DNA of 64,000 nucleotides. Source: Gammaproteobacteria bacterium. Its GTDB lineage: Bacteria; Pseudomonadota; Gammaproteobacteria; Pseudomonadales; Azotimanducaceae. The stretch is from positions 1 to 64,000 of the forward strand of contig JAPOWH010000004.1 of NCBI GenBank assembly GCA_026707735.1, written 5' to 3'. A program made the translations under genes and the position numbers. Of the stretch, positions 1-64,000 are shown in pieces. The stretch's first letter is position 1. The number at the start of each line of letters is the position of its first letter. The notes under the pieces are model-generated. The model saw nothing but the letters and a program-made list of their open reading frames with translations, did not search any database and was not told the DNA's origin.

Positions 1-2543
1 TCTTCGTCGTCTGACAGTCTTGTAATCGACGCCCGAGAGGTGACGAAACCAGGTACTGCCGAAGCTGTAATCCAGTCCGTGAGAAAGGGATGCACTTCGA
101 TTTCGTGCTCTCGAGCGATTGCGATCAAATCATCGTATTGATATGTTTTTCCTGCAAATTTCCTGCGAACTGAAGCGAGCCACGCCAAAGCCTTATCGGC
201 GTCTTGCTCATAGAAGCTAAGTGCAATTGCGATTTGCTCGATTTTGAGGAGTGCTACTGTGAGGTCGGCTTGGTGCCCGAGTTCCGTAGGCAAATCAGCT
301 AGTGAAGTTCTTTCAATGCGTTCGAGTGCTGAGTCTCTACGTGCATATGCGTATTCTTGGACTTGGAGTCTGGAGCTGTAAATCGAATGTTCAGCGGAGC
401 TGGGATCGATCGCGTATAAAGGATGTACTACTGCCATTCTGAGGAAGGGAATTGCGGCATAAACGGAAAACCAACTAGATTCGCCTCTCCTTGGCATGTA
501 TTGCTTGAGTAGCGAGTGCGTAAAGTGATCTAGCAGTTCGGATTGATGTCCTGATGCTGCAGTTGCATGTGACCAATAGTGCTTGTGTATGGTGTAGAAA
601 ATATTGTCAGTGCCTAGTCCATTTCTGAAGAATTGCGCGAACCGAATAAATTTAAGCTTTGGGTCTAGTTCTCTCTTTAGCATTAGGTCGATGCGAGCGA
701 CAGGATAGCCGCGTTCTTTCAACAACATCGTTCCCGACAGTGCATTGAGGGAATCCATACGCCATCCACCACCAACAGTTCGCAGACGGTTTGGCACCTC
801 GACAATCGAGAGAGATTGTTGTAGAGGATGTAGTCCGTGCTGGCCTAACTCTTGTAAGGTTTCAACTACCTCCTGTTCTAGGTCTTCGCGAACGCGTTCC
901 GGTAGATGTATGTTCTTGTCGTGTCGAGAATGAAGAAACACTGAGAAGTTAATCCCTTCGATTTCCGCACTAGCCTTGGTGAAATCGGAGGCAAAAAGGG
1001 CGAACTCCGATAGTGGCACATTGCACTTTACTTTGTATTGATTCAAGGATGAATCTGTTTTGGGATGCACACACGTTCCTGCCAATTGCCATGAAGAATT
1101 GGTAAGCTCAACATTCAAGTCGAGCTCAAAAAAGTCTCGGGTGCTTTTTCCTTCGCCATACCGTTCGTGCATAAGACCCGGAATGGGGTACCAATACGAA
1201 CCGGGCATTAGAGCTACATAGCGGTTTTCAAATAGAGAGACATCAGTTCCAAATGAGCGGGTCGCCTCGAGGCTCCACGCGGAGTCACGCGTATAGTCAA
1301 AGGGAGCGTCTAGGTAACCAAATCGCGAGTTTGGTACGCCGTTGGCAACAATTCGAAGCTGTTGAGCTACAGTGGTCTCGAGTGATTGTTGAGGTTTTAC
1401 TTTCAAGATTCCATTTTCAAAAGAAAAATCGTGAATTTCGGCATTGAGTTCAATGGCTGCAATCTTCATCCCCGGGTTGAATGTGAAAATCAATTCGTTC
1501 GCGAATTGTTCGGCATCTACGGTGAAATAGAGGTGAAGATCAATTCTCAATCTCCGGCCCGGTTCAATCTGAACGTTGCCTCGAATGCTCTGCACATCGA
1601 CAACACCTTGCGGTAGATAGGTTTGGTGTGCTTCGCGCCACGAGGCACTCTCATTTCTTTGTTGAAGGACGCTGAATCCAGCAACTGAGAGTGTTGATAG
1701 CACTATTACCGCTAGGCTGGCACCGGCGATCATTGTCGGTGCTCGCAATGGTTTGTCGGTTCTCCGCAATGCACAGGCTGCAGCTACCGTCAACAGTGCT
1801 GCAAGGCCAAGCATGACCATTCTCACCATTAGTGAGGTCGTGGTGGGAAATTCGGGAAGAATGTCGGATACGAAGAGAGTGTCGTTTGAGGAAGGAGATA
1901 CGAGATCCAAGAATGCAAAGGGCGTGGTTAATACAAGAAGACACCAGACGCACATTCCTAACAGACCTATTGCGAGTGTAGCGAGTCTGTTTCGAAAGAC
2001 GCTACCAAGAAAAATCACATATGAACACCAAAAAAGCAATGCGATAGGCGCGTCGACGAACAGCAGATTAAAAATGGAGTGGACCTGTAGTGAGCCGCCG
2101 AGATCTAAGCGCGACCACTGCGCGATTAACCCAAAAGTCTGCATCGCTAAGAGGTTTACGGCGACGATAGTCCAAAGTAGTCCTGCGCAGCCAACTACCC
2201 GACCGGCCAAGTACTCAAAATTGCTTAATGCTCGTGACTCAAGTACTTCTGCAATCCGTGAACGCGCATGGCGTTGGTCGACGTCGAACAAAAGGACCAA
2301 CGCTGCGATTTGAAAAATTAGGAAGTAAGTAGGGTCGATATTCCCAAGAAGGTAGAGTGGCGTTGCTCCAACGAAACTTGGCGAATATGGAGCGATGTAA
2401 GACTGAATGACGCACGAAATCGCGTATGGTGCTACTGCCAACAGCGTCAGAACCACGGCGGCGATTCGAAATCGCAGCAATCGTCGCATTGCTCGCATTT
2501 CAGCGAGTGCCATTTGAATGGTAATCCGAGCTAACCTGCCCAC
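1..2543 (-). CDS. ABC-2-type permease-like membrane protein with large extracytoplasmic domain (3' end outside window)
   Basis: The frame is open from 2543 to the left window edge, so the C-terminus is missing. I chose the GTG at 2543 because an in-frame TAA lies 24 bases upstream; ATG 2513 is the alternative. The N-terminus is a basic amphipathic stretch followed by a hydrophobic helix, as in ABC-2 permeases. About seven hydrophobic segments follow within roughly the first 320 residues, then some 500 residues of soluble sequence. The arrangement resembles long ABC-2 permeases fused to an M1-aminopeptidase-like domain, but I find no HExxH zinc site in the visible part, so that domain is probably not catalytic. 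No ABC ATPase gene lies directly upstream on this strand. Function is inferred from architecture only; the substrate is unknown. Confidence 0.6.
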   Translation of the reverse strand, partial: MGRLARITIQMALAEMRAMRRLLRFRIAAVVLTLLAVAPYAISCVIQSYIAPYSPSFVGATPLYLLGNIDPTYFLIFQIAALVLLFDVDQRHARSRIAEVLESRALSNFEYLAGRVVGCAGLLWTIVAVNLLAMQTFGLIAQWSRLDLGGSLQVHSIFNLLFVDAPIALLFWCSYVIFLGSVFRNRLATLAIGLLGMCVWCLLVLTTPFAFLDLVSPSSNDTLFVSDILPEFPTTTSLMVRMVMLGLAALLTVAAACALRRTDKPLRAPTMIAGASLAVIVLSTLSVAGFSVLQQRNESASWREAHQTYLPQGVVDVQSIRGNVQIEPGRRLRIDLHLYFTVDAEQFANELIFTFNPGMKIAAIELNAEIHDFSFENGILKVKPQQSLETTVAQQLRIVANGVPNSRFGYLDAPFDYTRDSAWSLEATRSFGTDVSLFENRYVALMPGSYWYPIPGLMHERYGEGKSTRDFFELDLNVELTNSSWQLAGTCVHPKTDSSLNQYKVKCNVPLSEFALFASDFTKASAEIEGINFSVFLHSRHDKNIHLPERVREDLEQEVVETLQELGQHGLHPLQQSLSIVEVPNRLRTVGGGWRMDSLNALSGTMLLKERGYPVARIDLMLKRELDPKLKFIRFAQFFRNGLGTDNIFYTIHKHYWSHATAASGHQSELLDHFTHSLLKQYMPRRGESSWFSVYAAIPFLRMAVVHPLYAIDPSSAEHSIYSSRLQVQEYAYARRDSALERIERTSLADLPTELGHQADLTVALLKIEQIAIALSFYEQDADKALAWLASVRRKFAGKTYQYDDLIAIAREHEIEVHPFLTDWITASAVPGFVTSRASITRLSDDE

Positions 2544-2768
2544 TGCCGCTTGAGGTCTAAATTAACTATTGAAATGTCGTATGCCGCACTTGGAACGCGC
2601 TTGCTCATTTAGAATACATCCCACGTACCTGCGGGGTTAGCGTTGTATTACACCGCAGACGGTCGTACTCACATAGTCTTTCGCACTCATTAGACCCTTG
2701 CTGGTCGTTTTGCACAGAGAATTGGCCTTTATTCGACACTCATTCAACTTGAGGTAGGCGACGAATCC

Positions 2769-3983
2769 ATGACTGAGATAAAGCTTGACGACATTCGTGC
2801 CGCACACGAACGTATCAAGGGTCGAATCGTTAACACCCAATTTTCAAGATCGGAAACGCTGTCGAGCCAAACTGGCTGCGATCTTTCGTTCAAGTTTGAG
2901 AACCATCAGTTCACGGCATCGTTTAAGGAACGTGGAGCACTCAATAAGCTGCTCTTGCTCTCGGATGATCAACGCAAGCACGGAGTTGTTGCTGCCTCCG
3001 CCGGAAATCATGCTCAGGCACTAGCAAGACACGGGCAACTTCTGGGAATTCCAGTTCATGTTGTCATGCCTAAATTTACTCCGAACACCAAAGTCGAACA
3101 TACCAAAGTCTTCGGTGCGAAAGTAACAATTCACGGAGAAAACGTGGACGGTTCAATGGACCTCGCACAGGATCTCTCGTCGGAGTATTCCTACACCCTT
3201 GTGCATCCGTTCGACGACATCGACGTAATTGAGGGTCAAGGAACTATAGGTATAGAGTTGCTGGAACAAGACGACTCCATAGACACGATTGTCGTTCCCA
3301 TTGGTGGAGGGGGATTGATTTGTGGAATAGCTGCGGCAGTAAAGCAGATCAAGCCGTCGGTTCGGGTGATCGGAGTGCAAGTCGATACGTTCAATACAGC
3401 ATATGCATACTTTCATCGCCTCGATCCTACCGAACATCGCTCAGCTCTCACGATTGCCGAGGGCATAGCCGTGAAACGGCCTGGAGAAGTCACTCGGCCT
3501 TTGCTAATGTCGCTGCTCGATGATGTTGTCCAAGTGACAGAACAGGAAATCGAGACGGCGATATTCACTTTGTTGGAGATTGAGAAGACGGTTGTCGAAG
3601 GCGCCGGAGCTGCCAGTCTGGCTGCAGTTATGGCACATCCAGATGTGGCGCACGGGCGCACAGCCCTCATTGTGTCTGGCGGAAATATCGAGATGATGAC
3701 TCTATCCGCGGTGCTCCAAAGAGGTTTAGTGCGCAAGAATCGCCTCGTCAGGTTGCGGGTTGTGTTGCCCGACGTGCCGGGGTCGCTTGCGAAGCTAGCG
3801 CAGCACCTAGGTCTGTTGGATAGCAACATCGTCGACATCGTTCATCGCAGAACGTTTCACTCTTCAACGGTTGGGGCGCAGCCGTTAGACATTTCGCTGC
3901 ATCTGTGCAGCGAAGAGGAATCGGAGTTTGTGCTGGATTCGCTACGGAAGCAAGGCTACGAAGCGTCCATTCTTGTCAACTGA
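2769..3983 (+). CDS. ilvA: Threonine ammonia-lyase (threonine dehydratase) with C-terminal ACT-like domain
   Basis: This PLP enzyme deaminates L-threonine to 2-oxobutyrate and ammonia in the cytoplasm. Its 404 residues fit the short form that ends in one ACT-like domain. The Schiff-base lysine lies in SFKERGALNKL near residue 53. The glycine-rich phosphate-binding loop PIGGGGL is near residue 180, and SGGN near residue 301 also contacts the cofactor. The ACT-like region starts near residue 330 (RLRVVLPDVPGSLAKLAQ) and suggests allosteric control. ATG is preceded at a distance by GAGGT. The gene converges on the acyl-CoA carboxylase gene with 7 bases between stop codons. 2-Oxobutyrate is a source of propionyl-CoA, a plausible substrate of that carboxylase, but this link is inference. 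Serine dehydratase activity is also possible. Confidence 0.9.
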   Translation: MTEIKLDDIRAAHERIKGRIVNTQFSRSETLSSQTGCDLSFKFENHQFTASFKERGALNKLLLLSDDQRKHGVVAASAGNHAQALARHGQLLGIPVHVVMPKFTPNTKVEHTKVFGAKVTIHGENVDGSMDLAQDLSSEYSYTLVHPFDDIDVIEGQGTIGIELLEQDDSIDTIVVPIGGGGLICGIAAAVKQIKPSVRVIGVQVDTFNTAYAYFHRLDPTEHRSALTIAEGIAVKRPGEVTRPLLMSLLDDVVQVTEQEIETAIFTLLEIEKTVVEGAGAASLAAVMAHPDVAHGRTALIVSGGNIEMMTLSAVLQRGLVRKNRLVRLRVVLPDVPGSLAKLAQHLGLLDSNIVDIVHRRTFHSSTVGAQPLDISLHLCSEEESEFVLDSLRKQGYEASILVN

Positions 3984-3990
3984 GTCCTGT

Positions 3991-6900
3991 CTACCAAGTA
4001 TCGATATATGGGTACTTCTTTTCCGTTCGAGGCTGTCGAGGAGGCAGTCGCTTCAGACTGCTAGCGATCCAGCTCCTAGTATCAGCAGGATCAATAACAT
4101 CGTCCAAGCCCCCGCCAACGCCGGCATTGATTGCTCTTGCTCCCTCGTACGCACGCGCAACTCTTCTCTCAAACTCGATGCGTCGTTTTTCCGGGTCTTC
4201 GATTGCTGCCAATTCCTTTCTAAATCCAAGTTTTACGGATCCCTCGATGTTCATGCCGGCAAATTCGGCAGTTGGCCACGCAACCGTAAAAAACCCAACT
4301 AAGGAACTCGCACCGCACATCGCCTGAACTCCTAGGCCATAGGCCTTTCGAACCACCACACCGAAGAGTGGGGTAGTCAGGTTTGCGCCGGCATTGAACA
4401 TACGCACGCAATGTCGCACGAGAGCAGTCTTTTCGACGTCTGGCCCTACCATCATTCCAGGACAATCCATCAAACTAAGTACCGGAATGTCGAACGCATC
4501 GCAGAGCTGAATGAATCTCGCACCCTTGTCTGCTCCATCGGAGTCGATCGCACCTGCGAGATGGTGGGGGTTGTTAGCTATTACACCCATTGGCTTGCCT
4601 TCCACTCGAATGAACGCAGTGATGACGCCAATTCCAAACTTCTCACGTATTTCCAGCACGGATCCCACATCGGCAATCGTGTGCACGATGTCCTTCATGT
4701 TGTACAGACGCAGCCGGTTTTCAGGGACGACATGCCTGAGTTTTCTTTGGTCGTGGGACTCCCAATTCTTCACGTCTCCCTGAAAGTAGGAGAGGTACTT
4801 CTTTGCGACTTGGACCGCATCCGCCTCATCCTTTGCCAAGATGTCCACTACGCCGTTCGGCACCTGGAAAGACATGGGTCCGACTTCTTCGGGAGTGTAG
4901 ATCCCGAGTCCGCCTCCTTCGATCATGGCTGGCCCGCCCATTGCCACCGTAGTCCGTTCGGTCGCAATGATGACATCGCAACATGCAACAAGAGCCGTGT
5001 TGCCCGCAAACGTTCTGCCGTTTATAACGCTGATCAATGGAACAAGCCCAGACAGCTTGGAGAATTGCGTGAAGGTGTGGGTATCAAACGCCACTCCAGG
5101 GCCGCGACTGTCGTCGCCTGGTCGGCCGCCACCGCCTTCTCCAAACAATATGAGAGGTATCCTGAACCGATTGGCCAGCTCGAACATTCTGTCCTGTTTG
5201 TAGTGGTTGCGACCGCCTTGCGTGCCTGCCAATACTGTGTAGTCGTAGTGGACCAGCATGGTTCGCGCCGCGTCTTCTTCAAATAGGTCAGCATTTACTG
5301 TTCCGATTCCAGCTATTAGTCCATCCGCTGGAGTGTTCTTGCGCAAAGTCTCCATGTCGTGTCGACTGTGCTGACGGGCAACGATGAGCGGCCAATACTC
5401 CTTGAAGCTCCCCGGGTCCATGAGCTCTGCGATGTTCTCTCGTGGCATTCGATAGCCGCGCGAGTAACGCTTGGCGACCGCTTCAGGTCTGTTCTCATCC
5501 TGAATGTATGAATGCCGTTCATAGGTGAGCTTGAGATCGTCGCGAATGTGGTCCAAATCGATCTCTTCGACTCCTTCCAAGGCTTGGTCCGAAATCTCTG
5601 CCTTCTCAACGAATACGATTGGAAAACTCTCCCTCACCACATCGCCAGGAGCCATGGTCACTCTTCGAACGACGCCGTCGTGGTCTGCTGCTATGACATG
5701 CTCCATTTTCATTGCTTCAACGACGGCTACTTGTTGGCCCTGCGCCACTTCGTCCCCTTCCACTACGTCTATTGACACAATGGTCCCTTGAATGGGAGAA
5801 CTCAAACCCGTTGCGCCCTCCATTTCTGGGAGATGCTGATCGGAGGTGAGAGCGCCGTCTTGTTGTTGCTCTGTTGCTTTGATCTTGGCATCGTGGTCGA
5901 ACAGCGCGAGTGGATCGCGCGTATCTACACGAGCTCCGGCGAATCCATCGCCGTCGGTTGTGGAAGGTGGGGTTGCGGTCAACCGGCTGTGGCTGGCTTC
6001 CACAGGATTAGCAAGTGTCTCAATGTTTTCGTCTACCCACCGAGTTGTGGTCTTGCCCGCCGCAAAATCCTCGTGCGCAATGATGTTTTGCAGAAACGAA
6101 ATGTTGGTCTCCACTCCCTCAATGCGGAATTCTGCAAGTGCACGCAAACTTCGTCTGACAGTGTCGCGAATCGTGCGGCCACGTACGATTACTTTCGACA
6201 GTAGAGAGTCAAAATTGACCGAAGTGGCGTAGCCTGTGTAACCCATCCCGTCAGTTCGTACTCCGGGTCCGCTTGGAGCGTCGTAAACCCGTAGTGTGCC
6301 GCTAGCTGGAAGAACGCCGCCGTCAGGAAGCATCTTCTCCATGTTCACGCGAGCCTGAATTGCAAACCCGTTGCACTTTCGTGGCTGCTTCAAGTCAAGG
6401 TCTGCAAGACTCTTTCCGCTTGCGATAAGTAGCTGAGACTGAACCAGGTCCACACCCGTTACCTCCTCGGTTATGGTGTGTTCAACTTGCAATCTAGCAT
6501 TTGTCTCGATGAAGTGAATGCTGTCGCCACACACCAGGAATTCGAATGTTCCCAAGCTCATATAACAAGTGTGTTCGGCAAAACGCATTGCCGCGTCAAT
6601 GAGCTTTTCCCGAGCTTCTTCCCCCAGCCCTGGCGCTGGGGCAACTTCGACAACTTTCTGGTGTCGTCGTTGAGCACTGCACTCCCGTTCATACAGGTGG
6701 CTCACTGCGCCAGTTCCATCTCCAATGATTTGAACTTCAACATGTCTAGCGTCAGAAATCAGTTCCTCGGCATAAAGCGTTTCATTTCCAAATGCCGCTT
6801 TGGCTTCCGAACTTGCTCTGGCAAATGCGTCTTCAAGGTCCTCAAATTGGAAGACTATGCGCGAACCGCGTCCGCCGCCGCCAGCCACTGCCTTCAAAAT

Positions 6901-7359
6901 AATTGGTTTTCCCTCGAGCTGGTTGTGAAATTCAGCGGCTTGCTCACGGGTAATGGGCGCACTTGTACCTCTCACGATGGGGATGTCGACTTCTGACGCA
7001 ATTTGGCGTGCCTTGGATTTGTCGCCAAACAGTTCTAGTGTTTCCGGCCGCGGACCGACGAACTCAATGCCGTTGTCTATTGCTAGTCGTGCGAATTCAG
7101 CATTCTCAGCTAGGAATCCGTAGCCGGGATGTATGCCATCACAGTTGGCATCCCGGGCAGCGGAGACGATGTTGGTCGCGTTCAAGTAAGCGGATGCCCC
7201 AATTCCTTGTAGTTGTATGGCCTCATCGGACACACGCCTGTGGATGCAATCTCCATCGTCCTCCGAGTAGACCGACGTGGTCTCGATTCCCAGGTCTGCG
7301 GCGGCCCGTGCGACTCGAACGGCAATTTCGCCCCGATTTGCAATTAGCAGTCGTTTCAC
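3991..7359 (-). CDS. Single-chain acyl-CoA carboxylase (biotin carboxylase, biotin carrier and carboxyltransferase fused)
   Basis: All three carboxylase activities lie in 1122 residues. Residues 1-450 are biotin carboxylase, with ANRGEIAVRV at the start, the ATP-grasp glycine loop AVAGGGGRGSR and the active-site segment ETNARLQVEHTITEE. A biotinyl carrier follows, with the acceptor lysine in EAMKMEH at residue 551. The carboxyltransferase fills about 600-1122, with both N and C halves: GEGGGGRPGD near 770 and the late GAMCGASS-type motif. This matches the length and order of the LCC-type holoenzyme known from actinobacteria and some proteobacteria, which accepts acetyl-, propionyl- and longer acyl-CoA. 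The start is GTG at 7359, next to the conserved MKRLLIANRG. The exact acyl substrate cannot be read from sequence. Confidence 0.88.
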   Translation of the reverse strand: MKRLLIANRGEIAVRVARAAADLGIETTSVYSEDDGDCIHRRVSDEAIQLQGIGASAYLNATNIVSAARDANCDGIHPGYGFLAENAEFARLAIDNGIEFVGPRPETLELFGDKSKARQIASEVDIPIVRGTSAPITREQAAEFHNQLEGKPIILKAVAGGGGRGSRIVFQFEDLEDAFARASSEAKAAFGNETLYAEELISDARHVEVQIIGDGTGAVSHLYERECSAQRRHQKVVEVAPAPGLGEEAREKLIDAAMRFAEHTCYMSLGTFEFLVCGDSIHFIETNARLQVEHTITEEVTGVDLVQSQLLIASGKSLADLDLKQPRKCNGFAIQARVNMEKMLPDGGVLPASGTLRVYDAPSGPGVRTDGMGYTGYATSVNFDSLLSKVIVRGRTIRDTVRRSLRALAEFRIEGVETNISFLQNIIAHEDFAAGKTTTRWVDENIETLANPVEASHSRLTATPPSTTDGDGFAGARVDTRDPLALFDHDAKIKATEQQQDGALTSDQHLPEMEGATGLSSPIQGTIVSIDVVEGDEVAQGQQVAVVEAMKMEHVIAADHDGVVRRVTMAPGDVVRESFPIVFVEKAEISDQALEGVEEIDLDHIRDDLKLTYERHSYIQDENRPEAVAKRYSRGYRMPRENIAELMDPGSFKEYWPLIVARQHSRHDMETLRKNTPADGLIAGIGTVNADLFEEDAARTMLVHYDYTVLAGTQGGRNHYKQDRMFELANRFRIPLILFGEGGGGRPGDDSRGPGVAFDTHTFTQFSKLSGLVPLISVINGRTFAGNTALVACCDVIIATERTTVAMGGPAMIEGGGLGIYTPEEVGPMSFQVPNGVVDILAKDEADAVQVAKKYLSYFQGDVKNWESHDQRKLRHVVPENRLRLYNMKDIVHTIADVGSVLEIREKFGIGVITAFIRVEGKPMGVIANNPHHLAGAIDSDGADKGARFIQLCDAFDIPVLSLMDCPGMMVGPDVEKTALVRHCVRMFNAGANLTTPLFGVVVRKAYGLGVQAMCGASSLVGFFTVAWPTAEFAGMNIEGSVKLGFRKELAAIEDPEKRRIEFERRVARAYEGARAINAGVGGGLDDVIDPADTRSWIASSLKRLPPRQPRTEKKYPYIDTW

Positions 7360-7588
7360 AAGTGCTCACAACCAGCAAAATCGCCATTTTATTGAGTAAA
7401 TAAGGACCATGCTTTGCTGTCACACGCTTTGACGGTGTCGAGCCTATAATTTCGGTGTTGCTAGAACTCTTGATTCCTTCAATGTCGCCACCCTGTCTAC
7501 TTCTCTAGTAAAGAATCTGCCAATTGGTAGCTTCTGACATCCAAGCACCCAGCAATACGTCGCATTTGGTGTTCGATCAGTCGACCAA

Positions 7589-8833
7589 ATGAACTCGAAC
7601 CGGCGTGGTCTTATCAAGGAAAGTTGGCAAACGCCAATGGCATTCCTTGTCATAGCAAGCATTGCCGTCCCCATCGGTCTCTCCACCTGGCAAGCACTAA
7701 TAAACAACTACGCCGTTGAGCAGGTGGGATTCACTGGTCTCGAGAACGGCCTCATGCAAAGTTTTCGCGAAGTGCCGGGATTTCTGGCGTTTACGACGGT
7801 GTTCTTTCTACTTGCGATGCGGGAACAGACGTTCGCCGTTTTGGCACTTGCAACGTTTGGTTTGGGAATAACCATCACGGGCTTGTTACCGAGTGTAATT
7901 GGACTGTATTGCGCCGTGGTGTTGATGTCGTTTGGCTTCCACTACTTCGAGACGGTCAAACAGTCGCTCTCATTGCAGTGGCTCCCCAAAGATCAAGCCC
8001 CCAGATTGCTGGGTCGCTTACTGTCCGTAGGGTCCGTCTCTGCCTTACTGACATTCCTTTGCATTCTCGCTCTGGTCGAAGGTCCCAAGTTATTCGGATA
8101 TGAAGGATTGGATTTTCTACCCATATTCGCGGTTGCAGGCGGAATCGTGTTGACTTTGGTGATCTACTTGCAACTTGCATTTCCCAAGATCGAAAGCAGT
8201 GTTCCTCAACGCAAGCACCTCGTGATGCGAGCCCGCTATTGGCTTTATTTCGTGCTTACTTTCTTTTCAGGTGCTCGGCGGCAGATATTTGTGGCTTTTG
8301 CCGGATTTCTGCTTGTCGAGAAGTTTGGCTACAGCCTTACAAACATCACGCTACTGCTGCTAGTCAATCACTTTTGTACTTGGCTATTTGCGGAACGAAT
8401 CGGAAGACTAATAGGAGTGATTGGCGAGAAACGTGCATTAACCATTGAGTATGTAGGCCTTGTCTTCGTGTTTATAGGTTACGCGTTTGTGGATTCGGCA
8501 ATTGTGGCAGGAGGTCTCTACATTGTTGACAACCTTATTTTTGCATTGGCCATCGCAATCAAGACATACTTCCAAAAAATCGCAGATCCAGCTGATATTG
8601 CGGGTACCGCCAGTGTCGCACTAACGATAAATCATGTGCTCGCCGTCATTATTCCTGCAATACTGGGATTTGTATGGCTAACCTCGCGAAGCGCCGTGTT
8701 CCTCATTGGTGCTGGACTTGCGTTCATATCACTATGTCTGTCCCAATTGATTCCGCGTCGACCTCGCGTTGGAAATGAGTATGTTCTAGTTGGGAATTCA
8801 ACTGATCGGGATGATGTGGACAATCGTGCGTAG
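7589..8833 (+). CDS. Major facilitator superfamily (MFS) transporter
   Basis: The 414-residue protein is almost entirely hydrophobic, with about 11-12 membrane segments, fitting the usual MFS length. It sits in the cytoplasmic membrane. Short basic loops such as PKDQAPRLLGRLLSVGS (about residue 130) and RIGRLIGVIGEKRA (about residue 270) resemble the loop-2/3 and loop-8/9 motifs of MFS carriers. It is divergent from the carboxylase gene, with 229 bases between starts that probably hold both promoters. No substrate-specific motif is recognisable; a metabolite importer or drug efflux carrier are both possible. Confidence 0.75.
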   Translation: MNSNRRGLIKESWQTPMAFLVIASIAVPIGLSTWQALINNYAVEQVGFTGLENGLMQSFREVPGFLAFTTVFFLLAMREQTFAVLALATFGLGITITGLLPSVIGLYCAVVLMSFGFHYFETVKQSLSLQWLPKDQAPRLLGRLLSVGSVSALLTFLCILALVEGPKLFGYEGLDFLPIFAVAGGIVLTLVIYLQLAFPKIESSVPQRKHLVMRARYWLYFVLTFFSGARRQIFVAFAGFLLVEKFGYSLTNITLLLLVNHFCTWLFAERIGRLIGVIGEKRALTIEYVGLVFVFIGYAFVDSAIVAGGLYIVDNLIFALAIAIKTYFQKIADPADIAGTASVALTINHVLAVIIPAILGFVWLTSRSAVFLIGAGLAFISLCLSQLIPRRPRVGNEYVLVGNSTDRDDVDNRA

Positions 8834-8968
8834 GACGTCGAGACATCACACTGTTCAAGCGTAAGGTTGCCATACCGGGATTAGGACTTGCAGAGCTCAT
8901 ACCTCGGGATCGCTACGCGGGCCATATACTGTAGTGGCTGACAAGCTCAATTCGCAGAATCTGGTCAA

Positions 8969-10699
8969 TTGGCTGTAGCTCCAGACACGCGAGGTCAGAA
9001 CTTCTATCGCGAGGACCGCGCATTGAAAGTTCTGTTGCCTCTTTACTTGGGTAGTGAGCTAGCGCAATTTCTAGCTCCCCACTTGAACACACTTGGGCAC
9101 CGTGCAGCTAACGATCTCGACGAGCACGCAATGCTCGCAAACGCCCATCCACCGGTGCTGCACCCTCGAGACCGCTTCGGTCGTGACCACGATTGGATCG
9201 AATATCACCCTTCCTACCGAGTACTCGAACGCGCTGCATTCGACGAGTTTCAAATCCACGCGATGAGCCATCGTGGTGGAGTGTTCGGTTGGACGGATCC
9301 GTTGCCCCTTGTGGCGAAACATGCCTTTACGTATCTCTTCAATCAAGCCGAGTTTGGCTTAGGTTGTCCAATCAATGTGACAGATTCCGCAGCACATCTA
9401 ATTCGGAAGTTCGGCTCCAGAGAAATTCAAGACCGGTTTCTTCCGCGAATGCTCTGTAGCACAGGCGGCGAACATTGGCAGGGAGCACAGTTCATTACGG
9501 AACAGGAAGGTGGATCCGACGTTGGCACGATAGCGACTCGGGCTGAGCGACATCGAGACAGGTGGCGAATTCATGGAGAAAAGTGGTTCTGCTCCAACGC
9601 GGATGCTGAAGTCGTCACATTGCTCGCGCGTCCTTCTGGAGCTCCCGAGGGAACTCCGGGATTGGGTCTTTTCGTCGTGCCGCGAATGTTGGATTCAGGA
9701 GAAAGAAACAACTACCGCATCGTTAGGTTAAAGGACAAGCTTGGCACGCGCTCCATGGCTAGCGGCGAAATCACATTTGAAGGGGCCGAGGCCTTTCAGT
9801 TGGGCGAATTGGGAAATGGCTTCCGTCACATGGCTGAAATGATCAATTGGTCCCGTCTTTCCAATGGCGTCAAATCCGCTGCCTTGATGAGGCGTGCCGT
9901 GCACGACGCACGCACTGTTGCGCAATCTCGTGAGGTCTTCGGACACAAGATTGCGAATCTCCCACTGGGAAAGCGGCAATTACTGAAGCTAACCCTTCCG
10001 GCAGAGCAGGCATTGACCATGTGGATGTTTGTAGCCTCCATTCTTGACGCCGCAGAAAAACCAGACTCGCAAGGCGGGATCGATTTCAAAAAGTGCGCAC
10101 GCCTGGCAACACCCGTATTGAAGATGCGCGCAACTCGTGATGCGAGGTCAGTCACCTCGGATGCCATGGAGATGCGAGGTGGCTGCGGCTATATCGAAGA
10201 GTTCGTAAATCCGAGACTCGTGAGAGATGCGCTGCTCGGTTCGATTTGGGAAGGCACTACCAACATCATCGCTATAGACGTTGTGCGTCGCGCTATTGGC
10301 CGAAATGATTGTCTGCAAGCGTTTGTTGATGTTCTTAAAGACAAACTGCATGCTTTACGCGGTATTGACTCCAAATATGTCGTTGAGCTCGATACTTGGC
10401 TGGACCGTTGTACAGAATTTGCACTTCAAGTCGCAACTAGTGAAGAGGAGCAGCACTACCGGCAAGTTGCCTCAGCGCTGTATCACGTTTGCACAGCAAT
10501 ACTAATGGCTTGGGAAGCTAACGAGACGGATAGCGGAAGTCGCTTGCTTTGGTCGCAACTAGTAGTCGACCACAGGGTTGCAGAATACTCACCCGTCCAA
10601 AAACGTGCAACGAGCGAAGAATTAATCGACCTTCTGGTTGGGGAGGAAGAGGTAAACATCGACGACGCCAATGATCTGCTTAAGCGGCCGCTTGCATAG
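8969..10699 (+). CDS. Acyl-CoA dehydrogenase, AidB-like
   Basis: This FAD flavoprotein of 576 residues is longer than typical 380-residue acyl-CoA dehydrogenases and resembles the AidB branch. The FAD/substrate segment QFITEQEGGSDVG lies near residue 175, and the C-terminal MRGGCGYIEE plus SIWEGTTNI near 405-430 carries the conserved catalytic-region glutamate. An extra helical C-terminal extension follows, as in AidB. TTG at 8969 is the likely start: an in-frame TGA lies 30 bases upstream and no ATG occurs near the N-terminus. It stands alone. Expected role is alpha,beta-dehydrogenation of an acyl-CoA; AidB itself is linked to alkylation damage, so a protective role cannot be excluded. Confidence 0.85.
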   Translation: MAVAPDTRGQNFYREDRALKVLLPLYLGSELAQFLAPHLNTLGHRAANDLDEHAMLANAHPPVLHPRDRFGRDHDWIEYHPSYRVLERAAFDEFQIHAMSHRGGVFGWTDPLPLVAKHAFTYLFNQAEFGLGCPINVTDSAAHLIRKFGSREIQDRFLPRMLCSTGGEHWQGAQFITEQEGGSDVGTIATRAERHRDRWRIHGEKWFCSNADAEVVTLLARPSGAPEGTPGLGLFVVPRMLDSGERNNYRIVRLKDKLGTRSMASGEITFEGAEAFQLGELGNGFRHMAEMINWSRLSNGVKSAALMRRAVHDARTVAQSREVFGHKIANLPLGKRQLLKLTLPAEQALTMWMFVASILDAAEKPDSQGGIDFKKCARLATPVLKMRATRDARSVTSDAMEMRGGCGYIEEFVNPRLVRDALLGSIWEGTTNIIAIDVVRRAIGRNDCLQAFVDVLKDKLHALRGIDSKYVVELDTWLDRCTEFALQVATSEEEQHYRQVASALYHVCTAILMAWEANETDSGSRLLWSQLVVDHRVAEYSPVQKRATSEELIDLLVGEEEVNIDDANDLLKRPLA

Positions 10700-11128
10700 C
10701 CGCTTGCACAAGAAACCTACGTATGACGAAATTGGGGAGGGTTAATCCGAGGTTCTTGAGGGCAAACAGATCACAATGGCCATAAGACGTTGTGCCCAAT
10801 GCGTTGTGCATACTCGATGCAGCTATAGTTGTTTCTAGTCACTTGCTTATCGCACTCGTGTCTGTCTGGCACTTATTTGGGGGCCAGCGAATATGTGCGT
10901 GAATTTGGCCACGCGCTAAACGTTGAGGTTTCGTTGCCATCGCGTCGTTATAACAACGAATGTTTTGTTTCACGGGCGATATACAGAGCGCAGGCCGCAC
11001 TCGTATTGCGATTGGCTGGCTAACAAGGATGGTGTTGTCTAACGTGTTCGGTCTCCAATTGCTTTGAAGTAGTCTCTTGGTACAAGGAGAGACCAATTCC
11101 TGACATATGAATGTGTATAGTGTGTACA
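10700..11128. other. Intergenic region upstream of hicAB, no gene seen
   Basis: The 429 bases hold only short ORFs with unconvincing composition. A near-palindrome (TCGTTATAACAACGA) lies around 10947-10961 and could be an operator or a remnant of a mobile repeat. No RNA gene or clear terminator is visible. Confidence 0.4.
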
Positions 11129-11323
11129 ATGAAGAGTTCTGCCATTGTTGAGAAGCTAGAAGAGGATGGGTGGACCTTGCGAAACATTCGAGGAAGCCAC
11201 CATCAATACGTGCATCCTGAAAAACTAGGAAAAGTTACTGTAAAACATCCAGCTAAGGATATTCCAATTGGCACTTTGAGAAACATCTACCGACAAGCTG
11301 GGTGGAGCTGGGAGAATCGATGA
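11129..11323 (+). CDS. hicA: HicA family mRNA interferase toxin
   Basis: HicA toxins are small dsRBD-fold ribonucleases that cleave mRNA and stop growth until neutralised by HicB. The 64-residue product starts at ATG 11129, six codons inside a longer frame, because MKSSAIVEKLEEDGW matches the usual HicA N-terminus (short helix, then a Gly-Trp turn). The catalytic histidine is expected in RGSHHQYVHP near residue 24, and KVTVKHPAKDIPIGTLRNI is the typical C-terminal half. hicB begins one base after the stop codon, so the pair is co-translated. Autorepression through HicB is known for the family and is likely here. Confidence 0.88.
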   Translation: MKSSAIVEKLEEDGWTLRNIRGSHHQYVHPEKLGKVTVKHPAKDIPIGTLRNIYRQAGWSWENR

Positions 11324-11324
11324 C

Positions 11325-11771
11325 ATGTATTATCCCGTTGTTATTCACAAAGACACGGAGAGCATCTACGGCGTAGCCGTACCTGATCTGCCCGGTTGTT
11401 TTTCTGCCGGTGATACGCTTGACGAGGCCATCCAGTCTGTTCAAGAAGCAATTGCCTGCCACGTTGAAGGGCTATTGTTGGACGGAGAGCCTATACCACA
11501 AATTTGTTCACTTGAAGAACACCAATCCAATTGCGACTACGAGGGCGGTCTCTGGGTGTTAATAAACGTCGACCTTTCCAAGCTATCGAGTAGAGCCAAG
11601 AGAGTCAACATAACGGTGCCGGAACGTGTCTTGGCCATAGTTGACGAAGCCGCTAAACGGGAAGGCGAGAGTCGATCAGGTCTGTTTTGTAGGGCAGCAA
11701 TCGGATATTGGACGCAACAAGTCGCGGACACGTCGAAGGATGATTCAATGAACCCACCGCGTTTTGACTAA
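11325..11771 (+). CDS. hicB: HicB family antitoxin with C-terminal ribbon-helix-helix domain
   Basis: HicB neutralises HicA and usually represses the operon. The 148 residues split into an N-terminal degraded RNase H-like fold (YYPVVIHKD, then VAVPDLPGCFSAGDTLDEA around 15-45) and a C-terminal DNA-binding ribbon-helix-helix from about residue 95 (VNITVPERVLAIVDEAAKRE, then SRSGLFCRAA). It follows hicA with a one-base gap. The first half is a little longer than in minimal HicB proteins. The presence of a DNA-binding domain supports autoregulation from the upstream region. Confidence 0.88.
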   Translation: MYYPVVIHKDTESIYGVAVPDLPGCFSAGDTLDEAIQSVQEAIACHVEGLLLDGEPIPQICSLEEHQSNCDYEGGLWVLINVDLSKLSSRAKRVNITVPERVLAIVDEAAKREGESRSGLFCRAAIGYWTQQVADTSKDDSMNPPRFD

Positions 11772-11925
11772 GTCAGCACATTTCACGCAAACGGACCGAA
11801 CGACTATAGTCAATTACGAACCTAGTGAATTACGACAGGCTTGTGCCATTGACTTTCTGGACATGTCGGGTTTGTAATTTTGATGTCATTTGTTGTCCAC
11901 CAAAGCACGACACAATTCGGAACAC

Positions 11926-13767
11926 TTAACCACGATAACCGCTAACCAGACGCTCGTAGAAGCTGTCTGCTAACAGCGCATCGTGTGTTCCTTGGTTTAC
12001 TACACGTCCCTCATCGAGTACGACAATCAAGTCCGCGTTTCGAACGGTCTTCATGCGGTGAGCGATTGAAACAACTGTTGCAGTTTTTCCAAGTTCAACA
12101 AGCGCTTTCTCCACAGCTTCTTCGCTCGCAGCATCCAATGAACTCGTTGCCTCATCCAATAGGTAGACCGAAGGATTGATCAATATTGCCCGTGCTAGGC
12201 TAATCCGTTGCTTTTGCCCTCCCGATAAGCGAGCTCCAACTTCCCCCAAATCGGTTTGGTAACCCTGCGGAAGTTCCTCTATGAATTCGTGGGCGTATGC
12301 CAATTTGCTAGCCCGTTTTATCTCATCGATTGATGCATTTGGCATTCCATAGGCGATGTTCTCTGCCACGGTTCCGGAGGTAAGCATCTCGGCCTGAGGG
12401 ACAAAGCCAAATCGTGCGCGCCATTCCTCATGCGTGAATTTGGAAAAGGGCACTCCATTTGCAAGGATGTCCCCGGAATCCGGTTCGACAATCCGCAGCA
12501 GAATCTTGAAAATCGTCGACTTTCCAGAGCCAGACATTCCGACAATTGCTACATTGCTTCGTGCGGGAAATATCAGCCGGATGTTTTCGAGAGCTCTAGA
12601 GTTGCGAGTTGGATAGGTGTAGCAAATGTCACTTAGTTCTAAATCGCATTCGCGTGGAATTTTGTCGTCGCTCGCTTCGATTTTGGGAAGAGGAAGCTGC
12701 AAGATTTCAATGAGCTTCTGGGCACGACCCAAAGCAACGCTAAAGGTTGTGATCAGCGATGCCACACCGCTGCCGCTGCCGATGATTCGTATTGCAAAAA
12801 AGGCGAACGCTATCGCAGTGCCTACGGTCAGTTCATTCGATGCGATCAGGCTCAACCCGTAGGAAGCTGCACCAATCAGAATCGAGATGGAAATTAAGCG
12901 AAAGACACTGAAAATTAGGATCTGAAGCCGCTCTTGAGCAAGCATGTAACGTTTGACTTCGTTCGTGAAGTCTGCAAATGTGCGTGTCTCACGCCGAATT
13001 TGATTGAAGGCATAGACAATGTCTCGGGATCTAAACGTCTCGCCCGCGTGCCTACCAGACTGTGCCTCGGCCTTTTGCAGACGTTCGCCAAATTTCCTGA
13101 GGATTGGTGAAAACGCCAGAATTGGAAGTGCGATAAAGATTGCAATTCCCACAGCCATGATGGTCAATCTAGGACTTACGTAGATAGCGCCGCCAAGTGC
13201 TCCGACCAAACCCACTACTACAGAGAGTGCGGTCGGAATCGTCATTCCAATGAAATTCCCCAGTTGAGCCGTGTCAGCTATGACTCGAGTTTGCAGTTCT
13301 CCGCTAGACTCTTCATCAATAATCGAATCGCCGTGTTGCATTACCCGTTGGAACACACTAATGCGTATATTTCGAATGTAGTTGGCTCCAGCCCATGCAA
13401 TCGTGTATTGAGCAACGCCACTAACGGCAGTTACTATTGCAACGACTAGAATTATTAGCAACCCAAAGTCTGCAATGGTTTGGAGAATCTCCGAATTCGC
13501 CAACACGAGGTCCAGACGTGCGTTGATAATCAAGCCAATTGACAGAAAGCCCAGCGTTACAAGCCCTGTTGCTGCGTATGCAAATACCAAATACCACTTG
13601 TAGGGGCTAATAAAAGGCCAAAACGCCTGAATGAAGTCTCGAACTGAAGGGCCCGAACGCGGCATTCGACCACGTCCCTGCCGAAAGAAAAGTCCTCTAC
13701 CAAATTGTCTGGTGTTCTCTGTCATGCGTCTACTTGGTTGCTCGTATTGTTGTGATCTATCAAACAA
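11926..13767 (-). CDS. ABC exporter half-transporter (membrane domain fused to ATPase)
   Basis: The 613-residue protein has a basic N-terminal tail, a six-helix membrane domain (about 45-330) and a C-terminal ATPase. Walker A is GMSGSGKST near residue 410, the signature is LSGGQKQR near 515, and Walker B is VYLLDEATSS near 537, so it should hydrolyse ATP. The type is MsbA/LmrA-like, normally a homodimer. The TTG start at 13767 gives MFDRSQQ; ATG 13725 (MTENTRQ) is equally plausible. It begins 6 bases after the stop of the acetoacetyl-CoA synthetase gene, so the two are probably co-transcribed. Lipid, peptide and drug export are all possible. Confidence 0.85.
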   Translation of the reverse strand: MFDRSQQYEQPSRRMTENTRQFGRGLFFRQGRGRMPRSGPSVRDFIQAFWPFISPYKWYLVFAYAATGLVTLGFLSIGLIINARLDLVLANSEILQTIADFGLLIILVVAIVTAVSGVAQYTIAWAGANYIRNIRISVFQRVMQHGDSIIDEESSGELQTRVIADTAQLGNFIGMTIPTALSVVVGLVGALGGAIYVSPRLTIMAVGIAIFIALPILAFSPILRKFGERLQKAEAQSGRHAGETFRSRDIVYAFNQIRRETRTFADFTNEVKRYMLAQERLQILIFSVFRLISISILIGAASYGLSLIASNELTVGTAIAFAFFAIRIIGSGSGVASLITTFSVALGRAQKLIEILQLPLPKIEASDDKIPRECDLELSDICYTYPTRNSRALENIRLIFPARSNVAIVGMSGSGKSTIFKILLRIVEPDSGDILANGVPFSKFTHEEWRARFGFVPQAEMLTSGTVAENIAYGMPNASIDEIKRASKLAYAHEFIEELPQGYQTDLGEVGARLSGGQKQRISLARAILINPSVYLLDEATSSLDAASEEAVEKALVELGKTATVVSIAHRMKTVRNADLIVVLDEGRVVNQGTHDALLADSFYERLVSGYRG

Positions 13768-13773
13768 CGCCTC

Positions 13774-15684
13774 TTACATTAGTTCCTCTCTGGAGCGAAA
13801 CTGGTCCAGAGATTCTGGATTCTCAAGTGCAGAAGTGTTTGCAATGTCTCTACCGTGCACGACATCTCGCACGGCGATTTCGGCAATCTTCCCAGAGCGG
13901 GTTCTTGGAATGTCGGTTACCTGCAGAACTACCGCAGGTACATGCTTGGGCGAGGCATTGGTTCGTATTCGTTGCTTGATTATGGATGTCAACTCTGGGT
14001 CAAGCTTAATCCCGTTTACTAGAACTACGAACAACACGATGCGGGTATCTCCGTCCCAGCTCTGGCCGATGCAGAGCGCTTCTGACACTTCTTTCATTGA
14101 TTCCACCTGGCGATAGATTTCTGCGGTGCCAATTCGAACTCCACCTGGATTTAGCAACGCATCGCTCCGCCCGTAGATGATTAGTCCTTGTGTGTCTGGA
14201 ACACGCTCAGCAAAGTCTCTGTGTGCCCAAACGTTTGGATATATCTCAAAGTAGGCAGATCGGTATTTTTCGCCATTCGGGTCGTTCCAAAAACCAATGG
14301 GCTTGCTGGGAAACGACTTCTTGCACACTAACTCGCCTTTTGTACCTCGGATTGAATTTGCCTGCTCGTCAAATACATCCACATCCATCCCAAGACCGGG
14401 TCCTTGAATCTCCCCTCTATATACGGGTAGCCAAGGAATGCCAAGTTCAAAGCATGAGATGAGGTCTGTGCCTCCTGAAATGGACGCCAATTGCACATCT
14501 CTCTTGATGTTGGAGTAAATGTAGTCAAACGACTCCGGCAAGAGTGGCGAACCCGTGGAAAGTACAGTTTGCAGTGAGTCAAAATTTCGCGAGTCGAGCG
14601 TTCGGACTTTCTCTTTCTGAAGAGTCGAGTAGAACTTTGCGCCGGCTCCGAATTCAGTCAAGTCTTCGGACTCGATGAGATTGGTCAACAAGTATGGGCT
14701 TGGGTGAAACGGCGAACCATCGTAGAGAATGATGGTCGCTTCGCTCGCGAGTGCAGATACCAGCCAATTCCACATCATCCATCCACAGGTAGTGAAGAAG
14801 AATATCCGTGAGGAATGAGTGATGTTCACGTGCAACTGGTGCTCTTTCATGTGCTGCAGAAGCGTTCCGCCTGCTCCATGAACTATGCACTTTGGCTTGC
14901 CTGTTGTCCCGGACGAGTACATGATGAAGAGAGGATGGCTGAAGGGTAACTGTGTGAAATCCCAGCTCGTTTCCGACCTTGCCCACACCGCATCAAAGTC
15001 GTCGCTACCGTCGTTCAACAAGTGCAGAAGTACAGTGTCTTCAATGCTAGGAATAAGTTTCTGTAATCTCAGCGCGTTTTCCTCTACTCTGAATTCCTTA
15101 CCGTTGTAGCGGTAGCCATCCACCGATATGAGCAGTTTCGGCGAAATTTGGCTAAATCGGTCGAATGCGCCTTGATAGCCAAAGTCTGGCGAACAAGAAG
15201 ACCAGATAGCCCCTAGGGCTGCAGTTCCAAGCATTGCAATCACGGTCTCGGGCACATTGGGCATGTAGCCAGCGACACGGTCTCCCCTTCGAACTCCGCG
15301 CGATTCAAGCTCTGCAGCAAACTGGACCGATTTGCTATACAGCTCACCAAAACTTAGTGAGCGCGTCTGGCCCGACTCCACCAACGATAGGATTGCGGTT
15401 GAGTCGTCACGCCTACGAAGCATGTTCTCTGCATAGTTGAGAGTTGAATCCGGAAAAAAGCGGCTTGAGAGGAAGTCTTCTCCATCTACGAGCACTTCGC
15501 CATCGCGGTCGCCTATGACATTAAGGAAGTCCCACGCATGACCCCAAAATTCCGCTCGGTTCTCTACGGACCAGCGATGAAGAGATTGGTAATCTGGTGG
15601 TTCAAACCCAACCGATCTGCCGAATCGGGTCAGGTTGCAATTGGCGACTCTTGATTCGGATGGCTCCCAAAGGGGCGTAGACAC
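13774..15684 (-). CDS. aacS: Acetoacetyl-CoA synthetase
   Basis: The enzyme activates acetoacetate with ATP and CoA to acetoacetyl-CoA in the cytoplasm. It has the N-terminal PLWEPS and the RFGRSVGFEPPDYQSLHRWS region typical of this family, then ANL-superfamily motifs: MYSSGTTGKPKCIVHG near residue 265, FTTCGWMMWNW near 310, ISGGTD near 410 and YGRSDALLNPGGVRIGTAE near 520. I start it at GTG 15684 (VSTPLWEP), which matches family N-termini; the frame stays open to GTG 15750. At 636 residues it fits the family's approximately 650. It is divergent from the malonyl-CoA synthetase gene. Acetoacetate made by the HMG-CoA lyase-family enzyme at 54309 could be its substrate. Confidence 0.9.
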   Translation of the reverse strand: MSTPLWEPSESRVANCNLTRFGRSVGFEPPDYQSLHRWSVENRAEFWGHAWDFLNVIGDRDGEVLVDGEDFLSSRFFPDSTLNYAENMLRRRDDSTAILSLVESGQTRSLSFGELYSKSVQFAAELESRGVRRGDRVAGYMPNVPETVIAMLGTAALGAIWSSCSPDFGYQGAFDRFSQISPKLLISVDGYRYNGKEFRVEENALRLQKLIPSIEDTVLLHLLNDGSDDFDAVWARSETSWDFTQLPFSHPLFIMYSSGTTGKPKCIVHGAGGTLLQHMKEHQLHVNITHSSRIFFFTTCGWMMWNWLVSALASEATIILYDGSPFHPSPYLLTNLIESEDLTEFGAGAKFYSTLQKEKVRTLDSRNFDSLQTVLSTGSPLLPESFDYIYSNIKRDVQLASISGGTDLISCFELGIPWLPVYRGEIQGPGLGMDVDVFDEQANSIRGTKGELVCKKSFPSKPIGFWNDPNGEKYRSAYFEIYPNVWAHRDFAERVPDTQGLIIYGRSDALLNPGGVRIGTAEIYRQVESMKEVSEALCIGQSWDGDTRIVLFVVLVNGIKLDPELTSIIKQRIRTNASPKHVPAVVLQVTDIPRTRSGKIAEIAVRDVVHGRDIANTSALENPESLDQFRSREELM

Positions 15685-15762
15685 AATTTTCGAAGGACTG
15701 TTGCTTAAGCAATATGCAAGAATACGAAACTTCAAGAATTCAAGAGTCACTTGCTCTCAAGC

Positions 15763-17271
15763 ATGAACCACAATCTCTACCAACGTATCGCTGCAACATT
15801 TGAAAATGCAGCTGAGAAAACGTGCATTCGTACAAGTCGAGGCGACTGGACGTATGAAAGGTTGCGTAAACGTGTAGAAGGAACAGCAGGCGCACTGTGT
15901 AGAGCTGGTGTCGGTGCTGGCGACCGAGTTTTGGTTCAAGCAGGCAAGTGCCCAGAATCGCTAGCGTTGTACTTGTCTTGTCTTCAGATAGGTGCGGTCT
16001 ACGTGCCGCTCAATACGGCGTACACGGAGCGAGAACTTCAGTATTTCGTCGAGGATACAGAACCTTCACTGATTGTTCTAGAAAGCAGGCTAAATTCGAG
16101 CGGCAAAATTCCCTGTTCCGTATGGACCATCGACGACAGTGGACACGGGACTCTCAACGACCACGTAGCCAATGCCACATCCATTAGGGGAGTAGCTCAG
16201 GTTGCAGAAGACGACATTGCGGCAATTCTCTACACGTCGGGAACAACTGGTAGGTCCAAAGGCGCAATGCTCACGCACGGAAACCTTGAATCGAATGCCG
16301 ACGTTCTCATTGACTATTGGGGTTGGGAGTCCACTGACGTTTTGCTGCATGTATTGCCTATTTACCACGTGCACGGATTGTTCGTGGCAATCCACTGTGT
16401 GCTGCTTACGGGAACAGAGATGATCTGGCATGAGAGGTTTGATTCAGATCGTGTGGTAGCTGATTTGTCCGACAGCACAGTTCTCATGGGCGTCCCCACA
16501 CACTACACACGTCTACTGAACCACTCTACGTTTGAACGGAAGTGTGTCCGCAACATGCGTGTGTTCATTTCGGGATCTGCTCCCTTGTCTGCGAAGACGT
16601 TTCATGAGTTTGAGAAGCGAACGGGGCTTCGGATTCTTGAACGATACGGCATGAGTGAGACTTTGATGAACACGTCGAATCCACTTAACGGCGAACGTGT
16701 CGCGGGAACCGTTGGATTTCCTTTGCCGGATGTGCAACTGCGAGTCACAAATAGCAGCGGTCAGCCTCAAACATACGGTGAAATCGGGCAGATTGAGCTC
16801 AAGGGACCTAACGTGTTCAATGGGTATTGGCGCATGCCCGACCGAACGGCTCTAGATTTCACCTCAGATGGCTATTTCAAGACGGGCGACGTCGGATTCC
16901 AGGACGCGAAGGGAAGAGTATCCATCGTTGGGAGAGACAAGGATGTCATCATCAGCGGGGGATTGAATGTATATCCCGTAGAAGTCGAAGACGCAATTGA
17001 GCAGATGGAAGTCGTGTTGGAGGCAGCGGTTATAGGTGCTCCTCACGCCGATTTCGGCGAGGGCGTGGTAGCGGTTGTGGTAGCCAATCAACCTATTTCA
17101 TTAGCGACTATTGATTCTTTCCTCGACAGTCGGCTCGCTCGATTCAAGCATCCAAAGGCACTGTGTCAAGTAGAGAGTCTGCCCAAAAACGCTATGGGAA
17201 AAATTCAAAAAAACGTTCTTAGAGAGCGACTTACCGGTATCTTCTCCAATTCGCAGAGCGCACACCAATAG
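15763..17271 (+). CDS. Malonyl-CoA synthetase-like acyl-CoA synthetase
   Basis: This ANL-superfamily enzyme makes an acyl-CoA from a free acid, ATP and CoA. The P-loop ILYTSGTTGRSKGAMLTH is near residue 155, and HVLPIYHVHGLFVA near 197 closely fits MatB malonate/methylmalonate-CoA ligases. ERYGMSETLMNTSNP near 300 and GRDKDVIISGGLNVYP near 400 complete the adenylate core; the C-terminal catalytic lysine lies in LPKNAMGKIQKN. ATG 15763 is preferred over TTG 15751. About 78 bases separate it from the divergent acetoacetyl-CoA synthetase start. Malonate and methylmalonate are the best-fitting substrates, but other short acids are possible. Confidence 0.82.
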   Translation: MNHNLYQRIAATFENAAEKTCIRTSRGDWTYERLRKRVEGTAGALCRAGVGAGDRVLVQAGKCPESLALYLSCLQIGAVYVPLNTAYTERELQYFVEDTEPSLIVLESRLNSSGKIPCSVWTIDDSGHGTLNDHVANATSIRGVAQVAEDDIAAILYTSGTTGRSKGAMLTHGNLESNADVLIDYWGWESTDVLLHVLPIYHVHGLFVAIHCVLLTGTEMIWHERFDSDRVVADLSDSTVLMGVPTHYTRLLNHSTFERKCVRNMRVFISGSAPLSAKTFHEFEKRTGLRILERYGMSETLMNTSNPLNGERVAGTVGFPLPDVQLRVTNSSGQPQTYGEIGQIELKGPNVFNGYWRMPDRTALDFTSDGYFKTGDVGFQDAKGRVSIVGRDKDVIISGGLNVYPVEVEDAIEQMEVVLEAAVIGAPHADFGEGVVAVVVANQPISLATIDSFLDSRLARFKHPKALCQVESLPKNAMGKIQKNVLRERLTGIFSNSQSAHQ

Positions 17272-17329
17272 AGAGAAATGATTTAATCGAATCTAGTGAT
17301 TAGCTCGGCCAGACCAATCGAGCCGAAAC

Positions 17330-19378
17330 CTAGCCTCCCTGAAGGGCCACGAATCGACGATACGGACCGTCTTCTTTTTGCATCAACGTTTCGTGATCTC
17401 CAATGTCTTTGATCTCTCCCTCGTCGATGAACACAATGCTGTCTGCTCGTCGGATCGTCGACAATCGATGGGCGATTACGATCACAATGCGATCGTCAGA
17501 TAAATTGCGCAGCTTTCTAATGAGTTCGTTCTCTGTTTGAGGATCCAACGCTGCCGTGGGCTCGTCGAGAATCAATACCCGCGTGTCCCGTACTAGCCCC
17601 CTCGCGATCGAAAGGCGTTGTTGTTGCCCAACGGAGAGATTGTCCCCAGATTTTCCCAAGACATGATCGATGCCGTCAGGCAGTTCGTCAATGAATTCCA
17701 TGCAGCCCGCCGTAGTAAGAGCATCGATCATTTCTTCCTCAGTAGCCTGTGGATTGGCTAGAAGGAGATTTGAGCGGATCGATTCGGACAATAGCATGTG
17801 TTCCTGATAGACATAGGAGACTTGATTACGCAGCGTTTCGATGTTGAAGTCATCGATGTTCTCTCTGTCGAATCGTACCTCTCCTTCCGTGGGGCGCAGA
17901 AATCCCGGAATGAGGTAGGCGAGGCTGGTCTTGCCAGAGCCTGTTGGGCCGACCAGAGCCACTATCTGATTCATGTCCAGATCGAGATTGATATTACGCA
18001 GTGCCTCACGTCCGTCGGGATACGTGTAGGAGACGTTGTCCAGGCTAATCTTCTTGCGAACGTTGGGAAGATCAGGTTTGCCATCATGGCGATCTCCATC
18101 AACTTCAAAGTCCAAGAAGAAGAAAACCCGTCGTGCTGCTGCGGCTTGATCTTGAAGATTCACCCAAAGACGTCCAATGTTCGAGAAGTGTCCTCGGATC
18201 GCCATATACATATAAAACAGCGCAAAGAAGTCGCCAACTGTCATTTTTCCTTCGATTACAAGGTTGGTGACTAGCCATGCCATGTAGAAGCCAATTGGCC
18301 ATTGCGCTATTTCTATGGCAACCCCAATCCCCACCCATACAACTAGGTTCAACCGTTCACGCCAATATGCATGTGCGCTTTTCTTCGCAAATCGCTGCTT
18401 CTCTTCCTCCATACCGCCTAGGCTCTGGACTGCTGTTATGTTGTCCATTGCTTCTTCCATGGCGTTGGTTGTCGCAGAGCCCGCGGCTCTTTGATTTTGA
18501 CTAACTCGACGTATGTGCTTTGAGAAGGGAATTGCGGCGAAAAAGGTAACAGGAAACATCACAGCGCATAGCAGAATGTGAGAGAATTCAGCTAGGTGGC
18601 CATATGTCCATTGCAGTTGATAGAACGCCAGACCAAGATTTACGAGGACAAAGAATGGCGAAAACGTCAATTCGGTAATGCATGTATAAACCATTGGCGT
18701 GTCGTAGAGAACACGGAAGATGCGGTCACCAATGCGTTGATCGTCGACTGTGGACATACGTGATCGTATGAGTCTGACAAATAGGCTGCGCCTGAGTCCG
18801 TTGACAACGCGTTGAGTCAAACGGACATCGACCCAGAACTCTACGAGTCCCCATATGCCGCTGGCACTACTTCCACCAGAGCTAATTTGATTCTCCGCGT
18901 TGCTCGCGGTATCGCGTCCGCTGAATTGAGTGGCTCCTGTTCCTCCTACTCGGGTTCCAATCACGAACAGGCCGACGAGAGTGATCACCACAATCAATCC
19001 CATGATTTCCATTCTTTCGAGTCCCTCCATCATTCGGAGAAGAGGCATCATGTGGGGCGGAAAGTTGACCTCTCCAACAACTAGGGGGATTCCAAGGATC
19101 ACATGGTCGGCAACTATCTTTCCAAACCACCCTAAGAACATTCCAGGAATGATCAAAGCCGCACTGAGGACCCATTTCGCAGCAAAGAGACCTTTTGCAT
19201 AGCGAACTAGCCGAAGTCCACGGAACAAAATGCCAAGAGCCTCTTTTTCCTTGAGTTCCGCGTCTAGATCTAGGTGGTCATCAAACTTTTCGATAGTCTG
19301 AAAACCACTCAGTATCGAGTGATCCTTTTGGGTGGTTTCGGTGGAAGCGTCAACGTTGCGGTTGCGAATAAACTTCAT
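17330..19378 (-). CDS. ABC exporter subunit 2 of a tandem pair
   Basis: The 682-residue protein has a long N-terminal cytosolic extension (about 60 residues), a six-helix membrane domain with an inserted loop rich in Gly/Ser (RVGGTGATQFSGRDTASN near 140), and an ATPase. Walker A is GPTGSGKTS, the signature is LSVGQQQR rather than LSGGQ, and Walker B with catalytic Glu is LILDEPTA. Its ATG overlaps the TAA of the upstream gene by one base, so the two products are made together and probably form a heterodimer. Substrate unknown. The pair lies directly beside the secreted TldE/TldD array on the other strand. Confidence 0.85.
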   Translation of the reverse strand: MKFIRNRNVDASTETTQKDHSILSGFQTIEKFDDHLDLDAELKEKEALGILFRGLRLVRYAKGLFAAKWVLSAALIIPGMFLGWFGKIVADHVILGIPLVVGEVNFPPHMMPLLRMMEGLERMEIMGLIVVITLVGLFVIGTRVGGTGATQFSGRDTASNAENQISSGGSSASGIWGLVEFWVDVRLTQRVVNGLRRSLFVRLIRSRMSTVDDQRIGDRIFRVLYDTPMVYTCITELTFSPFFVLVNLGLAFYQLQWTYGHLAEFSHILLCAVMFPVTFFAAIPFSKHIRRVSQNQRAAGSATTNAMEEAMDNITAVQSLGGMEEEKQRFAKKSAHAYWRERLNLVVWVGIGVAIEIAQWPIGFYMAWLVTNLVIEGKMTVGDFFALFYMYMAIRGHFSNIGRLWVNLQDQAAAARRVFFFLDFEVDGDRHDGKPDLPNVRKKISLDNVSYTYPDGREALRNINLDLDMNQIVALVGPTGSGKTSLAYLIPGFLRPTEGEVRFDRENIDDFNIETLRNQVSYVYQEHMLLSESIRSNLLLANPQATEEEMIDALTTAGCMEFIDELPDGIDHVLGKSGDNLSVGQQQRLSIARGLVRDTRVLILDEPTAALDPQTENELIRKLRNLSDDRIVIVIAHRLSTIRRADSIVFIDEGEIKDIGDHETLMQKEDGPYRRFVALQGG

Positions 19379-21462
19379 TACGCCACTCCATCTTCAAGTC
19401 CCTTGTGTTCTGCATCGACGAAACGCCTGTAGTGACCTCTAGGGACGTTCATCAAATCATCGTGAGCTCCAACTTCCACGATTTTCCCATCCTCCAGAAA
19501 CGCAATTTGGTCAGCATTTCTTATCGTTGAAATGCGATGGGTGATGATGAAGACGATCTTGTCGTGTCCCCACTCTGAGAGATTGGCTAGTACTCGTTGC
19601 TCCGTTTCGGCATCCAACGAAGCTGTCGGTTCGTCGAGTATCAGAATCGGCGTATTTCGAATGACCGCCCGCGCGATTGTTAAGCGCTGTCGTTGTCCTG
19701 AGGACAGCTTGCTACCGCGCTCGCCAAGTCGCGTGTCGTAGCGTTTTTCGAGACTTTCAATGAAGTCTTCGATACAGGCAATTTGGGCAGCCCGTGCGAC
19801 TTCGTCATCTGAGACGTTGTTGGTTGCATATGCAATGTTCTCCTTGATGGTCCCAGTAAAGAGCACATTTTTCTGGAGTGCAATCGCGCAATGGGTACGC
19901 ATGTTGTCAATACTGAATTCACGCACGCTTGTGTTGTTGATGCAAACTGAACCTTCCTGAGGGTCATAAAGGCGCAGTAGCAGTGCCATTAGGGTCGACT
20001 TTCCCGATCCTGTACTTCCGACAATCGCGGTAATAGTGCCTGCCTGTGCGCTCAGCGACGCGCCACTGAGCACTTGAGCGTTTGAATCGTAGTGAAACTC
20101 TACGTCTTTCCATGCGACAGATGTAACTTGATTTGGAAACTCCTTTGGATGCGGCGGATCGACGACCATGGGTTTTAGATCGAGGAAATAAAAGGCACGT
20201 TCTAACCCAATAAACAGATCTTGTAGCATGCACCACAGCCGGACCAATCCACGTCCCTCACCCGAAATTTGCCCAATTCTCCCATTAGCCTGATTGAAGG
20301 CGGCATAGTTCCAAACTGCGAACCCAACGAACATAGTTGCCCAAGTTGGAAAGTTTGTTTCACGGGCTTCAACCACCCAGCTAACGATCAAATATTCGAG
20401 TCCAATGACCACAAGTGCGCCCATAACTCCAACAGCCAACGACAAAAGGACCATCCCAAACCGGAGATAAAGGGCTCGATCTAGTGCGTATTGCGAATCT
20501 ACATCAAATCTCTGGACCATGATTGCTTCGGCTTGACTAGCCTTCACTACCTTCAAGCAAGCGAATGTTTCTTGAAGTCTCGACGTAAAGTCGCTGTTTG
20601 CAACTCGGTTCGCGACTGACAATTGTCGAATCTTCGGAGTAGCAAGTGCAGTTATCACAAACATTGGGACAAGCGAGACAAATACTGCCATTCCCAATCG
20701 CCAGTCAAACGCCATTAGAAATGCCATTGCAAACGTCATGTCTCGTAACGTCTCAAACGGACCAATTACACACTGTTGGAGTACGTTTACGATCATGGAG
20801 CTATCTTGGTAAATTCGGTAAATGGCGTCGCCGGACCTGTGGCTCTGATGAAACGTGAGCGACAAATACTCCAACTTCTCGATCATGGCGACTCGAAGGT
20901 TCTGATTCACGTTCTGCCATACCCAAAGCCCGTAGTAGCGAAAGAACATCGTAACCAGCGTCTGAAAGATGACGCCAATGAGAAACCAGACCATCATGCG
21001 ATTGCGGACGGTCTTGCGTTGGAGTTCAGTTAGGTCTTCACCTGAAAAACCCGCGGCAGCAACTCTTGCTTTGGCCTCGTCATCGAGAAACTCCTCTCGA
21101 ACATAGGTTTCGTCGACCAAAATGAGGAATGCCTGAGCGGGCTGAAGCTTGTCATTGATAAGCATCTTGTTGTCCCACATGTCGCTCGAGACCGCACCTG
21201 TGAATGTCCACAAGACAGTGAGAACTAACCCGAAGCAGAACATCAAGATGATGTGAAACAACATGGGACGCATGAAGGGAACAGACCGCGCAATGAGCCG
21301 GACGATCAATGCGCCGGATAGCTTCGGAGTGTCGTCCGAATCAGCGAGTTCGCGCGCCACTGATTTGGAGCCAAACCTCTCAAGGCCTCCCATCAATCGG
21401 GCAAGCAGGACTCGAACAAGTCGAAGTATGCGATTCGGCAAGCTACTAGGATCTTGGTTCAT
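19378..21462 (-). CDS. ABC exporter subunit 1 of a tandem pair
   Basis: The 694-residue half-transporter has an approximately 65-residue N-terminal extension, a membrane domain with a large first external loop (about 100-165), and an ATPase. Walker A is GSTGSGKST, the signature is LSSGQRQR, and Walker B is LILDEPTA with the catalytic Glu. Both partners depart from LSGGQ at the third position, yet both keep the Walker B glutamate. The large loops and extensions are unlike minimal MsbA. It starts at ATG 21462 and is divergent from the small ORF at 21617 and the TldE gene at 21981. The exported molecule is unknown; peptide, lipid or drug are all possible. Confidence 0.85.
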   Translation of the reverse strand: MNQDPSSLPNRILRLVRVLLARLMGGLERFGSKSVARELADSDDTPKLSGALIVRLIARSVPFMRPMLFHIILMFCFGLVLTVLWTFTGAVSSDMWDNKMLINDKLQPAQAFLILVDETYVREEFLDDEAKARVAAAGFSGEDLTELQRKTVRNRMMVWFLIGVIFQTLVTMFFRYYGLWVWQNVNQNLRVAMIEKLEYLSLTFHQSHRSGDAIYRIYQDSSMIVNVLQQCVIGPFETLRDMTFAMAFLMAFDWRLGMAVFVSLVPMFVITALATPKIRQLSVANRVANSDFTSRLQETFACLKVVKASQAEAIMVQRFDVDSQYALDRALYLRFGMVLLSLAVGVMGALVVIGLEYLIVSWVVEARETNFPTWATMFVGFAVWNYAAFNQANGRIGQISGEGRGLVRLWCMLQDLFIGLERAFYFLDLKPMVVDPPHPKEFPNQVTSVAWKDVEFHYDSNAQVLSGASLSAQAGTITAIVGSTGSGKSTLMALLLRLYDPQEGSVCINNTSVREFSIDNMRTHCAIALQKNVLFTGTIKENIAYATNNVSDDEVARAAQIACIEDFIESLEKRYDTRLGERGSKLSSGQRQRLTIARAVIRNTPILILDEPTASLDAETEQRVLANLSEWGHDKIVFIITHRISTIRNADQIAFLEDGKIVEVGAHDDLMNVPRGHYRRFVDAEHKGLEDGVA

Positions 21463-21616
21463 TTGAATACTTTTTTGCGTAGTTCCCGCGGTTGTGCGAA
21501 GTACGCCCGGGGGAAGCCCTCTCTATCCCGCAAGTGTTATAGCACAACGACCAATATCAACCTGAGAGCGCATACAGAACAATGCGCTTGCGAGTTGGTT
21601 AGTGGATGGAGAAAGG

Positions 21617-21772
21617 ATGAACCCTCGACATGCAAAAGGATTTGAGCGACTTACCTCCCAACTTGCGCTTCTATGCTTGGTTCTACTCCGAGCTTCATGC
21701 AATCGAGTCGAGGTATTTGAGCACCAAGAAAGCCCAATCCACTTTGTGCATTTTCACGAACCGAAACATTGA
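21617..21772 (+). CDS. Possible small secreted His-rich peptide (51 aa)
   Basis: GGAG lies five bases before the ATG, a good ribosome binding site. The peptide has a basic N-terminus (MNPRHAKGFERL), a hydrophobic core (LALLCLVLL near 17-25), a possible signal-peptidase region (LRASC), and a 23-residue tail with five histidines and three glutamates, ending HFHEPKH. It sits between the divergent ABC exporter pair and the first TldE gene. The layout is that of an exported small peptide, but length alone makes chance possible. No family is recognised. Confidence 0.35.
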   Translation: MNPRHAKGFERLTSQLALLCLVLLRASCNRVEVFEHQESPIHFVHFHEPKH

Positions 21773-21913
21773 CACCGCTAATGCGCATGAACGCAATTAG
21801 CCTTGAGGTTGCGAGGTCCCTAACCGATCTTGTGACATAGAGTTGGGGTGTAGTCGGGTACTCTCCAGCCGCTTTTGTTGGTTTTGTCAGCTGGGGCTAC
21901 GCACTAGATCCAT

Positions 21914-21941
21914 TTCACAACTATACTGCTAGCGATATAAG
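21914..21941 (+). promoter_or_regulatory. Candidate sigma70 promoter for the TldE/TldD array
   Basis: TTCACA (21914-21919) and TATAAG (21936-21941) each match consensus at five of six bases, with a 16-base spacer. The predicted start point is near 21948, about 33 bases before the first TldE start codon. Seen by eye only. Confidence 0.4.
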
Positions 21942-21980
21942 TGAAATTGACACATTAATGCAATCCTTGCATGCACAACA

Positions 21981-23825
21981 ATGAGCGCGTACAGAATCAC
22001 TCTTTTGCTAGTTGTAGGAGCAATATTTTCGACGCCCGGAACTGCTGAGAGTGAAAGATCCGCAGTTCTGGACGATGTATTGGTTGAAGCTCTGCGAGAT
22101 GAGATGGATCGGTCGCTCCGTGAGCTTCAGCTGGAAAATGAATCCAAACCTTATTTCATTTCCTACTCGGTTACCGAGGTAAGTTCAGTAGATGCGACGT
22201 ACGTACTAGGCGCACACACCCAATCAAACGCAACAAGTAATCGATTTCTAACGGTCGGTTTGCGGGTTGGTTCTCCCAATCTCGACAATTCCAACTATTT
22301 GTCGGGTAGTGACCGACTTAGCGACATTGGTAGCTACGAGGTGGGGATTAGGCATCGATTGCCTCTATCCAATGACTATTACGAGCTAAGACGGGAAATC
22401 TGGTTGGCAACCGATGCGGCGTACAAGAAAGCCATTGGCGAATTTACTGGGAAAAGTGCTGCTTTAGCCAGTCGACGGGTATCGCAAAGACCCAAGGATT
22501 TCAGTAGCGAGGACCAATTCGTCTACACCTCTCCCATCAAACATTCGGTTTCTGGTTTGGAGGAAGTTTCGGCGATTGCAAAGGGCTTGTCAGCGACATT
22601 TGGCGCTTACCCGCCACTCTTGAACTCTTCAACACGAGTGACATCGATTGCGACAAAACGCTTGTACATCGACTCAGGTGAGAATTTCAATCGTTACGAG
22701 AGTGGAATCTGCTCCGCAATCTCTCAAGCGAGCATTCAAACTCCATCCGGAACGCTGATACCGCTCTCCACGAGCACTTATGCAAGAGATTGCTTTGAGT
22801 TTCGGGACATCACCACGCTCAGTTCGGAAGCTGCCGGCATGGCAGCGAGTCTATTGACATTGCAGAATGCGGATATGCTGGACTTTTACGAAGGACCGGT
22901 GCTCTTTGAGGGGCCTGCTGCTGCACAATTCTTTGGACAAGCGTTGGTCGGTCGCTTAGGGGCTACTCCAAAGGGTGTCGCGGAGGACACAACAGGGTTT
23001 GGGATTGGTGCGATGCTCATCGAGGCAGCAACCGACAATCCATTTGTTGATCGGCTGAACACCATGGTCTTTCCCCCATTTCTTAGTGTTGTGAACGATC
23101 CAACTATTACTGAACACAACAATAGTCCTTTACTTGGGAGCTACGTTGTAGACGAAGAGGGCATGCCGGCAAGGCGTACGGAACTAATAAAAAACGGCAT
23201 GCTGAAGCGACTGCTAACAACTCGTGCACCAACTGATGAATTCAAGCAGACTACGGGCAGTGCTAGAGGTTTAGGTGGTCCGCGTCCGGGCAATCTGTTT
23301 ATAGATTCCGTTGACGGTGTGTCGATGGACGAGCTAAGGTCTACGCTGATGGGTATCGTGGAAGAGAGTGGACAGGAATTCGCGCTGCTTGTTCGACAGT
23401 TCATGAGCGTGGACGATATTCCGTTTGCTGATTCAGAATCTGTGACTTGGCCATTGATGGCGCTAGTGGGAGACGAAACCCGATCATTGCCCACTGCAAT
23501 TGCCTATAAGGTCTTTCCAGACGGACGCGAGGTTCCTGTGCTTCCGTTAGTCGTTGCCGATTTTTCAGATCGGATTTATCGCAAAATCGTTGCTGCTTCA
23601 GATCAACGATGGAAGCGAGATCTGTACTTGGCAGAAACGGCTATACCTGAGCACGGTTTACAAACATCCAAACCAGGAGCAAGTGCAGAACAGAAAGCAG
23701 CATTTCAGGCGTTTGTCTCTATTGTCTCTCCCGCTTTGATCTTCGACGAGGTTACCTTCAAATCAGCAAACATTGTTGAAAGACCGGTGCCCGTTTATTC
23801 TCCACCTGTCCCAGTCGCAAGGTAA
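21981..23825 (+). CDS. Exported TldE/PmbA-like metallopeptidase-family protein (orphan, E1)
   Basis: The 614-residue product starts with a clear signal peptide (hydrophobic core ITLLLVVGAIF, likely cleavage after TPGTA). The mature part begins with EALRDEMDRSLRELQLENE and KPYFISYSVTE, shared by all nine array members. The central module reaches GPVLFEGPAAAQFFGQALVG near 310, the position where TldD carries HExxxH; no metal site is present, as in TldE subunits. In E. coli TldE partners TldD in a cytoplasmic heterodimeric peptidase; this one should be periplasmic or secreted. Unlike the other four E genes it is not coupled to an upstream D gene, and its C-terminal tail is divergent. It may be a spare partner for D1, 277 bases downstream. 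Confidence 0.82.
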   Translation: MSAYRITLLLVVGAIFSTPGTAESERSAVLDDVLVEALRDEMDRSLRELQLENESKPYFISYSVTEVSSVDATYVLGAHTQSNATSNRFLTVGLRVGSPNLDNSNYLSGSDRLSDIGSYEVGIRHRLPLSNDYYELRREIWLATDAAYKKAIGEFTGKSAALASRRVSQRPKDFSSEDQFVYTSPIKHSVSGLEEVSAIAKGLSATFGAYPPLLNSSTRVTSIATKRLYIDSGENFNRYESGICSAISQASIQTPSGTLIPLSTSTYARDCFEFRDITTLSSEAAGMAASLLTLQNADMLDFYEGPVLFEGPAAAQFFGQALVGRLGATPKGVAEDTTGFGIGAMLIEAATDNPFVDRLNTMVFPPFLSVVNDPTITEHNNSPLLGSYVVDEEGMPARRTELIKNGMLKRLLTTRAPTDEFKQTTGSARGLGGPRPGNLFIDSVDGVSMDELRSTLMGIVEESGQEFALLVRQFMSVDDIPFADSESVTWPLMALVGDETRSLPTAIAYKVFPDGREVPVLPLVVADFSDRIYRKIVAASDQRWKRDLYLAETAIPEHGLQTSKPGASAEQKAAFQAFVSIVSPALIFDEVTFKSANIVERPVPVYSPPVPVAR

Positions 23826-24102
23826 GTCGTCCAATCGTACTCACGTATATACCAAGCGACAGCCCCCACGGGAGGAATCCCAATCCGCCTCGTTGATCTC
23901 GAAAACAGAAAGATTCCCCTGCATGGGAGGTCTGTAGCAGACTCTCGATCGAGATGAAGGCACATTTTCCAAAACTGTATTGGCGCGGGAATCCTGCTCT
24001 TGAATGTCATTAAAGCCCGCAATGTGCGTTGTAATCGTCGAACGAATGTAAAGCAGCCCGCGTACGATATTATGAGACAGTACTTTCCGGGGGAATGAAT
24101 TC

Positions 24103-25818
24103 GTGAAACTACCAAAAGAATCAAGGTTGACATTCGGCTTTCTTGTTGCCATTTTGGCATTTGCACCTTCATCATTGAGTGCAGAAACACTCGACGTAAT
24201 GAAGAAGGAACTAGATCGAGCTTTTGAGGCTCTGCAAGTCGAAGAGGAACCGCCTTACTACATAAGCTACGAAATAACCGAGGATGCGGTTGCGTCGGTA
24301 AGCGGCGGATTCGGAGAGATTAACTCAGAGAACCACACAATGTCGCGCTACCTTGACATCGACCTGAGAGTTGGCGACTACTCGCTCGACAACACTCACC
24401 CAGTAGGGAATAGAGGATTTGGTGGGTTCGGTTCACGTGGTCCAACGATGATTGGCGTTGAACACGCTGAATCACTGCAAGCGACTCTGTGGTATCGCAC
24501 AGATGCCGCATACAAAGCAGCGGTTGCACAGTTCAAGAATGTCAAGTCGGAAATTCAATCTAGGGTTGAAGCTGACGACAAATCGGGCGATTTTTCGGAA
24601 GCTCCTGCTTCCGAATACTCGATGGACAGAGAGGAGCTCGTCTCCGACACAGCTGCATGGGGACAAAAACTGCGTCAATTTACGAAGCCGTTTGCTCAAG
24701 CAGAATTCATTCAAAGCAACGCTGCAAACATCACCGGCGAAGTGGAGACCCGATGGTTTGTCAATACTGACGGAACCAAGATCAAGACGTCCCGGGCACT
24801 CTATCGAATGGTTGTTCAAGCTACCGCAAAGGCTGACGACGGCATGGTCTTGTCTCTGGTAGAAACCTTCGAATCAAGCTCTGCCGAAAAACTACTTGAC
24901 GACGAACAAATTCTGACCGCTGTCAATAAGATGATTGATGATCTGGAAGCACTTCGAGTCGCGACTCTCGTAGACCCATACACGGGTCCAGCAATACTCT
25001 CGGGCAGAGCGACGGGTGTGTTCTTTCACGAGATTCTTGGCCACAGGTTGGAAGGCCATCGGCAGAAGAACGAAGACGAGGGCCAGACATTTCGCAAGCA
25101 GATTGGCAAGCGATTGCTTCCCGAGACATTTTCCGTTGTATTCGATCCGTCAATAGACAGGTGGGGCGACATCGAACTTTCCGGAACCTTCAAGTATGAC
25201 AATGAAGGTGTCGCTGGAGAGCGCGTAGTCGCCATCGAGAAAGGTGTCTTGAAGGGATTCCTAATGTCTAGGTCACCTATCGAAGGATTTCCAGCCTCAA
25301 ATGGACATGGACGCAAGGACTATGGAAGAAGAGTTGTTGCTCGCCAATCCAACCTAATCGTTGAAGTAGACGACCCCTACTCGCCTGAGGAACTTCAAGA
25401 ATTACTGCTAGAAAAGGTAAGAGAACAGGGCAAGGAATTTGGTCTCTACTTCGACAACATTACTGGCGGTTTCACGATGACCGGTAGATCAATGCCCAAT
25501 GCGTTCAACGTTACTCCAGTCCTGGTATACAAGATTCATCTGGACGGTACAAGGGAGATCGTTCGCGGTGTTGACTTGATAGGCACTCCGCTTACTACAT
25601 TCAGTCGTGTGGAAGCCGCTGCTTCTGACTACGATGTATTCAATGGAATGTGTGGTGCCGAATCTGGATGGGTTCCTGTGTCCGCTGTCGCACCCTCGAT
25701 CCTTGTATCCCAAATTGAAGTGCAGAAGAAGGCAAGTTCCCGCGACATTCCCCCAATTCTACCGTCGCCGATTCAAGGCCCAATTGACACCTCGATTCAG
25801 CTTTTCGGAGGTGAGTAG
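24103..25818 (+). CDS. Exported TldD-like metallopeptidase (D1)
   Basis: This predicted metalloprotease of 571 residues begins at GTG 24103 behind GGGGGA. The signal peptide core is FGFLVAILAF with likely cleavage after SLSA. The active site FFHEILGHRLEGHRQ has HExxxH at 309-314, and the distal metal-ligand cysteine of TldD lies in FNGMCGAESG at residue 517. LDVMKKELDRAFEALQ near the N-terminus and LDIDLRVGDYSLDNTHP near 85 are the shared family modules. The stop codon overlaps the GTG of the next TldE gene by one base, behind an excellent GGAGG, so the two are co-translated. Substrate peptides are unknown; periplasmic location is inferred from the signal peptide. Confidence 0.87.
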   Translation: MKLPKESRLTFGFLVAILAFAPSSLSAETLDVMKKELDRAFEALQVEEEPPYYISYEITEDAVASVSGGFGEINSENHTMSRYLDIDLRVGDYSLDNTHPVGNRGFGGFGSRGPTMIGVEHAESLQATLWYRTDAAYKAAVAQFKNVKSEIQSRVEADDKSGDFSEAPASEYSMDREELVSDTAAWGQKLRQFTKPFAQAEFIQSNAANITGEVETRWFVNTDGTKIKTSRALYRMVVQATAKADDGMVLSLVETFESSSAEKLLDDEQILTAVNKMIDDLEALRVATLVDPYTGPAILSGRATGVFFHEILGHRLEGHRQKNEDEGQTFRKQIGKRLLPETFSVVFDPSIDRWGDIELSGTFKYDNEGVAGERVVAIEKGVLKGFLMSRSPIEGFPASNGHGRKDYGRRVVARQSNLIVEVDDPYSPEELQELLLEKVREQGKEFGLYFDNITGGFTMTGRSMPNAFNVTPVLVYKIHLDGTREIVRGVDLIGTPLTTFSRVEAAASDYDVFNGMCGAESGWVPVSAVAPSILVSQIEVQKKASSRDIPPILPSPIQGPIDTSIQLFGGE

Positions 25819-27527
25819 TGAGGACTTTTAAATCTTTTGCTCTTGGGTTGATTGTTCTGAGTGTTGCTGCCAATCTACAAGCACAATCCGACGACGAGGA
25901 CACGCTGCTGCGTGCTTTGCAGGATGAAATGGATCGTTCTCTTGCTGAACTTCAGTTGGACGAAGAGCCCCCTCCCTACTTCATTTCCTACAGGGTAGTC
26001 GAATCAAGCTCAGTCGCTGCAACCTACACATTGGGAGCGCACAATCGTTCCAATGGAAGTAGGGGACGAAGTCTACTAGTAGCGGTGCGCGTTGGAAGCA
26101 AGGAACTTGACAACACCAATTTTCAGTTTGGAGGATTCACTGCCTCCCGGGGTCTTCCTTTGACGAACTCGTATGAAGAGTTGCGACGCAGCATTTGGAT
26201 GGCAACCGATTCTGCGTACAAGCAAGCCGTTTCGAATTTGTCGTCGAAGCGCTCCGCATTGGAAAGCCAGACGATCGAGGATCGTCCAAAGGACTTTAGC
26301 GATGAAGAGAAATACACATGGATGGGTGAGGAGTCGTTTAGTGTTGCAAATTCCAACGAGGTGTCTGCAATCGCAAGAGAATTGTCAACTTCGTTCCTGG
26401 GCCAACCTGATCTGTTTGTCTCATCGGCTACCGCTTCGTCTCGAGCTTCGACAACCTTGTACCTGGATTCGGAAGGGAATTTCAACAGGTATGAGAACGG
26501 GCACTGTTCGGCGACGGTGTTTGCCAAAACCCAATCTACGGACGGCGCCGAGCTGCAGGACGCGACCACCACATATGCTCGAAAGTGTTCCGATCTCCCG
26601 GATTCAGACTCATTGAAGCAATTGGGATTAGATTTGGCAGACAGACTCATTGCTCTACGCAATGCAGAGTCTCTGGATAACTACAACGGTCCAGTTCTCT
26701 TAGCCGACAAAGCTGCTGCACAGTTTCTTGGGCTTCAGTTGTTGGGACTCCTAGGAGCTTCGCCCATTCCTGTGGCGAGCAATCCTACTATGGCGCAGTC
26801 TCTGCGACGAAACGCAAATCCATTCATGGACAAGCTCAATGCTAGGGTATTTCCGCGGTTCATCGACGTTGTTAATGACCCCACTCTGACCGAATTTGAA
26901 GGCAAGGCACTACTGGGCAACTATCACGTTGACATGGATGGTATGCCCTCCCGCCGGACGGAATTGGTAGCAAACGGCATGTTAAGAGCACTTCTCACAG
27001 GTCGGGCGCCGACGAAGTCCTCGGACATGTCAACGGGAAGCAATCGTGGGCTTAGATCACCCTATCCTGGAAATTTGTTCGTTGAAGCACGAGATGCGCT
27101 GGAGGACGACGAGCTACGAACGGAATTGCGCGCCTATGCTCAAGACTATGGATTGGAGTTCGCCCTTGTCGTGCGCAAGTTTTCAACTCGGCAAGACTTT
27201 TTCAGCGATCCTGTGGCTGCCGCTTCGGTGGGCTTTGGTGGTGGTGGAGTAATGACTGCATTTGACGTTGTCAAGCTCTATGAAGACGGGCGGGAAGTTC
27301 CCGTCAGACCAATGAGCGTGTCAAATTTCGTAGTTTCGTTCTTCAAGGATATTGTCGCAGCGTCTACTGGCCGCACGCACTACGACATGCCGCTGTCAGT
27401 GGGAAGTTCTAGCTTTGCCTCCATCATTACGCCATCGCTCCTGTTTGAGGATCTCAGCATGAGGTCTGCAGGTGAGGCCAAGCCCAAGTTGCCGTTGTTT
27501 CCGCATCCACTGGCTGCAGGACAATGA
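25818..27527 (+). CDS. Exported TldE/PmbA-like partner (E2)
   Basis: The 569-residue product begins at GTG 25818, overlapping the D1 stop by one base, with GGAGG positioned for it. The signal peptide is short (LGLIVLSVAANLQA, then Q). The central segment GPVLLADKAAAQFLGLQLLG replaces the HExxxH region of TldD, so the protein is non-catalytic by family rules and probably acts as the partner of D1. Family modules ALQDEMDRSLAELQLDEE and PPYFISYRVVE are present. The C-terminus ends in FEDLSMRSA and a Pro-rich tail (KLPLFPHPLA) shared with E3, E4 and, more loosely, E5. Confidence 0.82.
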   Translation: MRTFKSFALGLIVLSVAANLQAQSDDEDTLLRALQDEMDRSLAELQLDEEPPPYFISYRVVESSSVAATYTLGAHNRSNGSRGRSLLVAVRVGSKELDNTNFQFGGFTASRGLPLTNSYEELRRSIWMATDSAYKQAVSNLSSKRSALESQTIEDRPKDFSDEEKYTWMGEESFSVANSNEVSAIARELSTSFLGQPDLFVSSATASSRASTTLYLDSEGNFNRYENGHCSATVFAKTQSTDGAELQDATTTYARKCSDLPDSDSLKQLGLDLADRLIALRNAESLDNYNGPVLLADKAAAQFLGLQLLGLLGASPIPVASNPTMAQSLRRNANPFMDKLNARVFPRFIDVVNDPTLTEFEGKALLGNYHVDMDGMPSRRTELVANGMLRALLTGRAPTKSSDMSTGSNRGLRSPYPGNLFVEARDALEDDELRTELRAYAQDYGLEFALVVRKFSTRQDFFSDPVAAASVGFGGGGVMTAFDVVKLYEDGREVPVRPMSVSNFVVSFFKDIVAASTGRTHYDMPLSVGSSSFASIITPSLLFEDLSMRSAGEAKPKLPLFPHPLAAGQ

Positions 27528-27609
27528 GCCGGCAAGTACATGTTTGGGCGGTTGGGCAAGTTTGTGAGCTTCTAACTTGACATCGTCTGATTTGCACGGG
27601 GTGTCAGGC

Positions 27610-29349
27610 ATGCAGCATGGACGCCTGAGACATCGCGACAAGCGGCCGTTGTCGGACATTTCAAACGCGTTGTGCGTCTGCTCACTTGTTGCTGCCACGC
27701 AACTGTGCGCAGACGCAGACGTCTTGGACGTCATGCAGGACGAACTGAATCGCTCATTCAAAGTCCTGCAGGAGGAACCGACACCTCCATACTACTTGAG
27801 CTATGAAATTACCGAGAGCGCAAGTGCGAACATTAGTGCTAGTTTTGGTGAGGTGATCAATCGTGGTTCGTCCACGACCAGATACATAGATATCAATCTG
27901 CGTGTTGGCGATTTCTCGCTCGACAACACCCATCCAGTCGAAGGTGGCACGGTAATTCCGGACTTGGGCGCTTACACAATTGCCATTGATGACGTAGACG
28001 CCTTACGCACTACGCTGTGGTATAGAACCGATATGGCGTTCAAGACAGCTCTTTCTCAGTTCACCCGTGTTCGCAATCGAGTCCAAACAACGGTGGAAGC
28101 TGATGACAAGTCCGGAGACTTTTCCGTCGTCGAACCGTCTACCTATATCGAGGAAAAAAGAGAATTGGATGCCGACATGGAACTATGGGGTCGAAAACTC
28201 CAGGAATATACGCATCCATTTGCTACTTCGCCTGTAGTACAAACCAATTCTGCCTCAATTAGTGGCGAGGTTGAGACTAGATGGTTTGTCAATACAGACG
28301 GCTCGCGGGTACTCGTCTCTCAACCGTACTATCGCATGGTGATTTCTGCCACCGCAAAAGCCGATGACGGCATGGTGCTGGGACTCGTCCGGACGTTTGA
28401 CTCAGTCGCTCCTGATCGCCTCCTAAAGGACGAGGAAGTCCTGGCCACTGTGAATACCATGATTGATGAACTAAAGGCACTGCGAGAAGCACCTCTTGTT
28501 GATCCTTATACGGGACCCGCGCTGCTATCAGGTCGTGCCACTGGAGTGTTTCTCCACGAAGTTCTTGGTCACCCTTTGGAGGGACATCGCCAGAAGTCGG
28601 AGGACGAGAGTCAAACCTTCCGCAAGCAAGTTGGCGAGCAGTTACTCCCGGAAGGATTTTCTGTAGTGTTTGATCCGTCCATGGAAGTGTTTGGGGAGAC
28701 CGACTTGATTGGCAACTACAAGTTTGACAACGAGGGAGTTAGGGGACAAAGGGTCGTTGTTATTGACAACGGCGTTCTCAAAGGCTTCTTGATGTCGAGA
28801 GCGCCAATCGAAGGGTATCCTGAGTCGAACGGTCATGGACGTAAGCAGATTGGACATGCAGTAGTAGCTCGTCAATCCAACCTCCTGCTTGAAGTAGATG
28901 ACCCAGTTTCCTCCGAAGAACTTGAAGCCATGCTGCTAGAGCAGGTGGAGGAACAGGGCAAGGAATTTGGTCTGTACTTCAAGGACATAACTGGAGGATT
29001 CACTACGACCCAGCGTAATTCTCCCAGCGCGTTCAACGTAACTCCGGTCTTGGTGTACAAGATCTACCGTGATGGTTCGAAGGAATTGGTTCGAGGCGTC
29101 AATCTGATTGGGACTCCACTTGCGACACTTAGTGAGGTAAAAGCTGGAGCAACCGACATTGAAATATTCAATGGCATTTGCGGGGGTGAATCTGGAAGTG
29201 TTCCCGTGTCTGCAGTTGCCCCGTCGATTCTGATTTCTCAGATAGAAGTTCAAAAGGCAGAGATCTCGCGAGACATTCCGCCGATTCTGCCATCGCCTGT
29301 TGACAACTCGTCGGCCCAACTGATGAATTCCACAGGTGATACCCAATGA
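27610..29349 (+). CDS. Exported TldD-like metallopeptidase (D2)
   Basis: This is 579 residues from ATG 27610; the frame is open back to TTG 27577, and GTG 27601 is another option. A basic N-terminus (MQHGRLRHRDKRP) precedes a hydrophobic core with several cysteines (ALCVCSLVAATQLCADA), less typical than in the other D proteins but consistent with export. The active site is FLHEVLGHPLEGHRQ, with HExxxH at about 316-321, and the cysteine ligand is in FNGICGGESG near 524. The C-terminus carries SQIEVQKAEISRDIPPILPS. The stop overlaps the next gene by four bases (ATGA). D2 is the most similar to D1, sharing DDKSGDFS near 190, which suggests recent tandem duplication. Confidence 0.86.
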   Translation: MQHGRLRHRDKRPLSDISNALCVCSLVAATQLCADADVLDVMQDELNRSFKVLQEEPTPPYYLSYEITESASANISASFGEVINRGSSTTRYIDINLRVGDFSLDNTHPVEGGTVIPDLGAYTIAIDDVDALRTTLWYRTDMAFKTALSQFTRVRNRVQTTVEADDKSGDFSVVEPSTYIEEKRELDADMELWGRKLQEYTHPFATSPVVQTNSASISGEVETRWFVNTDGSRVLVSQPYYRMVISATAKADDGMVLGLVRTFDSVAPDRLLKDEEVLATVNTMIDELKALREAPLVDPYTGPALLSGRATGVFLHEVLGHPLEGHRQKSEDESQTFRKQVGEQLLPEGFSVVFDPSMEVFGETDLIGNYKFDNEGVRGQRVVVIDNGVLKGFLMSRAPIEGYPESNGHGRKQIGHAVVARQSNLLLEVDDPVSSEELEAMLLEQVEEQGKEFGLYFKDITGGFTTTQRNSPSAFNVTPVLVYKIYRDGSKELVRGVNLIGTPLATLSEVKAGATDIEIFNGICGGESGSVPVSAVAPSILISQIEVQKAEISRDIPPILPSPVDNSSAQLMNSTGDTQ

Positions 29350-31142
29350 GACGAGCGGGCGCGTGCGCAATTGCGCTATGTTGGCTCGCTTTGGCTGGGT
29401 GCCTTCAAGCTCAAGAGAGCGAGGGGGACATACTGCGGCGCGCAATGCAAGACGAATTGGATCGTTCTCTAAGCGAGCTTCAATTGGAAGGCGAACCGAA
29501 ACCTTACTTTATCTCGTACACGGTTACCGAGCTTGAGTCTCATTCCATGCGGTACGTACTTGGGTCGCACGATTCTTCGAGTACAAATCTGAGACGTACG
29601 TTATTTGTAGCTGTGCGAGTAGGGAATTCCGAGCTTGACAACACTGGATTCCTAGACGTGAGCAACGATCAAATCGCAATCAACCTGGGAATAATTGGAA
29701 CCGCTCTCCCCTTGCGCGACAATTACGATGAACTTCGTCGGGTCATGTGGTTAGCCACCGATGCTGCATACAAAGCGGCGACAAAAACGTATTCGGCCAA
29801 GAGATCAGCACTGGAAAACCAGATAGTTGGATCTAGGACACCGGATTTCAGCGAGGAAGAGCCCCACCTATACCTGGAGGAATCTGACCAATTAGGTTTC
29901 AGCTTGGAGGAACTAGCAGGTATCGCCCGAGAGGTGTCTCAGGCCTTCGCGGACCAACCCAATGTGTTTGCGTCTTCGGCACATGTTCAAAGCACCGTAT
30001 CCTCGCGCACCTACCTCGACACCGAGGGGAATCACAATCGGCTCTACACTCCGCAATGTACAGTCGGGGCAACGGCCAGGACTCAAGCGTTGGACGGAGC
30101 GGCAATTCACGACTCCACTTACACCTACTCTAGGAGCTGCTCCGATCTTCCGGCCATTGATTCCCTAAGGGCCAAAGCAGTTGCCATGGCGCAGCGACTC
30201 GAGGCTCGACGCGACGCTGAGCCTTTGTACGTATATAGTGGTCCAGTTCTATTCGAACCTGATGCAGCCGCACACTTCCTGAACCAAGTACTAGCAAAAT
30301 TGCTTGGAGCAACCTCGGTGCCAGAGACGGGAAATCCGCAGTGGGACAGCAACCTCGAGCAAGTTGCCAATCCTTTCGTCGCCAAGATTGATGCTCGAGT
30401 TTTTCCGAGGACGATTAGTGTCTTCAATGACCCGACTATTTCGGATTACCAGGGCAGACCATTGCTTGGCAGCTATGCCGTCGATGCGGAAGGTATGCCC
30501 ACTCGGCGTACCGAATTGATTTCAAACGGCATACTTAAGACGCTGCTTACCACTCGCGACCCTGTCAATAAGTTGGTTAATTCCACGGGCAGCCACAGAG
30601 GCTATGGAAATCCTCTGCCAGGCAACCTCTTCATTCAGCCCGAAAGTGGTCTTTCGATGGATGAATTGCGAACCGAGCTGATTGAGTTGGCAAAGGAAAA
30701 CGGATCGGAGTTTGCTCTATTGGTACGCAAGATGCAGAGCATGGAAGACTTCGATGGCAGCGAAAGCCCGCTAGATGAGTTGTTCCAAACTCAGTTTGCC
30801 GGTGGGATTTCCGCCATGCCCGCCATAGATGTCGTCAAGATATACACGGATGGGCGCGAGGTCCAAGTATTGCCACTAGTAGTAACAGATTTTGTCGACA
30901 GCCATTTCCGGGACATTGTGGCAACCTCAGCGGAGACTGTGCACGCCGACGTAGCCATTTCTCCATTCGCCAACATGAATATTCTTTCTCTATTTACGGA
31001 AGGTATATCGGCATTGCATGGCGGCAAGGAGTTCATTTCAATCATCACTCCGGCGCTGCTATTTGAGGATCTGAGCCTTAGAAGTGCCGTAGGGTTCAAA
31101 CCCAATCTTCCTGCGGTTCCGCATCCGCTAGCCCAAGATTAG
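29346..31142 (+). CDS. Exported TldE/PmbA-like partner (E3), possibly a lipoprotein
   Basis: The 598-residue product overlaps D2 by four bases. Its signal peptide ends LALAGCLQAQ: LAGC is a lipobox, so the protein may be lipid-anchored, although ordinary cleavage after LQA is also possible. The segment GPVLFEPDAAAHFLNQVLAK takes the place of HExxxH. The array N-terminal modules (MQDELDRSLSELQLEGE, PYFISYTVTE) and the tail (FEDLSLRSA, then LPAVPHPLA) are present. It is probably the non-catalytic partner of D2. A membrane-anchored partner would fix the complex at a membrane. Confidence 0.82.
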   Translation: MRRAGACAIALCWLALAGCLQAQESEGDILRRAMQDELDRSLSELQLEGEPKPYFISYTVTELESHSMRYVLGSHDSSSTNLRRTLFVAVRVGNSELDNTGFLDVSNDQIAINLGIIGTALPLRDNYDELRRVMWLATDAAYKAATKTYSAKRSALENQIVGSRTPDFSEEEPHLYLEESDQLGFSLEELAGIAREVSQAFADQPNVFASSAHVQSTVSSRTYLDTEGNHNRLYTPQCTVGATARTQALDGAAIHDSTYTYSRSCSDLPAIDSLRAKAVAMAQRLEARRDAEPLYVYSGPVLFEPDAAAHFLNQVLAKLLGATSVPETGNPQWDSNLEQVANPFVAKIDARVFPRTISVFNDPTISDYQGRPLLGSYAVDAEGMPTRRTELISNGILKTLLTTRDPVNKLVNSTGSHRGYGNPLPGNLFIQPESGLSMDELRTELIELAKENGSEFALLVRKMQSMEDFDGSESPLDELFQTQFAGGISAMPAIDVVKIYTDGREVQVLPLVVTDFVDSHFRDIVATSAETVHADVAISPFANMNILSLFTEGISALHGGKEFISIITPALLFEDLSLRSAVGFKPNLPAVPHPLAQD

Positions 31143-31263
31143 CCGCTAACTTCTACTTAACGTCTGCATTAACTCTCCTGTCGAGGATGTGGCAATCGTG
31201 GCACAGCTTTCGAATAATAGGCATCTCTAACCCACGAGCTTCCTAGCACACGAGACAATAGAT

Positions 31264-32967
31264 GTGAAACGATATATTTGCTACGCGCTACTTTTGCAGT
31301 TGCTTTTGCTGGGAACTGCGACCGCAACCGAGTTGGATGCTCTCGATGTGATGTTTCGAGAAGTACAACGATCGATGAAAGTCCTCAAGAGGCATGACGA
31401 AGCGCCTTACTACATCAGCTATGAGATCACTGAAGACGTTGCTGCCACTGTCAGCGGCGCATTTGGAAAAGCAACAAGCAGGAACTTCATCGTTAGCCGG
31501 TACTTGGACATCGATCTACGCCTGGGGGACTACTCTCTTGACAATACCCATCCCCTTCGCGGCGGATTGAGTGAGTTATCGAACGGACCGGCAACGACGC
31601 CCATCGAGGACGAGGAAGCGCTTCGGACTACTCTCTGGCTTCATACGGACGTGGCTTACAAGCAGGCATTGACTCAGTTCACGAGAGTCAAGTCCGCAGT
31701 GCAGTCAAGTGTCAGACCTGTTTTTCGAGTGGGAGACTATTCCCCATACCCGGTGCGGAAATTCAGTGAAGCAAAGGTTGAGTTGGATGCTGATTTCGAG
31801 CATTGGAGAGACAAGATTCAACAGTACACGGAGCCATTCTCTGAGGCGGAGTTCATTCAGGACAACTATGCGTACATCTTCGGGGATGTGGAGACAAGGT
31901 GGTTTGTCAATTCGGATGGATCAAGAATCTTAGTTTCGAAGCCCTACTATCGGTTGGTCATTCAGGCTACCACCAAGGCTGACGACGGTATGGAGATATC
32001 TCTTGAGCGCACTTTTGACGCTAGCACTCCTAACAAGATTCTGCAGGATGAACAGGTTATGAGTGCAGTCCGCAGCATGATCGAGGACTTGCATGCGCTT
32101 CGTGTCGCTCCATTGGTGGAGCCGTACACTGGACCGGCGATCCTATCGGGACGATCAACGGGCGTTTTCTTCCATGAGGTCTTGGGACACCGCGTCGAGG
32201 GCCATCGACAGCGACTGCTCGATGAAGCGCAAACTTTCCATTCGCAACTCAACCAAAGATTGCTACCGCGAAGCTTTTCGGTTGTTTTTGATCCAACAGA
32301 AGGTAGCTTCGACGGGGTGGAGTTGATTGGAGGTTACAAGTACGACAATCAGGGTGTTGAGGCCCAACGGGTCGTAGTTGTCGATCGTGGGACTCTGAAG
32401 GGTTTCTTGATGTCCAAGACTCCAATAATGGGCTTCTATAGATCAAATGGCCACGGAAGGAAAAACTACGGCTATCCCGTAGTTTCTCGTCAGTCCAATC
32501 TCTTTGTCGAAATCCGAAATCCTCATACGAGGGATGAGCTTGAAGCGATGCTCATCGAGCGAATCAAGGAACAAGGGAAGCCCTACGGTTTGTATTTTGC
32601 GGATGTAAAAGGCGGGTTCACTCTGACTGCTCGCTCCATGCCAAATGCATTCAACGTGAATCCATTGATGGTTTACCGTCTGTATCCCGATGGTAGCAAG
32701 GAGTTGGTCAGAGGTGTAGACTTGATCGGCACTCCGCTGACAACATTCAGTCGCGTAGAAGCAGGCGCGGACGACTACGAAGTATTCAACGATGTGTGCG
32801 ACGCGGAATCCGGACAACTGCCCGTTTCCACCGTGGCGCCCTCGATACTGATTTCTCAGATTGAAGTACAGAAGACAGAAAGCTCGCGGAGCATTCCTCC
32901 AATACTGCCTTCCCCTGTTTCTCGCATCGATGGTCATTCCGGTTCTCGGGCCGATAGCGAACGATGA
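31264..32967 (+). CDS. Exported TldD-like metallopeptidase (D3)
   Basis: The 567-residue enzyme begins at GTG 31264, 121 bases after E3. The signal peptide is MKRYICYALLLQLLLLG with likely cleavage after TATA. FFHEVLGHRVEGHRQ places HExxxH at 304-309, and the cysteine is in FNDVCDAESG at 512, where the usual Gly after Cys is Asp. Compared with its paralogues it has extra basic residues near 35 (LKRHDEAPYY) and lacks the DDKSGDF motif, so it has diverged. The stop overlaps E4 by four bases. The C-terminal SQIEVQKTESSRSIPPILPS is kept. Confidence 0.86.
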   Translation: MKRYICYALLLQLLLLGTATATELDALDVMFREVQRSMKVLKRHDEAPYYISYEITEDVAATVSGAFGKATSRNFIVSRYLDIDLRLGDYSLDNTHPLRGGLSELSNGPATTPIEDEEALRTTLWLHTDVAYKQALTQFTRVKSAVQSSVRPVFRVGDYSPYPVRKFSEAKVELDADFEHWRDKIQQYTEPFSEAEFIQDNYAYIFGDVETRWFVNSDGSRILVSKPYYRLVIQATTKADDGMEISLERTFDASTPNKILQDEQVMSAVRSMIEDLHALRVAPLVEPYTGPAILSGRSTGVFFHEVLGHRVEGHRQRLLDEAQTFHSQLNQRLLPRSFSVVFDPTEGSFDGVELIGGYKYDNQGVEAQRVVVVDRGTLKGFLMSKTPIMGFYRSNGHGRKNYGYPVVSRQSNLFVEIRNPHTRDELEAMLIERIKEQGKPYGLYFADVKGGFTLTARSMPNAFNVNPLMVYRLYPDGSKELVRGVDLIGTPLTTFSRVEAGADDYEVFNDVCDAESGQLPVSTVAPSILISQIEVQKTESSRSIPPILPSPVSRIDGHSGSRADSER

Positions 32968-34754
32968 AGCGGCTGACAATCAGCATTGTTGCGCTATTTG
33001 TAGGATTAGCTGCTAGCGGACAATTGTCCAACGACGACGTGCTTGTTCGCGCTCTTCAAGACGAAATGGATCGTTCCTTGGCAGAACTCCAACTTGAGAA
33101 CGAGCCTTTGCCTTATTTCATCTCGTACTCGGTTCAGGAAAGGAAAAGTTCAACCCTGACCTATGTTTTGGGTGCACATGACGGTACGAACTCCAGTTTG
33201 GTGCGTTTGCTCAACGTCGTTGTAAGAGTTGGCTCCAAGCAGCTCGACAACACAAACTTCTTGCTTTTGGAGGCAACTCCTGATCAGCTCAATGAGATGG
33301 GTACTCCGCATGTACTCCCGTTGACTGACGACTACGACGAATTGCGGCGGTCCATTTGGATTGCGACGGATCAGGCCTACAAGGAGGCATTGGTCCATTA
33401 CTCTGCAAAGACGTCGGCTATAGCAAACCAAACCACGGCAGAACGCGTCAACGACTTTAGTGAGGAGGAAGCGTATCAGTATGTTGACGAACGAATTCCA
33501 TTAGGACTTGAACTCGACCAGCTTGCCAATCTTGCACGCCAGGTATCTGAGGTGTTTCGGGGTCGGTCCGAGGTTTTCTCTTCCTACGCAACCGCCTTCA
33601 GCAGCACGACCAAACGGACATACCTTGACTCCGAAGGCAACTTCCATCGCTACAGTTTTGAACTGTGCAACGTTCGAACGCATGCTTCCACCCAAACCTC
33701 CACTGGAGCCATAGTCAAGGATGGAACTTCGGCCCTGACACGCGATTGCTCCAGACTCCCCAAAATTGAATCGTTGCAAGCAGATGCGGCTTACATGGCA
33801 GAACACCTTGTGGACCAACGTCAGGCGGAGTCTCTCGAAGCCTATACGGGTCCAGTATTTATGGAGAGCAAGGCAGCCGCCGAATTCATTAATCAAGCAT
33901 TGTCTGGTCTCTTGGTTGCGGTTCCCGTGCCCATGACAGCCAGTCCTCAGCTAAACACTCAAATTCAGAACATCGCCAACCAGATGGTTCACAGAATTGA
34001 CACGCGTGTGTTTCCTCGCAACATATCCATTGTCAATGACCCTACGATTGACGAGTATCGTGAACGGTTGTTAATGGGCAGCTACGCAGTCGATAGTCAG
34101 GGAATGCCGTCGAGACGTACCGAAATGATTTCCAAAGGCATCCTCAAGAATTTGTTGACTACTCGATCTCCCGTTGCAGAGCTAGCCTCGACCACCGGTA
34201 GTCACCGAGGAATGCCAATTCCACTTCCTGGCAACTTGTTCCTGCAAACAGAACGTGGTGTTTCTCAAGAATCGATTCTTGAGCAGGCCATTCAAATTGC
34301 AGACTCCAACGGGTCGGACTTCGCACTAGTTATCCGCAAGATCGCCAATACGCAAGAAATCGAAATGGCGCATGTCGAGATGTCAGAAATGGTAAGTGCG
34401 ACAATGGAGGGAAATGTCGCAGTACTGCCTGCGATTCACGTGGTCAAGTTGTATCCGGATGGTCGAGAAGTTCCTGTCCAACCCATGGTGATCGTAGATT
34501 TTGTCCCTGGACATTTCAGGGACATTGTGGCAACAACGTCTCAAACCCACCATCATGACGTGCCGGCGTCTCCCTTGTCGGGGCTAAATGTCTTGATGGC
34601 CATGATCAGGGGTCCTGGGGCACTTTCCGGATATGACCAAATCTATAGCTCAATTGTCACGCCAGGATTGCTTATTGAGGAAATGTCGCTGCGCATTGCC
34701 AGCGGACAGATGCCAAGACTGCCATTTGCTCCCCATCCGATGGCAGACGAGTGA
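32964..34754 (+). CDS. Exported TldE/PmbA-like partner (E4)
   Basis: The 596-residue product starts at ATG 32964 within the D3 stop region (ATGA overlap). The signal peptide is MKRLTISIVALFVGLAASG. ALQDEMDRSLAELQLENE and PYFISYSVQE match the other E proteins. GPVFMESKAAAEFINQALSG replaces the catalytic motif. It resembles E3 more than E2 in the middle region (RTEMISKGILKNLLTTRSPV) and ends EEMSLRIA and LPFAPHPMA. It is the probable partner of D3. A 357-base gap and a small lipoprotein gene follow before the last pair. Confidence 0.82.
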   Translation: MKRLTISIVALFVGLAASGQLSNDDVLVRALQDEMDRSLAELQLENEPLPYFISYSVQERKSSTLTYVLGAHDGTNSSLVRLLNVVVRVGSKQLDNTNFLLLEATPDQLNEMGTPHVLPLTDDYDELRRSIWIATDQAYKEALVHYSAKTSAIANQTTAERVNDFSEEEAYQYVDERIPLGLELDQLANLARQVSEVFRGRSEVFSSYATAFSSTTKRTYLDSEGNFHRYSFELCNVRTHASTQTSTGAIVKDGTSALTRDCSRLPKIESLQADAAYMAEHLVDQRQAESLEAYTGPVFMESKAAAEFINQALSGLLVAVPVPMTASPQLNTQIQNIANQMVHRIDTRVFPRNISIVNDPTIDEYRERLLMGSYAVDSQGMPSRRTEMISKGILKNLLTTRSPVAELASTTGSHRGMPIPLPGNLFLQTERGVSQESILEQAIQIADSNGSDFALVIRKIANTQEIEMAHVEMSEMVSATMEGNVAVLPAIHVVKLYPDGREVPVQPMVIVDFVPGHFRDIVATTSQTHHHDVPASPLSGLNVLMAMIRGPGALSGYDQIYSSIVTPGLLIEEMSLRIASGQMPRLPFAPHPMADE

Positions 34755-35111
34755 CCGCTTCGAATTTCTGGCTATTCATTGCTGACTTAACTTACAAGAC
34801 CTAAAAGCAGTCTCCTAGTGTGTAAATTCGAAAATTGGTCTCCTCCACACGTTTTGTGAGCGCTAAGAGGTTGCAACCTTCCCTCTAGTTCCTGTCTTCA
34901 ACGTGAAATCCAATTGTTTGCCGTTGGCAAAGAAAACAACGTTGCGCGCCAAGTACTTTTGAAGATTTAGGAAGGCCTGACCTAGGTTCACGCGGGCGTT
35001 TTCCGTATTGACCGCACAGCACCGATGCAACAGGTACAGGTGCCAGGACGTTGCTAAAATGGATTTGCTTATACCAGTTCAACCATTCCGTATTTTGGAG
35101 GCGAAAAATAA
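34755..35111. other. Gap within the TldD/TldE array; possible decayed coding remnant on the minus strand
   Basis: No intact gene was seen. On the minus strand, 35078 to 34863 reads as 71 codons without a stop and with protein-like composition (LGQAFLNLQKYLARNVVFF, then a TAG), but no start codon or family is recognisable. A strong GGAGG for the lipoprotein gene lies at its right end. Confidence 0.3.
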
Positions 35112-35519
35112 ATGAGAAAGGCAGTACTGTTGGTGCTTTTAGCATTGACGTACGCTCTTGCGGGATGTGCGACCGTATTTAGTTATTCCGAATATCCTGT
35201 TAGAGTTGAGAGTTCGCCGACGAATCTCCAAATAGAAATACGAGATGCAAAGGGAAATATAGTTCACCGGGGTCAAACACCCGAGGTTGTTACGCTAGAT
35301 GCCCATGGAGGTTTTTTACAGCAAGCGACGTATTATGTGAAGTTGTATAGGTCTGGCACAGTAATTGGGGAAACCGTCATCAGAGGAGGCATTGACGGAT
35401 GGTTCTTCGTTAACCTGCTTGGCGGCGGAGTAGTGGGAATGCTCATTGACGCTGCTACAGGCGCAATGTGGGTTCTGGACGAATATGTGACAGTCCATGC
35501 GGACAAAGCGGACGAATAA
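35112..35519 (+). CDS. Small lipoprotein of unknown function
   Basis: The 135-residue product has a textbook lipoprotein signal (MRKAVLLVLLALTYALAGC, lipobox LAGC, Cys 19). After Ala-Thr the mature chain is mainly beta-like (VRVESSPTNLQIEIRDAKG), then a glycine-rich hydrophobic segment (GWFFVNLLGGGVVGMLIDAA) followed by TGAMWVLDE near 105-125. The segment resembles small bacterial lipoproteins with an internal Gly-rich hydrophobic hairpin. The start has GGAGG about 10 bases upstream. It lies inside the exported TldD/TldE array on the same strand and could be an anchor or accessory, but that is positional inference. Confidence 0.75.
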   Translation: MRKAVLLVLLALTYALAGCATVFSYSEYPVRVESSPTNLQIEIRDAKGNIVHRGQTPEVVTLDAHGGFLQQATYYVKLYRSGTVIGETVIRGGIDGWFFVNLLGGGVVGMLIDAATGAMWVLDEYVTVHADKADE

Positions 35520-35536
35520 GCCCCAATCAGTCGTGT

Positions 35537-35566
35537 GTGGTCACCGTATATCAGGTGACTATCCAC
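35537..35566 (+). terminator. Hairpin after the lipoprotein gene
   Basis: GTGGTCACC and GGTGACTATCCAC pair across an 8-base loop (GTCACC/GGTGAC perfect). There is no adjacent U-tract, so it may be a weak terminator, an RNA-stabilising hairpin or an operator. Confidence 0.3.
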
Positions 35567-35679
35567 GATCCTGTAGATAGACTTTTAGCCTTTTGTAAGC
35601 GAAGATTCAAATTGACACACCTCGCTCCATTCAGATCGGACTAGCTTCGAATTAGAACCAATTTGACCACCATCTCACT

Positions 35680-37377
35680 ATGAAGATCCTCCCGTTAGCA
35701 CTGTTCCTTTGCGTCGCAGCCCACAATTGCCTTGGTGCGGCTAGTTCAGAGACTGAGTTTGATGTATTGGATGTGATGCTCGACGAACTGTCTCGATCGT
35801 TTGACGTCCTGCAAGACGAGGACGAGCCTCCGTACTTTCTTAGCTATGAAATCACCCAGGACAAAATCCGAAGCGTAAGCGGCTCCTATGGTGAAATTGG
35901 CGGAATCGTCGACCGTTCGTTCCGTGAATTGGACATCGATCTAAGAGTTGGTTCATCTGAACTCGACAACACCCATTTTGGAGGTAGGGGTGGCGCCACA
36001 TCGATTTCGATAGAGAGTCCTGAGGCAATTCGCAACACGTTGTGGTATGCCACGAACCGGGAATACCGAATCGCCATTGCCCAATTGAGCGATGTTCGGA
36101 GTGCCATGCAGTCGCGCGTAGAGGAAATCGACCAATCGGGAGACTTCTCGCCAGCTCCTCGCGAGGAGTATCGAACAGATGTTATTGAGCTAGAAGCAGC
36201 TCTTTCCGTTCTACAGGAGAAAGTCAGACTATACGGCGCTCCCTTCAAACGCGCCGAACACATAATCTTCAACAGGGTTACTGTTTCAGGAGACGTCGAA
36301 ACTCGCTGGTTCGTCAATAGCGAAGGCACCAAGATACGAGTTTCCCAACCTTTCTACCGAGTAACTATCGAAGCATCCTCAAAAGCCGACGACGGTATGG
36401 TTCTGTCCCGCCAGCTAAGTCATATTTCAACCTCGTTGGACGGATTGCCTGACGATGAGTCAATTCTGAACGAAGCAGAGACGCTAATCGAGGAACTGGC
36501 AGAAATGCGCGATGCACCAATAGTTGAGCCCTATGCGGGACCCGCCATTTTGTCTGGACGTGCAACGGGAGTCTTTTTTCACGAGATTCTTGGACATCGT
36601 CTAGAGGGTCATCGGCAAAAGGCGGAACACGAAGGGCAGACGTTCAAGTCAAAGCTTGGAGAGTATGTATTGCCAGAGAACTTTAGCGTCGTCTTCGACC
36701 CCAATGTTCGCAAGTTTGGAACGATCGATTTGGCAGGATCTTACGACTTCGACAATCAAGGAGTGCGAGCACAGCGTGTCACCGTGGTCAGGGACGGCAT
36801 ATTGGAAGGTTTCCTGACATCTCGGCTACCAATGGAAGGCTTTCCAATATCAAACGGGCACGGGCGAAAGAATCAGGGCCGCCCCGTGGTTGCGAGACAA
36901 TCCAACATGTTTGTAGAAGTTGAGAATCCCTATTCGCCAGAGCAGCTCAAAGCTATGTTGATTGAGCGGGTTCTGGAACAGGGCAAGGAGTTTGGACTTT
37001 ATTTCGAGGACATTCGAGGCGGCTTCACCGTAACTCAGCGCACCATGCCGAATGCCTTCAATGTCACTCCAGTTGTCGTGTATCGAATCTTTACGGACGG
37101 GCACCAGGAGATGGTTCGTGGAGTTGACCTTATCGGAACACCGCTTACGACATTCAGTCGGGTTGAAGCGGGCGCATCCGACTTTGAGGTCTTCAATGGC
37201 GTCTGTGGCGCCGAATCGGGCTTGGTTCCTGTCGCCGCCGTTGCACCTTCTATTCTGGTGTCGCAAATTGAAGTCCAGAAGAAGGCTAGCTCAAGAAGCA
37301 TACCTCCAATCTTGCCAAATCCCGTCGACGCCCAGGAAGGGCTATCTTCCAACACACCGACATTGCTCAGACGATGA
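35680..37377 (+). CDS. Exported TldD-like metallopeptidase (D4)
   Basis: The 565-residue enzyme has a signal peptide (MKILPLALFLCVAAHNCLG, likely cleavage near GAA). FFHEILGHRLEGHRQ gives HExxxH at 301-306; the cysteine ligand is in FNGVCGAESG at 509. VLDVMLDELSRSFDVLQDED is the shared N-terminal module. Its C-terminal segment SQIEVQKKASSRSIPPILPN is like D1. Its stop overlaps E5 by four bases. It lies 160 bases after the lipoprotein gene, so this pair may have its own promoter. Confidence 0.87.
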   Translation: MKILPLALFLCVAAHNCLGAASSETEFDVLDVMLDELSRSFDVLQDEDEPPYFLSYEITQDKIRSVSGSYGEIGGIVDRSFRELDIDLRVGSSELDNTHFGGRGGATSISIESPEAIRNTLWYATNREYRIAIAQLSDVRSAMQSRVEEIDQSGDFSPAPREEYRTDVIELEAALSVLQEKVRLYGAPFKRAEHIIFNRVTVSGDVETRWFVNSEGTKIRVSQPFYRVTIEASSKADDGMVLSRQLSHISTSLDGLPDDESILNEAETLIEELAEMRDAPIVEPYAGPAILSGRATGVFFHEILGHRLEGHRQKAEHEGQTFKSKLGEYVLPENFSVVFDPNVRKFGTIDLAGSYDFDNQGVRAQRVTVVRDGILEGFLTSRLPMEGFPISNGHGRKNQGRPVVARQSNMFVEVENPYSPEQLKAMLIERVLEQGKEFGLYFEDIRGGFTVTQRTMPNAFNVTPVVVYRIFTDGHQEMVRGVDLIGTPLTTFSRVEAGASDFEVFNGVCGAESGLVPVAAVAPSILVSQIEVQKKASSRSIPPILPNPVDAQEGLSSNTPTLLRR

Positions 37378-39083
37378 AGTGGATATTGGCACTTGTTGCA
37401 CTAGCGCCTGCCGTTGGTGCAAATGCCCAAGCAACTCAGGATGCAGATCCCGTTGTCCAAGCGATGAGGGATGAACTTCGGCGGTCCATGAGTGACTTGC
37501 AACTGAAGGGCTCTCCTCAACCTTATTTCATTGCCTACACGGTGCGGGACAATTCGCAATTGCTGGAGTCGTTCTACTTGGGCACGTCGGTTCGTGCTGA
37601 CAGGACTAGCTCTCGAACTGTTCGAGTGGAGGTCCGAGTCGGATCCTATGAACTCGACAATCGCAACTACCGACCTCGCGTGAACCGATCTGCAACGATA
37701 ACGCAGGCGTTGCCTATCAGTGACGATTACGAGGAAATACGGCGCGCGATTTGGCGCGCAACCGATGCCGCGTACAAGAACGCTGCTCAGAACTACGCAG
37801 CGAAACTCACTGCATTGGAGGGACGACGAAGCGACGATCCGGCACCGGACTTCACTATTGAAGAACCGTTCCAATATGTGAGAGCAGAGCAACCGACCGC
37901 GGACGACATCGACTTAGATGCAGTCCGCGAGCCAGCAAGAGAACTCTCGTCAGCCTTCTCAAGTTCACCCGATATATTCACTTCGGTTGTGGCCGCGTCT
38001 GCGGCAAAGAGACGACGCATCTACTTGAACAGCGAAGGCAGTTTCCACGACTATGTGGAGCAACAGTGTCGTATTAGAACGCTGGCTTTTACTCAAATGC
38101 TGGATGGCACGGAGATACAAGACTACGCCAACGAGTACGCTATCGATTGTGCGAGTCTTCCACCCTTGGCCGAAATGCAAACGGGAGTGCGGTCGCTCAT
38201 CTCGCGATTGACGAGTTTGAGATCCGCTGAACCGTTTGGGGATGTATACAACGGCCCGATACTGTATGAGGGACAGGCGGCAGCACAAATACTCCGACGT
38301 CTTCTCTTGCCAAGATTAATGGCAGTTAGAGTGCCCATGACGGATGATGCTCGATCCGATTCTCAGCGATTCAGAAACCCATTTCTGGACAAGATCGGTA
38401 CTCGAGTTGTATCCGCCAAAATCGATGTCATAAACGATCCAACGCTAACCGAATTCAATGGCCAACCCTTGCTTGGACACTACTTTGTAGATCGGCAGGG
38501 AATCCCTGCTCGTCGCACGCTGCTTGTCGAGGAGGGAAGGTTGAAGACGCTTTTGACTACACGCAGTCCGGTGGACGAGTTCGACAAGAGCACAGGCTCC
38601 AGCCGAACTGGCGGTAGTGCGATGCCAGGCAATGTCCTGATTCTTCCCAAGGAAGGGGAGGGGTGGACTGATGAAGAGATTCGCGTAGAAATGAACTCCT
38701 TGTTGGACGATTACGGCTTGGATTATGGAATCGTGGTGCGCAGATTGGCCAATCGTGCAGAGCTGGCGTTCGGCAATCGCACCTCTGTCCTGCTTGAAGC
38801 GTACAAAGTGTTTGCGGACGGTAGAGAGGTACTCGTGCCAGCGATGGAGATTACTGGCTACAGTGATCGAACATTGCGTGACATTGTTGCTGTTTCACAG
38901 GAGATTCAGCAGTACGACACGGTTTACGGCAGTGGAAGTGGTGCATGGGTTACGCCCATTTCGATCATCGCTCCTTCGTCACTTCTCATAGAGGAACTGA
39001 CAGCGAGAAAGATGCGTCCCGTATCGCCAAAGCCTCCGGTTGTTCCGCATCCATCGGTTGATTCGACAGCGGTATCGAATTAA
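37374..39083 (+). CDS. Exported TldE/PmbA-like partner (E5)
   Basis: The 569-residue product starts at ATG 37374, overlapping D4. The signal peptide is MKWILALVALAPAVGANA, then Q. It is the most divergent E protein: GPILYEGQAAAQILRRLLLP stands where TldD has HExxxH, and the charged residues around 80-110 (RADRTSSRTVRVEVRVGS) are distinctive. Family modules MRDELRRSMSDLQLKGS and PYFIAYTVRD remain. It is the likely non-catalytic partner of D4 and the last gene of the array; a promoter for imuA follows after about 255 bases. Confidence 0.82.
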   Translation: MKWILALVALAPAVGANAQATQDADPVVQAMRDELRRSMSDLQLKGSPQPYFIAYTVRDNSQLLESFYLGTSVRADRTSSRTVRVEVRVGSYELDNRNYRPRVNRSATITQALPISDDYEEIRRAIWRATDAAYKNAAQNYAAKLTALEGRRSDDPAPDFTIEEPFQYVRAEQPTADDIDLDAVREPARELSSAFSSSPDIFTSVVAASAAKRRRIYLNSEGSFHDYVEQQCRIRTLAFTQMLDGTEIQDYANEYAIDCASLPPLAEMQTGVRSLISRLTSLRSAEPFGDVYNGPILYEGQAAAQILRRLLLPRLMAVRVPMTDDARSDSQRFRNPFLDKIGTRVVSAKIDVINDPTLTEFNGQPLLGHYFVDRQGIPARRTLLVEEGRLKTLLTTRSPVDEFDKSTGSSRTGGSAMPGNVLILPKEGEGWTDEEIRVEMNSLLDDYGLDYGIVVRRLANRAELAFGNRTSVLLEAYKVFADGREVLVPAMEITGYSDRTLRDIVAVSQEIQQYDTVYGSGSGAWVTPISIIAPSSLLIEELTARKMRPVSPKPPVVPHPSVDSTAVSN

Positions 39084-39338
39084 TTGGTGAATCTCGCTGT
39101 GGGTGAACCGTATTTCGATATAGGCGGTGATGCTTCGCTGGTGGAGCGTTTGCCCTGAGGCAGCAGGGAGACACTTGCTCTCTCGTTTCCCCACATTGCT
39201 GCAGCCCTGATACTGTCGTCCTCGACTTGGATTTCTCCAACAACTCTCGAAACGAGCCGCACATCTCCTAATCCCTTGCTGCATCTGTAGCGTTTGTAGC
39301 TGTTGCAGGTTTTTTTGCATTTTATTGGCTGTGACCCC
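39084..39338. other. Intergenic region between the array and imuA
   Basis: No convincing gene. A minus-strand frame (39376 to 39080) reads through most of it with plausible composition, but it runs across the imuA promoter and has no recognisable family. A short T-tract near 39310 could contribute to termination, but no good stem is visible. Confidence 0.3.
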
Positions 39339-39390
39339 TTGACACTGTATTTATGTATATCTATATTAAATAACATGTTGTTAATTACAG
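39339..39390 (+). promoter_or_regulatory. Sigma70 promoter with LexA-like elements for imuA-imuB-dnaE2
   Basis: TTGACA at 39339-39344 (perfect -35) and TATATT at 39362-39367 are separated by 17 bases. Inside the spacer, CTGTATTTATGTATAT (39345-39360) shares 12 of 16 positions with the E. coli SOS box. A second element, ATGTTGTTAATTACAG (39375-39390), keeps a perfect TACAG half site. Mutasome operons are commonly LexA-controlled, so SOS induction is likely, but neither box is complete. Confidence 0.6.
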
Positions 39391-39396
39391 TATTTT

Positions 39397-40137
39397 GTGT
39401 CGGATTTACGCGACCTTCTCAGCAAGAAATTCATTTGGCGAGCGTGTGACCTAGCGGATTCCACAACTTCCGAGCAAGCATGGGGAATTCCCACGGGGTT
39501 TGACGACTTGGACCGTTTGCTCTATGGAAACGGCTGGCCTCGCGATGCTCTTATGGAAGTGCTTGTTGATGTTCATGGCTGCGGGGAACTGCGTTTGCTC
39601 GTGACCGGTCTCCGTTGCCTTCTCCGTGAGGAAACGCGATGGATGGCTTGGGTCAATCCTCCGTTTGTGCCTTATGCGCCAGCATTGCATGGGCTGGACA
39701 TTGATGTGAACCGCGTGCTGCTGGTGCATCCAAACAGTCACCGAGAAGCTTTGTGGGCCTTGGAGAAAATTTTGGAGTCGGGCAGTTGCAGCGCTGCTCT
39801 CGCATGGCTGAATGAGCAAGATCTCAAAGAAAAGCACGTCCGACGGATCCAGACTCGAGCAAAGTCAAGTCGTGTGTGGACTACGATCTTTCGCCCCTCG
39901 CATGCGGCTCAGCGGTCCTCTCCCGCAGAACTTCGGCTCCATGTGCAAAGACCTCAGTCAACTGACGGAAATAGGGTGGAACTATCGATTTTGAAACGCA
40001 AAGGAGGATGGGCTGTTAATGATGTGCCGCTGAAGTTGCAGTGGCATCCCAATGCTCTTTCAGTGGATTGCATGGCTCGACGATGGAACCAGTGGAGACA
40101 GACCGGAAAGACGGAAGAAATAAGGAGGATTGCCTAA
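39397..40137 (+). CDS. imuA: ImuA, RecA-like component of the translesion mutasome
   Basis: ImuA is a RecA-fold accessory protein needed with ImuB and DnaE2 for damage-induced mutagenesis. The 246-residue product starts at GTG 39397 with SDLRDLLSKKFIWRACDL, matching the family's N-terminus, then GIPTGFDDLDRLLYGNGWPRDALMEVLVDVHGCGELRLL, the degenerate ATPase core, lacking a canonical Walker A lysine as usual. There is no clear Shine-Dalgarno sequence in the short leader. It overlaps imuB by one base (TAATG). Confidence 0.88.
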   Translation: MSDLRDLLSKKFIWRACDLADSTTSEQAWGIPTGFDDLDRLLYGNGWPRDALMEVLVDVHGCGELRLLVTGLRCLLREETRWMAWVNPPFVPYAPALHGLDIDVNRVLLVHPNSHREALWALEKILESGSCSAALAWLNEQDLKEKHVRRIQTRAKSSRVWTTIFRPSHAAQRSSPAELRLHVQRPQSTDGNRVELSILKRKGGWAVNDVPLKLQWHPNALSVDCMARRWNQWRQTGKTEEIRRIA

Positions 40138-41567
40138 TGCTTTGGCTATGTGCGCATTTGCCACAGATGGGTTTGGAAATGTTTGGGAAATCGCCTGAGC
40201 ATCAACCAGCAACCGTGGTTGTCGACGAACGCAAGATTCATTTGATGAATGCCGCTGCACAAGAAGCGGGCATAACTTTGGGAAGCAGTCTCGCTACCGC
40301 AAGCAGCCTAGCTCCGGATTTGGTGTGCTACAAGAGAGACGAGAAGGCGGAGAAGGAATATCTTGAGAAGATCATTCCAATAGCCTATCGACTTACTCCT
40401 TGTGTCAGCGTTTCCCTGCCCTACGACCTGATGCTGGAAGTGTCGGGCAGCATCAGATTGTTTGATGGTCTTACTCGTATCGTTCGCTTGCTTCAACGTT
40501 CGTTGCGACATGTCGGGCATGCATCATTCATCGGTATCGCACATACCCCCAGCACCGCTCGTGTGCTTGCTCATGCAAAGGTGTCCACACCACTACCAGA
40601 GCATCCCGATGCCAAGACGGTTCGAGACACCGCGTTGGAGCGATTGCGTGAAGTCAGTTTGCAGTATGCGGAGCTCAAGGCATCGGATGTCGAACGTTTA
40701 TTCAACATGGGCATACGAGAGTTTGGCGAACTGTTGGATTTGCCGCCGCACGAACTAGGGAAGAGATTCGAGAAGGGCTTGCTCGAATATTTGAAACGTT
40801 TGACAGGGACAGCTTTCGATCCTCAGAAATATGTCGAGCCCGCGGAACGTTTTCAGTCCGATATCCATTTGCTGGATCCGGTCCTGGACCGTCAATCGCT
40901 TGAGGAACACATGGAGCGACTGGCATTGGAACTGGTGTATTGGCTGCAATCACGTCAACTTGGCGTGATGGAAGCGTTATGGACATTCAAGCCCTTCGAC
41001 AGCGAAGGGATATCCGTGCCGGTGCGTTTTTCCCATCCTCGCACTCGTGTTCCATCCATTCTGGAGTTTTCGGAACTTGCCCTGGATGCATTCGAGCTGC
41101 CGAAGGAGGTTATTTCGATATCTCTGGAAGCAACTCGTGTGGACTCTTTGCTGAACACAGGAACAGTGGAAAAGGACTTGCTGGGAACGCATGAAGTCAG
41201 ACCAGTGTTGCCTGGCGATCTTCTTGATCGACTGACAGCACGTCTTGGCATTGATTCCTGGCAGTTGTTGCGCAACATGAACGACCATCGTCCGGAATAT
41301 GCCTGGTCTCCTTCGACTGCTAGCGAATCAGGACGCAGTTCCTCGCCGTTCTTCACTCCCGGTTCTCGTCCCTTGTGGCTGTTTGAGCCGCCGCTGCCAG
41401 TCAAACGCAAGCATTTCGAGCTGCTTAAAGGTCCGGAACGCATTCAGAGCGGGTGGTGGGAGTGCGATTTTTCCCGAGACTACTTTGTCGCTCTCCATGA
41501 AAGCGGTTCTTTGTGTTGGCTGTTCAACGATGGGGAGGGATGGTTTCAGCATGGCTATTTCTCCTAA
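40137..41567 (+). CDS. imuB: ImuB, Y-family polymerase-like mutasome scaffold
   Basis: ImuB resembles Y-family (DinB/UmuC) polymerases but lacks polymerase activity; it links ImuA and DnaE2 to the sliding clamp. I start it at ATG 40137, immediately behind AAGGAGG and overlapping the imuA stop, giving 476 residues (MLWLCAHLPQMGLEMF). The fingers/palm-like region includes EVSGSIRLFDGL near 105, where Y-family enzymes carry catalytic acids. A helix-hairpin-helix part (ERLFNMGIREFGELLDLP) is near 190 and a little-finger-like part follows to about 340. The C-terminus WWECDFSRDYFVALHESG is typical. It overlaps dnaE2 by 17 bases. Confidence 0.9.
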   Translation: MLWLCAHLPQMGLEMFGKSPEHQPATVVVDERKIHLMNAAAQEAGITLGSSLATASSLAPDLVCYKRDEKAEKEYLEKIIPIAYRLTPCVSVSLPYDLMLEVSGSIRLFDGLTRIVRLLQRSLRHVGHASFIGIAHTPSTARVLAHAKVSTPLPEHPDAKTVRDTALERLREVSLQYAELKASDVERLFNMGIREFGELLDLPPHELGKRFEKGLLEYLKRLTGTAFDPQKYVEPAERFQSDIHLLDPVLDRQSLEEHMERLALELVYWLQSRQLGVMEALWTFKPFDSEGISVPVRFSHPRTRVPSILEFSELALDAFELPKEVISISLEATRVDSLLNTGTVEKDLLGTHEVRPVLPGDLLDRLTARLGIDSWQLLRNMNDHRPEYAWSPSTASESGRSSSPFFTPGSRPLWLFEPPLPVKRKHFELLKGPERIQSGWWECDFSRDYFVALHESGSLCWLFNDGEGWFQHGYFS

Positions 41568-44500
41568 TTCCGACTCGGTTCCGTTTGCGGAACTGCATTG
41601 CAAGAGCAATTTTTCATTCTTGCACGGCGCTTCCCATCCAGAGGAGCTTGTGCGGCGCGCGAAGGAATTGGGATATGAAGCGATCGCAATAACTGATGAA
41701 TGTTCGCTTGCCGGCATCGTGAAAGCTCATGTCGAATCGGAAAAAGTGGGGATCAAGTTGATCGTTGGAGCAGAGTTCAACATATCTGCTCGAGACGGAG
41801 ACGAGTTGCTGAAAATAGTGCTTCTGGCCCCTACAAGAAAGGCCTACGCTCAGCTATCGGCACTCATTACGAAAGGACGACGGCGAAAGCCCAAGGGAGA
41901 GTACGAATTGAACGTGAGCGATCTTGGCATCTCGACCGCCGATTGCCTTGCGCTATGGATGCCTGGCAATCTGCCCATCGACAGATTGGAAGTTCAGGGA
42001 CGCGAGCTTCAAACATCTCTCCCACGGCTTTGGCTTGCGCTGGAACTGCTCTTGTCGGATCGAGACTTGGATCAAGCCGCCAATGTTCTAACCCTGTCGA
42101 TGCAGTTGGGTCTGCCGATTGTTGCGAGCAATGATATTCATATGCACATATCGGAACGCAAACCGTTGCAGGACACGCTCACTGCAGTCCGTCTTGGAAC
42201 AACGGTAGGTCAGTTGGGAACCGATGCCTTTCCGAATGCGGAACGGCATTTGCGAACCTACGAAGCGCTGCGAAAGCTGTATGCGGAAGAAATACTCGAG
42301 GAATCTGCAAAGATCGCGAAAGAGTGCGAATTTTCCCTCAATTCCTTGCGCTACGAATATCCGGCAGAACTGGTGCCCGAAGGCGCGACTCCCATCGAGC
42401 ACTTGCGTTCTCTCACCTATGAAGGGGCCGCTTGTCGGTGGCCCAAGGGAATTCCAGAAGAAGTGGAAGGGTTGATCGAGAAGGAGCTAGCTCTCATTGC
42501 TGAATTGAAGTATGAGTACTACTTTCTGACCGTTCACGACATTGTGAGATTTGCCCGCAGTCGGAAGATTCTTTGTCAGGGAAGGGGATCTGCCGCAAAT
42601 TCCGCGGTTTGCTACTGCCTGTTCGTTACGGAAGTGGATCCTGACCGCGTTCATCTTCTATTCGAACGCTTTGTGTCCAAGGAACGACACGAACCTCCAG
42701 ACATTGATGTGGACTTTGAGCACGAGCGACGCGAGGAAGTCATTCAGTTCATCTACGACAAGTACACGCGAGAACGTGCCGCGTTGGCCGCGACGCTGGT
42801 GACCTATAGGCCGCGCAGCGCCATTCGCGACGTTGGCAAGGCACTGGATTTGGATCCGGATTTGGTGGACATGCTTGCCAAGTCCATGTCGTGGTGGGAC
42901 AGCAAGGATCAGTTCAATCAGCGTCTGCAAAGCTGCGGAGTGGATCCTCAATCTCGAACCATCCAGCTCTTCGTCGCTCTTGTTAGCGAAATCATTGGTT
43001 TTCCACGGCACCTATCTCAGCATGTGGGAGGTTTTGTCATTTCGAAAGGCCCGCTTTCCGAATTGGTTCCTGTGGAGAACGCCGCCATGGAGGACAGAAC
43101 GGTCATTCAGTGGGACAAGGACGATCTTGAGGCAATGTGCCTGCTCAAAGTGGACGTGTTGGGACTTGGCATGCTGACCGCCATACGCAAGGCACTTGAT
43201 TTGGTGAATGATTTCCGTGGTTTGTCCGGCGAGGCGCGGCTTGCTGTCCCGAATCTGCCCGCTGAGGACCCAGCCACGTATCAAATGCTTCAGAAAGCCG
43301 ACAGTGTGGGCGTGTTCCAAGTGGAATCTCGAGCCCAAATGTCCATGCTTCCGAGACTTCGGCCTGAATGTTTTTATGACTTGGTGATTGAAGTCGCCAT
43401 TGTCAGACCGGGTCCGATTCAGGGCAACATGGTGCATCCGTATTTGCTTCGTCGTCAAGGGAAGGAAGCTGTGACGTATTCCAACGATGAAGTACGCAAG
43501 GTTTTGGAGAGAACCTTGGGAATTCCCATTTTTCAAGAGCAAGTCATTGAACTGGCCATGGTCGCCGCTGGGTTTTCAGCTGGCGAAGCAGATCAATTGC
43601 GACGCTCCATGGCGGCGTGGAAGCGCCGCGGGGGATTGGAGAAATACCACAGAAAACTTGTGGATGGCATGTTGGAACGCGGACATCCCAGAGAATTTGC
43701 CGAGCGCATTTTCGAGCAAATAAAGGGATTTGGCGAGTATGGGTTCCCGGAGTCGCATGCAGCCAGCTTTGCCTTGCTGGTCTACATATCAGCCTGGCTG
43801 AAACGGCACGAGCCGACGGCGTTCTATTGCGGTCTGTTGAATAGTCTGCCCATGGGGTTTTATTCACCGGCGCAGTTAACGCAGGATGCCATGCGGCATG
43901 GCGTTGAAATTCGGGGAGCCGATGTTCAGAAAAGTGGCTGGGACTATCGTCTGGAACCACCGGCACAGAGCATACAAGGCTACGACCAGCCACAAGGAGC
44001 ACTTCGTGTAGGCATGCGGCAGATCAAAGGATTGGGCGAGGAGGTAGGCAATCGCATTGCCGAAAGCCAACCCTATAAGGATATCGATGATCTGGCGCGC
44101 CGAGCGGCACTGAACGATCAGGAACTCACGTTCTTGGCTCGAGCCGGTGCTTTGCAGACCATTTCAGGCAATCGATTTCAAGCGCATTGGGATGCAGCGG
44201 GAGTGGACCGTCCTACGGATCTTTGGAAAGCAAGCAAGGTTGTGGTGCCCTACCAAACGGATGTAGTGTTACCTGAACCCACGGTTGGCGAGAGCGTGTT
44301 TCTAGATTTCAGTTACTTGGACTTGACGCTTGGGGACCATCCGCTGAAGATCATGCGAGGGGAAGCGCAGTTTCGACATTGCATGAAAGCCGAAGACCTG
44401 ATTTCAACTCATCCAGGTCGGTTTGTTCAGGTGGCTGGGCTTGTTACCTGCCGACAACGACCTGGTACAAGCAGCGGAGTGGTTTTCTTGACTCTAGAGG

Positions 44501-44727
44501 ACGAAACCGGCAATGCCAATGTGGTGGTGTGGCGAACCGTCTTGGAGCGATATCGCGCGGAGATTCTGCAGAGTCAGCTCATTCGCATCAAGGGCGTGAT
44601 TCAACGTGAAGGCGAGGTCATACACATCGTTGCTGGTCAAGTAGTCGATTTCAGCGAAAGATTGAAAGCGCTTGCAGATCGGCAGGACAGCAACGGGAAC
44701 ATCGTGAGCGCTCGAAACTTTCACTAG
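41551..44727 (+). CDS. dnaE2: DnaE2, error-prone DNA polymerase III alpha subunit
   Basis: This C-family polymerase performs translesion synthesis with ImuA/ImuB. The start is ATG 41551 (MAISPNSDSVPFAELHCKSN) behind GGGAGGGA, inside the end of imuB; a longer frame to 41299 is not needed. The 1058 residues carry an N-terminal PHP domain (FAELHCKSNFSFLHGA near 12), the catalytic palm with PPDIDVDFEHERREEV near 380 and the fingers region around VGGFVISKGPL near 490. GYGFPESHAASFALLVY is near 730. Helix-hairpin-helix and OB-fold regions follow (VAGLVTCRQRPGTSSG near 965). Length fits DnaE2, shorter than replicative DnaE. Confidence 0.94.
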   Translation: MAISPNSDSVPFAELHCKSNFSFLHGASHPEELVRRAKELGYEAIAITDECSLAGIVKAHVESEKVGIKLIVGAEFNISARDGDELLKIVLLAPTRKAYAQLSALITKGRRRKPKGEYELNVSDLGISTADCLALWMPGNLPIDRLEVQGRELQTSLPRLWLALELLLSDRDLDQAANVLTLSMQLGLPIVASNDIHMHISERKPLQDTLTAVRLGTTVGQLGTDAFPNAERHLRTYEALRKLYAEEILEESAKIAKECEFSLNSLRYEYPAELVPEGATPIEHLRSLTYEGAACRWPKGIPEEVEGLIEKELALIAELKYEYYFLTVHDIVRFARSRKILCQGRGSAANSAVCYCLFVTEVDPDRVHLLFERFVSKERHEPPDIDVDFEHERREEVIQFIYDKYTRERAALAATLVTYRPRSAIRDVGKALDLDPDLVDMLAKSMSWWDSKDQFNQRLQSCGVDPQSRTIQLFVALVSEIIGFPRHLSQHVGGFVISKGPLSELVPVENAAMEDRTVIQWDKDDLEAMCLLKVDVLGLGMLTAIRKALDLVNDFRGLSGEARLAVPNLPAEDPATYQMLQKADSVGVFQVESRAQMSMLPRLRPECFYDLVIEVAIVRPGPIQGNMVHPYLLRRQGKEAVTYSNDEVRKVLERTLGIPIFQEQVIELAMVAAGFSAGEADQLRRSMAAWKRRGGLEKYHRKLVDGMLERGHPREFAERIFEQIKGFGEYGFPESHAASFALLVYISAWLKRHEPTAFYCGLLNSLPMGFYSPAQLTQDAMRHGVEIRGADVQKSGWDYRLEPPAQSIQGYDQPQGALRVGMRQIKGLGEEVGNRIAESQPYKDIDDLARRAALNDQELTFLARAGALQTISGNRFQAHWDAAGVDRPTDLWKASKVVVPYQTDVVLPEPTVGESVFLDFSYLDLTLGDHPLKIMRGEAQFRHCMKAEDLISTHPGRFVQVAGLVTCRQRPGTSSGVVFLTLEDETGNANVVVWRTVLERYRAEILQSQLIRIKGVIQREGEVIHIVAGQVVDFSERLKALADRQDSNGNIVSARNFH

Positions 44728-44884
44728 CACAAAAAATCGAACAAGAGAGACACCCAGTACTCACTCGTGAATCCATGCTGTCAATATCACACTGGCTACC
44801 TACAACGTTTTTAGTACCTATGACACCTCACAACTCAACATCACCGAACCATCAGATCTCGCGGGATTGCACTAGATGCTGTAT

Positions 44885-46738
44885 TCACAAATCACGCCAC
44901 CTCTCCACTTGTTCCGCATGCTCTTCAGTCAGGTACGATCTAACTTCCTCCAATTGTGACATTGAAAGTACCGAGTCGTATCTACTGTTCCAGATCAAGC
45001 CCTTAGCCGCATTGGATTGAAGTTGTTTTGAAGCAAGCGACTCGATAGACTCGAATAGTTGCAGCGTATCGTGGTCTGCCCAACGTCTAACGATATCGTA
45101 GTAGAACGAGTCGCGGTCATCTTCAGGCAATTGTTCCGCCAATTCCAAAGCCTGCAGAGGCTTGCCTGTGCGAACTAGAGCTTCTCCAATCCAAATTGAC
45201 GCTAGTTGCTTTGATGTTTCGCGCACTTTTGGTAGCAGCTCAATAGCCTTGTCAAGGTCTGATCGAGTCAATTCTAAAATCACCCAGACCTCGGACCCTG
45301 AACTGTACGTTTGTGGGAGCGGCTGTTTCAATGCGATTTCAAATGCGCGCTGGGGATCGACAGAAACTAGACCTCGCAAGGTTGTTTCCATCATGTCGGT
45401 ATATCTCACCCACTCCTCCGAGTTTTGGGAAAGGAGCCAATCAAGAGCTGCATTTGGATCTATCCTTGACCATTCGCCTATTACACTTCGAACTACAGAC
45501 GTCATGTCGAATCCGGCGTTTCCCCATTCTTGAATTAACCGAAGAGACTCTTGTGGAGAGTCTTTTATCAGCTTTGTAGCCACTCCTTCCATTGCAATCA
45601 GCTGAACTGGCTTGGAATAATTGCTCAATAGTGTCGGTATTTCATTCGGACTTGAACTCGTCCATTGGTTCACAATGGCCCACACGACATAGTTCATCGA
45701 TGAACTATTGCCCAGCTGATCGACAGCTTTAAGGGCTGCCGCCGGGTCCGTGTTTGCCCAAGTCAGTGCGATGGAGCGTAGGAGATTCTGCTGGGAATCC
45801 TCATCTAGTGTTGTGGCGTACTCGAATGCAGCGACAACGTCTGACTGAGCCACTGCATTCACGACGCGATTTCGGATTTGGGTGTGGTCGTCGACATCCT
45901 CAGTCAGACTGTCTGCTATCGCCTTCAGCACTTCGATGCCGTCTTGGGCTGCCCATTCCACAGCAATGCGCACGAACGCGTCGATTCGAAACTGGTTTTG
46001 CAGCCCGTCATTGACCAACGTGTTCCAAGCCACTTGCGGCTCATCGATGAGTCCCAACGCACGTTCCTCGGCAAGCACTGCCAAACCAAAGCTCTCACCG
46101 CCAAGTCGCTTGGCAATGTCGCGCCGGACCGCATCCGAAAGATCTTCGCGCGAAGAGAGCAGCGTGCGCATGATGTGGTTTTTGGATCGACCTTCCAAAG
46201 CTGATGCGTTGTCCAACGCTTGATCCAACGACAAGATGGACCACTCGTGGAAGAGGGTTGCCAGCAACACGTCTTGTTGGTGTAGAGGAAGTGTCCTGGT
46301 CTTGGAGAGTGCCGCGTGAGGATTGAGGGACGCAAAGCGGCGAACGACAGCCGACTGAAATGCTTCACGGCGACTAGTGCCCGCTATAGAAACCGACGTC
46401 TCGAGCAAATCGGCTAGAACAGCTTCGTCCGCGTCGGCTATGAGTGAATACAGCCGGGCAACGTGATTGAAGTCGGTCGGATTATTGATGATTTGCTCGA
46501 TTTGAGCGGAAAATTGAATGTCCGAGTCTGAATTTGAATCGACATTTCCTGAAATGGGCGTGCTGGGGTAAGAATCCTTGGTATTGGAATCTTCAGAGTC
46601 GATCAAACTCCATGTGCTAAGTGCAAGGAAAATCCAGCAGGCACCGATTGAAAGGCCAACTCCCGACAGAAGCCCTACGGTCAGCCACAGAAGTGTGTTT
46701 TTCTTTTGCGCACCACGTGATTGCATTGCAGAATCCAT
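44885..46738 (-). CDS. Membrane-anchored helical-repeat protein of unknown function
   Basis: I place the start at ATG 46738; the frame begins at TTG 46756. One transmembrane helix lies near the N-terminus (LLWLTVGLLSGVGLSIGACW), followed by a Ser/Asp-rich linker. The remaining approximately 530 residues are helix pairs of about 30-35 residues with recurring motifs: IALTWANTDPAAALKAVDQL, IGEWSRIDPNAALDWLLS, IAVEWAAQDGIEVL. The W-x-x-x-DP-x-AAL pattern resembles helical repeats seen in various bacterial proteins. There is no enzymatic motif. It probably forms a periplasmic solenoid for protein binding. It faces dnaE2 convergently and stands alone. Confidence 0.7.
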   Translation of the reverse strand: MDSAMQSRGAQKKNTLLWLTVGLLSGVGLSIGACWIFLALSTWSLIDSEDSNTKDSYPSTPISGNVDSNSDSDIQFSAQIEQIINNPTDFNHVARLYSLIADADEAVLADLLETSVSIAGTSRREAFQSAVVRRFASLNPHAALSKTRTLPLHQQDVLLATLFHEWSILSLDQALDNASALEGRSKNHIMRTLLSSREDLSDAVRRDIAKRLGGESFGLAVLAEERALGLIDEPQVAWNTLVNDGLQNQFRIDAFVRIAVEWAAQDGIEVLKAIADSLTEDVDDHTQIRNRVVNAVAQSDVVAAFEYATTLDEDSQQNLLRSIALTWANTDPAAALKAVDQLGNSSSMNYVVWAIVNQWTSSSPNEIPTLLSNYSKPVQLIAMEGVATKLIKDSPQESLRLIQEWGNAGFDMTSVVRSVIGEWSRIDPNAALDWLLSQNSEEWVRYTDMMETTLRGLVSVDPQRAFEIALKQPLPQTYSSGSEVWVILELTRSDLDKAIELLPKVRETSKQLASIWIGEALVRTGKPLQALELAEQLPEDDRDSFYYDIVRRWADHDTLQLFESIESLASKQLQSNAAKGLIWNSRYDSVLSMSQLEEVRSYLTEEHAEQVERWRDL

Positions 46739-46880
46739 TGAGGTGAACCATTGCAATCATACTCACCACCAAGAAGCACTACGGTCGTTGCATCCAAACT
46801 GGAACATCCGGAGCGTGCACGCGTGCGGACATTAGCTGCTCAGATCGTGGGTTTTGATCATGCTACAAGACATTTCCAAT

Positions 46881-46897
46881 CATGACAGAATGTCATG
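46881..46897. repeat. Palindrome CATGACA-GAA-TGTCATG
   Basis: A perfect 7-base inverted repeat with 3-base spacer lies about 145 bases upstream of the helical-repeat gene on the minus strand. It has the form of a dimeric repressor operator; no family is assigned. Confidence 0.45.
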
Positions 46898-46986
46898 GGC
46901 ACGTACTTTGCACTGAACCACGGACTCCACAACCGTGCAATTTGACACCGCATTTTGCGGAGTGCCTGTTCGCCAAGTAGGGGCGC

Positions 46987-47008
46987 TACAAATTCGTCCG
47001 AATTTGTA
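46987..47008. repeat. Perfect inverted repeat TACAAATTCG-TC-CGAATTTGTA
   Basis: Ten bases each side of a 2-base centre, 12 bases beyond the stop of the membrane-protein gene at 47020. There is no T-tract, so it could be a protein-binding site or a weak bidirectional terminator. Confidence 0.45.
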
Positions 47009-47019
47009 TGGTTAGCGTC

Positions 47020-47553
47020 TCAAAGTCCAATTCTTGATCTAACTCTGCATCCTCGGAGGAACTGATAAATGATCAACGCCACGCTGACCACATTGCAAAG
47101 AACAATGGGGGTAACATTTGCCGATGCAACACTGTTGTTTGGGGTCAGTGAGGCAAAGAGCCCAAACAGGTGAAGCAAGACCGCGATAGAGGATACAGTT
47201 GCAAGGGTGAAGTACAGGTTGGCAATGATATTGCTGGCACGACGTGTCATTGACGATTCTGCAGTAGGTGGTTCGGAGAGATCAACGGCAATCTTCGATA
47301 GTTTGCACTTCTCTCGATGTCCTTTTTCAAAGTGATAGGCTATCAGTGCCACGCAGAAGATTTGGCTTGCAAGTATGGTCGCGACATTTACTGAAGTAAA
47401 CGTAGTGCCGGCCAAAATTGCAAGTGCGAGTCCTCCCCAATAGAACAGTACAAAGGCACTAAAAAACCAGGCAACTACGTAATAGCCGTACACAATGAAT
47501 TTGTGTGTGCGTGGGCTGACCGTCATTTGATTTCGAAGTGCGTCGGGCGGCAT
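47020..47553 (-). CDS. Predicted four-helix membrane protein, unknown function
   Basis: The 177-residue product has four hydrophobic segments: VYGYYVVAWFFSAFVLFYW near 22, a second from about 48 (VATILASQIFCVALIAY), a third near 113 (LYFTLATVSSIAVLLHLF), and a fourth near 145 (VTPIVLCNVVSVALIIYQFL). A charged cytoplasmic-like loop of about 35 residues with KGHREKCK separates the two pairs, and the two halves are similar (helix, helix, then YQF/YHF plus basic residues), suggesting internal duplication. It begins at ATG 47553 and stands alone. I do not recognise a family. Confidence 0.6.
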   Translation of the reverse strand: MPPDALRNQMTVSPRTHKFIVYGYYVVAWFFSAFVLFYWGGLALAILAGTTFTSVNVATILASQIFCVALIAYHFEKGHREKCKLSKIAVDLSEPPTAESSMTRRASNIIANLYFTLATVSSIAVLLHLFGLFASLTPNNSVASANVTPIVLCNVVSVALIIYQFLRGCRVRSRIGL

Positions 47554-48097
47554 GACAACTCAGACTTTCGAACTCAGGAGGAATTATAGAGCGTCAAGTT
47601 CTGAAGCAATCGATTCCAATTGCGTTCTGCAAACGATCTGCTCGACCCCCAAACCACGCTACATTGCGGAATGCTTCTCTTTGTTAACAGACAAGCTTTT
47701 CTGCTGCAAGACACAAGCTGTTTCGTGATTGTCTAGCGCTACTGTGGGTTTGCTCTCATTCCGGTATCGCTCATTTTGGCGAAACCATCGTTGACCACGC
47801 GGACTCATACACCTGCTACTTGGTCGGTCTGTGGAGTGGGACTGACCCAGGCACAATGACTTTGGCGTTGACAACACAAATATTTGATCTAGGAAAAACT
47901 GTAGGTATCTAGAATTAATGATTGAATATAAACGACAAATATAGAATGTTGAAGAGATTCTCCATATTTAGAGAGCTAATCGCATCCGTGAGCACACGCG
48001 CGCGGTTCAGATGCGGATATACAATGCAGTTCAAAATCTTGGTCAACAACTAGCTAGCGTCGCCACTACATGAGCGATACAACACAGGAGAGATATC
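47554..48097. other. Intergenic region, AT-rich toward the right end
   Basis: The 544 bases separate divergent genes. From about 47880 to 47985 the sequence is AT-rich and probably holds the promoter for the dioxygenase gene. AGGAGAGA at 48086-48093 is its ribosome binding site. Short minus-strand frames here are not supported. Confidence 0.4.
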
Positions 48098-49327
48098 TTG
48101 TCTCAAGAATTGCAATCACTCCACCAACGCTACGAATCTTTTGACCCGACAATAGTCTCGTTCACCAACCCGGCTCACCATTTCTGCTATCTCAATGACC
48201 AAAAAGGCGATTGGTTAGTGACTACAGATGGCACAACTCTTGGAATTCAGGAGTTCGTCGATGATTCTGCAATATGGAGAGTCTCAGGAGATGGATTCAA
48301 GCACGAGAAATCTGGACTGCGGCTTCAGTCCTCTGCTACTGGCCCCGGTTGCACGTGCAATTTAGCCACTTCTGCTGGGTTTGTCGACAAGACCGGATCA
48401 ATCGGTCAACCAGCGCACTTCAAAGTCGGACATGGCCCAGAATCTCTTCCATCGGAGTACCTCGCCAGTCTTCGCAAACAAGGTTGGGTATGTTTGACTT
48501 GTGTTCTTCCTGCTGACGTAGTTGATGGATTGCAGCGAGTTGGTTGCGTAGACCGCTACGCCGACCGTCAGCCTGAGCGTACTTCGCCACTTTCTCAAGA
48601 TGCCTCGGTTACCAAAGTGACGGTGGAACCTGTTTCACTTTGGTTAACAAGGGAATATATGGGGACCCGGGACATTCGGCTAGGCCATTCACCAGGTGTG
48701 TCTGCGCTTACCAAGGATGATGGCCAAAGAGAAGTACAAGGATGGCATACGGATTTTCCCTACTTGTGGGGGACCGGAGATCGCGTTCCATTACCATCGG
48801 GCGAACTCGTGCTGGGCATGCAACGAAATGTTTGCGTCTCGGACTTCACAAAAGAGAATGGCGCAACCATGTTCAAGTTAGGAAGCCACAGTTCGATGAA
48901 GCCTCCCCCGGAAGAGTGGGGCTTATCCAAGCACACTTATCGTCGAGGCCACCGTGCAAAATTCGGATTGCCTTATGCGGGAACGGAGTCTGATTTGATC
49001 GAAGCTCCAGCCGGATCCATAGTCCTTTACGATGCCCGTATGTGGCATCGTGCGGGGATGAATTTCACGCCGAATCGTCGTGGTGCAATGATTCAAGCAA
49101 TCGTACCTAGCTTCATTGTTCCGTTCATGGATACAAGCCAGACATTTAAATCTTTCCTGAATAGCGCGGCATGTGGTCAAGTTACCGAGCGAGATCGAAT
49201 AGAGCTCGAAAAGTTGATGGTTCACAAGATTGTTGGCCCAGCTGGAGTGTTTGCAATAACCATTGACGATGAATTAACTGAACGAGTGCGTCGTCAGCAG
49301 GGCGCTGCGCGCCCGTCAGCTTACTAG
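48098..49327 (+). CDS. PhyH-family Fe(II)/2-oxoglutarate dioxygenase with extra N-terminal region
   Basis: The 409-residue product starts at TTG 48098 behind AGGAGA. The C-terminal part (about 125-390) has the double-stranded beta-helix signatures of phytanoyl-CoA dioxygenase-family proteins: QGWHTDFPYLWG near 215 gives the HxD iron ligands and DARMWHRAGMN near 315 the distal histidine, followed by RRGAMIQ for 2-oxoglutarate. The first 110 residues are unusual: a beta-rich, Trp-containing segment (GTTLGIQEFVDDSAIWRVSG, then HEKSGLRLQ) with a Cys pair (CTC), not part of the usual fold. Substrate unknown; such enzymes hydroxylate lipids or secondary metabolites. Confidence 0.78.
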   Translation: MSQELQSLHQRYESFDPTIVSFTNPAHHFCYLNDQKGDWLVTTDGTTLGIQEFVDDSAIWRVSGDGFKHEKSGLRLQSSATGPGCTCNLATSAGFVDKTGSIGQPAHFKVGHGPESLPSEYLASLRKQGWVCLTCVLPADVVDGLQRVGCVDRYADRQPERTSPLSQDASVTKVTVEPVSLWLTREYMGTRDIRLGHSPGVSALTKDDGQREVQGWHTDFPYLWGTGDRVPLPSGELVLGMQRNVCVSDFTKENGATMFKLGSHSSMKPPPEEWGLSKHTYRRGHRAKFGLPYAGTESDLIEAPAGSIVLYDARMWHRAGMNFTPNRRGAMIQAIVPSFIVPFMDTSQTFKSFLNSAACGQVTERDRIELEKLMVHKIVGPAGVFAITIDDELTERVRRQQGAARPSAY

Positions 49328-49799
49328 TCCGAGCAAAACGCTTCTCTGCAAACTCCCGGCGGCCATTCTCAACCAAAAAAAATTTTCTTTTGCACAAAGA
49401 GATTTCACATTGACAAACGGGATGGTAGTTGTATACCGTGTCCAAATTAATTGGCCTGAATTTCCTGGGGCAGCTAGGGCATCAGCAACGAGTGTGAAGA
49501 GATTGACATCAAGAATTGTTGACAATCGATTGTGTTTGTTGGTTTTTTGTTTGGAAGAATGTAAAATATGTTAAAAATTATCGACTTATATTCAAAGCAA
49601 TTCGTTCAAAATATTGAGTGTCCACAGGAATTTGCAGATCGATTGACTGCCAAACAAAATCTTGTGGATTATGTCTAATTCAACACATGCAGCACGTCCC
49701 TTGAGCAGGCTTCTGCGATAATTCTCCTAACGAAATAAAGATTTGTCAAGGATTTCGGTACTGCTAAAGAATCCTATTGGCGCAAATGCAAGGTACATT
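49328..49799. other. Intergenic region with an orphan plus-strand promoter
   Basis: This 472-base AT-rich gap contains no convincing ORF. A plus-strand TTGACA (49410-49415), 16-base spacer and TATACC (49432-49437) point away from any nearby plus-strand gene. ACAATCGATTGT at 49522-49533 followed by T-rich sequence could end an approximately 100-base transcript, so a small RNA is possible. Confidence 0.35.
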
Positions 49800-50576
49800 T
49801 TATTCCTGGATCCACGACGCATCGCGTTTCTCACGAAAGGCCGCCATGCCTTCAGCCGCCTCCTCAGAGCGAAACATCCTTCCGCTCCAAACAGCGGTCT
49901 TCTCAAATCCTTCTTCTCTAGACCATGTTGGAACCTGGCGCACTAGTTTCTTGCACTCAACTACGGCGTTAGGTCCACCTCGATTGATCATGTCGATTTC
50001 TTCTTGCACTGCTGCCTTCAGGTTTTCCTTCGGGACAGCACGGTGAACAAAACCCATCTCGACCGCCTGAGCTCCAGAAAACCGTTCACCGGTAAGAAAC
50101 AGCTTCATGGCGTGGTGCGTGCCTAGTTTGGGGATGCACACGACGGATATCACTGCTGGGATTACGCCGATGCGAACTTCACTGAAGCTGAATTTGGCAT
50201 CTTCGACTGCAACGGCAATGTCAGATGCACCTACAAGTCCTAAACCTCCCGCAAAAGCAGGTCCGTTTACTGCCGCTATAACTGGTTTTGCACTATCCAT
50301 TATTCGTGTCAATACATCGGGATAGGGCACAGATCGCCTGCCTTCAATTGACGCTCCGGGAGGACTCTTTAAGTCTGCACCCGAGCAGAAGGCCGGTTCA
50401 GCCCCAGTTATTACAACGCACCGAACCAGAGGATCTGCGTTCGCCTCGCCTAAGTGGTCGTATAGTTCAGAGACCAAAGCGGATGACAATGCATTTCGAT
50501 TTTCAGGTCTGTTTAGCGTTATCCACGCCGCCCCGTCTTCTATCGAATAAAGTGTTGCTTCTGTCGTTGCCATCAT
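49800..50576 (-). CDS. Enoyl-CoA hydratase/isomerase, LiuC-like (methylglutaconyl-CoA hydratase type)
   Basis: This crotonase-fold enzyme has 258 residues. CSGADLKSPPG near 66 and NGPAFAGGLGLVGASD near 105 form the oxyanion region; the position of the first classical glutamate is non-acidic, as in LiuC-type enzymes, and the second glutamate is in SEVRIGVIPAVIS near 135. The SEVRxG-PAVIS signature is characteristic of methylglutaconyl-CoA and isohexenylglutaconyl-CoA hydratases. Its start overlaps the biotin carboxylase stop by four bases. With the carboxylase and lyase-family genes it would hydrate 3-methylglutaconyl-CoA to HMG-CoA in leucine catabolism. Confidence 0.85.
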   Translation of the reverse strand: MMATTEATLYSIEDGAAWITLNRPENRNALSSALVSELYDHLGEANADPLVRCVVITGAEPAFCSGADLKSPPGASIEGRRSVPYPDVLTRIMDSAKPVIAAVNGPAFAGGLGLVGASDIAVAVEDAKFSFSEVRIGVIPAVISVVCIPKLGTHHAMKLFLTGERFSGAQAVEMGFVHRAVPKENLKAAVQEEIDMINRGGPNAVVECKKLVRQVPTWSREEGFEKTAVWSGRMFRSEEAAEGMAAFREKRDASWIQE

Positions 50577-52558
50577 TCGTCTCCTTCAGTTGCACTCATT
50601 TCTATTAGGACTGCGTCTTTTTCGACTTGATCGCCGACCACGACCCGCACACTCCCAACAACCCCGTCTACTGGTGCCGTAATTCGGTGTTCCATCTTCA
50701 TAGCTTCAAGCACTACAAGCAACTGACCCGCGGAAACCGGATCGCCGGCATTGACCTCGGTAGATAGGACCTTGCCCGGCATTGGGGCGGTAAGTCCTCC
50801 TTCGACCTCCACGGTACCAGTCATAGCAAATCGAGGCAATTCTCTCAAAGCGATATCGCCTGCTGGACCATGGGTAAACCACGTGTCGCCCTCACATGAA
50901 ACGGCAAAGTCCATGCGACGATCATTGATTGTCAACTCTACAGATCTTGGAGAAACTGAATGTGTCACAGTTTCGTAGTTGTCTCCACCTACTTTCATTT
51001 CAAAGGATATGGTGGACTTAGCTCGATATTCGAGAGAAACAATAGAGCCGTCATGCTCAAAACTCGCCCTCTCTGGAGGCATATGGGAATTGCGCCAGCC
51101 GCTTGGCACATGAGCCAGTACCGTTGCCTGGTTCCGTCGCCGCTGTTGGGCGGAGATGGCCGCAGCAATGATGGCTTCGTGAACTTCTTTTTTTGACGGT
51201 GTGCGGACTCGCGATGGATTGACTCGTTCGATAAAGTCAGTGGTCGTGTCGCCTGCCAAGAACTCTGGCGTTCGCAAAGCTGCGACTAGAAAATCACGGT
51301 TGTTGCTGATTCCCTGAATGCTTGTGGTCTCCAACGCTCGAGCCAGCTTGGCAATCGCTTCTCGCCGAGTCGCGCCATGAGAAATCACTTTCGCGATCAT
51401 AGGGTCGAATTCTGGACTGATTTCGCTCCCGGCCTCCACTCCGGAATCGAATCTCGCAGAGCTTGAGGGTTTCCAAACGCTAAGCGTGCCAGGGGACGGC
51501 AGAAACTCCTTGGCGGGATTTTCGGCGTAGAGTCGGCCTTCAATTGCGTGTCCGTCTATTGAAAGATCTTTCTGCTGATAGCCCAAGGGCTCTCCTTCGG
51601 CAATCCTTATTTGTTCTCTAACGAGATCAAAGCCCGTGATTTCCTCCGTTACTGGATGCTCGACCTGAAGCCGCGTATTGACTTCCAGAAACCAAAACTC
51701 GTTGCCCGCAACTAGGAACTCTACGGTGCCCGCGGAGGTATAGTTGAGACTGCGTGCTGCGGAAACTGCGGCTTGTCCCATTCTCTCGCGCAATTCGGTG
51801 TCGACTGCGGGCGAGGGTGCTTCTTCGATGATTTTTTGGTGGCGTCTCTGAATGGAGCATTCTCGTTCAAAGAAATGCACCACATTGCCGTGAAGATCGC
51901 CTAGGATTTGCATTTCAATATGTCGCGAAGATGTCAGCCAACGCTCAAGAAACACGGTGTCGTCGCCAAACGCGGCTGCAGCCTCACGTCGAGCTCCCTC
52001 AATGGCGCCGGCTAGGTCCGATTCTTGCTCTACGATACGCATACCTCGACCTCCGCCACCGGCTGCAGCCTTGACAAGAACCGGATAGCCCACCTCATTT
52101 GCCGCTGAGACGATGTCGGTATTGTCGGATAGTTGCACAGCTGGAAGCGTCGGCACGTCTGCTTCAATCATCAATTGCTTCGCTGCCAATTTGTCGCCCA
52201 TTTCTTGAATGGCATTTGCGGGTGGTCCAATCCAAGTTACTCCCGCGTCGATGACTGCTTTGGCGAATACGGCATTCTCTGAGAGAAATCCATAACCTGG
52301 ATGGACCGCGTCCGCTCCCGACATTCGGATTGCGTTTAAGAGCTTTTCCATGTCGAGGTAGGTATCGGTTGAAGTCTCTCCCTTCAACGCGATAGCAATA
52401 TCTGCTTCCCTCACATAGGGAAGGTTGGCGTCGCTATCCGCATAGACGGCAACGGTCGAAATTCCCATGTTCCGTGCCGTTCGGAAGACTCGACTGGCGA
52501 TTTCCCCTCTATTCGCGACGAGGATCGTGCGAATAGGTTTAATGGTTACATTCTCCAC
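50573..52558 (-). CDS. Acyl-CoA carboxylase biotin-containing alpha subunit (methylcrotonyl-CoA carboxylase type)
   Basis: The 661-residue protein carries biotin carboxylase (1-450) and biotinyl carrier domains. ILVANRGEIASRV opens the chain, AAAGGGGRGMRIVE near 165 is the ATP-grasp loop, and EVNTRLQVEHPVTEE near 285 is catalytic. The biotin acceptor Lys 621 is in LEAMKMEHRITAP. The GTG start at 52558 overlaps the end of the beta-subunit gene by 13 bases. The subunit partners the carboxyltransferase encoded upstream. Methylcrotonyl-CoA is the most likely substrate from the LiuC-like neighbour; geranyl-CoA is the alternative. Confidence 0.88.
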   Translation of the reverse strand: MENVTIKPIRTILVANRGEIASRVFRTARNMGISTVAVYADSDANLPYVREADIAIALKGETSTDTYLDMEKLLNAIRMSGADAVHPGYGFLSENAVFAKAVIDAGVTWIGPPANAIQEMGDKLAAKQLMIEADVPTLPAVQLSDNTDIVSAANEVGYPVLVKAAAGGGGRGMRIVEQESDLAGAIEGARREAAAAFGDDTVFLERWLTSSRHIEMQILGDLHGNVVHFFERECSIQRRHQKIIEEAPSPAVDTELRERMGQAAVSAARSLNYTSAGTVEFLVAGNEFWFLEVNTRLQVEHPVTEEITGFDLVREQIRIAEGEPLGYQQKDLSIDGHAIEGRLYAENPAKEFLPSPGTLSVWKPSSSARFDSGVEAGSEISPEFDPMIAKVISHGATRREAIAKLARALETTSIQGISNNRDFLVAALRTPEFLAGDTTTDFIERVNPSRVRTPSKKEVHEAIIAAAISAQQRRRNQATVLAHVPSGWRNSHMPPERASFEHDGSIVSLEYRAKSTISFEMKVGGDNYETVTHSVSPRSVELTINDRRMDFAVSCEGDTWFTHGPAGDIALRELPRFAMTGTVEVEGGLTAPMPGKVLSTEVNAGDPVSAGQLLVVLEAMKMEHRITAPVDGVVGSVRVVVGDQVEKDAVLIEMSATEGDE

Positions 52559-54186
52559 GTGCCGAACTCCTTCGTCCCCTCGACCGCCTTGTTGTGGCTG
52601 GCCGAAAGCGATATCCCCAACACTGTGCGTGTTTCTCTCGGATCAATCATTGCATCGTCTGTGATTCGAGACGTGGCGAACAGGCCTTTGGATCTCTCCT
52701 CTAGCCAGTGTTCCGCCCCGGCGACTCGTTTCTCGTTGGCTTCCTCGTCAAATGGCAATCCACGACGTTGGGCAGCGCGACGCTGCACGATTGTCATGAC
52801 GCCAGCCTGTTGCTTTGGTCCCATAACGGCGATCTTTGCGGTCGGCCATGTATAGGTGAAACGTGTGCCGTAAGCCCGTCCACTCATGCCGTAATTTCCA
52901 GCTCCATATGACGCTCCAGCGATTACGCTGAAATGGGGCACAGTTGAATTCGTCACAGCGTTAATCATTTTCGATCCATTCTTTGTGATACCAGATTGCT
53001 CGAATTTTGCCCCAACCACATACCCCGTAATGTTGTGCAAAAACAAAAGTGATACATCAATTTGATTGCATAACTGTATGAATTGTGAGGCTTTTTCTGC
53101 AGATTCAGACATGAGAGGACCGTTGTTGCCAAGAATGCCCAGCGGATACCCGTGTATGGATGCCCATCCAGTCACCAATGTAGGGCCATAGCGTGGCTTG
53201 AATTCCTCGAAACGCGACCCGTCAACAACTCGAGCAATAACTTCACGAATGTCAAACGGTATCGTCAAGTCCTCTCCCACTATACCCAGCAGCTCATCGG
53301 GATCGTAGATTGGAGGATCAGAAGGTAGAGAGGGTTCTGGGCCCATTTTCCGCCAATTCAGATGCCGCACTACCTCGCGGCAAAGTCGTATGCCGTCCAT
53401 TTCGTCTTCGGCGAAGTAATCCCCCAATCCCGAAATGGAGCTGTGCATGTCAGCTCCTCCAAGCTCCTCGTTCTCAGCATCTTCACCAGTGGCCATCTTG
53501 ACTAGCGGGGGACTCCCAAGAGCAACCATGGCCTGGTTCTTTACGAAGATGTTGTAGTCGCTCATGCCAGGTTGGTACGCGCCGCCAGCGGTAGAAGCAC
53601 CGAAGGCTATGGAAATCGTTGGTATGCGCATCTTCGACAATTCAGTGATTTCGTAGAACAACCTTCCCGATTCTGCAAAATGCCCCGTCTCCCGACGCAT
53701 GGATTGCTCAGGGTCCGACGCGCCGCCACCGCCACCTCCGCCAAGGTCCGCACCTGCAGATTCCACAAATTGAACGTAGGGCATTCTGTTTTCGCGTGCT
53801 ATTTCCAGTCCCCGCATCAGCTTCTTAGAATTGAACGCGTTGAAAGCTCCCGCTCGCACAGAGGGATCGTGCCCGAGGATCACACATTCAACACCTTCGA
53901 TTACTCCGATGCCAACGACAAATCCAGAGCCAACAACGTAGTTTGATCGCCACGCGGCAAGAGGGCTGATCTCCAGAAACGGCGAATCGCGGTCGAGTAC
54001 CCAAGCTATGCGTTCCCGTATCACCATCTTGCCACGGGAAGCGAGTCGCTCGACAGACTCTGTTCCGCCGCCGCGAGCAGCTTCAGCATAGAGTTCTTCG
54101 AGCTCACCAAGCTTTTGCAGCGCATGTTGACGATTCTGAACGTAGGTCTCAGATCGTGTGTCAAGTGTCGATTGCAATACGGCCAT
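52546..54186 (-). CDS. Acyl-CoA carboxylase carboxyltransferase beta subunit (methylcrotonyl-CoA carboxylase type)
   Basis: This 546-residue carboxyltransferase has both halves of the crotonase-like fold. ESAGADLGGGGGGGASDPEQ near 140 and SIAFGASTAGGAYQPGMSDY near 185 form the N-domain site, and NNGPLMSESAEKASQFIQLC near 355 with GASYGAGNYGMSGRAY near 420 the C-domain site. It transfers carboxyl from biotin to the acyl-CoA. ATG 54186 is the start; the gene is 122 bases after the lyase-family gene. Gene order CT-beta, BC-alpha, hydratase is like liu operons, but isovaleryl-CoA dehydrogenase is not present here. Confidence 0.87.
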   Translation of the reverse strand: MAVLQSTLDTRSETYVQNRQHALQKLGELEELYAEAARGGGTESVERLASRGKMVIRERIAWVLDRDSPFLEISPLAAWRSNYVVGSGFVVGIGVIEGVECVILGHDPSVRAGAFNAFNSKKLMRGLEIARENRMPYVQFVESAGADLGGGGGGGASDPEQSMRRETGHFAESGRLFYEITELSKMRIPTISIAFGASTAGGAYQPGMSDYNIFVKNQAMVALGSPPLVKMATGEDAENEELGGADMHSSISGLGDYFAEDEMDGIRLCREVVRHLNWRKMGPEPSLPSDPPIYDPDELLGIVGEDLTIPFDIREVIARVVDGSRFEEFKPRYGPTLVTGWASIHGYPLGILGNNGPLMSESAEKASQFIQLCNQIDVSLLFLHNITGYVVGAKFEQSGITKNGSKMINAVTNSTVPHFSVIAGASYGAGNYGMSGRAYGTRFTYTWPTAKIAVMGPKQQAGVMTIVQRRAAQRRGLPFDEEANEKRVAGAEHWLEERSKGLFATSRITDDAMIDPRETRTVLGISLSASHNKAVEGTKEFGTWRM

Positions 54187-54308
54187 TAGCCAATCCCTAG
54201 GTTGGAGTGAAAACTAGTCCGAGGAGTTCGATCTCGCGTCGAACACACTGGGACCCCATAGACAAGGTGGAGTACCTTACACAAGGGTACTTTTCGCGGA
54301 TAGGATCG

Positions 54309-55406
54309 TCACGCGGCGCTGGGTCGCGTCAATGCATCCCCTTCGCGCCAAGGCGAGATTTGTCCTTCGTAGACCATTGGACCCATGCGGAAGTGTGCGG
54401 CTTCTTCCAGCGTTTCGACGAACGGCATGTCCGCTGGATAGGCTTCGCCTCTGCTGGGGAGTGGTCCCGCTTTGGACACATGTCCCCATAGTGGGTGACC
54501 CACCACCTCTTCTGCAATGCACGCTGCTTCAATTACCTTGTCCAAGTCATACCCAGTCTCAATCCCCATCTGGTGGCAGAGATGCACGAAGTCCTCGGTG
54601 GGCACATGCCCAGCAGCTCGGCCATTGCCACAATAGGGGCAGCCGCCCATACCACCAAGCGATGTGTCGAATCTCTTGGCTCCAAGCACTAATGCTTCGT
54701 AGTAGCTTGCTAAGGTCGATCCCCGAGTATTGTGCAAGTGCATGTGAAAGTCGGTGATTTCAGGGTAGCGGTCTCGGATTGCCAACATGGCTTCCCGCAC
54801 CGTATGGGGCATATTCCATCCCATTGCATCCAAAAACGAGAGCTTCCTCACTTCGATTCCCGCGCGGTGCCATTTCTCAATCATGAGCGCCAGCAACTCT
54901 AGCAGTTGATTGAGCGAAAAGGGTCCCTCGAAGTTTGAGCCGAATGGATTTCCCAAGGCAACAGAACCAAATTCGGCTTCGGCTTTAACAGCTGCTTGTA
55001 TCGTCGAGTCCATCGACGCAATCTGCTCGCCTTGAGTTCGGTTGTAGTTGCGCCTCGCAAACGTGTCGCATAGCTCCACGTGTGTACCGAAGCTACGTCC
55101 GCGGACATCAATCTTGGGGTAATAGGCCTCTGCTCGCTCGAACCCTTTCCTGTTGAATACGGCCGCCGTGTACTTGATTCCTGGCTTCGGAACAAATTTC
55201 TCAGCGATTTCGTCGATGCAAGCCATGGATGGAGTCCACTTGGGATGGGCAAATGAACCAATTGAGATCGTCTTGGCTCCCATTTCGCCAATTGCATCCA
55301 AGAGGCGAAGTTTCTCTGATACTGGTATGTCGGGACTCTCAATTTGCAGTCCCTCGCGCATCGTGTCGTCAAAAATTTCGACCGATTTGGGTAGACACTC
55401 TGACAT
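54309..55406 (-). CDS. HMG-CoA lyase-family (DRE-TIM) enzyme
   Basis: HMG-CoA lyases split HMG-CoA to acetyl-CoA and acetoacetate. This 365-residue protein has the TIM-barrel motif FDDTMREGLQIE near 11, DFHMHLHNTRGSTLASYYEA near 225 (metal-binding HxH) and GGMGGCPYCGNGRAAGHVPT near 257, the glycine loop holding the catalytic cysteine. FDDTMREG replaces the usual DGLRDG start, and the C-terminus is extended by about 40 residues, so it is a divergent member; other 3-hydroxyacyl-CoA lyase substrates are possible. It leads the carboxylase operon. Confidence 0.8.
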   Translation of the reverse strand: MSECLPKSVEIFDDTMREGLQIESPDIPVSEKLRLLDAIGEMGAKTISIGSFAHPKWTPSMACIDEIAEKFVPKPGIKYTAAVFNRKGFERAEAYYPKIDVRGRSFGTHVELCDTFARRNYNRTQGEQIASMDSTIQAAVKAEAEFGSVALGNPFGSNFEGPFSLNQLLELLALMIEKWHRAGIEVRKLSFLDAMGWNMPHTVREAMLAIRDRYPEITDFHMHLHNTRGSTLASYYEALVLGAKRFDTSLGGMGGCPYCGNGRAAGHVPTEDFVHLCHQMGIETGYDLDKVIEAACIAEEVVGHPLWGHVSKAGPLPSRGEAYPADMPFVETLEEAAHFRMGPMVYEGQISPWREGDALTRPSAA

Positions 55407-55570
55407 AGATTCCGCTCCCTAGCAGGCACGCACCGGACTAATCCCAATCCCCATGCTGCCAAAAAATACATTCGTGCTAGCCCAATTCGGCAACTAAATC
55501 CATTAAGTAGCAATGGCTAGCAGGCTTTGGAATTATACGGCTAGAAATCGCACCGCAATTGATTCTTCAT

Positions 55571-55957
55571 CTAAGGCGGACACAGTGAGTTGTGGTGGTG
55601 AATGATTCTCCATTGACCACCGAAATGCTGCCACGCGAAAGTAAATCGCGCTTCGATTTGCGAATCCGAACCGTCCTCGTCTAGCTGAATATGCATAGTG
55701 CCGGAAATCAAAAAAGCGTTATCGCTCAATCGCTGAATTGCATACGCTCTAAGGGTTGCGGTTGGCTGTTTTCTCAGGAACTCACTAAAGTAGCTCCTGG
55801 TAGCCGCTTCGTCCCTACCGAAATTAGCTGAGAGAGTAGGATGGAAGGTTGCTTTTGAGTCATAGAGTTCTAAGACTCGCTCCAAATCGCCGCTGTTCAA
55901 GCATTCAAACCAACTGCTAGCAATGTCCAAGGCTCGGTCTTTCAATGTAGTCCCCAT
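55571..55957 (-). CDS. SnoaL/NTF2-like small protein
   Basis: A 128-residue alpha+beta barrel protein of the NTF2-like superfamily. ASSWFECLNSGDLERVLELY near 12 is the standard first helix pair; ATFHPTLSANF and SYFSEFLRKQP follow, and the strand FTFAWQHFGGQWRIIHHHNS ends the fold. I used ATG 55957; the frame is open to GTG 55993. It resembles CaMKII-association-like or SnoaL-like domains. Without catalytic residues that can be pinned down, function is open. It lies upstream of the lyase-family gene, 164 bases away. Confidence 0.7.
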   Translation of the reverse strand: MGTTLKDRALDIASSWFECLNSGDLERVLELYDSKATFHPTLSANFGRDEAATRSYFSEFLRKQPTATLRAYAIQRLSDNAFLISGTMHIQLDEDGSDSQIEARFTFAWQHFGGQWRIIHHHNSLCPP

Positions 55958-56020
55958 CAATACCGTCAAACAACCACAATCGTGTATTCTCACCTAAGTG
56001 ATTTGTGGGATACAGATTAA

Positions 56021-56818
56021 ATGATGGTTGTCGATCAGATTTGGACGGGCAACGCTTTACGCAATTTCAACTACCTCATTGTGTGCGACGAAACGGGTGA
56101 CGCAATGGCAGTTGATCCACTGGATCACCAAAAGTGCCTGACACGAGCTAGTGAGAAGGGATGGAACATCACCAAGGTGTTGAACACCCACGAGCACGGC
56201 GACCATACAGGAGGAAATGGCCCGGTGATCGCCGAAACTAACGCGAAGCTCTTGGCTCATGCCAACGCCGGACCACGCATTTCTGGAATAGACGTTGGTC
56301 TCAAAGCAGGAGATGTGGTCAAGGTTGGTACATCTGTTGAACTGGAAGCCATGGACACGCCAGGCCACACAATGAGTCACATTTGTCTGAGGACATTGTC
56401 CGATTCACCAGCATTGTTTTCGGGCGACACTCTGTTTAACGCCGGAGCAGGGAATTGTCACGGTGGAGGTCACCCTGAGGAGCTCTATCACACTTTTGTC
56501 GCACAACTGGCGAAACTGGCTCCAGACACCAAAATTTACCCGGGCCACGACTATTTGACGAACAATCTTGAGTTCACCTTGGATCGAGAACCGGACAACG
56601 AGCAGGCGCGAACCATGCTCGAGAAGCTCGAACACACGCACGACCCAGAGGATCCCATCGTTACTACTTTGGAAGTTGAAAAGGAGATCAATACCTTCTT
56701 TCGCCTACAGAATCCAACGGTGATTAGGCGATTACGTGAGGTCTTTCCTGATTTGGAGGATGAGCCATCTCCCAAAACTGTGTTCTTGAAACTGCGTGAG
56801 CTCAGGAATAGTTGGTAG
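56021..56818 (+). CDS. gloB: Metallo-beta-lactamase fold hydrolase, glyoxalase II-like
   Basis: Glyoxalase II hydrolyses S-lactoylglutathione. The 265-residue protein shows the binuclear metal motif NTHEHGDHTGGNG near 53-65, the second-shell DTPGHTMSHI near 107, FSGDTLFNAGAGNCHGG near 128 with the bridging Asp, and YPGHDYLTNN near 170. The C-terminal helical domain is present but some substrate residues cannot be verified by eye, so a related thioesterase is possible. ATG 56021 is used. The isoaspartyl methyltransferase gene follows after 12 bases and is probably co-transcribed. Confidence 0.82.
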   Translation: MMVVDQIWTGNALRNFNYLIVCDETGDAMAVDPLDHQKCLTRASEKGWNITKVLNTHEHGDHTGGNGPVIAETNAKLLAHANAGPRISGIDVGLKAGDVVKVGTSVELEAMDTPGHTMSHICLRTLSDSPALFSGDTLFNAGAGNCHGGGHPEELYHTFVAQLAKLAPDTKIYPGHDYLTNNLEFTLDREPDNEQARTMLEKLEHTHDPEDPIVTTLEVEKEINTFFRLQNPTVIRRLREVFPDLEDEPSPKTVFLKLRELRNSW

Positions 56819-56830
56819 GGGAGACCGGCA

Positions 56831-57580
56831 GTGCACACAAGAGGATGGTTTGCTGTTGCGTTCTCGTTTCTGACGGTGGGATTGCTGGCGGACGCAGAAA
56901 CTATGCTTGAGGACATTCGCGAGACAACCAAATACACGGAACACTACACAAACATTTCCGAGATAGACAAGAAGGTCATGGAGGTATTGGGCGCTGTAGA
57001 TCGCTCGAAATTTGTACCCGAATCCGTTAAGCGAGGCGCATATCTCAATCAGCCGCTGCCCATTGGATATGGGCAAACGATCTCGCAGCCATTCATCGTT
57101 GCTCTTATGACGCACGTATTGGATGTTCAGTCGACGGACCGCGTGCTAGAGATTGGCACCGGTTCGGGATATCAGGCGGCCGTTCTCGCAGAATTGGCGA
57201 AGGATGTCTACACGATCGAGATAGTTGAAGAACTAGCCAAGTCAGCCGAAAAGCGCCTTGAGAAGCTGGAGTATGCAAATGTCTCGGTTAAGGCTGGCGA
57301 CGGATGGTTTGGTTGGCCCGACGTTGCTCCATTCGACAAGATCATCGTCACAGCAGTCGCCGAGAAAATTCCTCCAAAGCTGGTAGAGCAACTACGAACG
57401 GGTGGCCTGCTAGTAATGCCAGTTGGAGATCCTGAAGGCCATCAAGACTTGATCTTGGCGAAGAAAAACGAGGATGGTTCGTTGGATGAGTCACGTGTAC
57501 TTCCAGTCCGCTTCGTTCCGATGACGGGCGAGGGAGTGTTAACGGTTCCCGATATAAAGGAGGACGACGCAAGTTCGTGA
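56831..57580 (+). CDS. pcm: Protein-L-isoaspartate O-methyltransferase, predicted exported
   Basis: The enzyme repairs isoaspartyl residues with S-adenosylmethionine. The SAM loop EIGTGSGYQAAVLAELA lies near 103, and the PCMT signatures QPLPIGYGQTISQPFIVALM near 73 and GGLLVMPVGD near 190 are clear. The GTG start behind GGGGAGA gives an N-terminal signal-peptide-like region (RGWFAVAFSFLTVGLLADA), absent from cytoplasmic Pcm, and a helical linker to about 45. Export would place it with damaged periplasmic proteins. The 249 residues are about 40 longer than E. coli Pcm, which the signal peptide explains. Confidence 0.87.
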   Translation: MHTRGWFAVAFSFLTVGLLADAETMLEDIRETTKYTEHYTNISEIDKKVMEVLGAVDRSKFVPESVKRGAYLNQPLPIGYGQTISQPFIVALMTHVLDVQSTDRVLEIGTGSGYQAAVLAELAKDVYTIEIVEELAKSAEKRLEKLEYANVSVKAGDGWFGWPDVAPFDKIIVTAVAEKIPPKLVEQLRTGGLLVMPVGDPEGHQDLILAKKNEDGSLDESRVLPVRFVPMTGEGVLTVPDIKEDDASS

Positions 57581-57664
57581 AGCCAATTGGAGATTGGGCC
57601 GCGGACGGCGAAATCCCCTGCAATCGCCAGCTCTTTCCTAGTCTCGTTGGATCTTCTTAAAGCT

Positions 57665-58669
57665 TTACAGGCAAGTTTCAGCCATAAACCTCAAGGTGTC
57701 TGCATCGCGAGAACCGACGTTTATCGAGGTGACTGGACTTTCTTCCCAGGCTTGCAGCCGATCCTTGATGCGATCCTTCGATCCAACAAGAGAAACTTCG
57801 TCCGCCAATTCGTCGGGCACTGCCCTGAAGGCTTCGTCTCGTCGACCTGACATGAACAGCTCTTGAACTCGGTCGGCTGCGCTTTCGTATCCCATTCGGC
57901 AGACATGGTCCTTGTGGACGTTGAAGTTTTTCGCTCCCATGCCTCCCACATAGAACCCAATGTTCTGTTTGATTTGCAGAAGAGCACGTTCAAGATTGTC
58001 ATCTACTATCACAGGAACGGAAGCGGCGATGTCGAAGTGTGGCCGTTTGTGCTTGAGCGATTCACCGTATAGTTGATCCATTTTGTATGGGGACAGAAAC
58101 ATTGGAATCCAGCCGTCGCATAGTTCTGCACCCAACGCGACGTTCTTAGGTCCTTCAGCTCCCAAGTAAAGCGGAATTTCCTCTCGAAGAGGATGAAGAA
58201 TGAGCTTTAGTGGTTTGCCTAGACCCATACCGCCATCAAGTGGCAGTTGGTAGTGCTTTCCTTCAAACTCAACAGGTTTTTCTCTTCGGACAACGTCTCG
58301 AAAAATTTGTATCCATTCGCGTGTGCGAGCCAGCGGTTTGGGATATGGCTGGCCGTACCATCCTTCAACCACTTGTGGTCCCGACACCCCGATTCCCAAT
58401 CTCAGGCGTCCGCCAGAGAGGTAGTCGAGAGTAACTGCGTGCATAGCAGAGCTTGCGGGAGTTCGAGCAGAAATTTGCATGATCGACGTACCCAAGTGAA
58501 TTCTCTCTGTGTTCGCGCCGATCCAGGCAAGTGGCGTAAAGCAATCTGCACCATATATTTCTGGACACCAAATCGTGTCGTATCCCAGCGACTCGGCTTC
58601 CTTCGCTAGTTGCACAATCATGTCACCACCAGGCGGTCCCAGTGGCCCTATTCCTAATCCCAATCGCAT
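57665..58669 (-). CDS. Luciferase-like (LLM class) flavin/F420-dependent oxidoreductase
   Basis: The 334-residue TIM-barrel protein opens with MRLGLGIGPLGPPGGDM and shows LAKEAESLGYDTIWCPEIYG, RIHLGTSIMQISARTPA and SGGRLRLGIGVSGPQVVEGW in the first 120 residues. These are typical of bacterial-luciferase-like F420- or FMN-dependent reductases and monooxygenases. The end DRLQAWEESPVTSINVGSRD matches LLM family C-termini. It stands alone between convergent pcm and the thioesterase gene. Cofactor choice and substrate cannot be told from this sequence. Confidence 0.8.
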   Translation of the reverse strand: MRLGLGIGPLGPPGGDMIVQLAKEAESLGYDTIWCPEIYGADCFTPLAWIGANTERIHLGTSIMQISARTPASSAMHAVTLDYLSGGRLRLGIGVSGPQVVEGWYGQPYPKPLARTREWIQIFRDVVRREKPVEFEGKHYQLPLDGGMGLGKPLKLILHPLREEIPLYLGAEGPKNVALGAELCDGWIPMFLSPYKMDQLYGESLKHKRPHFDIAASVPVIVDDNLERALLQIKQNIGFYVGGMGAKNFNVHKDHVCRMGYESAADRVQELFMSGRRDEAFRAVPDELADEVSLVGSKDRIKDRLQAWEESPVTSINVGSRDADTLRFMAETCL

Positions 58670-58740
58670 GCTGTTTCCTCCAAGTAGTAAGCTAACAAAT
58701 TTGCATTTTGACCATTCTGCAATTTACTGCACGAGAGGTC

Positions 58741-59595
58741 TTAGCTGGTGTCGAAGCGCATCAAGCCTTCTTGAACGCACGTTGCCACGAGCTCTCCTGA
58801 TTCACTATATAAGCGTCCGGACGCAAGTCCGCGACCCGTTCCTGTCCACTCGACGGTTTGCTCGAATAGCAACCACCTAGTGGCGTCGCATTTGCCGTGG
58901 AACCACATGGCATGATCGAGGCTGGTGCCAAAAAAATCTGGATCCTGCCACCGCTTACCGTGGGGAATCAGTATGTGGTCGATTACGGTGCTATCCGAGA
59001 GGTAGGACAATGCCGCATGGTTGCATGTGGAGTTAGCCGATAACGGCAGGTTGATCCGCATCCACATCAATTGATCCTCCACGGATGAACATCTTTGTCG
59101 TTCCTTAGGAGGATTGATATAGCGAATGTCCATTGGACGCGCCTGAACCGTACGCTCGTAGTCGGGGTCCGGCATCTGGTCGCGGCAAAACTGTTCGTAC
59201 GAATAGTTGGAGTCCGAGATCGACGGAACAGCTGGCATGTGTCTTCCAAAAAAGTTCGGTCCGTCCAATGCAACATTCCATGATGATGTCATTGTGAAGA
59301 GTTGCCTGTCGTCTTGCACGCCAACAACTTGCCGGTGGCTAAACGAACGTCCGTCGCGAACTCGCTTCACGAAGTACTTTACCGGGAAATTTGGATCTCC
59401 TGGAAGCAGAAAATATGCGTGTAGCGAGTGTATGGTTCGGTCTGCATCCACCGTGGCTCCAGCGGCAGCAATCGCTTGTGCCAAGAACTGGCCGCCAAAC
59501 ATTCGTGAGCCCTTGTCTGGACTTGCGGGGGCATCGAAGCTGTCGTTGCCGAGTTCATCTAATTCAAGAAGTTCATCGAACGAGGTTATCGGCAT
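58741..59595 (-). CDS. Acyl-CoA thioesterase II (TesB-like)
   Basis: This double-hotdog enzyme hydrolyses acyl-CoA. FGGQFLAQAIAAAGATV near residue 40 and SLHAYFLLPGDPNFPVKY near 66 are TesB signatures, RDGRSFSHRQVVGVQDDR is near 90, and SLDHAMWFHG near 230 contains the catalytic-region Asp/His. ATG 59595 (MPITSFDELLELDEL) is preferred over TTG 59649 because it matches the family start. The 284 residues fit TesB. It is divergent from the EthD gene. Confidence 0.88.
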   Translation of the reverse strand: MPITSFDELLELDELGNDSFDAPASPDKGSRMFGGQFLAQAIAAAGATVDADRTIHSLHAYFLLPGDPNFPVKYFVKRVRDGRSFSHRQVVGVQDDRQLFTMTSSWNVALDGPNFFGRHMPAVPSISDSNYSYEQFCRDQMPDPDYERTVQARPMDIRYINPPKERQRCSSVEDQLMWMRINLPLSANSTCNHAALSYLSDSTVIDHILIPHGKRWQDPDFFGTSLDHAMWFHGKCDATRWLLFEQTVEWTGTGRGLASGRLYSESGELVATCVQEGLMRFDTS

Positions 59596-59727
59596 TGCGG
59601 CAACGCGAGTGGAAGTCGCATTATGATAATTGCAGCTAGGTTGAATCAAGAATTTGGCCGCGAGTAGTTAAGTTTGATCGCCTACAGGTGAGCACATGCC
59701 AGGAATTCCCACTGCGGAGAACAATCT

Positions 59728-60453
59728 ATGAAGCAAACCGACCATGCAAAGATGGTTTTCCTGATTCGTCGTAGATCTGGCGTGTCGCGCGACGAGCTCA
59801 TCATGCACTGGTTTAAGAATCACATGCCCGCCGTTATCGATTCAAATCGAGTAGCGCAGGACCAGAATCGAAGAGGAGCGTCGAAATACATCGCACAACT
59901 CTTCGAGAATGAAAGCGAATCACAGCCGCCATGGGACGGCGTGGCACAACTTTGGTATCGAGAGCCGCTGCCTCCAATGAATCAAGCTGCAGGAACGAAC
60001 CCGAGTGACACCTTTCAACAAAAAGCGGAACCTTATTGGAACTGGGCTACCAAGGAGTACGTGGTTCGGGATGGCAGTGAGCGATTGTCAATTGACCCGC
60101 TTACCTTGAACGAGTCATATCCCTCGACTCGATCCGGATTTCTGCGATTGAATTACCTTGTAGGAGTGAAGCCCAACATTGACTACGAAGAGTTCTATAA
60201 ACATTGGCTAAACGTGCATGTGCCAAACGTAGAGTCGCATTTGGACGGAGCAGGTGGGTTTCGGTATGTCGTAAGCCACAGCATCTACCGAGATAGTGCA
60301 CCGTATGCGGGCATGGCGGAACTGTATTTTGAAAACTCAGCGGGAGCCCGCAAGTTTCAATCCAATATTCAGCCAGACGGCATGGAACGTTGGATCGACG
60401 CTTCGCGCACACATGTTATGCGCGGAAACACCGAGATGGTCGGGATTCCCTAG
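59728..60453 (+). CDS. Protein with two EthD-like dimeric alpha-beta barrel domains
   Basis: The 241-residue chain is a tandem duplication. The first half (KMVFLIRRRSGVSRDELIMH, WFKNHMPAVI) and second half (RLNYLVGVKPNIDYEEFYKH, WLNVHVPNVE) have the same core: strand, RR/KP turn, W-x-N-H-x-P helix. EthD-like proteins are small dimeric barrels implicated in ether degradation and other oxidation systems; this one could form the dimer within one chain. It begins at ATG 59728 and converges on the nitronate monooxygenase gene with 9 bases between. Confidence 0.82.
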   Translation: MKQTDHAKMVFLIRRRSGVSRDELIMHWFKNHMPAVIDSNRVAQDQNRRGASKYIAQLFENESESQPPWDGVAQLWYREPLPPMNQAAGTNPSDTFQQKAEPYWNWATKEYVVRDGSERLSIDPLTLNESYPSTRSGFLRLNYLVGVKPNIDYEEFYKHWLNVHVPNVESHLDGAGGFRYVVSHSIYRDSAPYAGMAELYFENSAGARKFQSNIQPDGMERWIDASRTHVMRGNTEMVGIP

Positions 60454-60462
60454 CGAAGATTT

Positions 60463-61596
60463 CTAGTCGGCGACCATTGAGGTCAATCGGTCGCTTGCCT
60501 CAGCAAAGTCTTCCATGAAGTTGTAAACAACGCTTCGCACGGAAAGTGCTTCATTCATCAGACCGACGCCTTGGCCAACAAAATAGTTCGCCAATCGCTT
60601 CGCCCCATCGTGGTCGGTCTGAGCGAGTTGATTGATTCGGCGGAAGGCTGCCTCGGCAACGACGCCCTGCAGTGGCATTGGCAGCGGGTCGGGACTCTCT
60701 TCAGCCTGCCATGCGTCCGTCCAGGCAGACCGAAGTTGACGAGTATATTTTCCCGTACGGCTTCGCGAACGCACGGTTTGACGTGAGTTGGCGGCAAGCA
60801 TCTTCTCCTTTACGACCGGCAATGTCTCTGCTTCTGCGGTCGTCAACCATACAGAGCCGGTCCAAACCCCGTCGGCTCCCATTGCCATGCACCCGGCCAT
60901 TTGACGACCGGTTACGATTCCGCCAGCTGCAAGCACTACCATGCCTGAGCCCTTAAGTTCGTCCAGAACCTCGGGTACAAGCACCAAGGTCGAGACCTCC
61001 CCGCAGTGCCCCCCAGCCTCCGTGCCTGCAACGACAAGTACATCCACTCCCGCATCGCGATGCTTGACGGCGTGCTCTTTTGCACCTGCAAGCGCACCTA
61101 CAACAACGTTATTGGCGCGAGCGCGTTCCATCATGAAGTCTGGTGGAACGCCCAGCGCGTTGACAACCATACCTACCGGATGCGCAAACGCTGCTTCCAA
61201 GATTTGATCGGCTCCGGCCTTGCGCATGTTGTCGCCCACGCCACCTCGAATGGCGCCTTTCCATAGGTCAGTGGTATCGATATTGTGCGTAGCCAGCAGA
61301 TGTTCTATGTATCGTTTGTGTTCCTCCGGGATTCTGGATTCAAGCTCTTCTCGTGTGAGTGCAGATTCCTTGTTGTCCATGCTAGTAGGAACTAGCAGGT
61401 CCACTCCGTAGGGTTTGCCATCGCAGTGTTCATCTATCCAACTTAGCTCAATGTCTAGCGTCTCTGGAGAATGTCCCACCGCTCCGAGTACGCCAAAGCC
61501 ACCGGCCGCGCTTACTTCGGCAACAACGTCTCTACAGTGACTGAACGCAAAAAGCGGGAATTCGATACCGAGCAGTTCACAAGCTCTTGATTTCAT
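60463..61596 (-). CDS. Nitronate monooxygenase family protein
   Basis: The 377-residue FMN TIM-barrel oxygenase uses ATG 61596 (MKSRACELLGIEFPLFAFSH); the frame extends to 61674. SAAGGFGVLGAVG near 38, GVDVLVVAGTEAGGHCGEVS near 180 and AAGGIVTGRQMAGCMAMGADGVWTGS near 225 are characteristic FMN phosphate-binding motifs. The family oxidises nitroalkane nitronates but also includes enoyl reductase-like and other activities. The upstream divergent gene is the putative metallopeptidase. Confidence 0.82.
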   Translation of the reverse strand: MKSRACELLGIEFPLFAFSHCRDVVAEVSAAGGFGVLGAVGHSPETLDIELSWIDEHCDGKPYGVDLLVPTSMDNKESALTREELESRIPEEHKRYIEHLLATHNIDTTDLWKGAIRGGVGDNMRKAGADQILEAAFAHPVGMVVNALGVPPDFMMERARANNVVVGALAGAKEHAVKHRDAGVDVLVVAGTEAGGHCGEVSTLVLVPEVLDELKGSGMVVLAAGGIVTGRQMAGCMAMGADGVWTGSVWLTTAEAETLPVVKEKMLAANSRQTVRSRSRTGKYTRQLRSAWTDAWQAEESPDPLPMPLQGVVAEAAFRRINQLAQTDHDGAKRLANYFVGQGVGLMNEALSVRSVVYNFMEDFAEASDRLTSMVAD

Positions 61597-61749
61597 AATG
61601 TTCTTGAACACCAACAATCGTCTGAATAGAAATTTTACTTGCGTTGAAGAGGTACGGTACTTGTCGGCACACAAATGAAACGCTATGACGTTGCCTTAGG
61701 CGAGGACTGTAAACCATTACCATGCGACTTACGCCATTGAGACATAGGG

Positions 61750-62706
61750 ATGATTGTGGCTCGAGATCCAGTATCACACGAGAGATCTCCTAGTACGCGG
61801 GTGTGCCTGGCGAATCTGCTTTCTCCGTGGTGCACCATGCTGGTGTCTGCCTATCTGTGGGCGACTATCACGCTAGTCGCAAGTTGTTCGATTGTCAATC
61901 CGTCGGTGATTTTTCCGAACAACGCAGAAGGAGATGGAATTCTTGTTCAGAAAGACGGGTTACATCAGATTGCGCAAACCGAACAAACTGCATTAGAGTT
62001 TGAAATCGATGAAAGTTGGGATTTGGAAGACACGTCCACCCTTCAGAAAATACTGCGCGAGGCTGCCGAGCCAATCTATCGACATCTCCGACATAGTCCA
62101 AAAATCATGCTTAACGTCGGACACGACAGGGAACGAGGTCCAGTAGCACTATACCGAACCCGCGGGCAGACGACTGATACTGTGCTTCTAAGCAATACGC
62201 CATTGGAGTATCGCCCACAGATCCTGTACCAATTTGCGCACGAATTCTGCCATGTCATTTCAGACTACAACCGACTGAGGTCTACGGAGTCGAAGAACGA
62301 ATGGTTCCATGAAGCCCTGTGTGAGTTGGCATCAATCTTCGTCATGCATGGAACTGGCGAGCGCCACCTGAAAAAGTACATTGATGACTATCTTGAGGAG
62401 TCCATTCGAGAGCTTGAAGAGACAGAGGATTTTGGATTATGGTTATCGGATAGAGAGCATGAACTGAGAGAACAGCCTAGTGGCAAGTTGGACCGAAGGT
62501 CCAACGCCGTCGTAGCCTACAGGTTACATCCCCTCTTTATACGACACCCGGAGATTTGGAATACACTGAAGTCGTTGCCTAGGTCAGACAGCGAGCTCCG
62601 CGAGTATTTGGTCGAGTGGAAGCAAGCCGTGGAGCATCAAGACCGGGGACTGATTGACCGAATTGCAGAAGCGCTGTTGCCGGATTCGTCCTCAGACGGA
62701 GATTAG
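61750..62706 (+). CDS. Predicted membrane-anchored metallopeptidase with HExxH
   Basis: The 318-residue product has a long basic N-terminal region, then a hydrophobic segment (TMLVSAYLWATITLVASC) ending in a lipobox-like ASC near residue 46; a real start further in is possible (ATG 61837). The mature chain contains HEFCH in QFAHEFCHVISDY near residue 165, followed about 25 residues later by EWFHEALCELAS, the spacing of the third zinc ligand in gluzincins. No known family is recognised. It is probably a lipid-anchored zinc protease. The C-terminus is highly charged. Confidence 0.65.
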   Translation: MIVARDPVSHERSPSTRVCLANLLSPWCTMLVSAYLWATITLVASCSIVNPSVIFPNNAEGDGILVQKDGLHQIAQTEQTALEFEIDESWDLEDTSTLQKILREAAEPIYRHLRHSPKIMLNVGHDRERGPVALYRTRGQTTDTVLLSNTPLEYRPQILYQFAHEFCHVISDYNRLRSTESKNEWFHEALCELASIFVMHGTGERHLKKYIDDYLEESIRELEETEDFGLWLSDREHELREQPSGKLDRRSNAVVAYRLHPLFIRHPEIWNTLKSLPRSDSELREYLVEWKQAVEHQDRGLIDRIAEALLPDSSSDGD

Positions 62707-62762
62707 GTCGTGCTTCAATCCGCAAATACAAATCAGGTGTCGTAACGAGTTGAGCTAACACC

Positions 62763-63521
62763 ATGCTAACTGCCGATCAAGTAGACCATTACCGCGAGTT
62801 TGGTTACGTTGTACCGGACTTTCGTCTGCCTGATGATGCACTACGGTCCATGCGTGACGACCACACTAGGCTTGTCGAGCGGTTTCCCCAATTCGCCGAT
62901 TATTGCGGCGCCCTTCTGGTCTACGACATGTCGTTCTTGAACTATGCCCGCAACGAACAGATATTGGATATGGTCGAGCAGGTGATCGGAGAGAACTTCG
63001 CATTGTGGAATTCCAGTCTATTTGCCAAACCAGCAAGAGTTGGCAGCAGAACGCCATGGCACCAAGATGGCGAGTATTGGCCGATTCGCCCACTTGCTAC
63101 CTGTTCGGTGTGGATCGCGATAGATGAATCTACGGTCGAAAACGGTTGCTTGAAGTTCATTCCGGGGTCGCACAGTGCGCGAGAGCTATATCAGCATCAC
63201 ACGAACTCGTCGGATGGTCTCTCGTTACCTTTGGAACTGGACTCGGATCAATTTAGCGAGGCAGAATCCGTTGACATTGAGCTGGAGGCGGGCCAGATTT
63301 CGCTACACGATGTATTTCTTATTCATTCTTCCGAGCCGAATCGTTCAATCCGGCCACGACGAGGGCTGACATTGCGATTCATGCCGACCAGTTCTGTCTA
63401 TCGTCGCGACATTAGTCAGGGCGTGACAGCGAAATTCGACCAAGCGCGTTCTCTTTTCTTAATGCGGGGTGAAGATCTATCTGGAGAAAATGATTTTCGA
63501 TTGCGTGCCTCCAGAATCTGA
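62763..63521 (+). CDS. PhyH-family Fe(II)/2-oxoglutarate dioxygenase
   Basis: This is a conventional 252-residue member of the phytanoyl-CoA dioxygenase family. LTADQVDHYREFGYVVPDF is the usual start; TPWHQDGEYWPIRPLATCSV near 98 contains HxD; ENGCLKFIPGSHS near 125 is the conserved loop; HDVFLIHSSEPNRS near 185 has the third iron ligand and RRGLTLRFM the 2-oxoglutarate arginine. It begins at ATG 62763. It is much shorter than the PhyH protein at 48098. Substrate unknown; a secondary metabolite or lipid hydroxylase is likely. Confidence 0.86.
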   Translation: MLTADQVDHYREFGYVVPDFRLPDDALRSMRDDHTRLVERFPQFADYCGALLVYDMSFLNYARNEQILDMVEQVIGENFALWNSSLFAKPARVGSRTPWHQDGEYWPIRPLATCSVWIAIDESTVENGCLKFIPGSHSARELYQHHTNSSDGLSLPLELDSDQFSEAESVDIELEAGQISLHDVFLIHSSEPNRSIRPRRGLTLRFMPTSSVYRRDISQGVTAKFDQARSLFLMRGEDLSGENDFRLRASRI

Positions 63522-63955
63522 CTGCATTTAAGACCCGCTACTGGTAATCAGGCTAGTGCTGGTACTACTTACTGGTGCAGACTGCGCGACACTCACAACT
63601 AAGATCTACTGATCATGATTGTCCGAGTGCAATCAAGAGATCCATGGAGTTATGCTCTTGGATCTGCCATACCTAAATCGTAAATGCCTGTCCCCTTCTG
63701 TTGGTTTATTGGTATTGTTTGCAGTTTCTAGTAAGTGATGGTCAAGAGCGTAGTCCACGACCTTACTGTTTCCCGTTTTGCGCTTTGCAGTTTATGTTTC
63801 TGATTGCTTTGCGTACACGCACTGTATCGAAGAGGGTTCGGTTAGAATGCTGATTGAAATCTCGAACTGCGGCAGAGATTGAGATTTATCCTCTCGACTC
63901 CTATCCCAGTCTGATTTTCCGCAAACACACGCTAGCTATTTGAGTGGAGAGAAGA
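63522..63955. other. Intergenic region, no gene seen
   Basis: The 434 bases hold only very short frames. No RNA gene, clear promoter or terminator was found. GTGGAGAG at 63944-63951 precedes the next start codon. Confidence 0.4.
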
Positions 63956-64000
63956 ATGAGAAAAGCCGGTGGAATCGTGGCAATTATCGCTGGTTCTCTG
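63956..64000 (+). CDS. Start of a small membrane or exported protein (truncated by window end)
   Basis: ATG 63956 follows GTGGAGAGAAGA. Only 15 codons are visible: MRKAGGIVAIIAGSL, a basic start followed by a hydrophobic glycine-rich helix, as in small bacterial membrane proteins or signal peptides. Nothing more can be said. Confidence 0.5.
   Translation, partial: MRKAGGIVAIIAGSL

Follow-up and report, generated by a model that had tools for sequence, protein, structure and literature searches.

Nine consecutive open reading frames on the + strand (positions 21981-39083) of the window, the whole stretch of 64,000 nucleotides that was analysed, from an uncultured gammaproteobacterium, encode homologues of the TldD/TldE family, four of the D type and five of the E type, in the order E1-D1-E2-D2-E3-D3-E4-D4-E5. 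With a probability of roughly 0.7, we propose that they form four predicted-exported heterodimeric metallopeptidases of the TldD/TldE type plus one spare E, which would reside in the periplasm and trim unfolded peptides. TldD/TldE is a closed-shell peptidase with known roles inside the cell, and the array points to a relocation of this barrel-shaped enzyme to the cell envelope and to its multiplication at that site.

All nine products are predicted to be exported. The first gene, E1 (21981..23825, +), encodes an orphan TldE-like protein without HExxxH. No D gene stands immediately before it, an order also found in the relatives L078 and L079, and no recognisable D remnant was found upstream: the best matches, with E 0.08 for 21463-21980 and E 0.02 for 15000-21980, were attributed to chance. 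D1 (24103..25818, +), a TldD-like metallopeptidase subunit with H309-E310-xxx-H314 and C517, overlaps by 1 base the frame of its putative TldE-like partner E2 (25818..27527, +). The TldD-like D2 (27610..29349, +) carries HEVLGH and the distal Cys, and ATG 27610 is a likelier start for it than TTG 27577, the mechanical start of the open frame. Its likely partner, the TldE-like E3 (29346..31142, +; 4-base overlap), is a possible lipoprotein, judging from a lipobox-like LAGC, and was the only one of 70 judged E rows with a lipobox pattern. The TldD-like D3 (31264..32967, +), with orthologues in L078 and L079, is followed with a 4-base overlap by its putative TldE-like partner E4 (32964..34754, +). 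A 925-base gap between E4 and D4 holds a small open frame (35112..35519, +) for a lipoprotein-like product of 135 amino acids, also with a lipobox-like LAGC. This product matched nothing in Pfam or NCBIfam and nothing at >45% identity in the fetched loci, and it is doubtful that it belongs to the TldD/E system. The array closes with the TldD-like D4 (35680..37377, +), which represents the other old pair type, and its putative TldE-like partner E5 (37374..39083, +; 4-base overlap). An Rfam scan of 19000-42000 returned nothing at gathering scores.

All nine proteins passed the Pfam model PF19289 (PmbA_TldD_3rd; cut-off 22 bits) with 56-97 bits and E values of 3e-15 to 1e-27. The scores were 89, 96.8, 80.2 and 87.5 bits for D1 to D4 and 61.5, 64.5, 66.8, 56.5 and 58.4 bits for E1 to E5. 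The Pfam central-domain model PF19290 was passed by D2 alone, with D1 narrowly below, and no Pfam first-domain model matched any of the nine. HExxxH is present in all four D and in none of the five E proteins, and the distal Cys is present in all four D proteins. These counts agree with the earlier note, which had described nine tandem homologues on one strand, four with and five without the motif. Pairwise identity within the array is 54-60% between D proteins, 35-49% between E proteins and 23-26% between D and E. The only PDB sequences that matched the D profile at E <= 0.001 were those of E. coli TldD (3 distinct sequences, best 3.6e-14). Two of the nine proteins were modelled with AlphaFold (pLDDT 87.6 for D1 and 91.1 for E2). 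In Foldseek searches, TldD chains ranked first for the D1 model (best 5njf_A, E 2.2e-32; TM-score 0.79 by target length, rmsd 5.2) and PmbA/TldE chains for the E2 model (E 1.2e-24; 1vl4_A, TM-score 0.77, rmsd 6.3). For each model, all 16 matches at E <= 0.001 were TldD/TldE/PmbA structures, and the structural matches had rmsd values of 5-8 A at 12-20% identity. The nine genes are TldD/TldE-family homologues, and the two proteins modelled have the TldD/TldE fold. Across the fetched loci, HExxxH was found in 96 and the Cys in 95 of 98 D rows, one E-like row being excluded. Two zinc ligands are missing in the L079 orthologue of D3. The relatives G007 and G002 keep a D copy that lacks two zinc ligands; not every copy, therefore, need be a protease.

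Export was examined with a home-made rule (not SignalP) for an n-region, a hydrophobic core and a small-residue cleavage site. All nine array proteins satisfied it (scores 3.9-5.0), which supports the earlier note's claim of a signal peptide on each, and neither the canonical TldD nor the canonical PmbA of the same genome did. The rule is suggestive, not proof, since two of the 12 other soluble proteins scored in the window (2.2 and 3.5) and all three ABC membrane proteins (3.2-4.4, overlapping the array range) also passed; it cannot tell whether a signal is cleaved or serves as a membrane anchor. By eye, the D2 signal is the weakest, with a long charged n-region. Among all fetched rows with the anchor motif, the window included, 107 of 112 D and 85 of 85 E rows passed; this count leaves out 6 D and 33 E rows that lack the anchor, as well as rows <250 bits, and counts eight contigs twice. 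The five anchored D rows that failed came from L020, L027, L042, L053 and L057. Signal-like N-termini recur across phyla. Each of the 27 E rows in the multi-copy clade has a Cys pair that the remaining 18 rows of the set lack, and the pair would be consistent with a disulfide bond in an oxidising environment. As a family-wide trait the Cys pair was rejected, no E column having Cys in >30% of 98 rows. These features suggest that the array proteins are exported; their assembly would most likely take place in the periplasm.

Similar arrays were found when related genomes were searched. Two assemblies of the same genus (L078 and L079) carry an E-D-E-D-E-D-E array of three D and four E genes, seven others carry two D-E pairs and a further seven carry one. 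The same acetoacetyl-CoA synthetase gene adjoins the array in 8 of the 9 multi-copy relatives; the contig of the ninth, L078, ends before that place. In L078 alone, ImuA was seen beside the array, and its absence elsewhere means little because many of the fetched stretches stop short of that position. The window comes from a draft genome of 29 contigs with predicted starts, and a lenient signal rule might flatter cytoplasmic proteins with wrongly called starts. Nevertheless, misassembly is rejected because like arrays occur in independent assemblies, mostly beside the same gene, and the recurrence of signal-like N-termini across phyla and the canonical pair on a separate contig also speak against an artefact, which we consider extremely improbable. 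Similar D-E pairs, mostly single, occur in Acidobacteriota, Gemmatimonadota, Verrucomicrobiota and others. The whole genome has 11 PF19289 matches, namely the nine array genes and one ordinary TldD/PmbA pair on a separate contig. Plasmid records gave 54 matches, all <60% identical and none covering 80% of D1; among these, the five matches listed were 26% identical, two of them annotated as TldD-family and three without a listed gene.

In the trees, D1 with E2, D3 with E4 and D4 with E5 were paired across three genomes. E4 clustered with genes of L078 and L079 (94/86), and D4 and E5 grouped with the relatives' downstream D (98/97) and downstream E (100/99), respectively. The D4 pair type lies downstream in both arrays of three D and four E genes and in 6 of the 7 two-pair relatives. 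D2 grouped weakly with D1 (86/76), yet E3 grouped with E4 (99/97), so that D2/E3 does not fit neatly with duplication of a whole pair as one unit. Apart from that pair, the trees and the graded arrays bear out the earlier proposal of expansion by tandem duplication of a D-E pair: a single D-E pair was repeatedly duplicated in tandem, and the array grew stepwise in place within the genus. NG86 dN/dS was 0.06-0.13 in all six comparisons within two pairs of two-pair relatives; both pair types in these relatives are under purifying selection.

Among D1-D4, sequence near HExxxH and near the Cys is more conserved than the remaining protein (68% identity in the Cys region), and divergence is greatest in the loops and the E subunits. 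The earlier suggestion of several substrate specificities is thus not indicated at the active site, although copy differences could still act via loops, the entry channel or the E subunits. Conservation of the catalytic-motif regions would also fit plain gene dosage, with all copies doing the same job and raising the amount of one envelope peptidase. However, the copies are old and diverged, orthologous sets have nevertheless been kept across genomes, and selection preserves both pair types in two-pair relatives; we regard dosage as improbable, albeit the least improbable of the alternatives weighed here.

D is followed by a homologue in 75 of 77 loci. In L047, D and E lie in a single open frame of 1123 codons, with no second signal peptide seen by eye between the halves, and single D-E frames, judged by equal frame lengths, also occur in G429, G430, G432, G434 (the L047 genome) and G809. 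A joint alignment of the natural D-E frame was rejected, since E rows were 26-31% identical, suggesting alignment to the D half. The single D-E frames of five genomes support a D-E heterodimer, which we infer from them together with the overlapping genes. In a more elaborate arrangement, the four D and five E proteins, exported together, would swap partners as a combinatorial envelope protease with one shared type of cutting site. Different E subunits, and in relatives the zinc-ligand-free D copies, would then alter which unfolded peptides gain entry, with E1 acting as a decoy or regulator; this reading appears unlikely. Under the favoured reading of four exported heterodimers and a spare E, N-terminal signals would send D and E through the inner membrane, and the two would most likely assemble in the periplasm. 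Each D would hold the metal site, formed by the two His of HExxxH and the distal Cys, and each E would be a catalytically empty partner closing the shell. Unfolded peptide N-termini would thread into the hollow dimer and be trimmed stepwise, in line with the proposal made for E. coli TldD/E, and it is by homology that we assign periplasmic peptide trimming to the array pairs.

The neighbourhood was searched for a substrate. ABC exporter genes lie upstream of the array (17333-21462 and 11929-13767), and in the two-pair relative L003 HlyD, ABC and FtsX/MacB-type genes lie upstream and ABC and HlyD-like genes downstream. Such exporters would suit exported pairs that remove the leaders of modified ribosomal peptides during or after export, one precursor per pair, and TldD/E proteases do mature microcin B17, klebsazolicin and a microcin C analogue, according to PMC10885120. 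Nonetheless, none of the window's three ABC genes reached >45% identity with anything in the fetched loci, whereas the acetoacetyl-CoA synthetase gene did, and the ABC genes were rejected as a conserved partner of the array. A Pfam scan of 29 distinct other window proteins found no RiPP-specific modifying enzyme, the nearest in kind being a PCMT-type methyltransferase (56831-57580) 17 kb away, and the microcin B17 leader is removed before export (PMC5810440). Peptide maturation is a weak contender, a shade less probable than partner swapping. Among the 77 loci, no neighbour conserved across phyla that would name a substrate was found; the largest neighbour cluster occurs in 12 of 77 loci and the second in 11. 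The gene after the pair in L064, a member of the largest cluster, is LptF/LptG. Around the pair of the single-pair genus member L090 lie DsbA-like, FGGY-kinase, TIM-barrel-like (below cut-off) and TauD-like genes.

The lincosamide enzymes CcbIJ/LmbIJ are TldD/TldE relatives that act as N-deacetylases, and Vobruba et al. (2022), to judge by the title of their review, cover such N-deacetylases. It is thereby conceivable that the array encodes exported amide hydrolases with small molecules (through N-acetyl groups, for instance) instead of peptides as substrates. No small-molecule pathway common to the loci was seen in the flanks examined, some loci being Pfam-scanned, and we hold such hydrolases to be slightly less probable still than peptide maturation.

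The array had been put forward as an undescribed system. What appears to be an exported D-E pair proved widespread, and the tandem array alone looks special to the source genus. Among the titles and abstract openings listed, with most subscription papers outside that scope, nothing was found on signal-peptide-bearing TldD/E proteins or such arrays. A widespread exported branch, if true, would mean that the cell envelope houses a self-compartmentalised peptidase; to our knowledge, such chambers are little known there. The series of one, two, three and four pairs in one genus is natural material for testing how specificity is set, and the zinc-ligand-free D copies of the source genus and the natural D-E frames of related genera add to it.

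E. coli TldD and PmbA are located in the cytoplasm, and the array proteins differ from them in their export-signal-like N-termini. The D1 and E2 models share the fold of both subunits of E. coli TldD/TldE (PmbA; MEROPS M103, formerly U62), and in both systems HExxxH and the distal Cys occur in one subunit only. The array precursors are longer than the NCBIfam models, by 84-98 residues for D (TldD, 481) and 123-168 for E (PmbA, 446), and none of the nine reached the NCBIfam TldD/PmbA equivalog cut-offs (best scores 102 against 635 bits for NF040952, 64 against 513 for NF008006 and 28 against 438 for NF008268). Unlike in E. coli, the D and E genes overlap and are amplified, with an ordinary pair kept on another contig. 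Asp272 and Lys456 of E. coli TldD, which help tether the clamp and form a salt bridge near the metal site (PMC5810440), are replaced by His and Ala at the aligned array positions. The TldD/E proteases of RiPP pathways are of the same catalytic type as the array and are often encoded outside the peptide clusters (PMC10885120). 'Peptidase U62' MXAN_2519 is listed among Myxococcus xanthus outer-membrane-vesicle proteins in a mass spectrometry table (PMC4158809); from that table line, it is a U62/M103 protein like those of the array, and a family member outside the cytoplasm may thus have been observed before.

The source assembly is a 3.37-Mb draft of 29 contigs that is 95.8% complete, and the window corresponds to G000:C5:1-64000. 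Nine open frames were found on the + strand at 21981-39083, in the order E1-D1-E2-D2-E3-D3-E4-D4-E5, with D being TldD-like and E TldE-like. All nine array proteins scored above the cut-off of the Pfam PmbA/TldD C-terminal model (PF19289), only D2 did so with the central-domain model, and the first-domain model matched none of the nine. HExxxH and the distal Cys were present in all four D proteins, and HExxxH was in none of the five E proteins. The frames, the PF19289 matches and the HExxxH/Cys pattern confirmed the earlier note's claim of nine homologues in a row on one strand, four of D type and five of E type. The D1/E2 frames overlap by 1 base and the D2/E3, D3/E4 and D4/E5 frames by 4 bases each, whereas gaps of 277, 82, 121 and 925 bases precede D1, D2 (start taken as 27610), D3 and D4, indicating that D followed by E is the natural unit and E1 an orphan. 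The 925-base gap contains a lipoprotein-like ORF of 135 residues with no family match. The canonical TldD and PmbA genes neighbor each other on a contig separate from the array.

In locus L047, a D half and an E half lie within one open frame (1605-4973), and no second signal peptide was visible by eye between them. Equal frame lengths of adjacent matches point to single-frame D-E genes in five genomes: G429, G430, G432, G434 (the genome of L047) and G809 (another genus). We read these fused frames as support for joint action of D and E.

Export signals were examined with a home-made signal-peptide rule, which was passed by all nine array proteins (scores 3.9-5.0) and by neither protein of the canonical pair. 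Among the controls, 2 of 12 other, soluble window proteins (scores 2.2 and 3.5) and all three ABC membrane proteins (scores 3.2-4.4) passed, the latter indicating that the rule cannot distinguish signals that are cleaved from those that anchor a protein in the membrane. The signal peptide claimed for each of the nine is suggested by a rule that also passes some controls. When every fetched row with an anchor motif was judged, the window's among them, 107 of 112 D and all 85 E rows passed. Rows below 250 bits had first been excluded, another 6 D and 33 E rows had no anchor and went unjudged, and eight contigs were entered twice (L078-L081 and L083-L086 repeat L001-L008). E3 carries a lipobox-like LAGC, the sole case among 70 judged E rows. 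In the multi-copy clade, every one of the 27 E rows has two cysteines that are absent from the 18 other rows of the set; the pair would fit a putative disulfide in an oxidizing compartment.

We searched related genomes for such genes. Among 17 relatives in the window's genus, seven contained one D-E pair, seven contained two, two contained three D and four E genes (L078 and L079), and one, whose genome is 77% complete, showed no pair. Members occurred in 36 of 200 genomes of the family (own included; 4 of 37 genera), in 1 of 369 genomes of an even sample of the class (the window's own), and, when the phylum to which L077 (an Acidobacteria record) belongs was evenly sampled, in 45 of 297 genomes. 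These three surveys scored only the best few candidates in each genome and so give minimum copy numbers. Scanning genome contigs yielded 77 loci, including records named Acidobacteria, Gemmatimonadota, Verrucomicrobia, Latescibacteria and Gammaproteobacteria. A second homologue followed D in 75 of them (the exceptions being L059 and the fragment L076), counting L047 with its one frame and L067, whose second gene scores slightly closer to the D model; a few are split into pieces. Fifty of these loci come from 49 genomes, of which 35 had two matches, equal to one pair, and seven (G429, G430, G432, G434, G435, G443 and G456) had three pairs, each on its own contig. Tandem growth was found in the window's genus only, among the genomes searched. 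The arrays of L078 and L079 hold the shared pairs in the same order, so arrays of like order, which the earlier note proposed to look for, do occur in related genomes.

Trees of 42 D rows and 45 E rows were built with IQ-TREE, and FastTree concurred on the main groups. The multi-copy part of the genus contains two old pair types, D4/E5 (support 98/97 in the D tree and 100/99 in the E tree) and D1-D3/E1-E4 (95/89 and 100/99). L078 and L079 have orthologues of D1/E2, D3/E4 and D4/E5 with the order kept (E4 group support 94/86), and an E gene at the array front, whose putative orthology to E1 rests on position and FastTree (0.95) and is not decided by IQ-TREE. D2/E3 occurs in the window only. D2 groups weakly with D1 (86/76) but E3 groups with E4 (99/97), so D2/E3 may have arisen by crossover instead of clean pair duplication. 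Tandem duplication of a D-E pair, as earlier proposed, is supported by the two pair types and the orthologous pairs across three genomes, but D2/E3 does not fit it cleanly. L082 shows a separate duplication of the upstream type (D1-D3/E1-E4), with a tool warning that its long E branches may be falsely joined; the single-pair clade that contains L093 carries this warning too. Among two-pair relatives, dN/dS was 0.06-0.13 in six comparisons made within the couples L003/L006 and L005/L007.

An acetoacetyl-CoA synthetase gene is close to the window's array and adjoins the pairs in L079 and all seven two-pair loci; the L078 contig stops short of this position. Three MsbA-like ABC transporter genes lie on the - strand (11929-13767 and 17333-21462), the adjoining two at 17333-21462 being flanked on one side by the array and on the other by a gene for an AMP-binding enzyme; these exporter genes had no match above 45% identity in the fetched loci. 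Immediately downstream of the array is an SOS mutasome cassette (39397-44727), whose consecutive members are ImuA, which scored above its NCBIfam cut-off, and two polymerase ORFs, one Y-family-like and one of DnaE type; ImuA adjoins the array in L078 also. The - strand ORFs at 44888-46756 (623 aa) and 3-2543 (847 aa, past the window edge) had no Pfam or NCBIfam match. HlyD, ABC and FtsX/MacB-type genes lie upstream (L003:2211-6578) and ABC and HlyD-like genes downstream (L003:17577-19389) of one two-pair array, and neighbor clusters common to L003-L008 recur in the locus comparison. In a single-pair member of the genus (L090:684-8588), the D-E pair, DsbA-like, FGGY-kinase, TIM-barrel-like and TauD-like genes form a close same-strand run. 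An LptF/LptG gene (L064:13348-15699) comes next after the D-E pair of L064, one of 12 of the 77 loci with a common neighbor cluster, mostly Bryobacterales or Solibacter records; an envelope link is possible.

Among the literature matches listed, with few subscription journals, no title or abstract opening concerned signal-peptide-bearing TldD/TldE or tandem arrays. "Peptidase U62" is named among Myxococcus xanthus vesicle proteins in one report (PMC4158809). Every D-E pair would be exported and assemble as a shell peptidase, which in the periplasm would trim unfolded peptide N-termini; by analogy with the E. coli homologue, such trimming is the most likely function. Mean pairwise identity of D1-D4 was 79% at residues 301-325 (HExxxH), 68% at 501-525 (Cys) and 83% at 526-550, and low (35-42%) at 101-125, 151-200, 251-275 and the C-terminus. 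Several substrate specificities, as the earlier note supposed, are conceivable, but with 68-83% identity near the catalytic motifs an altered cutting preference is not indicated, and entry, partner choice or expression appear to be better candidates for differences between copies. E is the faster-changing subunit.

AlphaFold models of D1 and E2 had mean pLDDT of 87.6 and 91.1. Foldseek against the PDB placed TldD chains top for D1 (5njf_A, E 2.2e-32, rmsd 5.2) and PmbA/TldE chains top for E2 (1vl4_A, E 1.2e-24, rmsd 6.3), and in each search all 16 matches at E <= 0.001 were TldD, TldE or PmbA. By sequence, the D profile matched E. coli TldD and nothing else in the PDB. Of 98 D family rows (one E-like row omitted; repeat contigs and matches under 400 residues removed earlier), 96 retained HExxxH and 95 the Cys. 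Full-length D copies at L079:10811-12652 (G007) and L008:9965-11686 (G002) lack the second His and the distal Cys and fall in separate subgroups of the upstream type, suggesting a possible pseudoprotease subunit in these two relatives. According to PMC5810440, E. coli TldD binds its metal through both His of HExxxH and Cys454, both TldD and TldE are required for activity, and the two form a hollow dimer into which unfolded N-termini are proposed to thread. At the positions of E. coli TldD Asp272 and Lys456, the array D proteins have His and Ala. The array proteins fall far below the NCBIfam equivalog cut-offs, indicating that they are members of the family and not equivalogs of TldD or PmbA.
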